From contig BDDD01005249.1 of NCBI GenBank assembly GCA_001972305.1, forward strand, positions 1 through 64,000: 64,000 bases of DNA, in the 5' to 3' direction. The notes beneath the pieces were generated by a model. The model was not told where the DNA came from and ran no database searches. It saw only the letters and a list, made by a program, of their open reading frames with translations. This document shows, one piece after another, positions 1-64,000 of this stretch. Source of the stretch: Cephalotus follicularis (Eukaryota; Streptophyta; Magnoliopsida; Oxalidales; Cephalotaceae). Made by a program: the position numbers and the translations under genes. Position 1 is the stretch's first letter. Each line of letters starts with the position of its first letter.

Positions 1-1193
1 GATCAATTGGAATGATCTTTCTCTTTGTTTCCAAGCTCTTCAGCAAATAATTCTTTTAATTTCAGCAGGTTCAATCTATATCATGAAAGCATGTTGTTCA
101 GTCATTAACAAGTAGGTTGTCTAGATTATCCAGCTACAATAGCTGTCCTAACAGTGATTCAACAATAGTTCATTAAGCCATTTAACTATCCTTTTTCACT
201 TCCCTTTGAACTCTATGTCAATCATCATTCAATTTTGGGTTCCTTGATCTTAATGTGCTGACAGAAGGTATACATGTGCTTAGGGAAATCAGTAAGTTTA
301 TATCATTCTAACTAACAACAACAATAATCCAATCTAGAGGTTACCATATCCATTTATACTTGAACCATCATTACTTTCAATTTCTATTCTAGAAGATGTT
401 GATTCCTAACGAAGTTAACAGAAGACATTAACATTCTCCTAGTTATACTATCATCATTTTAACAGTGAGTTCGAATTTACAAACTTACCAAGAGTCCAAA
501 GCTTCCAAGTCTTTGAGTTCCACTCCAAATCCTCAATGCAAGCTCCAATAATCCCAGCAACTCTCCTCAATTTCCAGTGTTTCTAACACTCTCTCTCAGC
601 TCATGCACAGCTGATATAGGGCTCAGGGACCTTGAATTCTCCAGAGTTCTTTAACTTAGCTTCTCTCATTCCTCTCTCTCTCTCTCTCTCTCACATGCAC
701 CTCTTTCTCACCTTTCTCTCCTTTTCTTTTGCAGGTTACAGGTCTGCAACTTGCAGGTGGAATAGAGGGCATGCAAGCACTCTAATTTGCATGCTCTGGC
801 AGCTCCTGTCATGCATGACACCTGCCCACCATGCATTCCTTGTCGTTTCAGTCACACAGGCATGCAAAGACACCTGTTCTGTACTGATCCAGTCAACTGT
901 CTTCAACTGGCAGTTGACTGTCCACAAAACGCATCAGGCAGTCGACTGCTCCCCCTGTGACAGTCGGCTGTCCCTTCATAAACCAGGAAGTTGACTGCAC
1001 CCCTGTGGCAGTCGGTTGTAATTGGCTGTTTTAGGGGTCTTGAGTTTGATACTTCACCAAATGTTCATCCATTCATCCCAAGCAATTATCAATCATAAAA
1101 AAAAATTATTATAATTGGACATTAAATTCAAATGAGTGCACATTTTATTAATCATTATTACAATATACACGAATTGAATTTGCTGTCATTACA
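1..1193 (-). repeat. Element A LTR, left copy (cut by window edge)
   Basis: This stretch repeats at 5726-6932 and 8540-9741, which identifies it as part of an LTR. Read on the minus strand it begins TGTAATGACAGC at 1193, directly after a purine-rich tract at 1194-1210, as a 3' LTR should. The other end lies outside the window. It holds a CT microsatellite near 672-691, several CATGC motifs between 694 and 870, and a TCGAC-type array at 891-1018. No coding content. Confidence 0.85.
891..1018. repeat. TCGAC-core motif array (element A LTR)
   Basis: Six copies of a nonamer related to AGTCGACTG start at 891, 912, 940, 962, 989 and 1010. Steps are 21, 28, 22, 27 and 21 bp. Variants are AGTCAACTG, AGTTGACTG, AGTCGGCTG and AGTCGGTTG. 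Function is not known; a protein-binding array in the LTR control region is an inference. Confidence 0.8.
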
Positions 1194-1239
1194 TTCCCAT
1201 CTCCTTAAAGAACATTCGTCCTCGAATTTAGTCCTTACA

Positions 1240-1644
1240 TTAAATTCCAAACAAGTGGGGAAATGTCTCCCCCATTTCATCCTCATGTTCCCACGTAGCT
1301 TCCTCCGCTCCGTGAAAATGCCACAGCACTCTGACCATAGGGATGGTCTTCTTCCTTAGAACCTTTTCCATTCTACCCACAATCCTCGTCGGCCTTTCCT
1401 CATATGTCAATCTCGGGCTAATGAACCCCGGGGCGTAGCTCAGAATGTGAGATGGGTCAGGTACGTACTTCCGTAGCATTAAAACATGAAATACGTTATG
1501 CACATCCGATAAACTAGGCGGTAGTGCAACCTGGTATGCTACCTCCCCCACTCTCTCCAGTATCTCGTAAGGTCCAATATACCTTGGAGCCAACATCCCT
1601 TTGAGGCCAAAATGGTGTATCCCTTTCGAAGGCGAGATCTTCAA
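1240..1644 (-). pseudogene. Element A integrase C-terminus and chromodomain-like tail
   Basis: A 134-residue open stretch. Its first half carries the GPYEILERVGEVAYQ and HNVFHV motifs found at the end of plant gypsy integrases. The last 45 residues (KTIPMVRVLW to TWEHEDEM) match the degenerate chromodomain of Tekay-type elements, thought to guide integration to chromatin. It lies next to the LTR, as expected for the 3' end of pol. A near copy is at 6979-7383. Confidence 0.85.
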
Positions 1645-1809
1645 GAAAACATGATCTCCCTTCTCGAATTCCAGCTTTCTTCTCTTGCTATCGGTGTAAC
1701 TCTTCTACCAACTTTGTGTAGCTAGCAGTCTCTTCTTGATCATCTCCACTTTATCAGTGGCCGCTCGTACCAAGTCCGGTCCAAGCACTTGTCTCTCACC
1801 TACCTCGTC

Positions 1810-2391
1810 CTAGCAAATAGGTGATCTGCATTTTCTCTCGTACAAAGCTTCATAGGGAGCCATTCCAATGCTGGTGTGGAGACTGTTATTGTAGGAGAAC
1901 TCAATCAATGCCAAATGATCCTCCCAACTCCCAGCAAAATCAATCATGCAAGCCCGAAACATATTCTCCAGAGTCTGGATAGTACGCTCAGACTGTCCGT
2001 CAGTCTGTGGGTGAAATGCAGTGCTAAAGCTTAAGGTCGTTCCCATTGCTGATTGGAACTTCTTCCAGTACCTTGAGGTAAATCTAGCATCTCGGTCGCA
2101 GACAATACTGACCAGCACCCCATGCAATCTCAGTATCTCCCGGATATACAATCGAGCAAGCTTCTCGATAGAATATGTCATGTTCATCGGAAGAAAGTGA
2201 GCAGACTTGGTGAGTCTGTCCACTACTACCCACACTGCCTCATGCTGATTCCGTGACCTCGGCAATCCTGACACAAAGTCCATGGTCACATGATCCCATT
2301 TCCATTCAACCATGGGTAGTGATTGTAGCAGTCCCGCAGGTTTCTGATGTTCAGCCTTCACTCTCTGTCCAGGTACTCGCGAATACTCCAC
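1810..2391 (-). pseudogene. Element A integrase core
   Basis: A 193-residue stretch with the integrase core words WDHVTMDFVSGLP, VDRLTKSAHF, CDRDARF and [13 protein letters not shown], which hold the acidic catalytic positions of the DDE family. The enzyme joins element DNA to the host chromosome. A longer copy of the same region is at 7444-8187. Part of a fossil pol region. Confidence 0.88.
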
Positions 2392-2992
2392 AATCCAGAA
2401 TCACTATACTGAGCAGTCAGAATACGTTCCAGAAGTTCCGGTTGTGCTCTCATACTTGCCACAATAACTCCTCGGGAAACCATGAACGGATTCCATCTCT
2501 GAAATTCCTCCAATAGCTTCCACTGTGAAACCATAGATCCAGCAATCATCGCCTTGCGACTCAACGCATCAGCCACTACATTCGCCTTTCCCAGGTGGTA
2601 TTGAATATTACAGTTATAGTCATTAAAGAACTCCACCCATCGCCTCTGTCTCATGTTGAGCTCCTTTTGGGAAAACAAACATTACAAACTCTTATGGTCA
2701 GTAAAGATCTCAACTGAGCACCATAGAGGTAGTGCCTCCATTTCTGCAAAGCAAACACTATGGCTGCCAGCTCAAGATCGTGTATGGGGTAATTTTCCTC
2801 GTACGGCTTCAACTTCCTTGATGCGTATTCAATCGCCCTGCCATGTTGCATAAGTACGCATCCCAATCCTTTCCCAGAAGTATCAGTGTAGACAGTAAAT
2901 CCCTCATTACCCTCCGGTAATGCCAACACTGGAGCCGAAATCAACCGACTCTTCAACTCTTGGAAACTTGCCTCACCAGAATCATCCCACAC
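2358..2992 (-). pseudogene. Element A RNase H region
   Basis: Two overlapping open stretches code for the gypsy RNase H and its end: [48 protein letters not shown] and, further on, MRQRRWVEF and ADALSRK. RNase H degrades the RNA strand during reverse transcription. It sits between RT and integrase, the gypsy arrangement. Confidence 0.85.
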
Positions 2993-3004
2993 AAAACTGG
3001 ACTT

Positions 3005-3748
3005 CTACTGTGTCAACTGTGTTAGTGGTGTAGCAAGTTTCGAAAATCCCTTGATGAACCTTCGGTAATAGCCAGCCAACCCCAAGAAACTACGAACCTC
3101 CGTAACGTTCCTCGGTTGGGGCCAATCAACAATACTTTCAATCTTTGAAGCATCCACTGACAATCCTTCACTCGACACTATGTGACCTAGCAAAGTCACA
3201 TGATCTAGCCAAAATTCGCACTTGCTGAATTTGGCGTATAGCTGTTCCTTCTGTAGTGTCTGCAGTACAATTCTCAAATGTTGCATGTGTTCCTCGATGC
3301 TCTTTGAGTAGATCAGGATGTCATCTAGGAATATAATGACAAACTGGTCCAGATAAGGTTGAAACACTCTGTTCATCAAACACATAAAGGCTGCAGGAGC
3401 ATTTGTCAAACCAAACGGCAGTATCAGAAATTTGTAGTGCCCATATCTGGTTTGAAATGTAGTCTTCTCCACATCGCCTTCTCGGATCCTCAGCTGATGA
3501 TAACCTGTCCTTAGGTCAAGCTTGGAGAATACAGTTGAGCCTTGCAGTTGGTCGAACAACTCCTCAATATGTGGCAGAGGATACTTGTTCTTCACAGTCA
3601 CCTGGTTTAGCAGCCTGTAGTCAATGCATAGCCGCATTGATCCATCTTTCTTTTTCACAAAGAGAACTGGTGCTCCCCACGGTGATACACTCGGTCTAAT
3701 AAAGCCTTTATCAAGGTAATCTTGAAATTGGGTCTTCAACTCCTTCAC
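3005..3748 (-). pseudogene. Element A reverse transcriptase
   Basis: A 247-residue stretch covering most of the RT fingers, palm and connection: [59 protein letters not shown] and FLDDILIYS, the last holding the paired catalytic aspartates. The end ([14 protein letters not shown]) is the usual bridge to RNase H. Fossil pol fragment. Confidence 0.9.
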
Positions 3749-4129
3749 TCATAAGCTCTTCATTCCCGAGGTAACCCCAAAATCTTGGATAGGCAATACA
3801 GTCAACCAGCGAATAGTTGAATCCTAGCTATCGTGATCTCACTACGCTATATTATCGCATCGGTCAACAAGCTATCACTGGTTGGAGTATTCACCTCCAA
3901 CATCTATTGCAACACACAGTAACACCATGCAAGTCATATAGAAAACATGATGTAACGAATGAGTATGTGGTTATGGATCAATGAATGCATGATCAATTAT
4001 ATACTAAATATCATTAGATAAGTATAACCTGACCTTGCATGATTCTTTTCCCGGTATCCTTCTGCTGTGAAGATCCAGTTGTAGTACCGCTACTACCAGT
4101 AGGTCCAGTAAATGCGATTTTTTGACCCT

Positions 4130-4236
4130 TCAGACAGCCACTCATTCTATGGTCTGATGCCCCACACATTAGGCACTTCCCAGCCTTCTTCCAACACCTA
4201 CTTTCATCATGGTTCGAACGACCACAGAAACCACAC
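4130..4236 (-). pseudogene. Element A Gag zinc knuckles
   Basis: Read on the minus strand, two CCHC knuckles follow each other: CGFCGRSNHDESRC and CLMCGASDHRMSGC, both C-x2-C-x4-H-x4-C. This is the RNA-binding nucleocapsid part of Gag. It is short, outside any long open frame, and lies close to the LTR at 4304. Confidence 0.75.
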
Positions 4237-5462
4237 CTTCCAAAACTCTGTTGGCTGCTTCGATTAGGAGTTCGGGAACGAGAAAGGATTCGCAGTATTA
4301 CATTGTCACACCCCGTATTTCCATACTTTTACGTTAAGACAAGCATAATAATATTCCAGCATTCCATTCAATAATTCATAAATAAATTTACGAAAGCATT
4401 CGATAAGCCAAAATATAAATACAATTCATCCGCACGCATCCCATACTACGTGCAGGTACAATCCAACAATATCCTTAACAGAAGGAAATACAAAACAAAC
4501 ACGGGATGTGATCCGTTCGATACAAAACAAATTACAGTACATCATAACAAAATAACAACCTTAAATCGAAAGTAGAAGCTCTCCAAGCTTCAGCAGTAAC
4601 TCCGATCTCTTCGCTTAATCTGAAATTGTAGGGGGTTAGCCGTTGTCCTCACTTGGCTAAGTAGGAAGATAATGCATGCTAAGGAATATATGAATGCAAC
4701 ATGTATGATAGTTTATATTTAAAATAATATTTCAGTGTGCCAATATAAAAGCAAACATGCCAAGTGGCCATACACAATCCATATGCAAGAATACCGCACA
4801 AGGGTACAATCAATCAGTCCAGTAGTTTGTCCGAAGACCAGTATTGGGCTCAAGACGTCGCTAACCCCTAGCCTACGTCGAGCCACCTAGCTATCACCCC
4901 AATTCCGCTGATGATAGGAGGTAAACAGTACTACCGGCATTTAGTGGGCAGATAACAGTACACGGTCTACGATGCAGATCAGTATGGTGAATAAGCACTA
5001 GCCAACTCCTGGCACATAGGCTCACCGTCGTAATCAGTGATATCTTCCCATCACTCGACCACAGTATGCATAGACAGTCTATCAATCAATTGAGTCCAAT
5101 AATATTACATATATATATGATATGCAATATAAAAATGTTTTCTTTAGAAACATATAACATTTCAGTGATCGTACATCTCATATGAGGAAACGATATCAGT
5201 ACAGTATTGGTTTCCAATTCGGAAACAAAACAGTAGGTGATAAAACAGTAGGTGCTTGTAAACAATAGTTTTCATTTTGAGAATGATAGTTAAACCATGA
5301 ATTGTGCATATAGCACATAGTTCGTTCGATCGTTGAAATATAAGTAATAGCGATGTTGAATAACATCAAAACAGTATATACTATATAATGGTGGCATATA
5401 AAATTCAATAACAGTACAAGACAGTAGCAATTCAATCAATATTATGCAATTTTACCCAGGAC

Positions 5463-5575
5463 AGTCGACTGCTCTCAAGAAAAGTCGGCTGCTTTGGTTG
5501 AGTAGTCGACTGCTTTGCCTTAGCAGTCAACTGGATAGGGTTGAGTAGTCGACTGCCATGAAGAACAGTCGACTG
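5463..5575. repeat. TCGAC-core motif array (element A LTR, inner cluster)
   Basis: Six nonamers start at 5463, 5483, 5504, 5525, 5547 and 5567, so steps are 20, 21, 21, 22 and 20 bp. Four are AGTCGACTG; one is AGTCGGCTG and one AGTCAACTG. The spacer sequences differ, so only the motif and its period are kept. Confidence 0.85.
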
Positions 5576-6394
5576 CTTCTGCCCAGAAAGTGCAAGCAGT
5601 AGCAGTTTGTATGCAATTCAATGTCCAATTCCACACATGCAATCATACAGAAAATAACATACATGGTATGCATAAAATATCTTCCATAACATATCACTAC
5701 CCCTACCTCAATAGCTTATCCCAAGATCAATTGGAATGATCTTTGTCTTTGTGTTTCCAAGCTCTTCACCAAATAATCCTTTTAATTTCAGCAGGTTCAA
5801 TCTATATCATGAAAGCATGTTGTTCAGTCATTAACAAGTAGGTTGTCTAGATTATCCAGCTACAATAGCTGTCCTAACAGTGATTCAACAATAGTTCATT
5901 AAGCCATTTAACTATCCTTTTTCACTTCCATTTGAACTCTATGTCAATCATCAATCAATTTCGGATTCCTTGATCTTAAAGTGTTGACAGAAGGTATACA
6001 TGTGCTTAGGGAAATCAGTAAGTTTATATCATTCTAACTAACAACAACAATAATCCAATCTAGAGGTTACCATATCCATTTATACTTGAACCATCATTAC
6101 TTTCAATTTCTATTCTAGAAGCTGTTGATTCCTAACGAAGTTAACAGAAGACATTAACATTCTCCTAGTTATACTATCATCATTTTAAAAGTGAGTTCGA
6201 ATTTACAAAATTACCAAGAGTCCAAAGCTTCCAAGTCTTTGAGTTCCACTCCAAATCCTCAATGCAAGCTCCAATAATCCCAGCAACTCTCCTCAATTTC
6301 CAGTGTTTCTAACACTCTCTCTCAGCTCATGCACAGCTGATATAGGGCTCAGGGACCTTGAATTCTCCAGAGTTCTTTAACTTAGCTTCTCTCA

Positions 6395-6396
<2 letters not shown>

Positions 6397-6430
<34 letters not shown>
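6397..6430. repeat. CT microsatellite in element A LTR
   Basis: About 16 CT units. The equivalent tract has about 10 units in the left LTR (672-691) and about 15 in the right LTR (9212-9242), so slippage has acted since the LTR copies separated. Confidence 0.9.
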
Positions 6431-6433
<3 letters not shown>

Positions 6434-6628
6434 TGCACCTCTTTCTCACCTTTCTCTCCTTTGCTTTTGCAGGTTACAGGTCTGCAACTTGCAGGTGGAA
6501 TTGAGGGCATGCAAGCACTCTAATTTGCATGCTCTGGTAGCTCCTGTCATGCATGACACTTGCCCACCATGCATTCCTTGTCATTTCAGTCACACAGGCA
6601 TGCAAAGACACCTGTTCTGTACCGATCC

Positions 6629-6756
6629 AGTCAACTGTCTTCAACTGGCAGTTGACTGTCCAGAAAACGCATCAGGCAGTCGACTGCTCCCCCTGTGACA
6701 GTCGGCTGTCCCTTCATAAACCAGGAAGTTGACTGCCCCCCTGTGGCAGTCGGCTG
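6629..6756. repeat. TCGAC-core motif array (element A LTR, outer cluster)
   Basis: Six motifs start at 6629, 6650, 6678, 6700, 6727 and 6748, matching the array at 891-1018 in order and spacing. Forms include AGTCAACTG, AGTTGACTG, AGTCGACTG and AGTCGGCTG. Confidence 0.8.
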
Positions 6757-6978
6757 TAATTGGCTGTTTTAGGGGTCTTGAGTTTGATACTTCACCAAAT
6801 GTTCATCCATTCATCTCAAGCAATTATCAATCATAAAAAAAAAATTATTATAATTGGACATTAAATTCAAATGAGTGCACATTTTATTAATCATTATTAC
6901 AATATACACGAATTGAATTTGCTGTCATTTCATTCCCATCTCCTTAAAGAACATTCGTCCTCGAATTTAGTCCTTACA

Positions 6979-7383
6979 TTAAATTCCGAACAAGTGGGGA
7001 AATGTCTCCCCCATTTCATCCTCATGTTCCCACGTAGCTTCCTCCGCTCTGTGAAAACGCCACAGCACTCTGACCATAGGGATGGTCTTCTTCCTTAGAA
7101 CCTTTTCCATTCTACCCACAATCCTCATCGGCCTTTCCTCATATGTCAATCTCGGGCTAATGAACCCCGGGGCGTAGCTCAGAATGTGAGATGGGTCAGG
7201 TACGTACTTCCGTAGCATTAAAACATGAAATACATTATGCACATCCGATAAACTAGGCGGTAGTGCAACCTGGTATGCTACCTCCCCCACTCTCTCCAGT
7301 ATCTCGTAAGGTCCAATATACCTTGGAGCCAACGTCCCTTTGAGGCCAAAATGGTGTATCCCTTTCGAAGGCGAGATCTTCAA
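6979..7383 (-). pseudogene. Element A integrase tail and chromodomain, right unit
   Basis: A 134-residue stretch almost identical to that at 1240-1644, with GPYEILERVGEVAYQ, HNVFHV and a final chromodomain-like segment ending near FPHLF. Same role and placement next to an LTR. Confidence 0.85.
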
Positions 7384-7443
7384 GAAAACATGATCTCCCT
7401 TCTCGAATTCCAGCTTTCTTCTCTTGCTATCGGTGTAACTCTT

Positions 7444-8187
7444 CTACCAACTTTGTGCAGCTAGCAGTCTCTTCTTGATCATCTCCACTTTATAAGTGGC
7501 CTCTCGTACCAAGTCCGGTCCAAGCACTTGTCTCTCACCTACCTCGTCCCAGCAAATAGGTGATCTGCATTTTCTCCCGTACAAAGCTTCATAGGGAGCC
7601 ATTCCAATGCTGGTGTGGAGACTGTTATTGTAGGAGAACTCAATCAATGCCAAATGATCCTCCCAACTCCCAGCAAAATCAATCATGCAAGCCCGCAACA
7701 TATTCTCCAGAGTCTGGATAGTACGCTCAGACTGTCCGTCAGTCTGTGGGTGAAATGCAGTGCTAAAGCTTAAGGTCATTCCCATTGCTGATTGGAACTT
7801 CTTCCAGTACCTTGAGGTAAATCTAGCATCTCGGTCGCAGACAATACTGACCAGCACCCCATGCAATCTCAGTATCTCCCGGATATACAATCGAGCAAGC
7901 TTCTCGATAGAATATGTCATGTTCATCGGAAGAAAGTGAGCAGACTTGGTGAGTCTGTCCACTACTACCCACACTGCCTCATGCTGATTCCGTGACCTCG
8001 GCAATCCTGACACAAAGTCCATGGTCACATGATCCCATTTCCATTCAACCATGGGTAGTGATTGTAGCAGTCCCGCAGGTTTCTGATGTTCAGCCTTCAC
8101 TCTCTGACAGGTCAAACATCTTGCTACATATTTATCGATTTCTCTCTTCATACCGCTCCACCAGTAGCTCCTTTCAGGTCGTGCCAC
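7444..8187 (-). pseudogene. Element A integrase core, right unit
   Basis: A 247-residue stretch. It starts with the end of the H2C2 zinc-binding domain (CLTCQRVKAEH) and continues through the core motifs WDHVTMDFV, CDRDARF and [13 protein letters not shown] to WDEVGERQVLGPDLV. It covers more of integrase than the left-unit stretch at 1810-2391. Confidence 0.88.
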
Positions 8188-8480
8188 ATCTTGGAACTTC
8201 TTGGGTGAACACTATACTTCGATTTGTGAGCTTGTTGCAGTAGCTCATTCTTGATGCTCTCGTCACTCGGAACACATATGCTCCCTCGGAACCTCAATAT
8301 GTCATCAGTATGAATGGAGAACTCAGAATCAGCGTCTAGGTTCTCGCGAATACTCCACAATCCAGAATCACTATACTGAGCAGTCAGAATACGTTCCAGA
8401 AGTTCCGGTTGTGCTCTCATACTTGCCACAATAACTCCTCGGGAAACCATGAACGGATTCCATCTCTGAAATTCCTCCAA
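8148..8480 (-). pseudogene. Element A integrase N-terminal region, right unit
   Basis: The stretch contains [37 protein letters not shown] and SKMWHDLKG, the typical lead-in to the gypsy integrase zinc-binding domain. It overlaps the integrase core stretch in another frame and ends at the boundary with LTR sequence. Confidence 0.75.
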
Positions 8481-9208
8481 TATGCATAAAATATCTTCCA
8501 TAACATATCACTACCCCTACCTCAATAGCTTATCCCAAGATCAATTGGAATGATCTTTGTCTTTGTGTTTCCAAGCTCTTCACCAAATAATCCTTTTAAT
8601 TTCAGCAGGTTCAATCTATATCATGCAAGCATGTTGTTCAGTCATTAACCAGTAGGTTGTCTAGATTATCCAGCTACAATAGCTGTCCTAACAGTGATTC
8701 AACAATAGTTCATTAAGCCATTTAACTATCCTTTTTCACTTCCCTTTGAACTCTAAGTTAATCATCATTCAATTTCGGATTCCTTGATCTTAAAGTGTTG
8801 ACAGAAGGTATACATGTGCTTAGGGAAATCAGTAAGTTTATATCATTCTAATTAACAACAACAATAATCCAATCTAGAGGTTACCATATCCATTTATACT
8901 TGAACCATCATTACTTTCAATTTCTATTCTAGAAGCTGTTGATTCCTAACGAAGTTAACAGAAGACATTAACATTCTCCTAGTTATACTATCATCATTTT
9001 AATAGTGAGTTCGAATTTACAAACTTACCAAGAGTCCAAAGCTTCCAAGTCTTTGAGTTCCACTCCAAATCCTCAATGCAAGCTCCAATAATCCCAGCAA
9101 CTCTCCTCAATTTCCAGTGTTTCTAACACTCTCTCTCAGCTCATGCACAGCTGATATAGGGCTCAGGGACCTTGAATTCTCCAGAGTTCTTTAACTTAGC
9201 TTCTCTCA

Positions 9209-9245
<37 letters not shown>

Positions 9246-9741
9246 TGCACCTCTTTCTCACCTTTCTATCCTTTGCTTTTGCAGGTTATAGGTCTGCAAC
9301 TTGCAGGTGGAATAGAGGGCATGCAAGCACTCTAATTTGCATGCTCTAGCAGCTCCTGCCATGCATGACACCTGCCCACCATGCATTCCTTGTCGTTTCA
9401 GTCACACAGGCATGCAAAGACACCTGTTCTATACCGATCCAGTTGACTGTCTTCAACTGGCAGTCGACTGTCCACAACACGCATCAGGCAGTCGACTGCT
9501 CCCCCCGTGAAAGTCGGCTATCCCTTCATAAACCAGGAAGTCGATGCCCCTCTGTGGCAGTCGGCTGTAATTGCCTGTTTTAGGGTTCTTGAGTTTGATA
9601 CTTCACCAAATGTTCATCCATTCATCCCAAGCAATTATCAATCATAAAAAAAATTATTATAATTGGACATTAAATTCAAATGAGTGCACAATTTATTAAT
9701 CATTATTACAATGTACACGAATTGAATTTACGGTCATTACA
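8481..9741 (-). repeat. Element A LTR, right copy (partial)
   Basis: Matches 5667-6932 of the central LTR over about 1.26 kb with few differences. It ends at the same LTR terminus (GTCATTACA on the plus strand) and then meets plus-strand element F. It carries the CT microsatellite and the outer motif array (9441-9567). Confidence 0.85.
9441..9567. repeat. TCGAC-core motif array (right element A LTR)
   Basis: Six motif positions at 9441, 9462, 9490, 9512, 9539 and 9559, repeating the 21, 28, 22, 27, 20 spacing of the other two LTRs. Some copies differ in sequence from the matching copies there. Confidence 0.75.
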
Positions 9742-9779
9742 TTCCTGGGGCGGTACCTATATCTAAATCACCTTATAGG

Positions 9780-10730
9780 ATGGCACCACTCGAGCTGCAA
9801 GGGCTGAAGGAGCAGTTGCAAGAATTGTTAGATCGGGGTTTTATCCAGCCAAGTGTTTCACCGTGGGGAGCTCCGGTTTTGTTTGTGAAGAAGAAAGATG
9901 GATCTATGAGACTGTGTATTGACTATAGAGAACTAAATCGGATCACTGTTCATAATAAATACCCTTTGCCTAGGATTGATGACCTATTTGATCAACTCCA
10001 AGGTGCACGGTATTTTTCTAAGATCGATTTGAGGTCCGGATATCATCAGTTGCTGATAAAAGATGAGGATGTGCCTAAGACCACTTTCCGCACACGGTAT
10101 GGGCATTATGAATTTCTGGTGATGCCATTAGGGCTTACGAATGCACCGGAAGTTTTCATGGACCTAATGAATCGGGTTTTTCATGAGTTTTTGGATCGGT
10201 TTGTTATTGTGTTCATCGATGATATTTTTGTGTATTCGAAGTCGAAGAAAGAACATGAAGATCAACTTCGTATAGTGCTTTGTATTGTGAGGAAGAATCA
10301 GCTATACGCAAAGTTCTCTAAATGTGAATTCTGGTTGGAACATGTGGCATTTTTAGGCCATGTGGTTACAGCAGAAGGGATTACTGTGGATCCTGCTAAG
10401 GTTGAAGCTATTACTAAATGGCCGAGACCTACTACAGTATCAGAGGTTAGGAGCTTTCTGGGTTTAGCTGGTTACTATAGGCGGTTCGTGGAAGGCTTTT
10501 CCTCTTTAACCTTGCCACTGACTCAGCTTATGAGGAAGGGAGCAAAGTTTGTGTGGAATGATGAATGGGAGGCAAGTTTCGAGAAACTGAAGGACGGTCT
10601 TCTGTCTGCACCGATTCTTCGTCTACCATCTGGGTCGGGAGGATACCAGATTTATAGTGATGCTTCTAAAAAGGGTTTGGGTTGTGTTCTGATGCAGCAT
10701 GGTCATGTGATAGCATATGCTTCGAGATAG
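9780..10730 (+). pseudogene. Element F reverse transcriptase and start of RNase H
   Basis: A 316-residue stretch with [51 protein letters not shown] (catalytic aspartate pair) and [14 protein letters not shown], then the RNase H opening [18 protein letters not shown]. Good length and preserved motif order. Belongs to a fossil element. Confidence 0.9.
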
Positions 10731-11372
10731 TTGAAGCCTTACGAGTTGAATTATCCTACACATGATCTTGAGTTTGTGGCAGTTGTGTTTGCATTGAAGA
10801 TTTGGAGGCACTACTTGTATGGAGAAACTTGTGACGTCTTTACCGATCATAAGAGTCTCAAGTACATCTTTACGCAGAATGAGAAAGTGGCTATAGCAAG
10901 GGAGAGGTTGAAGGCGGCTCAATCTCGACAGAAAAGTTATGCGGACAAACATCGAAAGGATTTGGAGTTCAAGGTAGGTGAACATGTGTTCTTAAAAGTT
11001 TCACCTTGGAAAGGCGTCCGACAGTTTGGACTGAAGGGAAAGTTAAGTCCTCGGTTTATAGGACCGTTTGAAATTCTGGAGAGGGTTGGCGTAGTTGCGT
11101 ATCGGTTAGCTTTGCCTCCACAGTTATCTCATGTTCATAATGTGTTCCATGTGTCCTTGTTGAGGGGTTATCAGTATCATCCCTTACACGAGGTCCACTA
11201 TCCTCTGGACAGCATTCGGGAGGATCTATCTTATGATGAGGAGGCGGAGGCTATTCTGGATCGACAGGAACGGGTTACACATAGCAAGACCATTCCGTTT
11301 GTGAAGGTGTTATGGAGGAACCATCCCGAACGTGGGGCTACCTGGGAGATGGAGGAGCACATTCAGGAATGA
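10731..11372 (+). pseudogene. Element F RNase H part and integrase C-terminal part
   Basis: Begins in RNase H ([33 protein letters not shown]). From about residue 60 it reads as the end of integrase ([39 protein letters not shown]). The last part is a chromodomain-like segment ([21 protein letters not shown]). The parts present do not make a whole pol. Confidence 0.85.
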
Positions 11373-11434
11373 TACCATCGTTTGTTCGTTTAAGGTAAGA
11401 GTGTGTTAAGATTTCGGGATGAAATCTTCTTTTT

Positions 11435-11446
11435 AGTGGGGGTGGA
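11435..11446 (+). other. Element F polypurine tract
   Basis: The purine-rich AGTGGGGGTGGA lies immediately before the LTR start TGTAATACCC. It is the expected plus-strand primer for reverse transcription. Confidence 0.8.
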
Positions 11447-14202
11447 TGTAATACCCTACTTGCCTGTACGTATTTTTCTTACGGGTTTTATCTGTTCCGT
11501 TTAAGTATTTGTATGTTTTACGTTGGGTTTATGTTTTTGGGCTGACTGATACTAGCCTTAGTTTTGGGCATGTTAGTATGGACATTTTGTTGGGTAAATT
11601 TAGTCACATTATTATTACTATAAACCAATTTATAAATACATAATTATCATCTTATATTTACAAATTGATTTTATTAAATTGTGTTTTCAAATTTTGTTTT
11701 TAAAACAAATCTTTTATCTTAATTACTTTCCTTCTCCCTCTCAAACTCTCTCTCACCCGTATCCCTCTCTCTCCAATCTCCCTCTCCTGCACAACTCTAT
11801 CTCTTTCCTTTCTTTCTCCCAAAAAATCTTCACCCCTTCCATATCTGAATAGATTTTGTTTCCTAAATCCTTATCCTACCCGATTGATCCCCTAAATTGC
11901 TATTTAAGTATGCCAACGCCATTGTGTCAGCCATTCCTTCACCTCTTGTGTTGCTGACGAACCTGTCATTGTGAGTGTGCTACCTTTTCTGTGTCTCTGG
12001 CTTCAACAATAAGGTTTGTCTCTCCATGGATTAATTGTAGGAATCATGTTTACATTGTCTTGTATAGTGGGCAGGCTTTGAGTTCATTATTTTCTTCCTT
12101 TCATTTCATTTTGAGCAGCTACTGTGACTTCTGAATTGGTGTTTCTCCAACTGGTTTTGCCATAATCAGGTTGGTTTCCTTACGTTGTTATGTCATGGTG
12201 ATTGGCTATATGTTACTGTCTATCGAATTCTTATGTTATAGGCTGCTAGATTTTCTTTAATTCAGTTTTGGTTCCTGCCTTCCATATTCTGTCAATCACT
12301 TTCTGAGTTGGTTAGAAAGCCTATTGTCATCTCATATGTGTTATGTAATCTGGTTTTATAATTTGAATATGGCAATTATGCAGAAAAATGATTAGGAAGA
12401 GATATGCATGGTATAAATTTTCTGTCACTCTTAAATAAATTGCTCTCAATAGGTCTCTGTCGAATTCAGTGTTATAACATGGTTTTACATGCCATGCAAG
12501 GTTGTTTTTAATATTGGTAATCTTCTGGGGTTGAAAAATCTAAGTTTTGGCAACTAAATTGCACAAAACTGCACAAAACTGCTGTTCTGTCACCTAGAAC
12601 AGTCGACTGCCCATATGAACAGTCGACTGTTTAGTTTGAGTAGTCGGCTGTCTTGTGCAAATAGTCGATTGTTGTGTGTTGAGTAGTCGGCTGGACCCCT
12701 GATTCAGTCGACTGCCTCTAGTCCAGATTATGTAGTCGACTGGCCCTGTTGTGTAGTCGACTTCCACCCCTTTGAACAGTCGACTGGATTCCTGAAACAG
12801 TCGGCTGGTTTGTCCTGTAACTTTCTGTTTTCATCCATTTGTTCTTCCGATGATCCGGGTCTATTTTTAACATCATTATGATTCTGTTTTATGCCTAAAA
12901 TGAATTTTAGACCCTTATTTGAATATTGTTATGTTGAATAGATTATTGTGCTACGTGAAGCAAATTAAGTTTACCGGATATTCGTAAGTTAGTCTGTGAT
13001 CGCATAAGGTGCGGATATTCTACTCTTTGCTATTCTCTTCGATTTTAGCGAAATAAAATCAGTCTTGGACATCTGAATTATTTGAAATAAAGTCAGTTTT
13101 ATGAACGTGTTAAAGTATGTTTTTCGTATGCTTCGAAATAAAGTCAGTTGATATTTAATTGAAATGGATATTTTATGGCTTAATGAATTCAGTTGTGTTA
13201 TGTTTACGAAATGCTATGCACATGTCTCTTTATTGTGAAAATAAAAGAGTTGCATTTTCATTATGAAAGTATACGTGAAACTATATCGTTTGAGAACGAT
13301 TTATGATTATGTTTTGGGGAAACCTTTCTATGAATTTTAAGTTGATTTGATGAAATCAAAGTTTTTGAAATGGTGAAATACTGAGCTTTTATAACCACAT
13401 ATGGGGGTACCATAGGCATGCTGTGGGACTGGCACGGGGACATGACACTTTCCGTAACAGTGTGATTAGTTTACGGCGTCTCTCTGGGATATCCTTGGAT
13501 AGGATTTGTGATAGAGGTGTATGGATCGATCCTAGTTATATGTTTTGGGATATGTTATGTTATGGGAATTGTATGTGTAGTGCCGTATACTGCAATTCTT
13601 TTGGCAATGTGGATGTCGCGAATCCCTTGCTATTATGTGATTCTAATATGTTATGGGTTTTGGTGCTCAGTTGTGGAACCTATGTTTTGGAAAGGTATGC
13701 TTTATGGTTTCAAGTTATGAACTTGGTTTATATGTTTTGCCGTGGGATTTATAAAGTATGTTTAAACTATTTTATTGCTTAAGATTTCTGCTTTAAGGTA
13801 CTTTTGAAATCTTCTTGCTTTAAAATATCGTTTACTGTTTTACATTCTATATTCGTACTAAGGTTTGCTCAGCCGCGTTTTTGTTTCCATGTGGCAGGTT
13901 ATCAGGAGCGACGGGGCCATGTGTGATGAGAGTGACTCCCATATGTCTGAGGATCATCTAGGAGCTGATCCCTTTTGTGTTTATGTGGTCATAGTGGGAC
14001 CCGTTTAATGAACAACATGTTAATTTTATTTTATGACTTTTGGATTATGAATAAGCTTTAGTTTATGATCAGTTTCAGTATGTTTTGGATTTGCTTTAAA
14101 CCATCACGTTTTTAATAATGATGAACATTTCTAGTAAGATATGCTATGTTAAGTTTATGTTATATGCACCTGTGGCGACTCCCAAAGATAGGGGGTGTTA
14201 CA
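11447..14202 (+). repeat. Element F 3' LTR
   Basis: An LTR of about 2.76 kb, from TGTAATACCC to GGGGTGTTACA, with matching inverted ends. A TATA-like TATAAATACA lies at 11631-11640 and a CT-rich leader follows (about 11730-11820). Blocks at 13400-13560 and 13858-13960 recur in solo LTR L1 (36350-36540, 36898-36990), and the first also in element G (59635-59760), so the three LTRs are related. Confidence 0.85.
12601..12807. repeat. TCGAC-core motif array (element F LTR), ten copies
   Basis: Motifs start at 12601, 12621, 12642, 12663, 12685, 12706, 12734, 12755, 12778 and 12799. Eight of nine steps are 20-23 bp and the other is 28. Forms are AGTCGACTG, AGTCGGCTG and AGTCGATTG. This is the clearest two-helical-turn series in the window. 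Confidence 0.88.
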
Positions 14203-15734
14203 CATATAGCTGCTCGGAATCACATCACAACAATGAATACGACAACAGAAGTCAACCGGGATACAAATCCCAACAAAGATCACATATCACAAGAAAACAG
14301 GGCACATATAAAAACAACAAGACTCTCAAATAATGAATTGTTCAACGGTATCAACAAGAAGACTCAAGTATAACAATACGGAAACCAATACAAATCAACA
14401 AATCCGGCCCTCAATAGCCATTTCATAATAGAACCACAAAGGACCACATCCCCGACAACAAAACTCAAACATGAGAATACGAACCTAGAATGAATATAAC
14501 AGTAGCAATAGAAACAATATATGCCCGCAGGAGCCAATGCGGATACGACGTCATGAGGTGAAATGAATATATGATTACAAGGTCTCATATCAATGTGCAA
14601 GTTCAAACGAGAATACTCAAAGGATTCCTGAATAACCAACATGTCATATCAATATGAACATTCAATTGAAATAACAATAAAGGCTCAAAGCAAACGATTA
14701 AGGAATCGATTTCGCAACGGACAATTAACAAGTCCTATCAGAGTTCAATAAGGGAAACCATTATGGAATCATATAACCAACCATATCGTATTATAAAATC
14801 AAACAACGAAGGGTATTAACAAGTATAGGAATAAATTCCAAATCGGATTATCAACAAATAAATGATAGATAGGAATCACAATAAAGGCACATATCAATCA
14901 TCAACGAATTCCAAAATCAAATAAGATAAAGGAAGGAGATGTTCTACTCACAATACCAATGCCGATTACTACCACAGACTAACCCCTCAAAGCTTTGAAT
15001 CGGTTATCGAGTCCTCATCATAATTTGGAAATTCTACCATCCTTAACACTGCATAAACAACACATATCGTTACGACCTACACATTGAAAGCAAAACGATG
15101 TCTCAATCGTAACTCCGGCCAGATTCCGGTCAACCTGCTGGGGTTCCGTCGACACTAATACCAACCTCCTAAACTGATGATCAACACATTATTGATCGAA
15201 TCTCACTGTGACTCGCCCGGGAACGGGCAACCACCTCCGGTAGTGAGTTTGACTCACTGAGTCAACTCACCGGTCATCCAACAATTACGGCCACTTCACA
15301 AAAAGGTGTCCACGAGGCCTGTACTACGCGTCACCGCCCGTAACTCGCCGAGAATCGGTGGCTGTGGCCACGCCGAACCTCGGACCGAGACGCCATTGAT
15401 CCAGTCTCACCACCACTGGCCTCCACAACCTTCAGGCTACTCATTGGTGATCGAGACTCGCCGGAAATCGGCGTAGAACACGGCGAACTAAGGCGACAGT
15501 GAGTCAAAATGTCGAGTTGACTCAAACATCTAAAATCCGGCCGTCATCTCTTCTTTTTCATCACACGGGCTCTTAGCGCCCGTGTCCTTTGTTTTAATTT
15601 TTGTATGGCGCCTTCGAGAAGGCGCCCGAGTGTCTAGTTTTTTTTTTAGTAATAATAATTATTATTAACAATAACTAATACAATACACTCACGTCTAGCA
15701 CGTTAACCACGAAAAAGTGACACGGGGTGTCACA
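14203..15734 (-). repeat. Element B LTR, left copy (partial)
   Basis: Aligns with about 22240-24048. Read on the minus strand it begins TGTGACACCCC at 15734, right after a G-rich tract, so it is the 3' LTR. Its far part is replaced at 14202/14203 by the end of element F, which suggests that F inserted into this LTR or recombined with it. Short open frames here are not genes. Confidence 0.8.
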
Positions 15735-15782
15735 ATCTCCCCCGGTTAAGAAATTTTGTCCTCAAAATTTACTCACATCACA

Positions 15783-15896
15783 TAGCGAAGGAAACAGAAT
15801 ACTGTCTGCTCATCTTAGAACTATTCTCTCCCAAGCACGCTTAACTGCGAAGTTCTGATGGAATCCGATGCATAAGTACTGAAAGGATCGCACACC
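15783..15896 (-). pseudogene. 5S rRNA-derived sequence inside element B
   Basis: The minus strand reads much like plant 5S rRNA from its 5' part (GTGCGATCC, then ATGCATCGGATTCCATCAGA) through the internal control region. CGCAGTTAAGCGTGCTTGGG (15830-15849) matches the plant 5S A-box region exactly as I know it. The 3' third, including the C-box area, is diverged. It lies about 50 bp from the LTR boundary. Cassandra elements are known to carry 5S sequence in their LTRs; here it is outside the LTR. Confidence 0.8.
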
Positions 15897-17429
15897 CTAA
15901 ATGGTTTAGATCGTACATGAGCCAAATCGATAGAAGTGTGTCATTTGAAAAGTTCATTCTAGCATGACATATATCGCATCGTCCCTTAGCGGTGTCCGTG
16001 TCAGTCATATGATAAAGTCCATCATGACATGCTCCCACATAACGTCAAAAACCACATGAGCCATGCATTGAAGTCAACATGCAAGTTCGTGGGTTCAATG
16101 AGGCACATGAGCATCATACGTGTCGAAGCGAGAACGCTTGGACAACGAATGAGGAACGAAGTCCTATGCCCATTTGATATCTCGTATCCAACTGCATAGA
16201 AAAGATCTAGTAGCCCACAACAACGTCAAATGAATAGCGTATAGTTGGAGCACGCAACTATTACATGGTCAACCAACACCTGAAAGGCATCAAGCCAAAA
16301 ATCATTTGAGGGACGATGGAATTCCGTTTCATAGGTATGAGGCACAAGATATCAAACGCAATCCACCAATAGTAAGGATGTCCGAAGACAAAACTAAAGA
16401 GACATGCATATTGATCAATCGATGAATCAACTTGGAGTCAACCAAGCCATGCAACCAAAATACCGTTCAAGCGCCCATACGTATACCAAGTAAGAAGTTG
16501 TCTAAACAAACCACAAATCAAGACGATGAATGGTCAACGTCAAACATGTGGAAACATCGAGCGAACCAAAGCTTGCACCGGTAGAAGTGAAATAAGAATG
16601 AGTACAAATTTCTGGTGCGGACAATTTAAAGCAAACAATCGAAGCATCGTGTATAGAATGCACAGGCTCAAGGCACCATGAAGGCAGGTTGCACATACTC
16701 ATGTCATCATGCGTACAAATGCAATCACACGTAGAAGAAAATGCACATAAATACGCAAACAAGCATCGTGCAAGCACCACATTTTACACGCATAACCTTC
16801 GAGCAAACAGCAAGAAGTGCACACATTAGCATGTGTACAAACTCTTCACGTGGACAATGAATGCATCATCTATACAAAATGCAGACGAACGCACATCAAG
16901 ATGCACACGCAACAGCCAAGCGCACAAAAATTTGCATCAATAGCACAAGGGCACCACAATCATAACACACACTTTCGCTTGAAATATAAAGTAGTTGCAA
17001 TTGTTTGTAGTTTCGCTTTTGCTCTGCATAAGTTACAGGCATGCCGAACATCTGGTGATCAAAATGACAATTTTCTCTCTTTAAGTGTTGTTCTACCAGA
17101 AGTGCTCCCTCAAGTAACAATATACTTGGCACTAATAGAATGCATCGCATAAGATGAACTATGGTCTTCACAAAGACTTTCGTTTGACGACTTCATTGTT
17201 CAACGAACATAACCTGTCCCATACATCAACTTTCTGTTCTCTCAAAGCGAGCAGTCAGTGCGGTTACCATTCTATCACCGAGCATCACTGATTCGGTCCT
17301 GCAATATCAGTCTCTCCCGAAGAGTAGACGATAGAGCTCCCATGCATAAAGCTAACAGGTTCACGTGCAACGATTCGACTCCGCTAACAAAATGAATAAC
17401 ACATCTAAAGATAAGCCAGAGAAGTACAA

Positions 17430-17575
17430 AACTTCTTACTCAAAGCATCTGTAATCACGTTGGCCTTGGGTATTCGTTAACGTAATCGTACTCTTTAATC
17501 GTCTCCAAGCGGCTCTGCTCGAGGTTTGAATCTCTGTCTATAAAGATCTGCATAAGACCGACATTCCTCCACAAT
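17430..17575 (-). pseudogene. Element B RNase H remnant
   Basis: Minus-strand reading shows worn versions of gypsy RNase H words: QIFIDRD (usual QVFTDHKS), SRLETIKEYDY (usual RRWLETIKDYD) and a trace of the ADALS region. It identifies the internal region as an old gypsy pol. Support is by eye and moderate. Confidence 0.55.
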
Positions 17576-18188
17576 AGGGATGCCTTCCAGATGTAGCCCT
17601 TTATAGGCTAAATCCTTCATTGTACTCCGCTAACGTTTCCATCAAATGCTCAAACAGAAACATACTATACTGGTTGCCTAAACCTCTTCTAACAATCAGT
17701 CACTGTCAACAATTTGTCACCATGATGCTGCCCTGAAACATATGCAAGAACCATAGAGTAGTTATTCCAATGCATTTAAGGTTTTCTATCGCATACCTCA
17801 TGAACTGATAACTCATAAAGTTTAGAATAGCTAGGATATAGCCCGCCAGAACTCTAACTCAATCATATCGATTAATCAAGGGTTAGAGGGAATGTAACAT
17901 CCTCGCGGCTAACTCGGACGATACCAAAACAGAGATGACATACTAAAATACCTTTTGATCTTAGAATCCTTATTCTTACATTTTACTCTCATTCTACATA
18001 AGCCGTCTATCTAGTAACCATAAAAGGTCTTACAATTTATGTCCACAGCGGGACCATCTTACCGACCACGGGGCATGCTACTGAACACATGACACTGATG
18101 CAATGCATGATATGCAAGAGTTTGTAAAACTTAAAACCACTTTTGAAAAACAATTTACGATACAACTCTAGAGAATCTAAAACCAAAA

Positions 18189-18200
18189 GCTCTGATACCA
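18189..18200 (-). other. Element B primer-binding site (tRNA-iMet)
   Basis: Minus strand TGGTATCAGAGC, complementary to the 3' end of initiator methionine tRNA, lies 3 bp beyond the LTR terminus at 18204. This sets the element's orientation and marks the right LTR as the 5' LTR. Confidence 0.9.
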
Positions 18201-18286
18201 AATTGTCACACCCGTCCCAACCGACACAAATGTGACAATCACGTGGCAAGCCTCCTTTCGGAAACCTCCACGTGATATCTTAAACC

Positions 18287-20279
18287 TCATTTGAAAACTT
18301 CTTAAAACCATCATAAAGTTTAACTTTTTCCAAAAACTTGAAAATTTTTCTAACTCTTAATTTTTACGAAAATCGGGCATGTAGTATCCGTTTATCGGAC
18401 TATGCCCCCTGTAAAGAAAAACACAATTTATAAAAACACACTCCCGAAAGAGGAATCAACAGTTTATGAAGTGGGCTCAGCCCTCAGCAACCACAAACTT
18501 AAACTAATAACGTACAGGGGTTGGGCTCAGCCCAACCATTTTATCAAAGCATGCAAAGCAAATATATAGGGCTCGGCCCTTCAATACCAAAACCATATAG
18601 AAAACATTTATATAAAATATAAATGAATGCATAATTTAAAATGTTGATGTAATGCTGCTATGCATGTGTTAAACCCTGGTAACATGCCCTGCCTTCGTGG
18701 TCCATCATCTACTACAGCTGACCTAGCAACTCCTTGCCAACATTTGAAATGGAAACACTGGGAGGGGGTTAGTCCAAATGACTGAGTGAGTAGAAACAAA
18801 ACATCTCCTGTACATCCATCAAAGAATTCAATGTGTTGAAGAAAATAGAGGATCATAAAGTCAAGAATATGTGCAATAACCAAGAGAACGTAAATCATAA
18901 ACAAAAGAAAGGTTCAACAAGATCCTCATGGACTTAAATCTCTATCAATAAGTGACGCCATAACTCGAATATAACAAGACTCACCAATGAGTAGGAAATC
19001 CACAAACATAACAAGAACCACAAAGGTAAACAAGATATAGAAAAGTGAACATCAATATTCATAAAGGAAATCAAGATCCATAAACGATATTAAGATTCAC
19101 AAACGATATCAAGATCTCATAACGAAATCCACAAATATAATCGAATCCATGAAAGGAAACTCGATACTCAGCAGTGGGCTCTATAACTATAAACATGAGT
19201 CAAGATTTTGAACAAGATCCACAAAAGATAGGACGATCCACAAGGATATCAAGAACATATCAATACTCAACGATACAATAACATAAGAATCCATGGGACA
19301 ATCTCAATGATAAAGTCAATACTCGACAAATACAACAGAATCACAATAATATCAGTATACAGGAATATCAAGAATCAAAGACATAATCATGGATAATAAA
19401 TCAAAGTATGTGCCCATAGAGTCATAAAATATAGGAGGATGCTGGTACCAATCATATCATTGCCTCATATCTGTCGTCATATCACATGGAAATACAATCT
19501 GCTCTGCAGCCAAATCACATAGCATCACATCATATTACCGCCAAATCACATGGCGTCATAATACAACTGCTGCAGCAATAATATAGGCCAATAGGCTACA
19601 GGATGTGATCATCCTCCATCATACACCGGTGCAGAGTGCCTATGGTAAACATAACATACATACCTCGACCAAGGGGACGTCGTTATTTCATGGATCTGCC
19701 CTCTTCTGAATCACATAACAGAACCTCGACCGAGGGGACGTCGATATTTCATGGATCTACCCTCGTAGAAAATCATACATCATAACCTCGACCGAGGGGA
19801 CGTCGATATTTCACGGATCTGCCCTCGTCAGAATCACATAACAGAGCCTTGACCGAGGGGACGTCGTTATTTCACGGATCTGCCCTCATCGGAATCACAT
19901 AGCGAATAGGTCAAATGGATGAGGGACGGAGCGTCGGCTGCACTCACACTCAGCATACCATCATAGACAATAGTATGCCGCAGATCCAGGTATAGAACCT
20001 GGGGGCAGTTCCCACATAGAACCCCATCATAGACCAATAGGCATACTAAGGAGAGTTGATCGTCGAACATACCATCACCATTGACCCGTAATACATATCA
20101 AAAATCCCAGAACCCAACATCAAAATAGAACATAATATAACAGCATAACAAGTCACAATATCAAAAAGTGTGAGAAGGTGACCAAGTCACCCAGATCATC
20201 GAGCATATACCTGCTCGGAATCACATCACAACAATGAATACGACAACAGAATTCAACCGGGATACAAATCCCAACCAAA
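18287..20279 (-). repeat. 2-kb tandem duplication, first copy
   Basis: Matches 20281-22312 base for base apart from about five substitutions noticed by eye and a 39-bp tandem doubling in the second copy. The shared sequence around the break is only a few A residues. Divergence of roughly 0.25% means a young event, or an assembly artefact. Confidence 0.9.
19661..19907. repeat. Four 62-bp repeats with hairpin core (first copy)
   Basis: Four units begin near 19663, 19725, 19787 and 19847. Each reads CCTCGACCGAGGGGACGTCG with small changes, then an A/T-rich stretch and GGATCTGCCCTC. CCTCG and CGAGG can pair around a 2-base loop, and GACGTC is palindromic. Role unknown; a related, worn form is at 57360-57470. 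Confidence 0.85.
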
Positions 20280-21400
20280 CTCATTTGAAAACTTCTTAAA
20301 ACCATCATAAAGTTTAACTTTTTCCAAAAACTTGAAAATTTTTCTAACTCTTAATTTTTACGAAAATCGGGCATGTAGTATCCGTTTATCGGACTATGCC
20401 CCCTGTAAAGAAAAACACAATTTATAAAAACACACTCCCGAAGGAGGAATCAACAGTTTATGAAGTGGGCTCAGCCCTCAGCAACCACAAACTTAAACTA
20501 ATAACGTACAGGGGTTGGGCTCAGCCCAACCATTTTATCAAAGCATGCAAAGCAAATATATAGGGCTCGGCCCTTCAATACCAAAACCATATAGAAAACA
20601 TTTATATAAAATATAAATGAATGCATAATTTAAAATGTTGATGTAATGCTGCTATGCATGTGTTAAACCCTGGTAACATGCCCTGCCTTCGTGGTCCATC
20701 ATCTACTACAGCTGACCTAGCAACTCCTTGCCAACATTTGAAATGGAAACACTGGGAGGGGGTTAGTCCAAATGACTGAGTGAGTAGAAACAAAACATCT
20801 CCTGTACATCCATCAAAGAATTCAATGTGTTGAAGAAAATAGAGGATCATAAAGTCAAGAATATGTGCAATAACCAAGAGAACGTAAATCATAAACAAAA
20901 GAAAGGTTCAACAAGATCCTCATGGACTTAAATCTCTATCAATAAGTGACGCCATAACTAGAATATAACAAGACTCACCAATGAGTAGGAAATCCACAAA
21001 CATAACAAGAACCACAAAGGTAAACAAGATATAGAAAAGTGAACATCAATATTCATAAAGGAAATCAAGATCCATAAACGATATTAAGATTCACAAACGA
21101 TATCAAGATCTCATAACGAAATCCACAAATATAATCGAATCCATGAAAGGAAACTCGATACTCAGCAGTGGGCTCTATAACTATAAACATGAGTCAAGAT
21201 TTTGAACAAGATCCACAAAAGATAGGACGATCCACAAGGATATCAAGAACATATCAATACTCAACGATACAATAACATAAGAATCCATGGGACAATCTCA
21301 ATGATAAAGTCAATACTCGACAAATACAAAAGAATCACAATAATATCAGTATACAGGAATATCAAGAATCAAAGACATAATCATGGATAATAAATCAAAG

Positions 21401-21478
21401 TATGTGCCCATAGAGTCATAAAATATAGGAGGATGCTGGTATGTGCCCATAGAGTCATAAAATATAGGAGGATGCTGG
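21401..21478. repeat. 39-bp perfect tandem doubling
   Basis: The 39-bp unit at 21401-21439 is followed directly by an identical copy at 21440-21478. The first 2-kb copy has it once, so this arose after the larger duplication. Confidence 0.95.
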
Positions 21479-21693
21479 TACCAATCATATCATTGCCTCA
21501 TATCTGTCGTCATATCACATGGCAATACAATCTGCTCTGCAGCCAAATCACATAGCATCACATCATATTACCGCCAAATCACATGGCGTCATAATACAAC
21601 TGTTGCAGCAATAATATAGGCCAATAGGCTACAGGATGTGATCATCCTCCATCATACACCGGTGCAGAGTGCCTATGGTAAACATAACATACA

Positions 21694-21940
21694 TACCTCG
21701 ACCAAGGGGACGTCGTTATTTCATGGATCTGCCCTCTTCTGAATCACATAACAGAACCTCGACCGAGGGGACGTCGATATTTCATGGATCTACCCTCGTA
21801 GAAAATCATACATCATAACCTCGACCGAGGGGACGTCGATATTTCACGGATCTGCCCTCGTCAGAATCACATAACAGAGCCTTGACCGAGGGGACGTCGT
21901 TATTTCACGGATCTGCCCTCATCGGAATCACATAGCGAAT
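21694..21940. repeat. Four 62-bp repeats with hairpin core (second copy)
   Basis: Same series as 19661-19907, carried along in the second copy of the 2-kb duplication. Confidence 0.85.
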
Positions 21941-24048
21941 AGGTCAAATGGATGAGGGACGGAGCGTCGGCTGCACTCACACTCAGCATACCATCATAGA
22001 CAATAGTATGCCGCAGATCCAGGTATAGAACCTGGGGGCAGTTCCCACATAGAACCCCATCATAGACCAATAGGCATACTAAGGAGAGTTGATCGTCGAA
22101 CATACCATCACCATTGACCCGTAATACATATCAAAAATCCCAGAACCCAACATCAAAATAGAACATAATATAACAGCATAACAAGTCACAATATCAAAAA
22201 GTGTGAGAAGGTGACCAAGTCACCCAGATCATCGAGCATATACCTGCTCGGAATCACATCACAACAATGAATACGACAACAGAATTCAACCGGGATACAA
22301 ATCCCAACCAAAATCACATATCACAAGAAAATAGGGCACATATAGAAACAACATGAATCTCAAATAATGAATTGTTCAACGGTATCAACAACAAGACTCA
22401 AGTATAACAATACGGAAACCAATCCAAATCAACAAATCCGGCCCTCAATAGCCATTTCATAATAGAACCACAAAAGAGCACATCCCCGGCAACAAAACTC
22501 AAACATGACAATACGAAGCTAGAATGAATATAACAGTAACAATAGAAATAATATATGCCCGCAGGAGCAAATGCGTATACGACGTCACGAGGTGAAATGA
22601 ATATATGATTACAAGGTCTCATATCAATGTGGAAGTTCAAACGAGAATACTCAAAGGATTCCTGAATAACCAACGTGTCATATCAATATGAACATTCAAT
22701 CGAAATAACAATAAAGGCTCAAAGCAAACGATTAAGGAATCAATTTCACAACGGACAATTAATAAGTCTTATCATAGTTCAATAAGGGAAACCATTATGG
22801 AATCATATAACCAGCCACATCGTATTATAAAATCAAACAACGAAGGGTATTAACAAGTATAGGAATAAATTCCAAATCGGATTATCAACTAATAAATGAT
22901 AGGTAGGAATCACAATAAAGGCACATATCAATCATCAACGAATTCCAAAATCAAATAAGATAAAGGAAGGAGATGTTCTACTCACAATATCAATGCTGAT
23001 TACTACCACGGACTAACCCCTCAAATCTTTGAATCGGTTATCGAGTCCTCGTCATAATTGGAAATTCTACCATCCTTAACACTGCATAAACAACACATAT
23101 CATTACGACCTACACATAGAAAGCAAAATGATGTCGCCATCGTAACTCCGGCCAGATTCTGGTCAACCTGCTGGGGTTCCGTCGACACTAAAACCAACCC
23201 CCTAAACTGTTGATCAACACATTATTGATCGAATCTCACTGTGACTCACCCGAGAATGGGCAACCACCGCTGGCAGTGAGTTTGACTCACTGAGTCAACT
23301 AGTCGGTCATCCAAAAATTATGGCCAGTTCACAAAAAGGTGTCCATGAGGCCTGTACTATGCGTCACCATCGTAACTCACTGAGAATCAGTGGCTGTCGC
23401 CGCGCAGGACCTACGGCCGAGACGCCATTGCTCCAGTCTCACCACCACTGGCCTCTACAACCTTTAGGCTACTCATGGTTGAGCGAGACTCGCCTAAAAT
23501 TGGCGTAGAACACGGTGTCCTAAGGCGACAGTGAGTCAAAACGTTCAGTTGACTCAAACAGCTTAAATCTGGCCGATTCCGACCGAATAACGCCTCAACG
23601 GACGTCAACATGAGAAGAGCTAGTCTTCTAGACCAAAACCGTCCCAATCTGTGACACTAAAGGTGGCGGACGACAATGGAAAAGGCCAAAACGAACAGGG
23701 AGAAAAAGAAGAAAATAGAAGAAGAAAGGAGGAGAAGGGAGTTACCGGTGATGGAGAAGCCAGAGGGACGCTCGCCGCCGCATCCCGGTCACTTATCTGG
23801 CATCTCTCCCGCTCTTTGGTTCCCTCTCTTCGTCACCCTCTATCTCTCTGTTCTCATCTCTTCTTTTTCATCACATGGGCGCTTGGCACCCGTGTTCTTT
23901 GTTTTAATTTTGTATGAATGGCGCCTTCGAGAAGCCGTCCGAGTGTCCAGTTTTTTTTATAAATAATAATAATAATAATTAACAATAACTAATACAATAC
24001 ACTCACGTCTAGCATGTTAACCATGGAAAAGTGACACGGGGTGTCACA

Positions 24049-25070
24049 GATAGAGGAAGCAAAAGACTTATCAACCTTGCCCTTAGAAGACTTGCTAGGA
24101 TCCTTGATGACACATGAGTTACGAACGAGTGACCAAGCAAAGAGTGAGCCGAAGAAAAAGACAATCAATTTGAAAGCATCAAAAGATGAAGAAAGCGATG
24201 AAGAAAAAGATTAAACAGCTTTACTTACCAAGAGAATTAGAAGAATTCTACTTGACAAGAAAAACTTCTCAAAGAAGCAATTGAAAAAGTTCCAATCAAA
24301 AGGAGATTCGAGCAAAACTGACCAAGAAGAAAAAGAAATAATTTGTTACGAATATAACAACCGGGCCACATAAGACCGAATTGTCCTAAATATATGAAAA
24401 AGAAGGACAAGAAGAAAGTTATGATTGCAACTTGGAGCGATAGTGACGATTCAAGTTCGGACGAAGACGAAAATGAAGAAATTGCCAATATAGCTTTTAT
24501 GGATATAGAAGATGATAATGAGGTATGTTCTTCATCTCTTAGCTATAATGATATTCTAAGTGAATACAATGAGTAGATTGAAGTCTTGAATGATCTTAAT
24601 AAAGAATATCAAATTTTAAAGAAAATGGCTAAGGATAGAGCTAAAGAAAATTTGGAATTGAAAAATCATATTTTGAATATAAAAAATGATGAATGTTTGA
24701 CTAAAAAAATTTCTACTTTAGAAAAAGAAAATTCAAATTTGAAAATCGAAATCGATGCTTTGAAAAAGATGTTTTCAAAATTCTCTGATAGTAGTAATAA
24801 ATTGGATAAGTGCTAGGAATGCAACATTGTGTTTTCGACAAAGCCGGTTCAGGCTTTGATGAAATGAACAAAGTTTAACATTTCAACAAGTTATTAGATA
24901 GAGAGAAAGAGAATGTGGTTGATTGTACTTTTTGTAGAAAATTTGGACATTCCTCTTACAATTGTTGGTTTAAAAGAACATATACAAAGATTAAAAGGAT
25001 ATGGGTTCCAAAAGGAACTCTTCCTACTAATGCAAAAGGACCCAAAACCTTTTGGGTACCAAAAAGATGA
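24049..25070 (+). pseudogene. Element S Gag, C-terminal part
   Basis: Open stretches read as the acidic, lysine-rich and coiled part of SIRE-type Gag: MIATWSDSDDSSSDE, NIAFMDIEDDNEV, SSSLSYNDILSEYNE and a heptad-like KISTLEKENSNLKIEIDALKK piece. Then comes a CCHC knuckle near 24930-24975 (CTFCRKFGHSSYNCW) and a final WVPKGTLPTNAKGPK segment. Particle-forming and RNA-binding role in the family. Broken, several frames. Confidence 0.75.
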
Positions 25071-25292
25071 ACTTTTTGTTTTGTAGGTGTGCTTGAAGAG
25101 AATTGGACTTAAAGATGATCCAAGCACATGCATTCTGTAAGTGTTTAAATGATTTAATTGATATGATTCATGTGATTGTTAAAATGAATTGTTTGATGTA
25201 TGTTTGAGTATGCATTATCTAGTTTGCTATGCCTTGATGTGCTAAAGTTTTTAAAGAAGAAGTTTTGAAAAACCAATGTTTTCTGTTTTCGC

Positions 25293-25517
25293 GTCAACGC
25301 TGTATATTAACGTCAACGTTAACATACATGTTAACATATATTAAAACCTGTTATTTTTACACGTTAACGAAAATATTTTCTCCTTCTATGCTTTTAGCGT
25401 CAACGCTACATATTAGCGTTAACATTTATGCTTTCACGTCAACTATGGCATTAACGTTATTATCCCCTGTACATGAAAGTACACGATTAACATCAACGCG
25501 TATGTTAGACATCGACG
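25293..25517. repeat. TCGAC-type motif array upstream of extra ORF (element S)
   Basis: GTCAACG-type motifs start at 25293, 25312, 25330, 25363, 25399, 25418, 25438, 25492 and 25511. Neighbouring steps are 18-20 bp, with gaps between sub-groups. Forms are GTCAACG, GTTAACA and ATCGACG. It lies outside the LTR, directly before a TATA box and an ATG, so it may be an internal promoter array. Confidence 0.7.
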
Positions 25518-25530
25518 CCTAAACTCTAGA

Positions 25531-25540
25531 TATATATAGA
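25531..25540 (+). promoter_or_regulatory. Candidate internal TATA box (element S)
   Basis: TATATATAGA lies 20 bp after the last array motif and about 130 bp before the ATG at 25661 of the extra ORF. Position and sequence suit a plant TATA box; promoter activity is inferred. Confidence 0.5.
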
Positions 25541-25660
25541 TTTGGGCTTTTTCGTCGACACCCATTTGCACCCCCGTTTTCCCTCCCTCGATTTTCTCTC
25601 TGCAAAATCACTTTTTAACCTTAAAAAACGCATGCTATTCACCAAAATCGACCTTCAATC

Positions 25661-26802
25661 ATGCCAAAGAAGCACACACCTACTAAATCTCATGCTGGGG
25701 CTAAATACAAGAATAGCTATGCAAGGAGGAAAGTACTTTGTGGAAGGGTTGTGGACTTCTAATTCACACCAGATGATAACTTCTCTTTAGAGCAATGGTT
25801 TTCTGCTTTATGATGGAAATAGTATTTCTTACTCAATGTCCCTTACTATGTTGAGTTAGTGAAAGAGTTTTATAGTAATTTACCCAATGTTAGTGGAGAC
25901 TGTGATAATTTAGAGATTAAGTCTAAAGTTAGTAAATCTGTTATTAAGTTTGATGATAAACTGCTAGGGGAGATTCTAAGTGTACCTGCTGATGGTTCTA
26001 AGTTCTTTGAAACAAAGAAATGGCCTGAAGATCCTGAACTGGTTTTAGAGTATTGCTTAAGGGTATTCTACCCGAATGAAAATGTATTTGGAGGCATGTC
26101 TAAGCCTACCAACTTGCTAAGTGCTGAGCATAGGCTGCTCCACCCCATTGTTGCCACCCATGTTCAACCTACCTCCGGTGGACATGAGAAAATGAGTTAC
26201 GAAGATCTTTACATTATGTGGCATGTGGTATCTGGAAAGCCTCTTAACCTTCCTAATTTGGTTATGAAAAATATGCTTAGGGCCTCTTCGAAGATAGATG
26301 GTGCATTACCATACGGTATGGTGATTACAAAAATCTTTGCCCACTTTGGTATTTTACCCAGAAATGAAATCCCTTCAAGAATTGATGTAGGAGATGTTTA
26401 TAATACATCATCTTTGAAAGGGATGGGATGGAAGAGGGTGTTTGAAGTTGGGAAAGGGAATGTGTGGCTGCCTAAGGAAGGTGGAAGGAAAAGAAGAGTT
26501 GAAGAAGAAAATGTTGAGGAGCAAAGTGAACCTCAAAGACCAAGACTACCCCTACATATAAACAAGCCAGCAGCAGCTATTCTCTATCTTTGGAAACTGT
26601 TTTAGTTGAGATCAAGGAACTCAAAACCAAGATGAATAAATTGGACATTAAAATTGATAATTTGCGAGGAGAAGTTTTTGATCTTTTTGATGATCAACGA
26701 ATAAGACATAGAAGACTTGAGAAGAAGCTCGTAGCAAAAGATGTTATTGAAGCTGATGACATTTCCGAATCAGAAGAAGAAGAAGAAGGATCTCAAGAGC
26801 AA
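25661..26802 (+). pseudogene. Element S extra ORF (plant transposon-protein-like, coiled coil)
   Basis: The open stretch 25859-26605 contains LSAEHRLLHPIVATH, DLYIMWHVVSGKPLNLP and LPYGMVITKIFAHFGI. I associate these with the family labelled putative plant transposon protein (Pfam PF20167, from memory). A second stretch (26590-26802) is a heptad-rich coiled coil (VEIKELKTKMNKLDIKIDN) with an acidic tail. Placed after gag-pol and before the 3' LTR, as the extra ORF of SIRE/Maximus elements is. Broken; function unknown. Confidence 0.65.
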
Positions 26803-27378
26803 TAAAGTTGTTGTTGTTTTTTGACGTTTTCTTAAAAACTCTGTGGGATTTGTTTTTATCTGTTTTATGATGGTTTTTGACCCAATGATGTTGGTGATGA
26901 TATTTTAATGAATGTTATGTTTGTTTTTGGAACCTGAATTGAAACTTTCAGGGGGAGAAATCCTATTTTGGTATTAATTTCTTATGGAAATCCTGTTTTT
27001 ATGGTTCTATTAATGATGTGTTTGTTATGAATCCTATTTTTTGGTAAAGTGCATCTTCAGGGGGAGTTTTATTAGTTTTATTCCTTTCTTTTTGATGATT
27101 TTCAAAAAGTGTGAGTAGTTATGTGAGTAGTAATGTGAGTAGTTATTTATGTTTAGTTTGATGTTTTATATGTTTATATGCTTATATGCTAAAAGTGATG
27201 TGTTCTTACATGTTTATCAATACAGATACTGTACTAAGGGTATATGTGATACTTATGCAAAGAAACTTATATTTTTATATACAAATGGCATAACTTGGTA
27301 TACAAGTGTAAGAAACTTGTTTAAAACTATATATGTTTAAACTTTTATGCTTTTTATTGTGTTTGTTTTGTCATCATC

Positions 27379-27391
27379 AAAAAGGGGGAGA
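27379..27391 (+). other. Element S polypurine tract
   Basis: CAAAAAGGGGGAGA-type tract immediately before the LTR start. Similar G-rich tracts at 26950-26960 and 27059-27067 (CAGGGGGAG) fit the several purine tracts reported for SIRE-type elements. Confidence 0.75.
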
Positions 27392-27527
27392 TTGTTGACA
27401 TTATATGTTACAATCCTTATTTTAATGATAACAAAACACCTAATGCGTTTGCTTAATGTGAAGGAATCATTATCTAAGTTAACTTGTATTGCAAGAAAGC
27501 TTAGAAATGCATATCAGTTCTTTTGGT

Positions 27528-27973
27528 GTCAACGACTATATTCTACACGTCAACGTGCTGGGAATGGATACACATTTTGGGCTTGAAAAGATGATTCTTG
27601 TCAACGACATACACTATCCGCGTCAACGTGATGGGAAAATATGATTTATGTCAAAGCCTTGAAAAAGATGTCAACGCCAATGACTTGGAAGTTAACATAG
27701 AAAGTAAGTGTGGTTAACGTCTTACCTATGGACGCAATGTCATAAAAAGACGTCAACGCAAATGGTGTACATTTCGGACAGTAGGTTTGGACGGCAACGC
27801 AAAGACATTATAGTATCAACATCATGCCCTTATACGTCAATGCCAAGTATGGACGTCAACGTAAACAGAACTAAAGCTTGGAGTGATAATGCAGAAAGCT
27901 ATAGGAGTGAACGCATAAGAGGATAGACGTCAACGCCATGCGTACACGTCAACGCCATGCGTACATGTCAACG
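27528..27973. repeat. TCGAC-type motif array (element S LTR)
   Basis: About fifteen GTCAACG-type motifs, with starts including 27528, 27549, 27600, 27622, 27650, 27670, 27691, 27713, 27752, 27793, 27836, 27855, 27929, 27948 and 27967. Most steps are 19-22 bp or about twice that. The last three share a GTCAACGCCATGCGTACA-type unit. Confidence 0.8.
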
Positions 27974-28100
27974 CCAATGACAGCTAAAACACAGAATCTG
28001 TAAATTTTGAAAGGGTTGAAATGGTGATCCTTTCCCTGAATAGCTCCAACGGCTATTTGATGTTCCCTGAACTCTAGCAATGGTAACAAGCTTCTAAACA

Positions 28101-28110
28101 CTATAAATAG
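28101..28110 (+). promoter_or_regulatory. TATA box of element S LTR
   Basis: CTATAAATAG, 130 bp downstream of the last array motif, is a good plant TATA box. It would place the U3/R boundary about 30 bp further on. Confidence 0.65.
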
Positions 28111-28736
28111 AGCTTCAATCCATGAAGAAAAAAACTCAAGCAATACCAAGAAATATTCAAGTAAAAAGAAAGAGTTGTTTTGTGCAAAGTTTTTCTGAGT
28201 TTCAGAGATTTAGTTTTATATGTTATTCAACCTTTTGAGAGGTCTTAAACACTCCAAATATATTCAGAAATCTTATTGTATACCCAAGGTCGTTAGTACC
28301 TTAACTTCAAAGTTAGGATTTAGCTTTAAAGTCCGAGTTGGAATTGAAATCGCAAAAGTCCAAGTTTGCATTGAACTTGTAAAAATCCAGAGTTACTGTT
28401 TGTAATCGGTGGGATTACATTCTAGTGGAACCTCAAGTTGCGGCTTGGGAGAGTGGACGTAGGCATTGTTGGGCAGAACCACTATAAACTTTATTTGTCA
28501 TCTATTCCCTTACTCTTTATCTTATTGAAATTTAGTTTATTACTTATATTTGATTTATCTATTTATTTGCTTGTTTACTTTATCTTTGGACAAGTTTTAA
28601 AAAGGTGACAAGTTTAAAAAGGGTGGTTATTTTTTCCGCATAACCAATTCACCCCCCCTCTTAGTTGCTTTGTGGACCTATCATCTCTCTTTTGTTTCCT
28701 CTTATAGGTTGCTAGTTTTATATACTCTGCTCAAAA

Positions 28737-29172
28737 TGTCAGTAAGATCAGCCATATCAAGAATACTTGAAACAAACAAGCTAGAGGGTCCAAACTTTTT
28801 GGATTGGCATACTACCAATTCATCACAAATTTCCACATGAACAAGGTGGAGTGTACTCTGCCTGAACTTGTGGAGATGCTTTGTACTGTCGAAGCCGACA
28901 TGGACCATGGTAGGTCCAAGTCGAGTGTGATGCTCCTTCCATCTTCTTCCTCCAGCACAACCCATAAAAAGGGTGGATCAAAGGGATCCAAGTCCAAGGG
29001 CAAGATGCCCATGAAAAAGAAAGGGAAGAAGGGGAAGAAACCACTTCCAGTGGTAGGGGATGATATCCAAAAAAGGATCCGACAACTCTCTGATGAGAAG
29101 GCTTGCTTCTACTATGGGAAGCAAGGCCATTGGAAGTCACAGTATAGTGAGTTTCGAAAGTCCACAGCATGA
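28737..29172 (+). pseudogene. Element K Gag
   Basis: Starts with ILETNKLEGPNFLDWH, the N-terminal signature of plant copia Gag. A later open stretch (28804-29172) holds ELVEMLCTVEADM, a basic linker (KGKMPMKKKGKKGKK) and a worn CCHC knuckle around residues 103-115 (CFYYGKQGHWKSQ). Much shorter than a full Gag. Confidence 0.75.
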
Positions 29173-29196
29173 GGTGCCTCGGGGTCAGGTACTTTC

Positions 29197-29382
29197 ATGA
29201 TTGAATCTTTTCTGGCTTATAATGTTAGTTCAACTTGGGTAGTTGACTCGGGTTGTGGGACTAACATTTGTAACTCTTTGCAGGGGCTAAGAGAGGCTAG
29301 ACAACTGGGAGCTGGAAATGCTTTGGACTTGCACCTAGGTGATGGATCGAGGATTCACACTACTTTTGTGGGCATTTTTTAA
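29197..29382 (+). pseudogene. Element K protease
   Basis: TWVVDSGCGTNICNSLQGL includes the aspartic-protease DSG active-site motif of copia elements, and LHLGDGSRIHTTFVG is the usual flap-side segment. It directly follows Gag, as expected. Confidence 0.8.
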
Positions 29383-29469
29383 TTATCTTTTTTAAATGGC
29401 CATGTACTAAAACTAGATCTATGTTACTTTGTAAAGAACCTTAAAAGAAATGTAATTTCAGTTTCTTAT

Positions 29470-29754
29470 TTGTATAAGATGGGCTGGGAGCTCAATTTTT
29501 CTACAAATTCTTGTAGTCTTATACATAACAATGTTCTTATATGTGCAGGGCACATTGACAATGGAATATATGTTTTAGACACTAATCAACAAATGGCATT
29601 AACAATTCAAACAGGAACTACTAATAAAAGACAAAGAGAGACAAATGATGTAAACCCTTCATACATTTGGCATTGTAGATTAGGTCATCCTAGCGAGGCT
29701 AGATTAACACGATTGGTTAGGGATGGACTTTTGGACATCAGGATGTGGAGTCCT
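29470..29754 (+). pseudogene. Element K pre-integrase domain
   Basis: YIWHCRLGHPSEARLTRLV is the GAG_pre-integrase motif, whose histidines belong to the HHCC zinc-binding region of copia integrase. The coding trace stops at element T and continues after it at 32438. Confidence 0.85.
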
Positions 29755-30466
29755 TGATAAGCATAAAAATGTGTGATTTTAATGATTTATTTATTATATT
29801 TTTATGCTTGGAATAGACTACTGTGGTGGTGTTTATTTGATTTTCAGGTATTATTTAATTATTGCGGGATAAGAGAAAATGAAGCTAAAACACAACTTTT
29901 CGAGTTAAAGTGTTTTGAAGTCAAAAACCGGTTGAAGAATGCACCCACTTAAGCGAGAGAAGTCAATATTTAAATCTCAGAAGATATTGAATATTGGGCT
30001 CATTTTGTTCGTAGAATTATTTGGAGCACTTTTAGTTCTTGGACTGACTCATTTTGAAGATAAGACGAAAAGATATCACAAGAAAAACAAAGGTTGAATC
30101 AATTGAACACCAGCGAGCCAAGTGTCGCCATGCCATCCAGCCCATGCCATTCAATTCATGCAATCCAATTCTGCCAGATTCTTCAGCCCATGCACCACAA
30201 GTCTTCAAGCCTCCATGTGCATCAAGCATCATTTCCATGCACCAAAACTCATGCATGCATACATCTTAAGCAAATCAACACACGCCAGCAGCCCATTCAG
30301 CCCATGCGCATCAGTCTTCAGCCTTGCCTCCATGCATACAAGCCCATGCAATATGTCTTCAAATCCAACACCACTCTGCGCCGCATACATGCAATGAATC
30401 CATGCAAAACACCAAAGCCCATTGTTAGATTAGGGTAATTTTGATTCGGCCTAACGACACCCATCA
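29755..30466 (+). repeat. Element T 5' LTR
   Basis: 712 bp, TGATAAGC to CCCATCA. The first 300 bp match solo LTR L3 (minus strand, about 55140-55450), so both belong to one family. The distal part is packed with CATGC motifs (30129-30408). Its last 40 bp recur at 32393-32432. Confidence 0.8.
30129..30408. repeat. CATGC/RY-like motif cluster in element T LTR
   Basis: At least twelve CATGC words in about 280 bp, mostly as CCATGCA or CCCATGC. CATGCA is the RY element bound by plant B3 factors such as FUS3, LEC2 and VAL. The related LTR L3 has the same density on the other strand. Regulation by B3 proteins is inferred. Confidence 0.7.
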
Positions 30467-30472
30467 AAATTT

Positions 30473-30490
30473 TGGCGTCGTTGCCGAGGA
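30473..30490 (+). other. Element T primer-binding site (tRNA-Asp type)
   Basis: TGGCGTCGTTGCCGAGGA follows the LTR end. It differs at two positions from TGGCGCCGTTGCCGGGGA, the tRNA-Asp-complementary site usual in Athila elements. Confidence 0.75.
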
Positions 30491-30701
30491 GCGAAGTGAG
30501 TGTCATAAAAATAACTTAGGGAGCTTAGTGAGTGTCAAAAAAACAAAAAAACAAAAAAAACAAAAACAAAACAAAAACAAAAATTTTCTTCTTTTTAATT
30601 TAGTTAGATGCAAGCTAGGTCATCGATCATTAGACTCCAAAATACTTACTTGCGACCTAGAAATTGAAAAAACCCTTGCTGCCATTAGAGTAAACACCAG
30701 A

Positions 30702-32226
30702 ATGGGTGAAAATCACGATTTGCAACCAAGACGGCCCTTAAGTGAACATTTTACCCCACGTGCATATACCACTGCTTCATGTATTAGGGTGCCTGCTGTC
30801 CAAGCTACTCAATATGAGATTAAGTCAAGTATTATTCAGATGTTACCATCCTTTTATGGACTTGCCAATGGGAACCGTACAAACATTTAAATGAATTCAT
30901 TGAGATTTGCTCCACGTTTAAAATTCAGAATTTATCGGAGGATGCCCTTAAGTTGATCTTATTTCCATTCTCATTGAAAGATAGAGCTAAACAATGGTTA
31001 CATTCATTAGACTCCATAATAATCACAACATGGGCACAATTACAGCACGAGTTCCTCAAGAAATATTTTCCCATAGGTCAAACCAACCAAATAAGATGAG
31101 CTCTCACTAGCTTTTCACAACAAGATGGTGAGAAGTTCCATGAGTCATGGGAAAGATTAAAGGATCTCATCCGAAAATGTCCCCATCATGCCGTTCCTAA
31201 ATGGCAGTTAGTCCAATGCTTCTATGATGGACTGACTGCACAAAATAGACAAATGGTGGATGCTTCTTGTGGAGGTACATTCATGCATAAAAATGAGGAC
31301 GAGGCTTGGCAATTATTTGAGTCCCTCAGCGAGAACTCTTTGCATCATTTATCATCCAGAATAGAGTCCTCTGCAATGGGTACACAAAAGAAAGGAGGCA
31401 TATACGAGGTGAGCCAATTTGAGACTATCAAAGCCAAGGTGGACATCCTATCCCAGAAATTAGATAAAGTGCTAACCATAGGAACACTTCCTACGCAATC
31501 TACTCAGACTTATATTGCACACGAGACTTGCGCCTTATGTGCTAGCCCCACACATTACATGAGTGATTGCCCGCTTGTTGTGCATTATCCGGATTTTATT
31601 CAAGAACAAGAACAAGCAATACAAGGATTCCAACTACCGGGAAATGATCCATATTCCAACATGTATAACCCGGGATGGAGGAATCACACCAATTTTTCAT
31701 GGAAGCAGCCCAATGCTAGCCAAAATACCCCGTATAGGCAAGACAATTCCTTTCCTTATCAGAATGCCTATCGGGATGTACAACAATCAAATTTTCCACC
31801 TTCAGCACCGATGGCAAATGAAGATAAATTGGATAAGGTACTATTTGCATTAGATGGGATCAACAAGAATAGCAAAAAATATGATCAGATCATTCACTCC
31901 CATACCCAATCCATCTCCAAATTGGAAACGCAAATAGGACAGCTAGCCGATATGATGAGGAAGAGAGAAGAAGGCCACATGCCCAGTCAAGTGGTAAGCA
32001 ATCCTAGGAATCAGTCTGGACAGTGTTCCCACATTGAACAAGCCCAAGCAATTACTACTTTAAGAAGTGGTCGAGTAATCAAAGGAACGCAAGAAACTAT
32101 CTCAAATCCTGATCCGATTCATGAAAAGAATCCTGAAGAGAGAGTGTCTTCCGAGAGTGGTGAGAAAGAGACCGTTGGCCAATATGAAACGGAAGTCACT
32201 AAAGCATCATTTATTAAATTAGTTTA
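30702..32226 (+). pseudogene. Element T Gag (Athila type)
   Basis: Begins near MGENHDLQPRRPLSEHF and runs through retrotransposon Gag words (FPFSLKDRAKQWL, LQHEFLKKYFP, ERLKDLIRKCPHH). The longest open part (31253-32227, 324 residues) contains CALCASPTHYMSDCP, a worn zinc knuckle, and a coiled segment around residues 195-245. Athila Gag forms the particle. Broken; no pol follows. Confidence 0.8.
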
Positions 32227-32448
32227 ATCCAAATCAATTCTCTCTTTTCAATTTATTTTATTTGCATTATTAATTTAGATTAAATTAATTTAGTATTTGT
32301 TATTTTTTTTAGTGGCATCCTAGGTTTATTTTTATAGCATCTCCTTTCAGCTCTTCGTGGGAACGATCCCTACTTCCACTTGCTAAATTAATAGATTAGG
32401 GTAATTTTGATTCGGCCTAATGACACCCATCAGTCCTTTCCAACGTGT

Positions 32449-33000
32449 GAGCCATGATTGATTGGAAAGATGACCAATTCTCCCTTCTCCAGTCAGGGAG
32501 AAAATGTAGTGGACATATTAGGCCTTGTCCACATCGACGTTTGTGAACCAATTTCAGTCAATGCACGTGGAGGTTTTCCCTACTTCATTACCTTCACCGA
32601 TGATCTATCACGGTTTGGGTACGTCTTTCTAATGAAACACAAGTCCGAATCCTTTGAGAGGTTTAAGGAATTCAGACAAGAAGTAGAGAAGCAAATGGGT
32701 AGGCCCATTAAAATACTTCGGTCGAACCAAGGGGGTGAATACCTGTCTGCTGAATTCTAACATTATCTAAGAGATATTGGAATTCTCTCTCAATGGACAC
32801 CTCCCAGAACACCATAGCATAATGGTGTATCTGAGAGAAGGAATCAGACCTTGATGAATATGGTTCGGTCCATGATGTCTTTTACAGATCTTCCAATCTC
32901 ATTCTGGGGTCATGCACTGCAAGCGGAAGCGTACATCCTAAACCGGATTCCTTTGTACTTCGTACCCTCCATACCTTACGACATATTCAAAAGGATGAAA
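32449..33000 (+). pseudogene. Element K integrase core
   Basis: The open stretch 32458-32760 contains VHIDVCEPISVNARGG, YFITFTDDLSRFGYVFL and ILRSNQGGEYLS, the copia integrase core with its aspartates. After it, words such as HNGVSERRNQTLMNMVRSM and LPISFWGHALQ can still be read. The family function is cDNA integration. Confidence 0.82.
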
Positions 33001-33078
33001 CCCAGCCTAAACCATTTGAGGGTTTAGGACTGTCCAGCTTATGTAAGAAGGCAGGAACCTTCTAAACTAGAGGAACGA

Positions 33079-33492
33079 TTGAACCTTTGCCGGTTTGTGG
33101 GGAATCCTATGAAGAGCTTAGGATATTATTTCTACCATCCCAGCGAACAAAAGGTATTTATTTCACGTACTACTAAATTCCTAGAGAGGGAATACCTACT
33201 TGCAAGAAGAAGTGGGAGTAAGGTGGAACTAAGAGAGTTACACCCAGGTGAAAGCCTACAGGACGATGAGGAATTAGAGGTGGAACCCTCTAGAGACACA
33301 GTTGGGGAAGGATCCCAACCTGAGATGGCATCTCAGCAAGGCACACCACATGTGAAGAGATCAGGCAGGGTTTCGACAAAGCCTGAGAGATATGGTTTTC
33401 TCATGGAAGGCATTGACAAACCCAACGGCATCAATGATGACAAGCCTGTCAGCTATGAGGAAGCAGTGAAGAGCACTGATTCCAGGGCATGA
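33079..33492 (+). pseudogene. Element K integrase C-terminal and linker region
   Basis: 137 residues with GYYFYHPSEQKVFISR, the usual copia segment after the integrase core, then a variable acidic linker and KPERYGFLME, which leads to the RT. No catalytic role of its own. Confidence 0.75.
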
Positions 33493-33519
33493 CTAGAAAC
33501 CATGAAATCCAAAATGGAC

Positions 33520-34344
33520 TCCATGTACGCCAACGAAGTATGGAACTTGGTCGATGCACCAGAAGGTATAAATCCTATCGGTTGCAAATGGAGCTTTAAG
33601 AGGAAGATTAGCATTGATGGTAAGATAGAGACTTATAAAGTGTGACTGGTCGCGAAAGGGTATAGGCAAAGACATGGGATCGACTATACCGAAACTTTCT
33701 CACCAGTCATAATGCTTAAGTCCATTAGGATATTTATTGCTATTGCCACTCATTACCATTATGAGATATGGTAAATGGATGTCAAGACGGCCTTCTTAAA
33801 TGGCTATCTTGAAGAGGACATCTATATGTCCCAACCTGAGGGGTATACATCCGAGGAGCATCTGCACAGAGTGTGCAAGCTCCAAAGGTCTATCAATGGC
33901 CTTAAGCAAGCATCCCGTAGCTGGAACATCTGTTTAGACGAGGCAATAAAAACTTTTGGCTTCATAAAAAACTACAAAGGTATGTTACATTCCGTTAAAG
34001 TATGGTTAGCCAAGAACTTTTTCTTGAAGGATTTGGGAGAGGCTTCGTATATATTGGGAATAAAGATCTATAGAGATAAATCTAATAAGTTACTTGGGCT
34101 TTCCAAAAACCAGTACATCAGCAAAGTGCTGAAAAGGTATGGCCTCGAGAATTCCAAACGTGGGCTACTACCAATTGGCCAAGGAATTCACCTCTCTAAG
34201 AGGATGTCTCCTCGGACTATTGAGGAGAGAACACGCATGAGTAGGCAGCCTTATGCTTCTGCTTTGGGCTCCATCATGTATGCCATGCTTTGTACTGGGC
34301 CTAATGTCACATATGCCTTGGGTAACCTTGGTGAGAAACACTAG
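33520..34344 (+). pseudogene. Element K reverse transcriptase
   Basis: Words of the copia RT are spread over this span: NEVWNLVDAPEGINPIGCKW, YTETFSPV, MDVKTAFLNGYLEEDIYM, INGLKQASRSWN, FFLKDLGEASYILGIKI and SALGSIMYAMLCT. The longest open stretch is 33775-34344. The part carrying the usual YVDD site is not evident. Fossil. Confidence 0.8.
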
Positions 34345-34643
34345 GAAATTGTCAAGGGGATTCTCAAATACCTGAGAAGGACTCAGGATACCTTCTTGAC
34401 ATATGGAGGAGACAGTGAGTTGAAACTTGAGGGTTATATCGACTCCAGTTTCAGTAGTGATCCTGATGGTCCGTTTCAGGATTCGTATTTGTCCTGAACG
34501 GAGGTGCCGTGAGATGGAGGAGTTCAAAGCAGAAGACGACTGAAGACTCCACCACCGAAGCAGAGTATGTTGCAGCCTCAGATTTCACAAAAGAAGCTGT
34601 TTGGATGCGGGCATTCATTGCTGAACTTGATGTAGTTCCATCT
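34345..34643 (+). pseudogene. Element K RNase H, first part
   Basis: Readable words are ILKYLRRTQDTFL, GYIDSSFSSDPDG and KTTEDSTTEAEYVAASD, the end of the copia RT and its RNase H. It is separated from its last part (from 37270) by solo LTR L1. Confidence 0.78.
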
Positions 34644-34817
34644 TGTAATATCCCGATTCTTTGACTATATGTTTGTCGTTATAAGATACGCTTTTGTCAT
34701 ATGCTATATGTTATGTTCCGTTGGACCATTTGAAAATTATTTTTGACAAACTCTTTCTTTTTCTTCCAATAGTGAAAAGGTTTCGCAACTTCATTTTTTG
34801 GTTTTCTATGGTAAAGC

Positions 34818-34948
34818 GTTGACACTTTTTCATTGAAGGACGACGCTTTTGTTTAACGGAGATAAGAGCTAAGGCTTATGCCTTTAACGTCGACACTTTA
34901 GTTAAAAACGGTTAAGAACCGACGCTTTGGCGTGACCGTTGACGCTTT
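34818..34948. repeat. TCGAC-type motif array (L1, first cluster)
   Basis: GACGCTTT or GACACTTT words start at 34821, 34842, 34892, 34921 and 34941 (steps 21, 50, 29, 20), mostly preceded by GTC, GTT or CC. Forms are GTTGACACTTT, CGACGCTTT, GTCGACACTTT and GTTGACGCTTT. Confidence 0.75.
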
Positions 34949-35498
34949 AGACCAATTTCCTTATTTGTGTGTGGATGGTGTGATCTCTGGCTTGGTTAGG
35001 AATGTGCGAGTCTTGCCATATCCGATTATTTATTTTTCCATTTGTGATTACCGCGTTATCTGCATGAAAGGAAAGATTTTAAATCTACATGTTTTTGCCA
35101 TTTAAACTCATGATTTTCATCCTTTTTAAAACACCACTCCTGCATTGTTTTCAAACCACATAAACCAGCCAATTTGCCATCATTTTCTACATTGTTTTCT
35201 CATCATCTTGAGGTATGATAATGGTTTTGTTTTCATTAAATATATTTCTGTTAATGTTGAATATAAGTTTACATTTTTCAAAGCTTCTTTGAAAACTGTT
35301 CTAAAGCATTAAATATTAGAAAATATGTTTTGAAAGTTTCCATTGCTATATTCTACCTGTAATCAATATGTTTATGCATTTGAAATGTTATACTGGAATT
35401 TTCAAACATAGAAGTCATGTTTTAATAGTCTATATACTATTGTTCTATGATTCACGTTTAGAAAAATGGGTTTATGTTCAAGTTGCAACTGAATCATC

Positions 35499-35731
35499 GA
35501 CGCGTTCTTCATGTTTTCAACCCAAAGCATCGACTCTTTCGTGTTAACCGTCGACGCTTATGCATAGAAAAAAAACTATTTTAATCGCCTTGCATGTGTT
35601 AAAGCGTCGACTGTTTTTCGTTTCCTGTTGACGCTTTTGTCGTGTGTTTTCATGTTTTTGTCGACGCTTTGTCTTAAGCGTCAACGCTTTGTATTAAGCG
35701 TCGTCGATTTTGACGTAAATGTCGACGCTTT
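35499..35731. repeat. TCGAC-type motif array (L1, second cluster)
   Basis: Core positions 35499, 35532, 35553, 35609, 35630, 35663, 35683, 35703 and 35724, with repeated steps of 20-21 bp. Consensus GTCGACGCTTT; the related F LTR instead has AGTCGACTG copies in its array. Confidence 0.82.
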
Positions 35732-36597
35732 CATCTGAAATTTTGGTAATCAACGCCTGTTAAGTTGTAAATCGAATTGGGTTTGTCTGTTTATGGTTAC
35801 AAAACATATGTGGTGAAGGTTAGAGTGATTTCGCGTGTGCTTTTGATATGCTCTTGTGATTGTTTAGGTTTGAGCGGCTAAGGTACGGATAATTCTTTCC
35901 TTGATACTCTCCTATTGATTTTGTTAGAGAATAAATTTCAGTCTTATTTTTATGAACAAGTAAGGATGTTTGGTTTCTTGATATCTCCATTATTTTAAAC
36001 ATTATTTTATGAATAATGTACCGATCTTTTGTTTTGATTTTCATATTTATGTTTTTATGAGTAAAGTTCAGACTCTTCGTTTTGATTATCAGTTTTGATT
36101 TATATGAATGAAATACATATTTCACTATTATCATCTCTTTTAATTATTGTGGAATTAAATGAGTTTGATTTTCAATTATAAAAGTATGTTGACTTTTATT
36201 AATACGGATATGATAATGATTTCGGATATATTCGGAAAAACACCGTATATATGTTTTTAATTGGATTTGGAATAAATCAATATTTTGAAATGATGTTTGA
36301 TAAAGTCAGTATTTTGAAACTGTTGATACTGAATATAACCGAACCACCTATGGGGGTACCATAGGCATGTCGCAGGCCTAGCACGAGGACATGACACTAT
36401 ACGTAGAGGTGTTATCAGTCTACGGGGTCTCTCACTGTTTTTGATATCTTGTGAATAGGATTTGGATCCCATTTCTGATAGAGGCATATGGGTCAGCCCT
36501 AGGAAATTTTGTTCAGATTCGAATATGGGAATTGATTGTGTAGTGCCGTACACATCGTTCCATCGGGCATGTGGATTCTGCAGGATCCCTTGCATAT

Positions 36598-36606
36598 ATA
36601 TGTATA

Positions 36607-36639
<33 letters not shown>

Positions 36640-36640
36640 T
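36598..36640. repeat. TATG/TATA microsatellite in L1
   Basis: A run of TATA units followed by about six TATG units. Simple repeat; no function suggested. Confidence 0.9.
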
Positions 36641-37269
36641 TAAATCGTATTGGATATCTCAGTATGAACCACCGTTATGAAAAAGTTTTGGAAACTGATA
36701 TGACAGAAACCGTATATCTACTTTATGAAAGTTTGTGAACCTGTACATATATGTTTGACATGAGCACCATTTGAATTGCATAAATTTAGTTTATTTACAA
36801 ATTGTTTTATTGTTGTAAAAGATTCGTACTGTTTTGTTTCGTAAACTATTTTGTTTCGTAAATTGTTTTGTTTCGTAAACTGTTTTATTATTCTATATCC
36901 GTACTGAGGTTTGCTCCACCGCGTTTTTGTTTTCCATGCGTCAGGTTATAAGGGACATCAGGGGCAAGTGTGATGAGAGAATCACCATTGGCTTGAGGAT
37001 TTCTTAAAAGTTGAATTCTTTTCTTTTAGTAATATTGTGGTCATGTGTGAACCTTCAGAGATTTTTGAGACTTAAGCTTAGTTTTGAATTTGAATATTAT
37101 TCAAGGTTTTAAGTTTATCGTAATGTTTCGAATTTATGGCTTGATGATCTTAATGAAGGATGGTTTATCTTAATTTGATGATTTGAATAAAGATTAAGAT
37201 ATTTTGACATAATTATGTAAGTTGTTTTTGTGTGACATCCCGATTCTGAATCGGGGGTGTTACACATCC

Positions 37270-37544
37270 ATTGCCTGTCCAGTTATGGTGTACGGTAACA
37301 ATGATGGGGCCGTTTCACAGGCCAAGGAGCCAGGTCTCATCACAGCTCCAAACATATACATCGGTGGTATCACTTGATCAGAGAGATCATCGACAGAGGA
37401 GACGTCGCCCTAGATAGAGTTTCCATGGAGGCAAACTTAGCAGACCCACTGACCAAAGCCATGAGAAGTGCAGTACTCCAGAGGCATCGAAGTACAATGG
37501 GCTTAGGCTATAGGTCTTCGTGGCTTGAGGGCCAAGTGGGAGAT
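37270..37544 (+). pseudogene. Element K RNase H, last part, and polypurine tract
   Basis: Readable words are AKEPGLIT, REIIDRGDVAL, NLADPLTKAMRS and STMGLGYRSSWL, the normal C-terminus of copia pol. A purine tract (GGCCAAGTGGGAGA, about 37530-37543) follows directly and the LTR begins after it. Confidence 0.82.
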
Positions 37545-40188
37545 TGTTAGATAGGGGTGTCCCTACATGCCACGAGGTGGCTACATGCTTGTATATACAC
37601 TATTGATTTATACATTCTTAGTTCCATTCATGTTTTATTGTGCATATTTCAGTAACAATGGCATTTACTATATGTATATCCCAAACCATAACTATGGAAT
37701 CAGATTAATTAAGACATTAACTGAATACACATATAGTGCCTTATCGATTAAGGGTTGGATCTCGTGCCTGGGAGGTTAGTAGAATGAGATCCTTACTCCC
37801 TTCTAACAAAACGTTTCAAGTCATAGGTTCACTTTCTTAGGGCAATTGATGAACCGGACAAACTTACCATATTATGCTTGCTCCCAGGTTAGTGTTGGAT
37901 GGATTATGTCATTACCATTTGGGTTTACCCTAAAGCTAATGCAGGGTGCATGCTTGAAGCATGTCCATTGAACCGACCCACCGTAGGAAACCTATTTGCA
38001 TAGTCAATACCTGTGTCAATAGGATTCCTATAGTCTCGGCAGTGTATAGTCAATAGTGACTAGTAGGCCATACGTGACCTGCGTTTTTTCCTTAGACCTG
38101 AGCGGCTGGCATGCATTGTGTAGTAACCGCTTACCTTTGATTTCTACCTTCCCCAGCTCTAGCCACGAGCTGTCAAAAGGGTTATCTGTTTGCCTTGTGG
38201 AAGCTGGATTAAGATGTATGGGCGAGTACGCTATAAGGGATCGTCACACGTATATTGCGGGTGATCGGCACTATAACATCTATGTCCATTGTAGACATAA
38301 AGTCCTAGCCAGGCATTGGCAGACTAAAAACGGGGTTTACGGGGAGGTCTACCGATAGTCTCAGTGCGCTCATGGATTTATAGTTATTGTGGCTTTACCT
38401 AGGGTTGACATTAATCCAAACCCTAGGCAGTGATCAGAGCCAAGAATGACAAGGGATACATGACACGTAAACCGATGACAAGATAAAGTACTGGTGAACC
38501 AGATCGACTGATAGACATGTTTGTAAATTCCACGGATCCGGGGGATGATTGGGAATCATACCAGGGCTATTTTGATAGTCGGGGACTATTAGGATGGTCG
38601 TACCAGAATTTTGAGTGTTTTTGGGAAATTTATCATCGTACATAAATTCGACCAAGCTTTCGGGTCCCACCCAATTTTGGAACAGGTTAACGTGTGTGGG
38701 ACACATGTCATTTAGTGAAAGGTTAGTATCTAGGAGATATTGCTTTGCTAGAGAACAATTTATTTGCTGGATATATATCACTTCTTTAGGAGTGAGTTAA
38801 GCATCACCATAATAGAATGTTCTGGGCAAAGGGTTGATTGTTTATCAAATAAGTGCATTGGGCATTTATTGATAGAGAGAGCTTATGTACTTGAAGGCTT
38901 TTTAGGCTTGGGATTTGTCATCCCTAAGTGGGTCGAATGTATGCCATTCTCGTGCAAGGTCCAGGCTGGCCCATCAGTAGCCTAAACCGGGCTTGATGAA
39001 TAGTGATTTCCAACTTATTTTGACTTGTCAAATGGAAATTACTTGGCACAAAAATGCCTTGAATGTGGCCAGCTATATGTGGTGATTAAAAGAGAGATGA
39101 GAGGTGAGTCATCAAGCTTAAGGATAAGCTTAAAAGAGATATTTATGTATGGTGACATACTTAAGATATTTCAAGTGATTAACCAACACACTTCTTCTTT
39201 TTCTCATCATCACCCATTTTACTCACTCTTTTTTCTCTTCCTCTCTATCCGTGAGTATAGTCTTCCATTGAAGGACTTGATAACGCTTGAAGCTCTTGAA
39301 GAGAAAAGAACACATCAATCTCCTTTCACCCTCCTCTATCCCTATTGGTGGAGATACTTTGTATATTGCATCCTATCTTTACTTCTTGTGAAAGTTAGTT
39401 TAGAAGTTAAACACAAAAGGCCTCCAGCATTCACAACGGTTCCTAGCCATGAGTAGTTGAAGACATTTGGTGAAGCTTTGAAGCTTGGAGCTAAAGTTTG
39501 AGGGAGCACAAAGAGGAAGGAGAGGAAGACCTAGGTAATAGATTCTAGACATCTTCCTCTAACTATTTTTTGTTGATTCTTTATGGGTTTTGTTACGGGT
39601 TTGGGCTAGGGTGAGTGTATGGCAAGGTGTGGGCTTATATAGGCCACAAAAAAAAACTTATGGATGCAAGAGCAAGGAAGAGGGGGGGTGTTGACCGGAC
39701 ATGTGAGGGAGTGTCAAGAGAGAGTGATGAGGATTGGTTGAATGGCAAGTGGGAGAGAGAAAGAATGTGAATTGTCCCTTGTATGGCCAAAACCTTTTAC
39801 ACTTCCTAAGGTTGTCTCCTCCCGCTTTGTAGGCATGCTAGGGCTGGCCATGAATGGTCAATTTTACCCCTCTGCTATGATCATTTTACATGATCAGGTT
39901 ATTATGCAAATCCTAGTACCAACCAAATCGTTCATCCGCAATTAAAGCGTTAAATGATGATGTAGTAATGTACCATCGAAGTGTCGGACTTATGAATTCA
40001 TATATAATAAATTCATAACGTAAGGTTGGTATTCATATGAGATATCTCAAATTCGTTATATAAGCTATTATATCAAAAAAGATTTTTTACACCCTCGTGA
40101 ATCAAACAAGCATCAAAAAGCAAAAATAACTCAGTAAAATGATTCGTTTTGCTAATCCCAGGGTTTTGATAGTACAGGGTCATTACAT
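37545..40188 (+). repeat. Element K 3' LTR and unresolved LTR sequence
   Basis: The LTR starts TGTTAGATAGG right after the purine tract. The text to about 38780 resembles a long copia LTR. A palindromic TATA-like TTATATAGG lies at 39633-39641, and the segment ends near CATTACA at 40188. No second copy lies in the window, so I cannot say where K's LTR ends or whether another LTR starts within. No credible gene, despite open frames of 100-143 codons. Confidence 0.5.
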
Positions 40189-40723
40189 CCTAATTTTTGG
40201 GTGCTCACAATAAACACCCATCTCAAAGGATAGGTCAACCAAACGGCCAAGTAGAATAACCCCATGCAAAATAAAGTGAACAAGTATCACATATAAATAT
40301 ATGCATGACAAGTTATAATGCATGAATGACAATTGTGGTCGGTTATCCATATGACAATCGTCCCATACCGGCCGCATATGCCAAAAGACCTAATCATAAC
40401 CATCATATTCATACATTTGTCACATAACTCATACCAGGTGTGCGAGAACACTCACGCATATACCTATAGAGTTTATTGACCTCTCATGCACCTCGTGCAT
40501 CTATTAGCCAATGGATTAGTCCATGGGAGGTCCAGTTGCCCAAGGATTAGTCCTTAGGTGCTCAACTGGATGTCCTTAGGTTCTGAAGGATTATTCCTCA
40601 GGCACTCAACTAAGGTTTCTTAACTACCTATGGATTAGTCCATAGGACCTTATCTAAGACTTGTTGTCAGTGGATTAGTCCATAAGAACTCAACTAGTAC
40701 ACATGAATCAACTCATGTAAAAT
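40189..40723 (-). repeat. Old LTR remnant with GGATTAGTCC repeats
   Basis: Contains the GGATTAGTCC word at 40513, 40544, 40632 and 40672, with a changed copy at 40588 (GGATTATTCC). Steps are 31, 44, 44 and 40 bp; GGATTAGTCC is nearly palindromic. The ATGCATGAATGACAATTG stretch at about 40318 recurs at 53930 in LTR D, which suggests a related minus-strand LTR. It is the target of element C and continues at 49682. Confidence 0.6.
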
Positions 40724-40899
40724 TGTAACGCCCGGTATTTTCATAATTGTAATATTTCGATTTAAGATGAAATCTTAAAATTGAAATAATGAAAATGTTT
40801 GAGATTTCAACCCCAAAGATGCTTATAAACCCTAAATATTGTTTGGGAAAAGAATTGTGTGAGTTAAACTTGAAAACGGCACAGTTATGGAAGAAACGA

Positions 40900-41045
40900 G
40901 TCGACAACTTTGGAAAGACGTCAACGCATAAGGGAACAAAGGTGCACGTGAATGCATGGGCATGCACGTCGATATGGAGAGAAGGCATCGACACCTTCTG
41001 GTGAAAGAGGGAAAGACATCGACGTCTAAGGAAAGACGTCGACGC
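40900..41045. repeat. TCGAC-type motif array (element C 5' LTR)
   Basis: Core starts at 40900, 40920, 40968, 40987, 41018 and 41038 (steps 20, 48, 19, 31, 20). Forms are GTCGACA, GTCAACG, GTCGATA, ATCGACA, ATCGACG and GTCGACG. Equivalent array in the 3' LTR at about 47620-47770. Confidence 0.75.
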
Positions 41046-41781
41046 ATTTGTAAAGAACATCTGTCACGATTAACACTGACAGAATGGCTTGCAATGGGCA
41101 ATTTTGAGGCTTTATCCAGACGCCTTGACATGCACAATGGGACGTGTTGATCATGCTGGGGTGTTGCCAGGCATGCTTCAAAACGTGTCCTTGACATGGT
41201 GCATGCAAAAGGATATACCACTTACACCTACAACCTGCAGAAGGGAAGGAAATGGACCAAAAACCAGAAAGTGAGAAGGGGAGCACGAGAGTGTGTGGTT
41301 ATCTGTGAAGCAAAGAGAAAAGGGGAAGGTTCCTGCCATAATAAAATACAACCTCCTTCCTCTCTATCTCGTTAAAACACTAAAGGAAAGAAAGGAGAAA
41401 ACCAGTGACTGTGAGTGTGAGAACAACCATTGTTGAGCTTGGATTGAGCTGGTGAATTGGAGCTCGTGGGTAGCAGTTGCTAAGAGGGTCTTGGAGCTGC
41501 TATGGCCAGAACCTGGGAACTCAAAGAGGTGGACTTTCCAGTTCCTAACTTGGAACAACAAGGTAGGGGAAAGTGATGATTCTTATACATGCATTTTGGG
41601 TTTTAAGTTAATGAATAACATGATGAATTGCATGTTAATGGTTGAGTGGTGATTACTGTGACATACGGAGTTGACTTGCATGTGTAAATTACATGAATAT
41701 TGAACTGGATTGTGTTGGATGATTTTGATAAATGGCGTTCTGTGTGAAAACTATGGAGAAAGCGTTCTGGGTTGGATAAAC

Positions 41782-42201
41782 GTCGTCGTCTACCAGAAGA
41801 CGTCGATGTCTTCGTGTACGTATGAAAAGGACATCGATGTTTGAGTGAAAGCATTGACGCCTTTTCTGGGAAATCGTAGAACTGTAATGTTCATTTCAGA
41901 TGGTCATTTAGCCACTTGGGATTTCCTGTTTGATTACGAATGGTCATTCTGGTTACATACTATGATAACCAGTATCTTTGCTTACGCCTTAAGAGGTTAA
42001 GCTTCGATTATATGAGGATTTAGGGCCTGGATTCTACCCTCTAGAATCCAGACTCGCGCACTAATACTTCCTGGTATCATAAAGACATCGATGTCTTTGT
42101 AAAGACATCGACGTCTTTGATCCAAATACGCCTGGAATAACTGTACAAAGGATCGACGCATTAGGGTAAAGACGTCAACGCCTTAGGGATAGACATCCAC
42201 G
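41782..42201. repeat. TCGAC-type motif arrays (element C 5' LTR, distal)
   Basis: Pairs spaced about 20 bp: 41782/41802, 41833/41853, 42087/42107 and 42152/42174/42195. The usual form is (G/A)TCGA(C/T)G(T/C)CTTT. Matching pairs occur in the 3' LTR between 47930 and 48360. Confidence 0.72.
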
Positions 42202-42511
42202 CCTATCTCCTGTTCAATGGAATTTCACCCGAATGCGACCCGCTAGACTCGAAACGACTCTAGAAACGATCTTAGATGCATTCTGAGCATATGTTTGCAT
42301 TGTTACTGTGATTTGCATTATGGTTGCTTTCAAAAAAGTGTTAACCATTATGAAAAGCTTGCATGATTATTATAATCATTTTTGTACGAAAATGTATATT
42401 TATCAACATATGATTTTATATATTTTCGAACTGACTGGGGAAAGTATTTTCCAATGACTGAGAAATGTTTTAAAGGATTGATTATGCAATCAAATGTATT
42501 ATGCGAAAATA

Positions 42512-43045
42512 AGAATCCACCCAGCTTCCGGGGTGAACTTGATGCTACGATTGCTGAAAGATGGCTTCAAGACTTGGAGAAGATTTTTGAAGTAATGGAC
42601 TGTACCGACACTCAGAAGCTGAAGTTTGCTGTGTACCGACTATGGGGAGAGGCCACTCACTGGTAGGAGATGGTCAGAGCGAAGTGGGAGTCAGTTGGAC
42701 TCAATGCTACATGGGAGAGGTTCCAGACAGAGTGCCTCGACTCCTATGTACCCCGTATTGATCAAGAACGGAGGGAGACAGAGCTTCTCGAGTTACGTCA
42801 AGGGGAGATGACTGTGGCCGAGTACCAGGCCAGGTTTATGGAGCTCGCCAGACATTCACCTTATCTGGTAGCTGATGATATGAAAAAGATACGGAGATTC
42901 CTGAAGGGTCTGCGACCAGACCTTCGGTCAAGGATTAGGGCTATGGAGCTGGGTACTTTTTCGGAGGTCGCTCAAAAAGCGAGGCTGCTGGAAAGCATAT
43001 CCAGTGAGGACCGAGTAGAGAGGGCCCGGGCACAACAAAATAAAT
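42512..43045 (+). pseudogene. Element C Gag
   Basis: Readable words are FRGELDATIAERWLQDLEKIF, KLKFAVYRLWGEATHW and then, in 42670-43047, ECLDSYVPRIDQERRETE, EMTVAEYQARFMEL and FLKGLRPDLRSRI, the retrotransposon Gag domain of plant gypsy elements. The N-terminus is absent. Confidence 0.82.
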
Positions 43046-43170
43046 AGAGCCCACCAAGACCAGCTTCTTCAAAATGGCAAAGCGGTGGTTCTCCGACTAA
43101 ATCATCAAAGATCAGATCTGAGCAGACTGCCACACAAGATACTCCTAGCCAAGGGAGTGATGCCAGAAAT

Positions 43171-43280
43171 GGAGCTTGCTATCACTGTGGTCGTAAAGGC
43201 CACTTACAGAAGGACTGCTGGAAGATGAACGGACTATGTTTGAGGTGTGGGGCATCTGGCCATTCCGTGAGAGATTGCCC
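43171..43280 (+). pseudogene. Element C Gag zinc knuckles
   Basis: Two CCHC knuckles in tandem, CYHCGRKGHLQKDC and CLRCGASGHSVRDC, as in element A. This is the nucleocapsid part of Gag. Confidence 0.82.
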
Positions 43281-43639
43281 GAAGAGTCAGGCTACGGCAC
43301 CTACTGGACCAGCGGGGCCGCAGCGGGACCTTCGCAGCAGGGAGACAAGGGCACGGGCATCATGAGAGGTAAGATTTTTGCTCTTACTTGCATCATCCTT
43401 GATCATAATGCCTTTAATTGGTTGACTATGTGGTAGCCATAGTTAAGTGAATGTTAAGTTGGACGTTTGTGGCCAACTAATGAGTAAGGGAATGATGATT
43501 CTCAGTACCATGTTAATGGATGGTTATACATATGCGTAGGCTAGTGTGGACCACATGCATGCTTAGTAAACTTCTAGAACCCAGATAACATAACCAAAGA
43601 ATATGAATTGTATCGCTTGGATAGTGATTCACGGTATTG

Positions 43640-44080
43640 ACTCAAGGGTGTTTTCAAAGCTAGATTTGAAATCGGCTATCACCAGTTGAGGGTGAGGGAA
43701 GGAGATATTGAGAAGACTGCTTTCCGGACAAGATACGGGCACTATGAGTTCCTTGTGATGCTTTTGGTATTTCCAATGCACCGGCTACGTTCATGTCATT
43801 GATGAACGATGTGTTTCGACCGTACCTGGACCAGTTTGTCGTTGTGTTTATTGACGACGTACTAGTAGGCTCGACGAGTGAGGAAGAGCATACTTACCAC
43901 CTGAGGTTGGCTCTGCAGATTCTCCGAGAGCACCAACTGTATGCCAAATTCAGTAAGTGTGAATTTTGGCTTGACCGTGTGATCTTTCTTGGTCACATTG
44001 TATCCGGAGAAGGTTTGGCGGTGGATCCGTCGAAGACAGAGGCGGTACAAGATTGGCCACAGCAGAATGATCAAGACTAA
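43640..44080 (+). pseudogene. Element C reverse transcriptase
   Basis: The open stretch 43793-44080 holds [21 protein letters not shown] (catalytic aspartate pair) and [21 protein letters not shown]. Upstream, worn RT words can be seen. Much shorter than a full RT; fossil. Confidence 0.8.
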
Positions 44081-44141
44081 AGGATGAGTTACTCCGCGGG
44101 GCTCATAAATCCCTGTACAGTATTCATCCTTGTAGTACCAA

Positions 44142-44540
44142 ATGTACCAAGATTCTGCGAGCAATGTGGCTCGATTATATGTGAAGGAGATTGCGAGGCA
44201 GCACGGTGTCCCGGTGAGCATCGTTTGCGATAGGGATTCGATCTTTACTTCCAAATTCTGGAAGAGATTCCAGACAGCCTTCGGAACAAGATTGAATCTC
44301 AGTACTACTTTCCACCCTCAGACAGAAGGACAGTCAGAGCGTACCATACAAACCTTAGAGGATATACTTCGGGCTTGTGTGATCAGTTTTGGTGGAACCT
44401 GGGAAGACCATATTCCTCAGATAGAATTTTCTTATAACAACAACTATCACTCGAGTATTGGTATGGCTCCATACGAGGCACTGTATGGGAGAAAGTGTAG
44501 GTCGCCCGTCTGTTGGGACGAGGTTGGTGAACGACCATAG
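44142..44540 (+). pseudogene. Element C integrase core
   Basis: 132 residues with [32 protein letters not shown] (catalytic glutamate region) and [16 protein letters not shown]. Corresponds to element A integrase (1810-2391, 7444-8187). Confidence 0.87.
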
Positions 44541-44597
44541 CTTGGGTCGGATTTGGTGGAGGAAACTTCGTAGAAAGTCAAGTTCATCAGAGAAAAG

Positions 44598-45116
44598 TTG
44601 CTTACAGCGATGAGTCGGCAGAAGAGCTATGCCGACAGTGTGAAGAGAAGGCCTTTAACCTTCAATGTTGGAGATTATGTGTTTTTGAGGGTATCTCCAT
44701 GGAAAGGGGTACAAAGATTCGGGAAGAAGGGCAAGTTAGCGCTACGCTACATTGGTCCTTTTGAGATTCTGGAAAGGGTTGGGGAGGTAGCTTACCGGAT
44801 AGCCTTGCCTCTTGCATTGTCAAGTGTACATGATATCTTTCATGTATCAATGCTACGAGGTTATATCCGAGATCCATCACATGTCCTGGATTATGACTCG
44901 GTTACGGTAAGGGATGATATTTCTTGCGAGGAGTCACCCATGAGAATCTTGGATTGGAAGATGCAAGTATTGAGGAACAGAACCATTCCGATGGTAAAGG
45001 TTGAGTGGCAATTTCATAGGCCGGATAAAGTGACTTGGGAAAGTGAGGGTGACATCCGAGAACATTACCCGCATTGTTTTAAGTATTGTGTTAATTTCGA
45101 GGACGAAATTTCTTGA
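44598..45116 (+). pseudogene. Element C integrase tail and chromodomain
   Basis: 172 residues: [44 protein letters not shown] and HDIFHVSMLRGY, then the chromodomain-like RTIPMVKVEWQFHRPDKVTWE. Best-preserved part of element C. A purine tract (GAAAGAGGGGTGGA, 45115-45128) follows. Confidence 0.87.
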
Positions 45117-45231
45117 AAGAGGGGTGGATGTAACGCCCGGTATTTTCATGATTGTAATATTTCGATTTAAGATGAAATCTTAAAATTTAAATAATGAAAA
45201 TGTTTGAGATTTCAACCCCAAAGATGCTTAT

Positions 45232-46256
45232 TGAAATGTTCTATATGGCAACTTTTAATTAACAAAAATGTTTGCGGAATTAACAAATTAAATTATGAAT
45301 ATAAACAACCACACAAAAAACAATCAAACAATAACAAGTAAATAGATAAGGGATAGAGAGTATGCAAACGATTTATAGTGGTTCGGCAAATCCGTGCCTA
45401 CGTCCACTTTCTAAAGAACCCCTTGAGTTTCCACTAGAATCCCCTAGCAACCTTTGATTTCGGCTTGCGGGTGAAAATCAAAGCAAACCACCTTACACTT
45501 GATTTTGGGTTCCGGGTGCAAATCAATTAAACACCTTACAAGGGTTCACTCCCCTCTTTTACAATTGAAGATAAAAAGATTGGTTTATGTTTACAAAGAC
45601 CTCTTAAAGGTTGGATATGAAAGTGATAGCTAGTTGCAAGCTTTGGGCATGAAAGTGTTAACAAAAGCTTGAAGTTCTTCTCTTTGTAGATGTGCAAGTT
45701 TAGTTTCTTGAGTGTAGATGATCAAAGTCTTTTCCCTTAGTCTCTTAAATATTGTTTCTTGACCTTTATATATAGCTTCATTTAGATTCTAGCCGTTGGT
45801 GAAGAAATATAGCCGTTGGAGAAGTCTTGAAAGTTGTTGCATAAAAAATGGCTCTTTAAAACGAGTTCTGATATTGTTGCAGCCGTCCAAAGCGTCGACG
45901 GTGTTGCCTAAAGCATCGGCTCTTAGGTTACCGTTATGAGTTAAATTTGAATTTTCTCGCTCTGTCTGCCGGCGCTTTAATCTGGGAGTCGATTCTTTGG
46001 AATAAAGCGCTGACGCTTTACTTATAAGCGTCGACGCTTTGAGCTCTTCAACTGATTTTGCACTTCACTGGTTTTCACCGCAGATATACGCTTCTCAGGC
46101 GTCAACTTTTTAGCATAAAGCACTGACGCTTTGATTGTAACCGTCGGCGCTTTGTCCTGTTTCTGCACTTCTTTATTTTGTTTATTTCTTTTCTTGCACA
46201 GAAAGTAACAAAGTCAAATGCAAATTTGTAATCATTAAAACTTAGGATTGGGTTTA
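45232..46256 (-). repeat. Element M 3' LTR
   Basis: Matches 46509 to about 47530. Its array has cores at 45894, 45915, 45968, 45988, 46009 and 46030 (steps 21, 53, 20, 21, 21), forms GTCGACG and GCTGACGCTTT. A TATA-like stretch lies near 45767-45776 (minus strand TATATATAAAG). Confidence 0.82.
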
Positions 46257-46453
46257 GGAGAGACTACTCCTTCTATAGTTCTTGTGGGCATTCTAGGACC
46301 ATTTACAATAATATGCCATAATTGATAATCTAGGGATTGTAGAAAAATGGTCATTCTAGTCTTCCAAAAACTATAGTTATTTCCGTCAAAGAACGGAGGT
46401 CTAGTAACGGAGGAACCTTCTAATCCTATGTTTAGATTCAATTGGTTTGCCAT
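46235..46453 (-). pseudogene. Element M Gag start
   Basis: 72 residues beginning MANQLNLNIGLEGSS, with RPPFFDGNNYSFWKTRMTIFL, the N-terminal signature of SIRE-type Gag (DUF4219/UBN2 type). The ATG lies 42 bp from the primer site, so it is the natural start. Only this N-terminus is present, and its end runs into the 3' LTR. Confidence 0.82.
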
Positions 46454-46494
46454 GGATCTTTATATCTCTAACAATTAAGAATTATGAGATAACC

Positions 46495-46506
46495 GCTCTG
46501 ATACCA
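46495..46506 (-). other. Element M primer-binding site (tRNA-iMet)
   Basis: Minus strand TGGTATCAGAGC, 2 bp from the end of the 5' LTR; identical to the site in element B. Confidence 0.9.
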
Positions 46507-46508
46507 AT

Positions 46509-47543
46509 TGAAATGTTCTATATGGCAACTTTTAATTAACAAAAATGTTTGCGGAATTAACAAATTAAATTATGAATACAAACAACCACACAAAAAACAA
46601 TCAAAAAATAACAAGTAAAGAGATAAGGGATAGAGAGTGTGCAAACGATTTATAGTGGTTCGGCAAATCCGTGCCTACGTCCACTTTCTCAAGAACCCCT
46701 TGAGTTTCCACTAGAATCCACTAGCAACCTTTGATTTCGGCTTGCGGGTGCAAATCAAAGCAAACCACCTTACACTTGATTTTGGGTTTCGGGTGCAAAT
46801 CAATTAAACACCTTACAAGGGTTCACTCCCCTCTTTTACAATTGAAGATAAAAAGATTGGTTTGTGTTTACAAAGACCTCTTAAAGGTTGGATATGAAAG
46901 TGATAGCCAGTCGCAAGCTTTGGGTATGAAAGTGTTAACAAAAGCTTGATGTTCTTCTCTTTATAGATGTGCAAGTTTATCTTCTTGAGTGTAGATGATC
47001 AAAGTCTTTTCCCTTAGTCTCTTAAATCTTGTTTCTTGACCTTTATATATAGCTTCATTTAGATTCTAGCCGTTGGTGAAGAAATATAGCCGTTGGAGAA
47101 GTCTTGAAAGTTGTTGCATAAAAAACGGCTCTTTAAAACGAGTTCTGATATTGTTGCAGCCGTCCAAAGCGTCGACAGTGTTGCCTAAAGCGTCGGCGCT
47201 TAGGTTACCGTTATGAGTTAAATTTGAATTTTCTCGGTCTGTCTGCCGGTGCTTTAATCTGGGAGTCGATTCTTTGGCATAAAGCGCTGACGCTTTACTT
47301 ATAAGCGTCGACGCTTTGAGCTCTTCAACTGATTTTGCACTTCACTGGTTTTAACCGCAGATATACGCTTCTCAGGCGTCGACTTTTAAGCATAAAGCGC
47401 TGACGCTTTGCTTGTAACCATCGGCGCTTTGTCCTGTTTCTACACTTCTTTATGTTGTTTATTTCTTTTCTTGCACAGAAAGTAACAAAGTCAAATGCAA
47501 ATTTGTAATCATTAAAACAAAGGATTGAGACTAAAAGTCAACA
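46509..47543 (-). repeat. Element M 5' LTR
   Basis: 1,035 bp; on the minus strand TGTTGACTTTTAG to AGAACATTTCA. Cores at 47171, 47192, 47245, 47265, 47286 and 47307 (steps 21, 53, 20, 21, 21). In transcription order the array precedes a TATA box (minus strand TATATATAAAG at about 47043-47053), as in the LTR of S. Confidence 0.87.
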
Positions 47544-49676
47544 CTTATAAACCCTAAATATTGTTTGGGAAAAGAATTGTGTGAGTTAAACTTGAAAACG
47601 GCGCAGTTTTGGAAGAAACGCGTCGACGTCTTTGGAAAGACGTCGACGCCTATGGGAACCAAGGTGCACGTGAATGCATGGGCATGCACGTCGATATAGA
47701 GAGAAGGCATCGACACCTTCTGGTGAATGAGGGAAAGACATCGACGTCTAAGGAAAGACGTCAACGCCTTTGTAAAGAACATCTGTCACGATTAACACTA
47801 ACAGAATGGCATGCAATGGGAAATTTTGAGGCTTTATCCAGACGCCTTGACATGCACAATGGGACATGTTGATCATGCTGGGGTGTTTCCAGGCATGCTT
47901 CAAAACGTGTCCTTGACATGGTTGGGTTGGATAAACGTCGACGTTTACCAGAAGACGTCGATGTCTTCGTGTACGTATGAAAAGGACATCGATGTTTGAG
48001 TGAAAGCATCAACGCCTTTTCTGGAAAATCGTAGAACTATAATTTTCATTTCATATGGTCATTTAGCCACTTGGGATTTCCTGTTTGATTACGAATGGAT
48101 GTTCTGGTTACATACTATGATAACCAGTAGCTTTGCTTACACCTTAAGAGGTTAAGCTTCGATTATATGAGGATTTAGGGCCTGGATTCTTCCCTCCAGA
48201 ATCCAGACTCGCGCACTGATACTTCCTGGTATCATAAAGACATCGATGTCTTTGTAAAGATATCGACGTCTTTGATCCAAATACGCCTGGGAATAACTGT
48301 ACAAAGGATCGATGTATTAGGGTAAAGACATCGACGCCTTAGGGATAGACATCGACGCCTATCTCCCTGTTGAATGGAATTTCACCTGAATGGGACCCGC
48401 TAGACTCGAAACGACTCTAGAAACGATCTTAGATGCATTCTGAGCATATGTTTGCATTGTTACCGTGATTTCCATTATGGTTGCTTTCAAAAAAGTGTTA
48501 ACCATTTTGAAAAGTTTGCATGATTATTATAATCATTTTTGTACGAAAATGTATATTTATCAACATATGATTTTATATATTTTCGAACTGACTGGGGAAA
48601 GTATTTTCCAATGACTGAGAAATGTTTTAAAGTATTGATTATGCAATCAAATGTATTATGCGAAAATATATATTTGTCAACATACGATTTTATATATTTT
48701 AAAAATGAGTAGGGAAGTATTCCCAAAGACGGAGAAATGTTTTAAAGGATTGGTTACCCAATCAAATGTATTGTTTTAAGTTTTATAACTTATCACAACT
48801 TGTGAACGGATTAATATATTTTAAACAAATATATTTGATCAAGTAATTATATTTTATTGCTTGACTTGTACTGTGAAATGCTTGTGCCTGTTGGCTGCTC
48901 AGCCGCTGTGCTGAGTAACTGCTGTTGGTTTAGCCGCCGTGCTAAGCAACTTACGGAGGACTTGCTCCAAAACTGTTCGCAAACGGGGATGGGGTAAGAG
49001 TGCTTGAAGTTGGGGCCAGGAGGTGGCGACGATCAGGACGACTGGACTGTCTGGTTCCTTTTGGAACATATTTACTGCTTGTGTTGAGATAACATATAAG
49101 TTTTACATGTGCTGTGAGCATGCATATAATTTTTCTATATGTATATAAGGAGATATATTTCTGTGAAAACTACATGTCATGTTGCATCATAATGCATTCA
49201 TTCATGATACTCATTATCATCTGACTCGAAATGTGTTTATAAGTTTATTCACTTAGCCGAGTGATGACAAAGGCTAACCCCCTACTGTAACAGATTGATG
49301 GAGTGGTTTGTGAGATGGAGCCTGCTTGGAGACTTAAAGATAAGACTGTGTAGTTTCTCTTATTTTATGTACTGGATTATGGAACAATGATTATGTAATT
49401 TGGATTCTTGTAACAAAGGATATTTTGTTATCTCGTACTGTTTTATCACGCTCCGTTTATGGGCGATCGACAATGATGTTGGGTTATTTATTTAAAACTT
49501 GTTGGGCATCACGTAGTATGGGATGCGTGATGCGTGTTTAAATTCGGCTCATTTACGTTATTGCTTCCGCTACTGAAGGTTTTTATTTATTGGTAAATTT
49601 GCATGAGCTGGATTATTTCATGTTGATTGCCTTACCACTTTACATGTTGTCTTAAGTTGGAAATCGAGGTGTGACA

Positions 49677-50134
49677 AAAATAACGGTAATCAAGGCGAGT
49701 AACTATATCTAGTCAAAGGGGTTAGATGAATAAGGTCAACGCTTTACATAACTGACTAGGGGTTACTATGAGGTCTCTCTAACAGGCTAAGCAAACAAGC
49801 ATATAGGTCAATGTCAGGCTATCACATCTCATACTTCTATAAAATCCATGATAAACTCTACTCTTTAGCAGAAGGACGATCCATGATTGACCTGCGAAGA
49901 AATGAAGTTAGATTCATTCTTAAAACCATTTAAACTCATGTATAACTCTTTTTTTGGCCGATCTACAATTAAACCTTTAAAAAGGTTAGATAAGCTTATA
50001 TGTTTTCCTTTAAATCCGTTTAAAACCATGTGGGATATATTAAAACGCTCGGGATTTTCGTTAAATGTATTTTGTAATTTCTGATGTAAATTTCATCATG
50101 AATAAATGAGAATTATGGTTTCCATCTTGGTATA
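49677..50134 (-). repeat. Old LTR remnant, middle piece
   Basis: Continues 40189-40723 across the insertion of element C (shared AAAAT) and is cut again by solo LTR L2 at 50135. A/T-rich, no gene seen. Confidence 0.55.
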
Positions 50135-50202
50135 TGACATCTCGAGTGAAAAGTATTAAGAATATTGTGTTAAGTTGAATTTCAGAGAAGGTGTACTAAC
50201 AC

Positions 50203-50323
50203 AGCCGACTGTTATGGAAAAAGTCGACTGGGTGGCTGTAAGTAAACAGACGACTGTTTGCGGAAACAGTCGACCAGACGACCTTAAGTAGGCAGCCGAC
50301 TGTTGGATAAGAACAGTCGAATG
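50203..50323. repeat. TCGAC-core motif array (L2, first cluster)
   Basis: Motifs start at 50203, 50222, 50248, 50268, 50294 and 50315 (steps 19, 26, 20, 26, 21). Forms are AGCCGACTG, AGTCGACTG, AGACGACTG and AGTCGAATG. Confidence 0.78.
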
Positions 50324-51171
50324 GATGATGCTCTGTTCGAGCAACATGTGAGGGAATCACATGCAACGACTGACAGGAAGGGAATGGGTGCCACATGTGC
50401 GTCATGCGGCCCATAGAAAGAAAAGAGACACCACATGCATGCCATTCAGACCGAAATTGAGGAAGAAATGAGCATGTGGCGCATGCAGGCTGAGGGAAAG
50501 GAAAGAGAATGGCACCTGGACCATGCAAAACGGGCTGCGAGAGAAAAGAGGAGAGTTAAACTACAGAAACACTCTGCCCATCTCTCTCTCTTGCCCAACA
50601 CCTTTGAAAGGGAAACCAGAAAGAATTTAGAGAGGAAACACTGTGAGAACAGTAAGAGAAAAGAGAGGAACCATTTCTACATTGTTAAGCCAACTTGGAG
50701 CTTGGAGTTTGGGAACTGAAGTGGAGCTACGAGACCTGGTAGGAACTACTGGGGAGCTCAAAACACTACTATTCGGACAGAGAGAGGTGGACTTTCATAT
50801 TCCTTACTTGAAATCAAAAGGTAGGGGATTGTAGTGAATATACATGCAAGTTTGAGTTCAAAATTAATGACTGTTCATTGATACTATGCATGATTGCATG
50901 AATCGTGGATTATTGATTTGGTGTCTTGGCTGCTACTGGTTGTTGTTACCTGCCATGTACATTGTTGGGATTCAAGTAGTAACTATGTACTTGCATGTTT
51001 GAATTCAATCATGATAATGGTCCATCCAATGAAATACATGAACGATGTTGTGCTACATGAATGATGTAATGACCATTAGGGATATTCTGTTACATGAATA
51101 CATTTGTTGAGCTTGCAATAATTTGTTTGGTTAGATAGATTGATTTGCATGCTACTGATTCGCCCAAAACA

Positions 51172-51385
51172 ACCGACTGTTCAGCGTATACAGCCGACTG
51201 TTAATGGACACCAGTCGGCTGTGCATGTATTATTCTACCCAGGAAATAGCGGGAATGCGATGTTGGATGGTTTAGGGTATTGTTCGCAAGAAACAGTCGA
51301 CTGTTGAAGGAAAACAGTCGACTACGCATGTACTACTCGCCCAGAACAGCCGACTGGTTTGAGAGACAACCGACTGTCACAGTGA
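51172..51385. repeat. TCGAC-core motif array (L2, second cluster)
   Basis: About seven AGTCGACTG, AGCCGACTG, AACCGACTG or AGTCGGCTG words in two groups (51172-51222 and 51295-51385), with steps of about 20-22 bp inside groups. Confidence 0.72.
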
Positions 51386-52714
51386 ATGACATGCGTTAAA
51401 CCGAATTGAGCCTAGATGTATTTGAGCATATTTTTGCATTTCATCTTGAACTGTTACTTGAACTGATTACTGAAATGTTGTTGATTTCTAAATATGTTTT
51501 AGAAATACTTGCATGATTTTAAATAAATCATTATTTTGTACAAAAATGTATATTGACTAAATGTATATTTTTGAATTACTGGGGAAGTATTTCCAATGTT
51601 TGTGAACTGTTAAAAGTTCTACGGAGAAAATGTATATTTGACTAAATATATATTTTCGAATAACTGGGGAAGTATGTCCAACGCTTGTGAACTGTTTAAG
51701 AGATTTCTATATAAAGTAAATGTATTATTTCAAGTGTTTATAATTTTTCTAAATGACTTGGAAAAATGGTTCGTTATATATATTGAACACATATATTTGA
51801 TCAAGTAATTACTTGTTTATGAATTGCTTGACTTGTATTGTGCCTGTTACTGTTGCCGTACTAGCTACGTAGTAGAGTTGCCATGGTTGGTTAGTGGAGT
51901 GTTGACCCTAAGGGTAAGGAGTTGGCTGGGGAACTCACTGTGATTGCTTAGCCACCATGCTAACTAACCTGTACTGTTGACATACTTCGAGCCGACTAGA
52001 GCCGAGGCTGAGGTATGAGTCTGCGATGTTGGGGCCAGGAGTTGGCAACGATCTCGTACGTATTGCTTATATTGCCTGGTCCTATACGAACATTACTGTT
52101 TATTGTATTGATGTAGCCCTGGCCGGGTTACACATGTACTGTGAATATGCATATAAATATCTATATGTATATATTGCTATCTATACTATACTGCATCACT
52201 GTGAATACATTCATGGCATACATTATTTTGATCCCGAACTGTATATATATAACTTAGCAGAGTGAGAACAAAGGATAACCCCTTACAATTTCAGATTGAT
52301 GCTGCAGGATAGATATGGACATGTTGGGGGCAGACCTATGTTGAACTAATGATACAAGTGTATTTCTTTTGAGGATTATATTGTAGTTATTGTAAAACAA
52401 TGAGATAATGTTTTATGTTCGTGGAACAATGTTTATCGTACTGGAAGGCTTTATGGTTTTTGCCAGTTTATGTAATGCTGGATATTATGTTTTTAATCAC
52501 GCTCCATTTTGTGGGCAGTTAACTTGGATTATTGTACTGGATTAAGTATTTTTGGTAACACGTAGTATGGGATGTGTGTTACGTAAATGTTTCGGCTTAT
52601 ATTAATTGCTTCCGCTATGAGTTTAAAGTTTTAAATTTTACCGTTTTGTATAAACTAAATGTTTATGTTGATTGCCTTTACCTATATACTGTTTGCATAA
52701 GTCAAGGTGTGACA

Positions 52715-53470
52715 TATATACATTAATGACCTAAAGGTAGGCCTCAATGTTCAACTCTTGGATGCTGATCTCATGGGATGAATGTCAACTCCTTGAGTAC
52801 TAAACTATCTAATGACTGTTTAGGAACATATGCGTCAACGCTCCCAAGGTGGGACTGGACAAGGTTTGTTTTAACTTTTCCTTTTAAAACCATTTATAAA
52901 TTGTTAAGCTTATTCCCCTATGAATCCTTTTAAAGTAACTTAAAACATGAATGTGAAGTAAATCAAGGACAAGGAGAAGTCCTCGTATAAAATTCATTAT
53001 AGTAAAAGCATCACTTCAAAGCTCAAGTTAGAAAATTGTCCCTTTTCAATTCAATTTCATTTCTTGAAGCTATTTCAAGTAAAACCTTTGAAAGAATCAT
53101 TCACACAATGTAAAACATGTTTACATAGTTATATTCATGCCTTGGAAGGCTCACATTGAAGACCGTTTGAGAAAAACAAGTGAAAAGTCTTAAACGAGCT
53201 ATTTCGGAGGAAAATTTCATAAGAAGTCAAATCTTAATCTTTTGAAACCATTTGTTTGAATCCTTTGAAAGGATTTATAAAGATGATAAAACATGATTAT
53301 AAGAATGGAATTTGATCATTGAAAGACACTCCCTGAAAATCGTTTGAGAAAACAAGTAAAACTCTTAAAACAAGACTTTTAAGGGTTAAAATGTACTGTA
53401 GTCGATTGATGCACAAAGTGCTAGTTGACTGCCTTACTTATAGGAGGGATAGACGACTACTGAATAACGT
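52715..53470 (-). repeat. Old LTR remnant, right piece
   Basis: Continues 49677-50134 beyond L2. Mostly A/T-rich, ending with three worn TCGAC-type words (53402, about 53426 and 53454; AGTCGATTG, AGTTGACTG, AGACGACTA). It is followed by the terminus of LTR D at 53471. No gene seen. Confidence 0.5.
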
Positions 53471-54491
53471 TGTCACGCCCTGAACCCCAAGGAAGACAGT
53501 AGGGCTCGACACGTGGCAGGTTCGTCCATACGATCCATCACATACGTGGCATCATACTAAAAAATACTCTACAATTTTAAAACTTTAATATATAACATGC
53601 ATGCGGAAGAAAAATCATTCAATAGATGAACCCAACCATAACCATAACATCAACATATATATATCCTAGGCGCTGCCACAAGACGGCAGGTCAATAGCTG
53701 AAATACAAAATGTCTCTTTTACAACCAAATTCATATACACAAGGTATATGGCGGGAACAATACTGCTATAAGAAATCCTGTGCTGCGATCCGGCCCATCT
53801 GATCACTTAGGTGCTTCAACTGTACTTGAACCATTACGAGAATGGGTTAGCAACCCATGGCTGTGTAGGCAATACATTATGCGATGGAATGTAACAGATA
53901 TACAGATATATATAATGACATGTTAAATGCATGAATGACAATTGCGGACAGCATCAGTATACCAACCGTCCCTAAGCGGTGGTATACTTGGCTAATCCTA
54001 ATCAGATCAAAGGTCATAGGCCTACAAACACTCCATAAAGCAATCCATAGCCATCCATAGGGAAATCAATCTATAGGGTCAAGTACTTCTCTGCCTCTTT
54101 GGCCCAAGATAGTACCTCCACTGTCTATACACCCTCCGTGTCATAGCCGTGTGGACCATAGGATATCACCGGCCACATAGTCCATACCATACCATAATAC
54201 TAGTCTCGAAGGTACTAGCCCATACCAGTGCCGAAGGTACTGGCCCATAATAGAGATCTATGCGATCTATGCCATAACCATATACCATGTCGCTCCACAA
54301 TGCGGTAATGCCTGTAGGTCACCCAAAAATGGAGGAATACAATATCAATAATATGTGGCCTACATCCATAATTCTTCATGACGGAAATGAAGATTATGAA
54401 TGGGTTATTGACTCGCCCCGATCCCGAGCACCCCCGCACGAGGACGGCTATGCCAGGTGGAAGGATCCCTCACCTGGATCCCTAACCAAAC
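53471..54491 (-). repeat. LTR D (minus-strand gypsy-type LTR, first piece)
   Basis: Starts TGTCACGCCCTGAACC on the plus strand, the terminus type of elements A and B. GGGTTAGCAACCCATGG near 53845 resembles the conserved block at similar places in B (18760). Continues after solo LTR L3 at 55465. No gene seen. Confidence 0.6.
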
Positions 54492-55459
54492 TGTTCACTG
54501 TTAAAAGAATGTTTTAAAATTTATAGCCGCAAGTGTACGGATCATGCAGTAACGGGTCGAACACAGGGAAACGTAAACTAGTTATAATTTATCCAACCTA
54601 GGCGAAGTATACCAAATTTGAGTAAAAATTGAAAGAAGAAGGAGACGGTGGCTGCTTTGTTTTGTGTCTCCCTTGCTTAATGCTATATATATAGCCGACT
54701 TACCCTAAAACATAAATTAAAACGTGTGTCCTTGGCGTTTTGAGGCTGGTGGTTGCGTGCATGGGCTTAAATGCGCATATGGATTCTGCATACGTTGAAT
54801 TGCGACTGAATGTTGAATTAATGCATGGCCTTCTTATGCATGGACTCGTGGCTTTGCAGATGGCGTGTATGCGGCGCATGTGGATGTATTGCATGGGCTT
54901 AAGAATCTGGCTTGCATGGATGGAGGCTTAGCGTCGTTGTCTGCTGAAGCATGGACTGAAGATATGAAAATGGATTGCATGTTTTCATGGCTTCATGGGC
55001 TGCTGATGGATGCATGATGTATCAATTGCATGACCTTGAATTGTTTTGGCGTGAAAGAGAATTGCAAATATGGAGAGTTGATGTCATCATGATGTCAGCA
55101 ATAGGCTTTAATGTTTCAACATTTGTTTTCTTGCAATATCTCTTCAACGGAGCTTCAAACTGAGTTGGCCCAAGAACTAAAAGTGCTCCAATTAATTTTA
55201 TGAATAAAATGAGCCCAATATTCAATATCTTTTGAGCTTTAAATTTTGACTTCTCTCGCTTAAGTGGGTACACTCTTTAACCGGTTTTTGACTTCGAACC
55301 ACTTTAACTCAAAAAGTAGCGTTTTATCTTCATTTTCTCTTATTCCGTAATAATAATCATAATACCTAAAAATCAAATAAAAACAACCACAGTAGTCTAT
55401 TCCAAGCATAAAAATATAACAAATAACTCATTAAAAACCACACATTTTTATGCTAAACA
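54492..55459 (-). mobile_element. Solo LTR L3 (Athila-like)
   Basis: 968 bp; minus strand TGTTTAGCAT to AGTGAACA, flanked by a perfect CAAAC duplication (54487-54491, 55460-55464). Its first 300 bp (minus strand) match the LTR start of element T. It has at least ten CATGC or GCATG words between 54755 and 55035. Lacking an internal region, it is a solo LTR. Confidence 0.85.
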
Positions 55460-55464
55460 CAAAC

Positions 55465-57941
55465 CCCTCAACAACAAAGGCTAACGCTAAGGCCAGGGCA
55501 GGCGTTAAAAACGCGCTGCCGAGGAGAGCCGCGCTCCCCAGGCCAAACGCACCCAAGGCATTAAACAAGAAATGCCCGAGCAGGGAGGAGGAAAGAAGGA
55601 AGGGTAAAACAGTAAAAGAACCCTTACTTAAACTATTCCTCAAAACTCACCGTTTAACTAAAAGAAATGAGCACAACACCCACTCAGCAAACGCACCGTT
55701 TAACTAAAGGGAAAGCGCACCAGACCCACTGCCTAAACGCACCGTTCCACTAAAGGGAACATGCCAGGGAAGGGAGACAGGTCAGAGAACGCAATCCCTA
55801 CGTCTTGCCTGGGGTCCCGGGCAGGGATACCAACACAACATAACGTAATGCAAGCCAAGCCTGCACCCCGTCCTAAGACATGTCTTCCTAGGACAAACTA
55901 TGCTCGGGCATCTCCTCATTGGACGACATCACTTAACAAAAGGCTAAGCCTGGGATCAACACAAGGGCCCGGGGAAAAACGCTAAACATATGGGATAACT
56001 ACCCGATGTCCCACAAACGCTCAAACTACACTAAGGAGATAGAATCTCACATCGGCCAGGTACCCAGGGGATCCACCAGGGCTCACCGACGAAAACATCT
56101 CCAGCGACCGAGCTGGTCCGAGGTCGGGAGGTCGGGCAAAACAAAAGAAAACTACTTACCTCTACATAACGCCTACGGCATGCCCGGGAACAACACCCGG
56201 GGACTCCACCAAACCCTAGCTTAGGGTCAACCAACCCGAGCTGCAAGTCAACCTAAAGGTTTGACCAACCACGATCAAGCCACCCCTTTCCCCTGGCATC
56301 TCAGCAGAGGTGCCACGCACGAAAGGCCCGAGGAGAAACACTGCAGTTTAACCAAGGCCAAGGCTGGGAAGACATGCTACCCTGCCCAAGGTCAAACAAC
56401 CCCCGAACACATACGTCGTCCCTGCACAACAAAACACTAAGCAAAACAGCGCTAGGACTGGGAAAACAGCATAAACAACAAGTATATAAAACAAAAGAAT
56501 GAATTATATACACGGTCCCGGGCAAACTGCCAAGGACGCCCAACATCCAAGAGTTTTACAAGAGTTTACAAGAAAAAGGTTTACAAGGCATAGATATAAA
56601 CAAAATCTATACAAACCCACATGAATGTCCCCAAATACATGAAGGCGTCCGAGGCCTAGGAGCCATCCTAAGGTACCACATCCGGCGTCTACCTGTCTCT
56701 ACAAGCTATCCTTAGTGGATCTCAAGAACACAGCTGCCCCGCTCCCTCTGCACACAAAACTGAGAGGGGATTAGTCCAACTGACTAGTGAGTAAGATCAA
56801 AGAGTATCCTGGGCGACCCACTTCCACCAGGGTGCCAAGAGTCAAGGCGAACGTACCCTGCCCCAACTGGGTCGGGGATAACCCATCTCCCCTGCTCAAC
56901 AAAACAAGACAGAGGTGAAAGTATACAAGGATATTGATAACAAAGAAAAGTCTGAAGAGACGTCAGAGCTACCAACTCAATGACTGACCTCAAGGAAAGA
57001 AGATAAACAATAGTTTATATATATCAGAACATGCCAAGGATCCAAGGATAAAAAACAGATCAACTCTAAGGATCAACGATTCTCAAGAGGACTACTGGTA
57101 CTGTATCAATCACAAGCACATTCCACACACACACATGCACAATCGACTCACACATTTCCATAACCGGAACCACCTCAGCAGCATAGATAAAAAACTTCGT
57201 TGACGTTCTATCAACGCGGTCATAGGCTATAGGATTGAACACATCCCTCATATACTCAATATAGATACCCACTTCCAGAGCATCGCATGAACATCGGTAG
57301 AAGGGCAACGCAAGCACTCCTCACCTGGCAAATCATACATTGGCGCACCTCACTACATGAACCTCGAACGAGGGGCTACGCAAGCCCTCCCCCGTCGGCA
57401 ATCACGAGCTCAGCATTACACTAGGTGAACCTCGATCGAGAAGCTACCTCATCGGCAATCACATAACATTAGTATCATTCAAGGGGCTCGCGAATCACCG
57501 CTCAGCTCCACCCTTGACGAAAAAGACAGAGGAGAACCTCGGCTCAGAGGTAAGTGTATCACCACTTAGACCATCTCGTGCAGGCAATCTCATACATAGC
57601 CAAGTAACCAGCACCCAATAACCAGTATCCAAGGACAACAACACATGATATCAAATAAAGCATGAATACTAAACACGAAAGGGGAAACAACAAGTTCAAC
57701 CCAGGCAAAGCAGTATTCACATGCAGTATCAACAAGATGACAGGAGAAGAAATCCTAGTCAAAGGTAATATAACGAAAAGACATATAAACAACAACTCTC
57801 AGTTATCAATTGATAGAAAGAAGAACATCCCACTCACTACTATCAACAGCTTTCTCAGCTAGCTCCCTTGTTCTGCGGACTCTGTGCCTAGATCTTCCTC
57901 TTCAAGACCAACACACAACAACTCTTAGCTACCATGAACAA
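55465..57941 (-). repeat. LTR-type remnant E (GC-rich), no gene seen
   Basis: 2.5 kb without a credible open frame. It has a three-unit repeat of about 46 bp near 55650-55764 (CACCGTTTAACTAAA), a GGGGATTAGTCC-CTGACTAGTGAG block at 56764-56790 like that of B (18765), and two worn copies of the B-type CCTCGA-CGAGGGG repeat at 57360-57470. It therefore appears related to the element B LTR. Ends uncertain; it may continue LTR D or be a separate LTR. Confidence 0.5.
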
Positions 57942-58079
57942 TGTAATATACCGTTTCTATGTTGACATGTTTATATGTTTGTTGATGATATCATATCCTT
58001 TTTGATTTATGCCATGGTATGCGGATCTCCTTGGTTTTTGGTTTGAATTCCTTTTATTTTTGTTTTTTGGGCACAAAGT

Positions 58080-58206
58080 GCCGACGCTCTCTTTAGAACA
58101 GCCGACGCTTTGGCTGATGTGTGGCACGTCGATGCCTAAACGTGTGACTTCGACGCGTTTTGTATTTAAGTGCATAACCGTCGAAGCTTTAAGTAAACAA
58201 TCGACG
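58080..58206. repeat. TCGAC-type motif array (element G LTR, first cluster)
   Basis: Cores start at 58080, 58101, 58128, 58149, 58180 and 58200 (steps 21, 27, 21, 31, 20). Forms are GCCGACGCTTT, GTCGATGCCT, TTCGACGCGTTT and ATCGACGCTTT. Confidence 0.8.
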
Positions 58207-58969
58207 CTTTGTTCGACTTTCCATATCAGTTTGGACGGTGACAGTGTTTTTGGAATGTTGATTTCTTTCCTTTTTCTGGCTATCCGATTTCCTTAAGTGT
58301 GAGAAGCATTTTGATTAGTATAGTAAAGTTTTAAAATACTGATTTGTCAATTTAAAACATGGATTTTCGCATTAACCAGACAAAATCATTTTTAAAAGCA
58401 TAAACTCTTTTATGCACTTTTTACAAACAAACAGCAACCTTGCAAGTCATTTTCTGCATCGATTTCGACGTTTTCTAGAGGTAATTTCTAAACGAAAATT
58501 TTAACTAGTAATATGTAGTTTCTATAACATCTTTTAATTCGTGTTAAAACCAAATATAACATGATCTAGAGCATGATTTTGGAAGCATGTTGAAACTAAA
58601 TTTCTGCAGTGTTCATTCATGGGTTTTGTGCATAATTTGTAATACTGGTGATTAAAAACAAGAAATCATGTCATGGACGTATGTATGTATATATATATTA
58701 CTGTTTTTACAGATTATATACAAGAAAATCGGACTATAGTTCATGATTATGTAAACTATTTTTAAAACCATATTTTGACATGAACACTATGCTAAACTTG
58801 TTATTTTCATGATTTTGAGTTTGTAATCACTATACTGATAAATACAGACTCATATGACATGTTTTTAAGTTTGGTTGTTGCTACTATAGCTTCTGTATAT
58901 GAAAAATAAAAATTGTTCTTGAAATTGAAACTACTTTCTGCATTGATTATTCTGTGTCTAGCTCAAACC

Positions 58970-59100
58970 GTCGACGCTTTCGTTCTGAGCGTCACCGCTT
59001 TGTGTCTTTTTATGCCTTAGTCTGTCGACTCTTGGCTCGATGCTTTGTCCTTTTGTGCTATCAAACCGTCGATGCCTAGGAATAAACGGTAGATGCTTTA
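58970..59100. repeat. TCGAC-type motif array (element G LTR, second cluster)
   Basis: Contains GTCGACGCTTT, GTCACCGCTTT, GTCGACTCTT, GTCGATGCCT and GTAGATGCTTT words. The first two and the last two are 20-21 bp apart. Confidence 0.72.
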
Positions 59101-59822
59101 TGACAGTTTTGATGTTTTGATTTCTTTTATGTTATGTGATGTTTGGACTCGTATGTTTAGGTCTTTAAATCGTTCCTGGTGAAGTTTAGGACACTCTAGG
59201 ATACTTTTGTCCAGTATTCGTGCTTGATTACATTGTTCGATCAACTAAGGTATGGATTCTTCGTTCTTTGGTACTCCTTCGATTAAACTTTCATTAAATG
59301 ATGATTTTGTACGTATTATCGAATGGATTTATGTTTATGGTTTTATTAGCAATAAAACTCGTGTTTTAATACGGATGTTCTCATTTTGGTAATAATCTTA
59401 CGGAAATGGATTTCAACATTGTTACTTCGGATATTGATTATTAATAAGCATATTTTCTGTTATCGAAAGTACGATAATTGTTTTAGAGATGGCTTCCACT
59501 TTTGGAAGTATGTTAAACTTCAGATACAGCTAAGATTTTGTTTTCAGATAAGATCAGAAATTGTTTAGAAATTTACTAAAATTGTTTAAGATTAAAACAA
59601 TGTTTTTATCATAATAACATATAGAGAAAAACCCTACCTATGAGGTATCATAGGCATGTTCTTTGGCACGGAGGACATGAAACCTACCGTGGCGGTGTGA
59701 TCAGTCTACGGCGTCCTCTTTTAAATATGTATCCTGAGGGTAGGATATGGATCCTTTTGAGGCGTATGAGTATACTCTAGTTATTGTAAGATAAGATTCA
59801 GTAATGGGAATGTTTGTGTAGT

Positions 59823-60646
59823 CGGGGGCATGCTTTGTGTGCGGACAGCAGGGCCATCGTTTCATGGATTGCACAGACCATCGAGCAAAGGAGAGGAAAG
59901 ATAATGACGGAAATGCAGGACAGCGCAATATAGACGGCCGAGTCTTTGCTTTGACCACTCATCAGGCAACAGGTGCTCCAGGTACTGTTTCGGGTTATGT
60001 TTCTGTTTGTGGTCGTATGACTTATGTTCTGTATGATACTGGATAGACTCACTCTGTAGTAAAGAGATATTTTGTTAGGCATCTTAGGATGCCATCTCTA
60101 TCTCTGGATCCAGTTTTGGTTCTTTCGACCCTTATGGGGACATCTGTTGTGATATCTGAATGTTTTCGTGCTTGTCCTATCTCTTTTGATGATCGCGTTC
60201 GAGATGCGGATCTTTTCCCAATTGATATGCATGACTTCGACATGATTCTTGGCATGGATTGGTTAGATCGCCATCGTGCCACGATTGACTGCCACACTCG
60301 GAGGGTTTTGTTTGGGGATGTGGATAGGCCTAACTTTGTTTATCAGGGTTCACAACCGAGAAAAAAAGTTAAGGTTATTTCTGTTCTGAAGGCTAGGAAG
60401 TTGGTAGCTAAGGGTGCTGAAGGTTACCTAGCTGTTGTAAAAGACGTCTCTAAGGATGAGCCTCGCCTCGTGGACTATCAGATTGTTAGAGAGTTTTCAG
60501 ATGTGTTTCCGAAGGAGTTGTCGGGTTTGCCACCGCAAGGGAAAGTGGAGTTTGCCATCGAGCTCATTCCCGGAGCGGCACCAATATCTAAAACACCTTA
60601 CAGAATGGCACCATTAGAATTGCAAGAACTGAATGAGAAATTGTAA
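59823..60646 (+). pseudogene. Element G zinc knuckle, protease and linker (first copy)
   Basis: ACFVCGQQGHRFMDC is a CCHC knuckle. VCGRMTYVLYDTG holds the aspartic-protease DTG motif. The stretch 60089-60646 continues the protease (DFDMILGMDWLDRHRATIDC) into the RT leader ([20 protein letters not shown]). Confidence 0.85.
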
Positions 60647-60649
60647 GAA

Positions 60650-61245
60650 TTGTTGGATCGGGGTTTTATCCGGCCTAGTGTTTCACCGTGGGGAGCTCCG
60701 GTTCTTTTTGTCAGGAAAATGGATGGTTCTATGAGGTTGTGCATAGACTACAGAGAACTGAACAGGATTACTATCAGCAATACATACCCTTTGCCTAGGA
60801 TTGATGACCTTTTTGATCAACTCCAAGGTGCACGGTATTTTTCTAAGATCGATTTGAGATCAGGTTATCATCAGCTACGGGTGAAAGATGATGACATAGC
60901 TAAGACTGCTTTTTGTACACGGTACGGACATTATGAATTTCTAGTGATGCCATTTGGACTTACGAATGCACCGGCAGTTTTATGGACCTGATGAATCGGG
61001 TGTTTCATGAATACTTGGACAAGTTTGTGATTGTGTTCATCGATGGCATTCTTGTGTATTCCAAGTCGGGAGAAGAACATGAAGCTCAACTTCGGATAGT
61101 GCTGGGTATTTTGAGGAAGAATCAGCTTTATGCGAAGTTTTCAAAATGTGAATTCTGGTTGGAGCAGGTAACATTTTTAGGCTATGTGGTTACAGCAGAT
61201 GGTATTAGTGTGGATCATGCTAAGGTTGAGGCTATTACTAAATAG
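60650..61245 (+). pseudogene. Element G reverse transcriptase (first copy)
   Basis: Contains [50 protein letters not shown] and [12 protein letters not shown], plus the bridge [14 protein letters not shown]. Closely matches element F RT. Part of a broken copy. Confidence 0.87.
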
Positions 61246-61248
61246 TCG

Positions 61249-61908
61249 ATGCCTAGTATGGTAACGGAAGTTAGGAGCTTTTTGGGTTTGGCTGGCTACT
61301 ATCGACGGTTTGTGGAAGGCTTTTCCTCCATAGCCTTGCCACTGACACAACTTTTAAGAAAAGGAGCCAAGTTTGTGTGGAATGAAGAAAGGGAAGTAAG
61401 TTTTGAGAAATTGAAGAACGGTTTGGTGTCTGCACCAATTCTTCGATTACCGTCTGGGTCAGGGGGATACCAGATATATAGTGATGCTTCAAACAAGGAT
61501 TTGGGATGTGTTCTTATGCAGCAAGGTCATGTGATAGCTTATGCTTCAAGACAGTTGAAGCCTTATGAAGTGAACTACCCTACACATGATCTGGAGTTAG
61601 CAGCTATGGTTTTTGCGTTGAAAATCTGGGGGCACTATTTGTATGGAGAAACTTGTGATGTCTTCACTGATCACAAGAGTCTCAAGTACATCTTCACGCA
61701 AAAGGAGTTGAACATGCGACAGAGGAGATGGTTGGAGCTTTTGAAGGACTATGACCTGAATATTCAGTACCACCCTGGAAAAGCAAATGTGGTAGCTGAT
61801 GCTTTGAGTAGAAAGAGTTTTGGAAGTGTTAAGGCTTTGCTTACTCAGCCGCAGTTGATAGCAGATATGGAGCGTTTGGATTTGAACTTGGTTGTTCGAG
61901 GTTCTTGA
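61249..61908 (+). pseudogene. Element G RT end and RNase H (first copy)
   Basis: 219 residues: [70 protein letters not shown] and [11 protein letters not shown]. This is the full gypsy RNase H order. Confidence 0.87.
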
Positions 61909-61914
61909 GGTTAT

Positions 61915-62168
61915 ATGGCTAATATGAGTATAGAGCCTATCCTTATATCTCGGATTAAGGCGGCTCAGAGTGATGATGGTGAACTATGGGCGTTAATCCA
62001 GAATGTCGATGAGGGTAAACAGTCAGAGTTCCGTGTGGATGAACATGGGGTGATCTGGTTGGGTAGTCGGTTGTGTGTGCCGGCAGATACTACTATCAGA
62101 GATGTTGTTTTGTCTGAGGCGCACAGTTCTCCGTTCTCTATACATCCAGGTTCTACAAAAATGTACAA
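61915..62168 (+). pseudogene. Element G integrase N-terminal lead (first copy)
   Basis: Words such as ELWALIQNVDEGKQSEF, LGSRLCVPADTTIRD and EAHSSPFSIHPGSTKMY are the usual lead-in to gypsy integrase. The core is not present here; Gag sequence follows. Confidence 0.8.
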
Positions 62169-62603
62169 TATGCTAGGGAGTTTCTGATGACCAGACAAAG
62201 GGAAGGAGAGTCTGTTACCGAGTTTTTGGCACGGTTTACCAGGTTGGCGGGCTTTGCGGGACCTGCAGCGGGGTCAGCAGCGGAACAGGCAGAGAAATTT
62301 AAATGGAGGTTACACTATCAGCTCAGGGGTAAGTTGATATACTCGAGGTTTGCGGATGTGTCAGAATTGCAAACGCCGTGAAGAACATAGAGATGGAAAG
62401 ATTGGACTTTCAGGTTGCTCGTATAGAAGGAGAAAAGAAGAGAAATAGGGGAGACTCTTAGGGCCAAAATTTGGGAAAACAGAATAAGGGCCGAAATGGT
62501 AAGCAACAACAGAAGAATACTGGTGGGGGTAACCCCAATGTTCAGATTGCATAGTGCAAGACTTGTGGGAAGAGGCATCCGGTTGGGACTTGTTACAAAG
62601 CTA
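62169..62603 (+). pseudogene. Element G Gag C-terminal part
   Basis: FLMTRQREGESVTEFLARFTRL and FKWRLHYQLRGKLIYSRFADV are retrotransposon Gag words. The following basic stretch leads naturally into the zinc knuckle of the second copy. Confidence 0.78.
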
Positions 62604-63298
62604 CGGGGGCATGCTTTGTGTGCGGACAGCAGGGCCATCGTTTCATGGATTGCACAGACCCTCGAGCAAAGGAGAGGAAAGGTAATGACGGAAATGCGGG
62701 ACAGCGCGATGTAGACGGCCGAGTCTTTGCTTTGACCACTCATCAGGCAACAGGTGCTCCAGGTACTGTTTCGGGTTATGTTTCTGTTTGTGGTCGTATG
62801 ACTTATGTTCTGTATGATACTGGATAGACTCACTCTGTAGTAAAGAGATATTTTGTTCGGCATCTTGGGATGCCATCTCTATCTCTGGATCCAGTTTTGG
62901 TTCTTTCGACCCTTATGGGGACATCTGTTGTGATATCTGAATGTTTTCGTGCTTGTCCTATCTCTTTTGATGATCGCGTTCGAGATGCGGATCTTTTCCC
63001 AATTGATATGCATGACTTCGGCATGATTCTTGGCATGGATTGGTTAGATCGCCATCGTGCCACGATTGACTGCCACACTCGGAGGGTTTTGTTTGGGGAT
63101 GTGGATAGGCCTAACTTTGTTTATCAGGGTTCACAACCGAGAAAAGAAGTTAAGGTTATTTCTGTTCTGAAGGCTCGGAAGTTGGTAGCTAAGGGTGCTG
63201 AAGGTTACCTAGCTGTTGTAAAAGACGTCTCTAAGGATGAGCCTCGCCTCGAGGACTATCCGATTGTTAGAGAGTTTTCAGATGTGTTTCCGAAGTAG
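62604..63298 (+). pseudogene. Element G zinc knuckle and protease (second copy)
   Basis: Repeats 59823-60519 closely: CCHC knuckle ACFVCGQQGHRFMDC, protease DTG motif and MILGMDWLDRHRATIDC. Differs at about 2% of bases. Confidence 0.85.
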
Positions 63299-63429
63299 TT
63301 GTCGGGTTTGCCACCGCAAGGGGAAGTGGAGTTTGCCATCGAGCTCATTCCCGGAGCGGCACCAATATCTAAAACACCTTACAGAATGGCACCGTTAGAA
63401 TTGCAAGAACTGAATGAGCAATTGTAAGA

Positions 63430-64000
63430 ATCGTTGGATCGGGGTTTTATCTGGCCTAGTGTTTCACCGTGGGGAGCTCCGATTCTTTTTGTCAGGAAAA
63501 AGGATGGTTCTATGAGGTTGTGCATAGACTACAGAGAACTGAACAGGATTACTATCAGTAATACATACCCTTTGCCTAGGATTGATGACCTTTTTGATCA
63601 ACTCCAAGGTGCACGGTATATTTCTAAGATCGATTTGAGATCAGGTTATCATCAGCTGCGGGTGAAAGATGATGACATAGCTAAGACAGCTTTTCGTACA
63701 CGGTACGGACATTATGAATTTCTAGTGATGCCATTTGGACTTACGAATGCATCGGCAGTTTTTATGGACCTGATGAATCGGGTGTTTCATGAATACTTGG
63801 ACAAGTTTGTGATTGTGTTCATCGATGAAATTCTTGTGTATTCCAAGTCGGGAGAAGAACATGAAGCTCAACTTCGGATAGTGCTGGGTATTTTGAGGAA
63901 GAATCAGCTTTATGCGAAGTTTTCGAAATGTGAATTCTGGTTGGAGCAGGTAATATTTTTAGTCCATGTGGATACAGCAGATGGTATTAGTGTGGATCCT
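63430..64000 (+). pseudogene. Element G reverse transcriptase (second copy, cut by window)
   Basis: Same RT words as the first copy ([23 protein letters not shown]-type region renewed as [22 protein letters not shown]). Runs off the window end. Confidence 0.85.

Follow-up and report, generated by a model that had tools for sequence, protein, structure and literature searches.

The window, by which we mean the whole 64,000-nucleotide stretch of Cephalotus follicularis DNA that was analysed, carries repeated short sites of a TCGAC type in and around LTR retrotransposons. Counting as an array at least three sites with gaps of at most 60 bp and at least one step of 19-22 bp, we found 14 arrays, short of the more than fifteen reported in a first-pass annotation. 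The positions quoted there were exact, with AGTCGACTG, or one of its variants, at 5463, 5483, 5504, 5525, 5547 and 5567 and again at 12601, 12621, 12642, 12663, 12685 and 12706. Its claim that the arrays occur in both gypsy and copia-type elements was also borne out, with the copia assignment depending partly on by-eye reading of the sequence. In the features below, alpha, beta and gamma denote subfamilies of an accessory protein with a Transposase_32 domain (PF20167; hereafter T32) and the site spellings found with them.

892..1015, minus strand: gamma-flavour array, sense spelling CAG[T/C]CGACTG, within a chromodomain gypsy copy, in its non-coding 3' internal region
5463..5575, minus strand: array of six sites that adjoins a gypsy LTR at its start, steps 20, 21, 21, 22, 20
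6629..6760, minus strand: array in a second copy of the chromodomain gypsy 3' internal region
9441..9570, minus strand: array in a third copy of that region
12600..12808, minus strand (taken from similarity to locus L010): ten-site array, steps 20, 21, 21, 22, 21, 28, 21, 23, 21
25292..25560, plus strand: sites of alpha type, GTCAAC for the most part, lying upstream of the T32 frame and outside the 14 arrays
25823..26605, plus strand: T32 accessory frame, alpha subfamily, an incomplete gene (80.1 bits, cut-off 45)
27528..27976, plus strand: alpha-flavour arrays downstream of the T32 frame
33775..34344, plus strand: fragment of a copia reverse transcriptase (PF07727), lying upstream of the array at 35.5 kb
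35496..35728, plus strand: nine-site array, mostly of GTCGACGC type, downstream of copia pol, fitting all three T32 profiles poorly
40777..42511, plus strand: first member of a pair of direct repeats, taken to be LTRs, around a gypsy element; it contains arrays at 40900-41045 and 42107-42180
45895..46036, plus strand: first tandem copy of a non-coding stretch that separates pol from the second direct repeat, with AAAGCGTCGACGCTTT-type sites, outside the 14 arrays
47172..47385, plus strand: the same type of sites and setting, second tandem copy, outside the 14 arrays
47499..48668, plus strand: second direct repeat of the gypsy element; array at 47622-47765, more sites at 48263-48357
50204..50322, plus strand: gamma-flavour array
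51295..51355, plus strand: gamma-flavour array, steps 21, 32
58080..58213, plus strand: GCCGAC/GTCGAT-type array, steps 21, 27, plus further TCGAC words
58970..59073, plus strand: looser set of GTCGAC/GTCGAT sites, outside the 14 arrays

The region at 892..1015 is homologous to a stretch between pol and the 3' LTR in L010, and the gypsy LTR beside the six-site array is recognised by homology at about 4345-5435. Between 27500 and 28000, all ten sites read GTCAAC. The arrays had been placed in LTRs; this holds for some of them, but they also lie in internal non-coding DNA, and those of the chromodomain gypsy sit between pol and the 3' LTR.

The step of about 21 bp proved to be a genome-wide peak. 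Across the 1.577-Gb genome, GTCGAC pairs at 19-22 bp numbered 174,792, vs. 1,783 in a backwards-read control, with 6,258 pairs (control 1,191) at 6-18 bp and 3,117 (control 383) at 23-26 bp. Per distance, this is an excess of ~91-fold over 6-18 bp and 56-fold over 23-26 bp. Comparison with shuffled sequence agreed. When a site was defined as GTCGAC or any of six variants, the window held 45 pairs at 19-22 bp, whereas 100 dinucleotide shuffles averaged 0.21 and never exceeded 1; 20 random 10-kb loci held 89 against 0.68 (maximum 3, 40 shuffles). A scan of 2,733 hexamers by 51 distance windows in the same random loci placed pieces of the TCGAC-type motif at all of ranks 1-15, fourteen of them at 20-22 bp and one at 19-21 bp. 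Arrays were present in 12 of the 20 random loci, and only one of these (L018) contained T32, indicating that arrays are commoner than T32.

Wider gaps of 27-31, 40-43 and 48-52 bp were also present, in line with the larger spacings described for the window. Searching the middle of 22 gaps of 40-43 bp for a half-decayed site gave a weak signal, with a mean best match of 3.36 vs. 2.59-3.00 at four offsets. Beyond the first peak there was some periodicity near 10.5 bp; at distances above 25 bp, a period of ~10.5-10.75 roughly equalled that of 21 in strength in the random loci and exceeded it in the pooled loci. The 27-29 bp step falls off helical phase. The reversed-hexamer control of this analysis (17 pairs at 19-22 bp vs. 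4 at 23-26 bp) carries no weight, being contaminated by CAGCCG, CAGTTG and CAACTG, which are pieces of the motif.

These distances bear on two explanations for the number 21 itself. The step could be set by 21-nt phased small RNAs, as the first-pass annotation had considered, and the two lengths do coincide. However, 76 steps were of exactly 21 bp and 87 were of 19, 20 or 22 bp, a ~10.5-10.75 period was also present, and small RNAs offer no reason for one site per register, making this extremely improbable. Alternatively, 21 nt could represent seven codons of a coding heptad repeat, and one array (L010:8388-8496) is indeed open and reads as SRLL-like heptads. Yet 140 of 241 steps (12-33 and 40-43 bp) are not multiples of three, so the reading frame is not kept, and we give this idea next to no credence.

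Element families differ in the spelling of their sites and share a common step; the spellings include CAGYCGACTG, GAC[A/G]TCGACGYC and RCGTCAACGC. In a sample of 166 array sites, for which each pair had to contain one exact GTCGAC, 96 had a GTCGAC core and 15 had GCCGAC or GTCGGC. GCCGAC was common in gamma arrays only, and the alpha core was GTCAAC. Some separate arrays of one locus share a spelling, namely those in the LTR and internal region of C1 and those on either side of T32 in L029 and L030. Spelling is not uniform in beta, with GACATCGACGCC in LTR arrays vs. RCGTCGACTCC upstream of the gene, and in the window gypsy the LTR spelling differs from that before the 3' LTR.

In pooled arrays, an 8-10 bp site was informative and the spacers carried little information, which supports the description of the spacers as unrelated only in part, since similarity within arrays reaches ~10 bp out from the core (z about 1-8). 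Such similarity, together with an array block in L039 that is perfectly duplicated in tandem over 747 bp, would be expected if the arrays were a functionless, minisatellite-like expansion of 21-bp units through slippage and gene conversion. We consider this unlikely, because the pooled spacers contrast with the site, three spellings share one step, and sites outlive spacers in four of seven comparisons, as described next. Nor is the whole unit, spacer included, repeated as in a tandem-repeat satellite.

Between diverged copies, sites were more alike than spacers in those four comparisons (11-28 of 2,000 shifts as extreme), two of which are non-independent, L030 and L031 being 89% identical. 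A fifth comparison gave a weak site excess (148 of 2,000 shifts), and the other two of the seven gave none (0.67 vs. 0.65 and 0.81 vs. 0.73; 803 and 470 of 2,000 shifts). Between the LTRs of one insertion, sites were less conserved than spacers (0.85/0.84 vs. 0.93/0.97), a faster decay that is expected for a functional, methylated site. This pattern also bears on the idea of a host silencing module, in which a host repressor would recognise the arrays and so target retrotransposons. Although arrays common to unrelated elements across the genome would suit such a repressor, an element would benefit from losing a silencer target rather than keeping it between diverged copies, and we regard this reading as quite unlikely.

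The variants examined for orientation showed a strong bias. Pairs of the C-variant, for which pair orientation was tested, were head-to-tail in 32,561 cases vs. tail-to-tail in 375. In 17 array regions chosen for their known coding strand, several of them copies of one another, the sense strand carried GCCGAC and GTCGGC at 33:1 and GTCAAC and GTTGAC at 79:11. The count omits, as unassigned, two arrays of L021 and one of L027, each of which has one plus-strand GCCGAC and neighbours gypsy pol on the minus strand. These counts weaken the view that the site is purely one for a symmetric dimer. One-orientation arrays in non-coding DNA are also a feature of VANC-type systems; the L039 block is the opposite case, with 26 GTCGGC sites running the other way.

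Sense orientation and a near-palindromic site might instead reflect a role in genomic RNA, such as dimerisation, packaging or recognition by an RNA-binding protein. However, self-pairing in sense RNA would tolerate GTCGGC (G-U) and not GCCGAC (C-A), the reverse of the observed 1 vs. 33, and a periodicity of ~10.5 bp fits B-DNA. We therefore judge an RNA role to be very unlikely. The data thus count against four readings considered so far, namely satellite-like duplication, coding heptads, self-pairing of RNA and 21-nt small RNAs.

We then compared the spellings with T32 at 16 loci (4 alpha, 6 beta and 6 gamma), 14 of which were found by protein match alone, C1/L003 via its arrays and L018 from the random sample. 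Phased sites lay near T32 at all 16, with 4 to 44 per locus. At eight of these loci, pairs at 19-22 bp numbered 16 for alpha, 43 for beta and 40 for gamma, with none at 23-26 bp. Site profiles assigned every locus to its correct T32 subfamily in a leave-one-out test (16/16), with only three subfamilies to choose from. Because each family inherits T32 and arrays together, and there are only three independent subfamilies, this match could arise by common descent without interaction. Phased sites for a DNA-binding protein, as the first-pass annotation proposed, are supported by the sharp 21-bp step, the conservation in four of seven comparisons and some periodicity at ~10.5 bp. Its further suggestion of one host protein fared worse, because spellings vary and track the subfamily of an element-encoded protein at all 16 loci.

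Alpha and beta T32 are 36-42% identical, and gamma is 22-29% identical to either in the longer alignments. The T32 of L018 scored 78 bits against a Pfam gathering cut-off of 45, and two C1 pieces scored separately reached 39.4 and 27.9 bits, each below it. Four T32 pieces scanned against Pfam at E<=10 matched, beyond Transposase_32, only DUF755 and TelA, both far under cut-off, and a sequence search of the PDB found no relative (best E 0.12). By eye, the protein has a basic N-terminus and a probable C-terminal coiled coil. Its frame is enclosed by LTR-like direct repeats in L033 (98.6%), L034 (97.9%) and L042 (97.2%), and in L018 and L035 it follows a stretch readable as copia pol. L026 has a 39-residue T32 fragment with no array within its 10 kb. 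A protein search with the L018 T32 gave 348 matches, and the 120 listed were all from Cephalotus; two of those 120 matched the T32 of L034 and L036 at 100% over 388/388 aa. Separately, the best reverse-transcriptase matches were from Tanacetum (83%), Helianthus (80%) and Mikania (78%).

The chief rival to a VANC-like reading is that the arrays are captured host enhancer sites, in which selection for transcription repeatedly built arrays for a single host transcription factor or a small number of them, for example of the AP2/ERF DREB/CBF type. The site reported for these proteins is (G/A)(T/C)CGAC, and the common variants GTCGAC, GCCGAC and ATCGAC match it. Elements without T32 bear arrays, most arrays in random loci have no adjacent T32, and sites are preserved between diverged copies, all as this explanation would predict. 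However, core and flank spellings vary among families, and the alpha GTCAAC misfits the consensus, so several host factors of equal 21-bp geometry would be needed. Moreover, the strict head-to-tail order of the C-variant is unusual in enhancer sites. We view host capture as somewhat doubtful, yet deserving of serious weight.

Known host-bound sites differ from these. DREB/CBF sites include (G/A)CCGAC and TCGAC variants and share the YCGAC core, but the Cephalotus sites have extended near-palindromic flanks, a 21-bp step and the ill-fitting alpha GTCAAC, and the arrays do not conform to a DREB/CBF response element with core (A/G)CCGAC. The Tnt1 BII-box and ONSEN heat-shock elements are likewise regulatory sites that occur repeatedly in LTR retrotransposons of plants; they are few, lie in U3, belong to one family each and are bound by host factors, unlike the ~175,000 phased GTCGAC pairs that Cephalotus holds in several families and in internal DNA too. 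The ONSEN-type element consists of nGAAnnTTCn repeats, which are absent from the array consensus. Among open-licence papers, neither the motif nor LTR-retrotransposon arrays of this kind were described in any title or abstract, and CAGTCGACTG was not found together with "retrotransposon". IMG/VR contained no set of three in-step gamma sites, a result about that database only and not informative on other plants.

The closest parallel is VANDAL/VANC, an anti-silencing system of Arabidopsis Mutator-like transposons with an element-encoded accessory protein. VANC sites are short, dense and in the same orientation in non-coding element DNA, they differ by family, and an unrelated element, AT9TSD1, carries a VANC6 site (PMC5735166, PMC10398659). 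Cephalotus is similar in that the accessory protein comes from the element family bearing the sites at all 16 T32 loci (the L026 fragment, outside this set, being an exception), and in having family-specific sites and unrelated elements with sites. It differs in involving LTR retrotransposons, Transposase_32, a near-palindromic site and a 21 bp step. In sunflower, Athila elements have a 3' additional ORF of Transposase_32 (PF20167) with predicted nuclear localisation, and the available text on that element makes no mention of motif arrays (PMC11728184). Pfam family and 3' position are alike, but Cephalotus T32 follows copia-like pol (L018, L035) or lies within LTR-like repeats (L033, L034, L042).

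The arrays, their step and location, the C-variant orientation, the pattern of conservation and the match of spelling to subfamily are observed; the role of T32 as binder, with anti-silencing or activation as the result, is inferred. Our favoured reading, a VANC-like system in which T32, encoded by many of these elements, is the likeliest binder of its own phased arrays and gypsy elements without T32 exploit it too, seems to us quite plausible, if short of probable. Each T32 subfamily would read its own spelling of a common TCGAC-type site and would coat rows of sites on one helix face, 21 bp being two turns, thereby switching the element on or un-silencing it. Arrays can sit in LTRs and upstream of the accessory gene alike, and elements without T32 that carry arrays, such as the chromodomain gypsy and another gypsy of the window, would be using T32 in trans. 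Only tentatively do we propose the wider reading that both LTR superfamilies in plants may share T32 control, with head-to-tail assembly on 21-bp arrays along one helix face, a subfamily site code and un-silencing in cis and trans. This control would have spread through Cephalotus to include apparent protein-and-sites-only elements and sites-only gypsy.

One genome thus brings together a named protein family, three natural variants in specificity and candidate sites for them to act on, which makes recognition, co-divergence and use in trans directly testable. If true, the reading would carry selfish anti-silencing of the VANC kind beyond Mutator-like DNA transposons into LTR retrotransposons, and it might help to explain the elements that fill the 1.6-Gb genome of this carnivorous plant.

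Sites near 21 bp apart, reported by the first-pass annotation at array coordinates that were correct when rechecked in the window, were found both against shuffles and genome-wide. With GTCGAC or any of six variants counted as a site, the window holds 45 site pairs at 19–22 bp, compared to a mean of 0.21 and a maximum of 1 in dinucleotide shuffles (n = 100). Twenty random 10-kb loci of the Cephalotus follicularis genome contain 89 such pairs (shuffles, n = 40: mean 0.68, maximum 3). Across the whole genome, 174,792 GTCGAC pairs lie at 19–22 bp, compared to 1,783 in the reversed control, and 6,258 and 3,117 GTCGAC pairs lie at 6–18 bp and 23–26 bp, respectively. Similarly, AGTCGACTG N12 AGTCGACTG occurs 44,196 times forward vs. 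147 for the reversed pattern. A motif-free scan of 2,733 hexamers in 51 distance windows returned only pieces of the motif in its top 15, 14 at d = 20–22 and one at d = 19–21. In the sample, CGTCGACG (93×) and AGTCGACT (23×) rank with simple repeats among the 8-mers of strongest over-representation. ACCCTCGC/CCCTCGCC is over-represented too in the sample loci (11–14×), with CCCTCG pairs at 39–41 bp, and is perhaps another element-specific word. In the window, two direct repeats of 2 kb carry 61-bp tandem repeats with ACCTCGACCGAGG and GACGTCGATATT (19662–19901 and 21695–21934); here a word containing TCGAC recurs at another period. The window also has a 46-bp tandem repeat of 2.5 copies (55643–55759) that starts AAACGCACCGTTT and has no relation to the motif.

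In the random loci, distances peak at 19–22, 28–29, 40–43, 49–52, and 61–65 bp and are low below 19 bp and at 23–27 bp. Larger gaps of 26–33 and ~40–50 bp had been described; the peaks at 28–29, 40–43, and 49–52 bp bear this out. We tested phase with pairs 25–130 bp apart, which excludes the first peak. The best period was 10.5 bp in the pooled loci, a pool that contains related copies (Rayleigh 53; uniform-distance maximum 17). The random loci alone gave 21.25 bp (18.2) and, nearly equally, 10.75 bp (17.8; null maximum 13.7), and their consecutive gaps gave 11.25 bp (9.8; null 95% 8.0, maximum 11.1). When one locus was left out at a time, the best period was 21.25–22.25 in 15 cases, 10.5–11.0 in four, and 7.0 in one. 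Helical phasing of the arrays is supported, not proven. The 27–29 bp step is off helical phase; this secondary step recurs across several arrays.

Two near-palindromic flavors, RRCAGTCGACTGYY and WARRCGTCGACGYYTW, prevailed in the first arrays. Exact GTCGAC makes up 96 of 166 array sites, which were selected so that each pair has one exact copy, and the rest are mostly transitions. Within-array likeness far exceeds between-array likeness at flank positions −2, −1, +6, and +7 (z 13.6–18.6). The spacers, previously called unrelated, carry little information when pooled, but weaker within-array likeness extends through the remaining positions out to ~10 bp (z about 1–8). Orientation is strongly biased for the C-variant CAGCCGACTG, with 32,561 head-to-tail vs. 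375 tail-to-tail pairs (head-to-head pairs were outside this count). On the coding strand of 17 array regions, picked because that strand was known and several of them copies of one another, GCCGAC:GTCGGC is 33:1 and GTCAAC:GTTGAC is 79:11. This count omits unknown-strand arrays and three unassigned arrays, from loci L021 and L027, that neighbor gypsy pol on the minus strand and each carry one GCCGAC on the + strand. For ATCGAC/GTCGAT, same and opposite orientations were about equally frequent in the first 44 arrays (18 and 17 pairs, respectively).

The placement of arrays in LTRs held for element C1, with 11 sites per LTR (709-bp repeats, 96.2%), and for a window gypsy element, with arrays in both of the direct repeats read as its LTR pair (40777–42511 and 47499–48668) and differently spelled sites ahead of the second. 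However, other arrays are internal, such as one in C1 ahead of the accessory gene. L010 contains a gypsy element whose two LTRs are 95.8% identical over 1,305 bp, and its six-site array (8388–8496) abuts the 3′ LTR; the window array at 5463 is the counterpart of this array. We take the L010 element to be Tekay-like because its integrase is of the chromodomain type. Possible copia signals are a frame upstream of the L018 array resembling RNase H (recognized by eye) and a weak reverse transcriptase match in L035 (E 1.7e-6). The window reverse transcriptase has its best matches in Asteraceae (78–83%), a result that we attribute to incomplete coverage of the protein collection. An A+T-rich 115-bp tandem duplication (window 48544–48772) adjoins an LTR array. 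L039 contains a perfect 747-bp tandem copy (224–970, 971–1717) of a block rich in CAGTCGGCTG sites; either arrays also grow via recent block duplication or this is an assembly artifact.

Some arrays accompany an accessory protein, Transposase_32 (T32), encoded in the window by frame 25823–26605. The L018 accessory protein has 348 matches, the best 120 of which are all Cephalotus proteins, and two of these match loci of the genome at 100% over the full 388 aa. Overlapping first-look sets comprised 13,073 (Pfam model), 15,271 (beta protein), and 11,556 (gamma) genome candidates, with 150, 94, and 150 scored, respectively. Phased sites lie near T32 in all 16 loci examined (four alpha, six beta, and six gamma), with 4 to 44 each. 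Alpha sites read RCGTCAACGC (core GTCAAC, 39/54), beta sites GAC[A/G]TCGACGYC (ATCGAC or GTCGAC, 114/128; ATCGAC mostly in sense), and gamma sites CAG[T/C]CGACTG (flank A..T, 103/109). Leave-one-out assignment by spelling recovered the correct subfamily for 16/16 loci. Loci of one subfamily can be as little as 71% identical in DNA for alpha and 73% for beta, and shared spelling is therefore not merely recent copying. Counting against this match, beta LTR arrays differ in flanks and core from beta arrays upstream of the gene, and counting against the T32-array link, no array was found in the locus of the L026 T32 fragment. The 19–22 step is common to all three subfamilies (eight loci tallied). 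It is possible that the arrays are sites for a set of captured host factors, but this would require several factors with the same geometry.

The gamma profile fits both arrays from Tekay-like copies that lack T32, with per-site scores of −3.5 and −3.4; the others score −12 or lower. Alpha and beta profiles fit the window gypsy LTR arrays about equally, and the L019 array is closest to alpha. The L021 and window 35.5 kb (35496–35728) arrays fit all three poorly, and further flavors therefore probably exist. The nine-site GCGTCGACAR array at L021:2309–2485, which fits none of the profiles, is possibly a fourth flavor. A T32 frame is flanked by LTR-like direct repeats (97–98.6% identical) in L033:13–4041, L034:1–4300, and L042:1–4300. 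With ten gag/pol query pieces, the best E value in L033 was 0.19, and in L034 T32 alone matched at 1e-5. These are candidate non-autonomous elements with the accessory protein as sole gene, the gag/pol searches having covered L033 and L034.

To compare sites with spacers, we aligned seven pairs of diverged copies and counted shifts as extreme among 2,000.

Site and spacer identity in diverged array copies (L0xx, other genome loci; A, 6.6 kb [6629–6760], and 12.6 kb [12600–12808], window arrays)
L029/L030 3′: site 0.81, spacer 0.63; 13/2,000 shifts
L029/L031 3′: site 0.81, spacer 0.64; 28/2,000 shifts
L029/window: site 0.84, spacer 0.59; 11/2,000 shifts
Window A/12.6 kb: site 0.90, spacer 0.63; 24/2,000 shifts
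L010/window A: site 0.92, spacer 0.77; 148/2,000 shifts
Window 6.6 kb/L010: site 0.81, spacer 0.73; 470/2,000 shifts
L029/L030 5′: site 0.67, spacer 0.65; 803/2,000 shifts

Across 342 overlapping, non-independent alignments (62–90% identity), GTCGAC was retained in 66/178 cases (0.37) vs. 0.06–0.31 for 14 other palindromes. In the same alignments, CpG within GTCGAC was retained in 111/174 cases, other CpG in 4,015/11,238, and other TCGA in 536/1,466. By contrast, when the paired LTRs of a single insertion are compared, sites diverge more than spacers (identity 0.85 vs. 0.93; 0.84 vs. 0.97). This pattern suggests constraint during element replication and methyl-C decay afterwards.

A useful comparison is the VANC-type anti-silencing system of Arabidopsis VANDAL transposons, as described in PMC5735166 and PMC10398659. 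Weak points of such a reading are that there are only three independent T32 subfamilies and that T32 lies beside arrays in only 1 of 12 array-bearing random loci. The arrays and T32 appear to work like that system, a likeness in workings that we do not extend to class membership.
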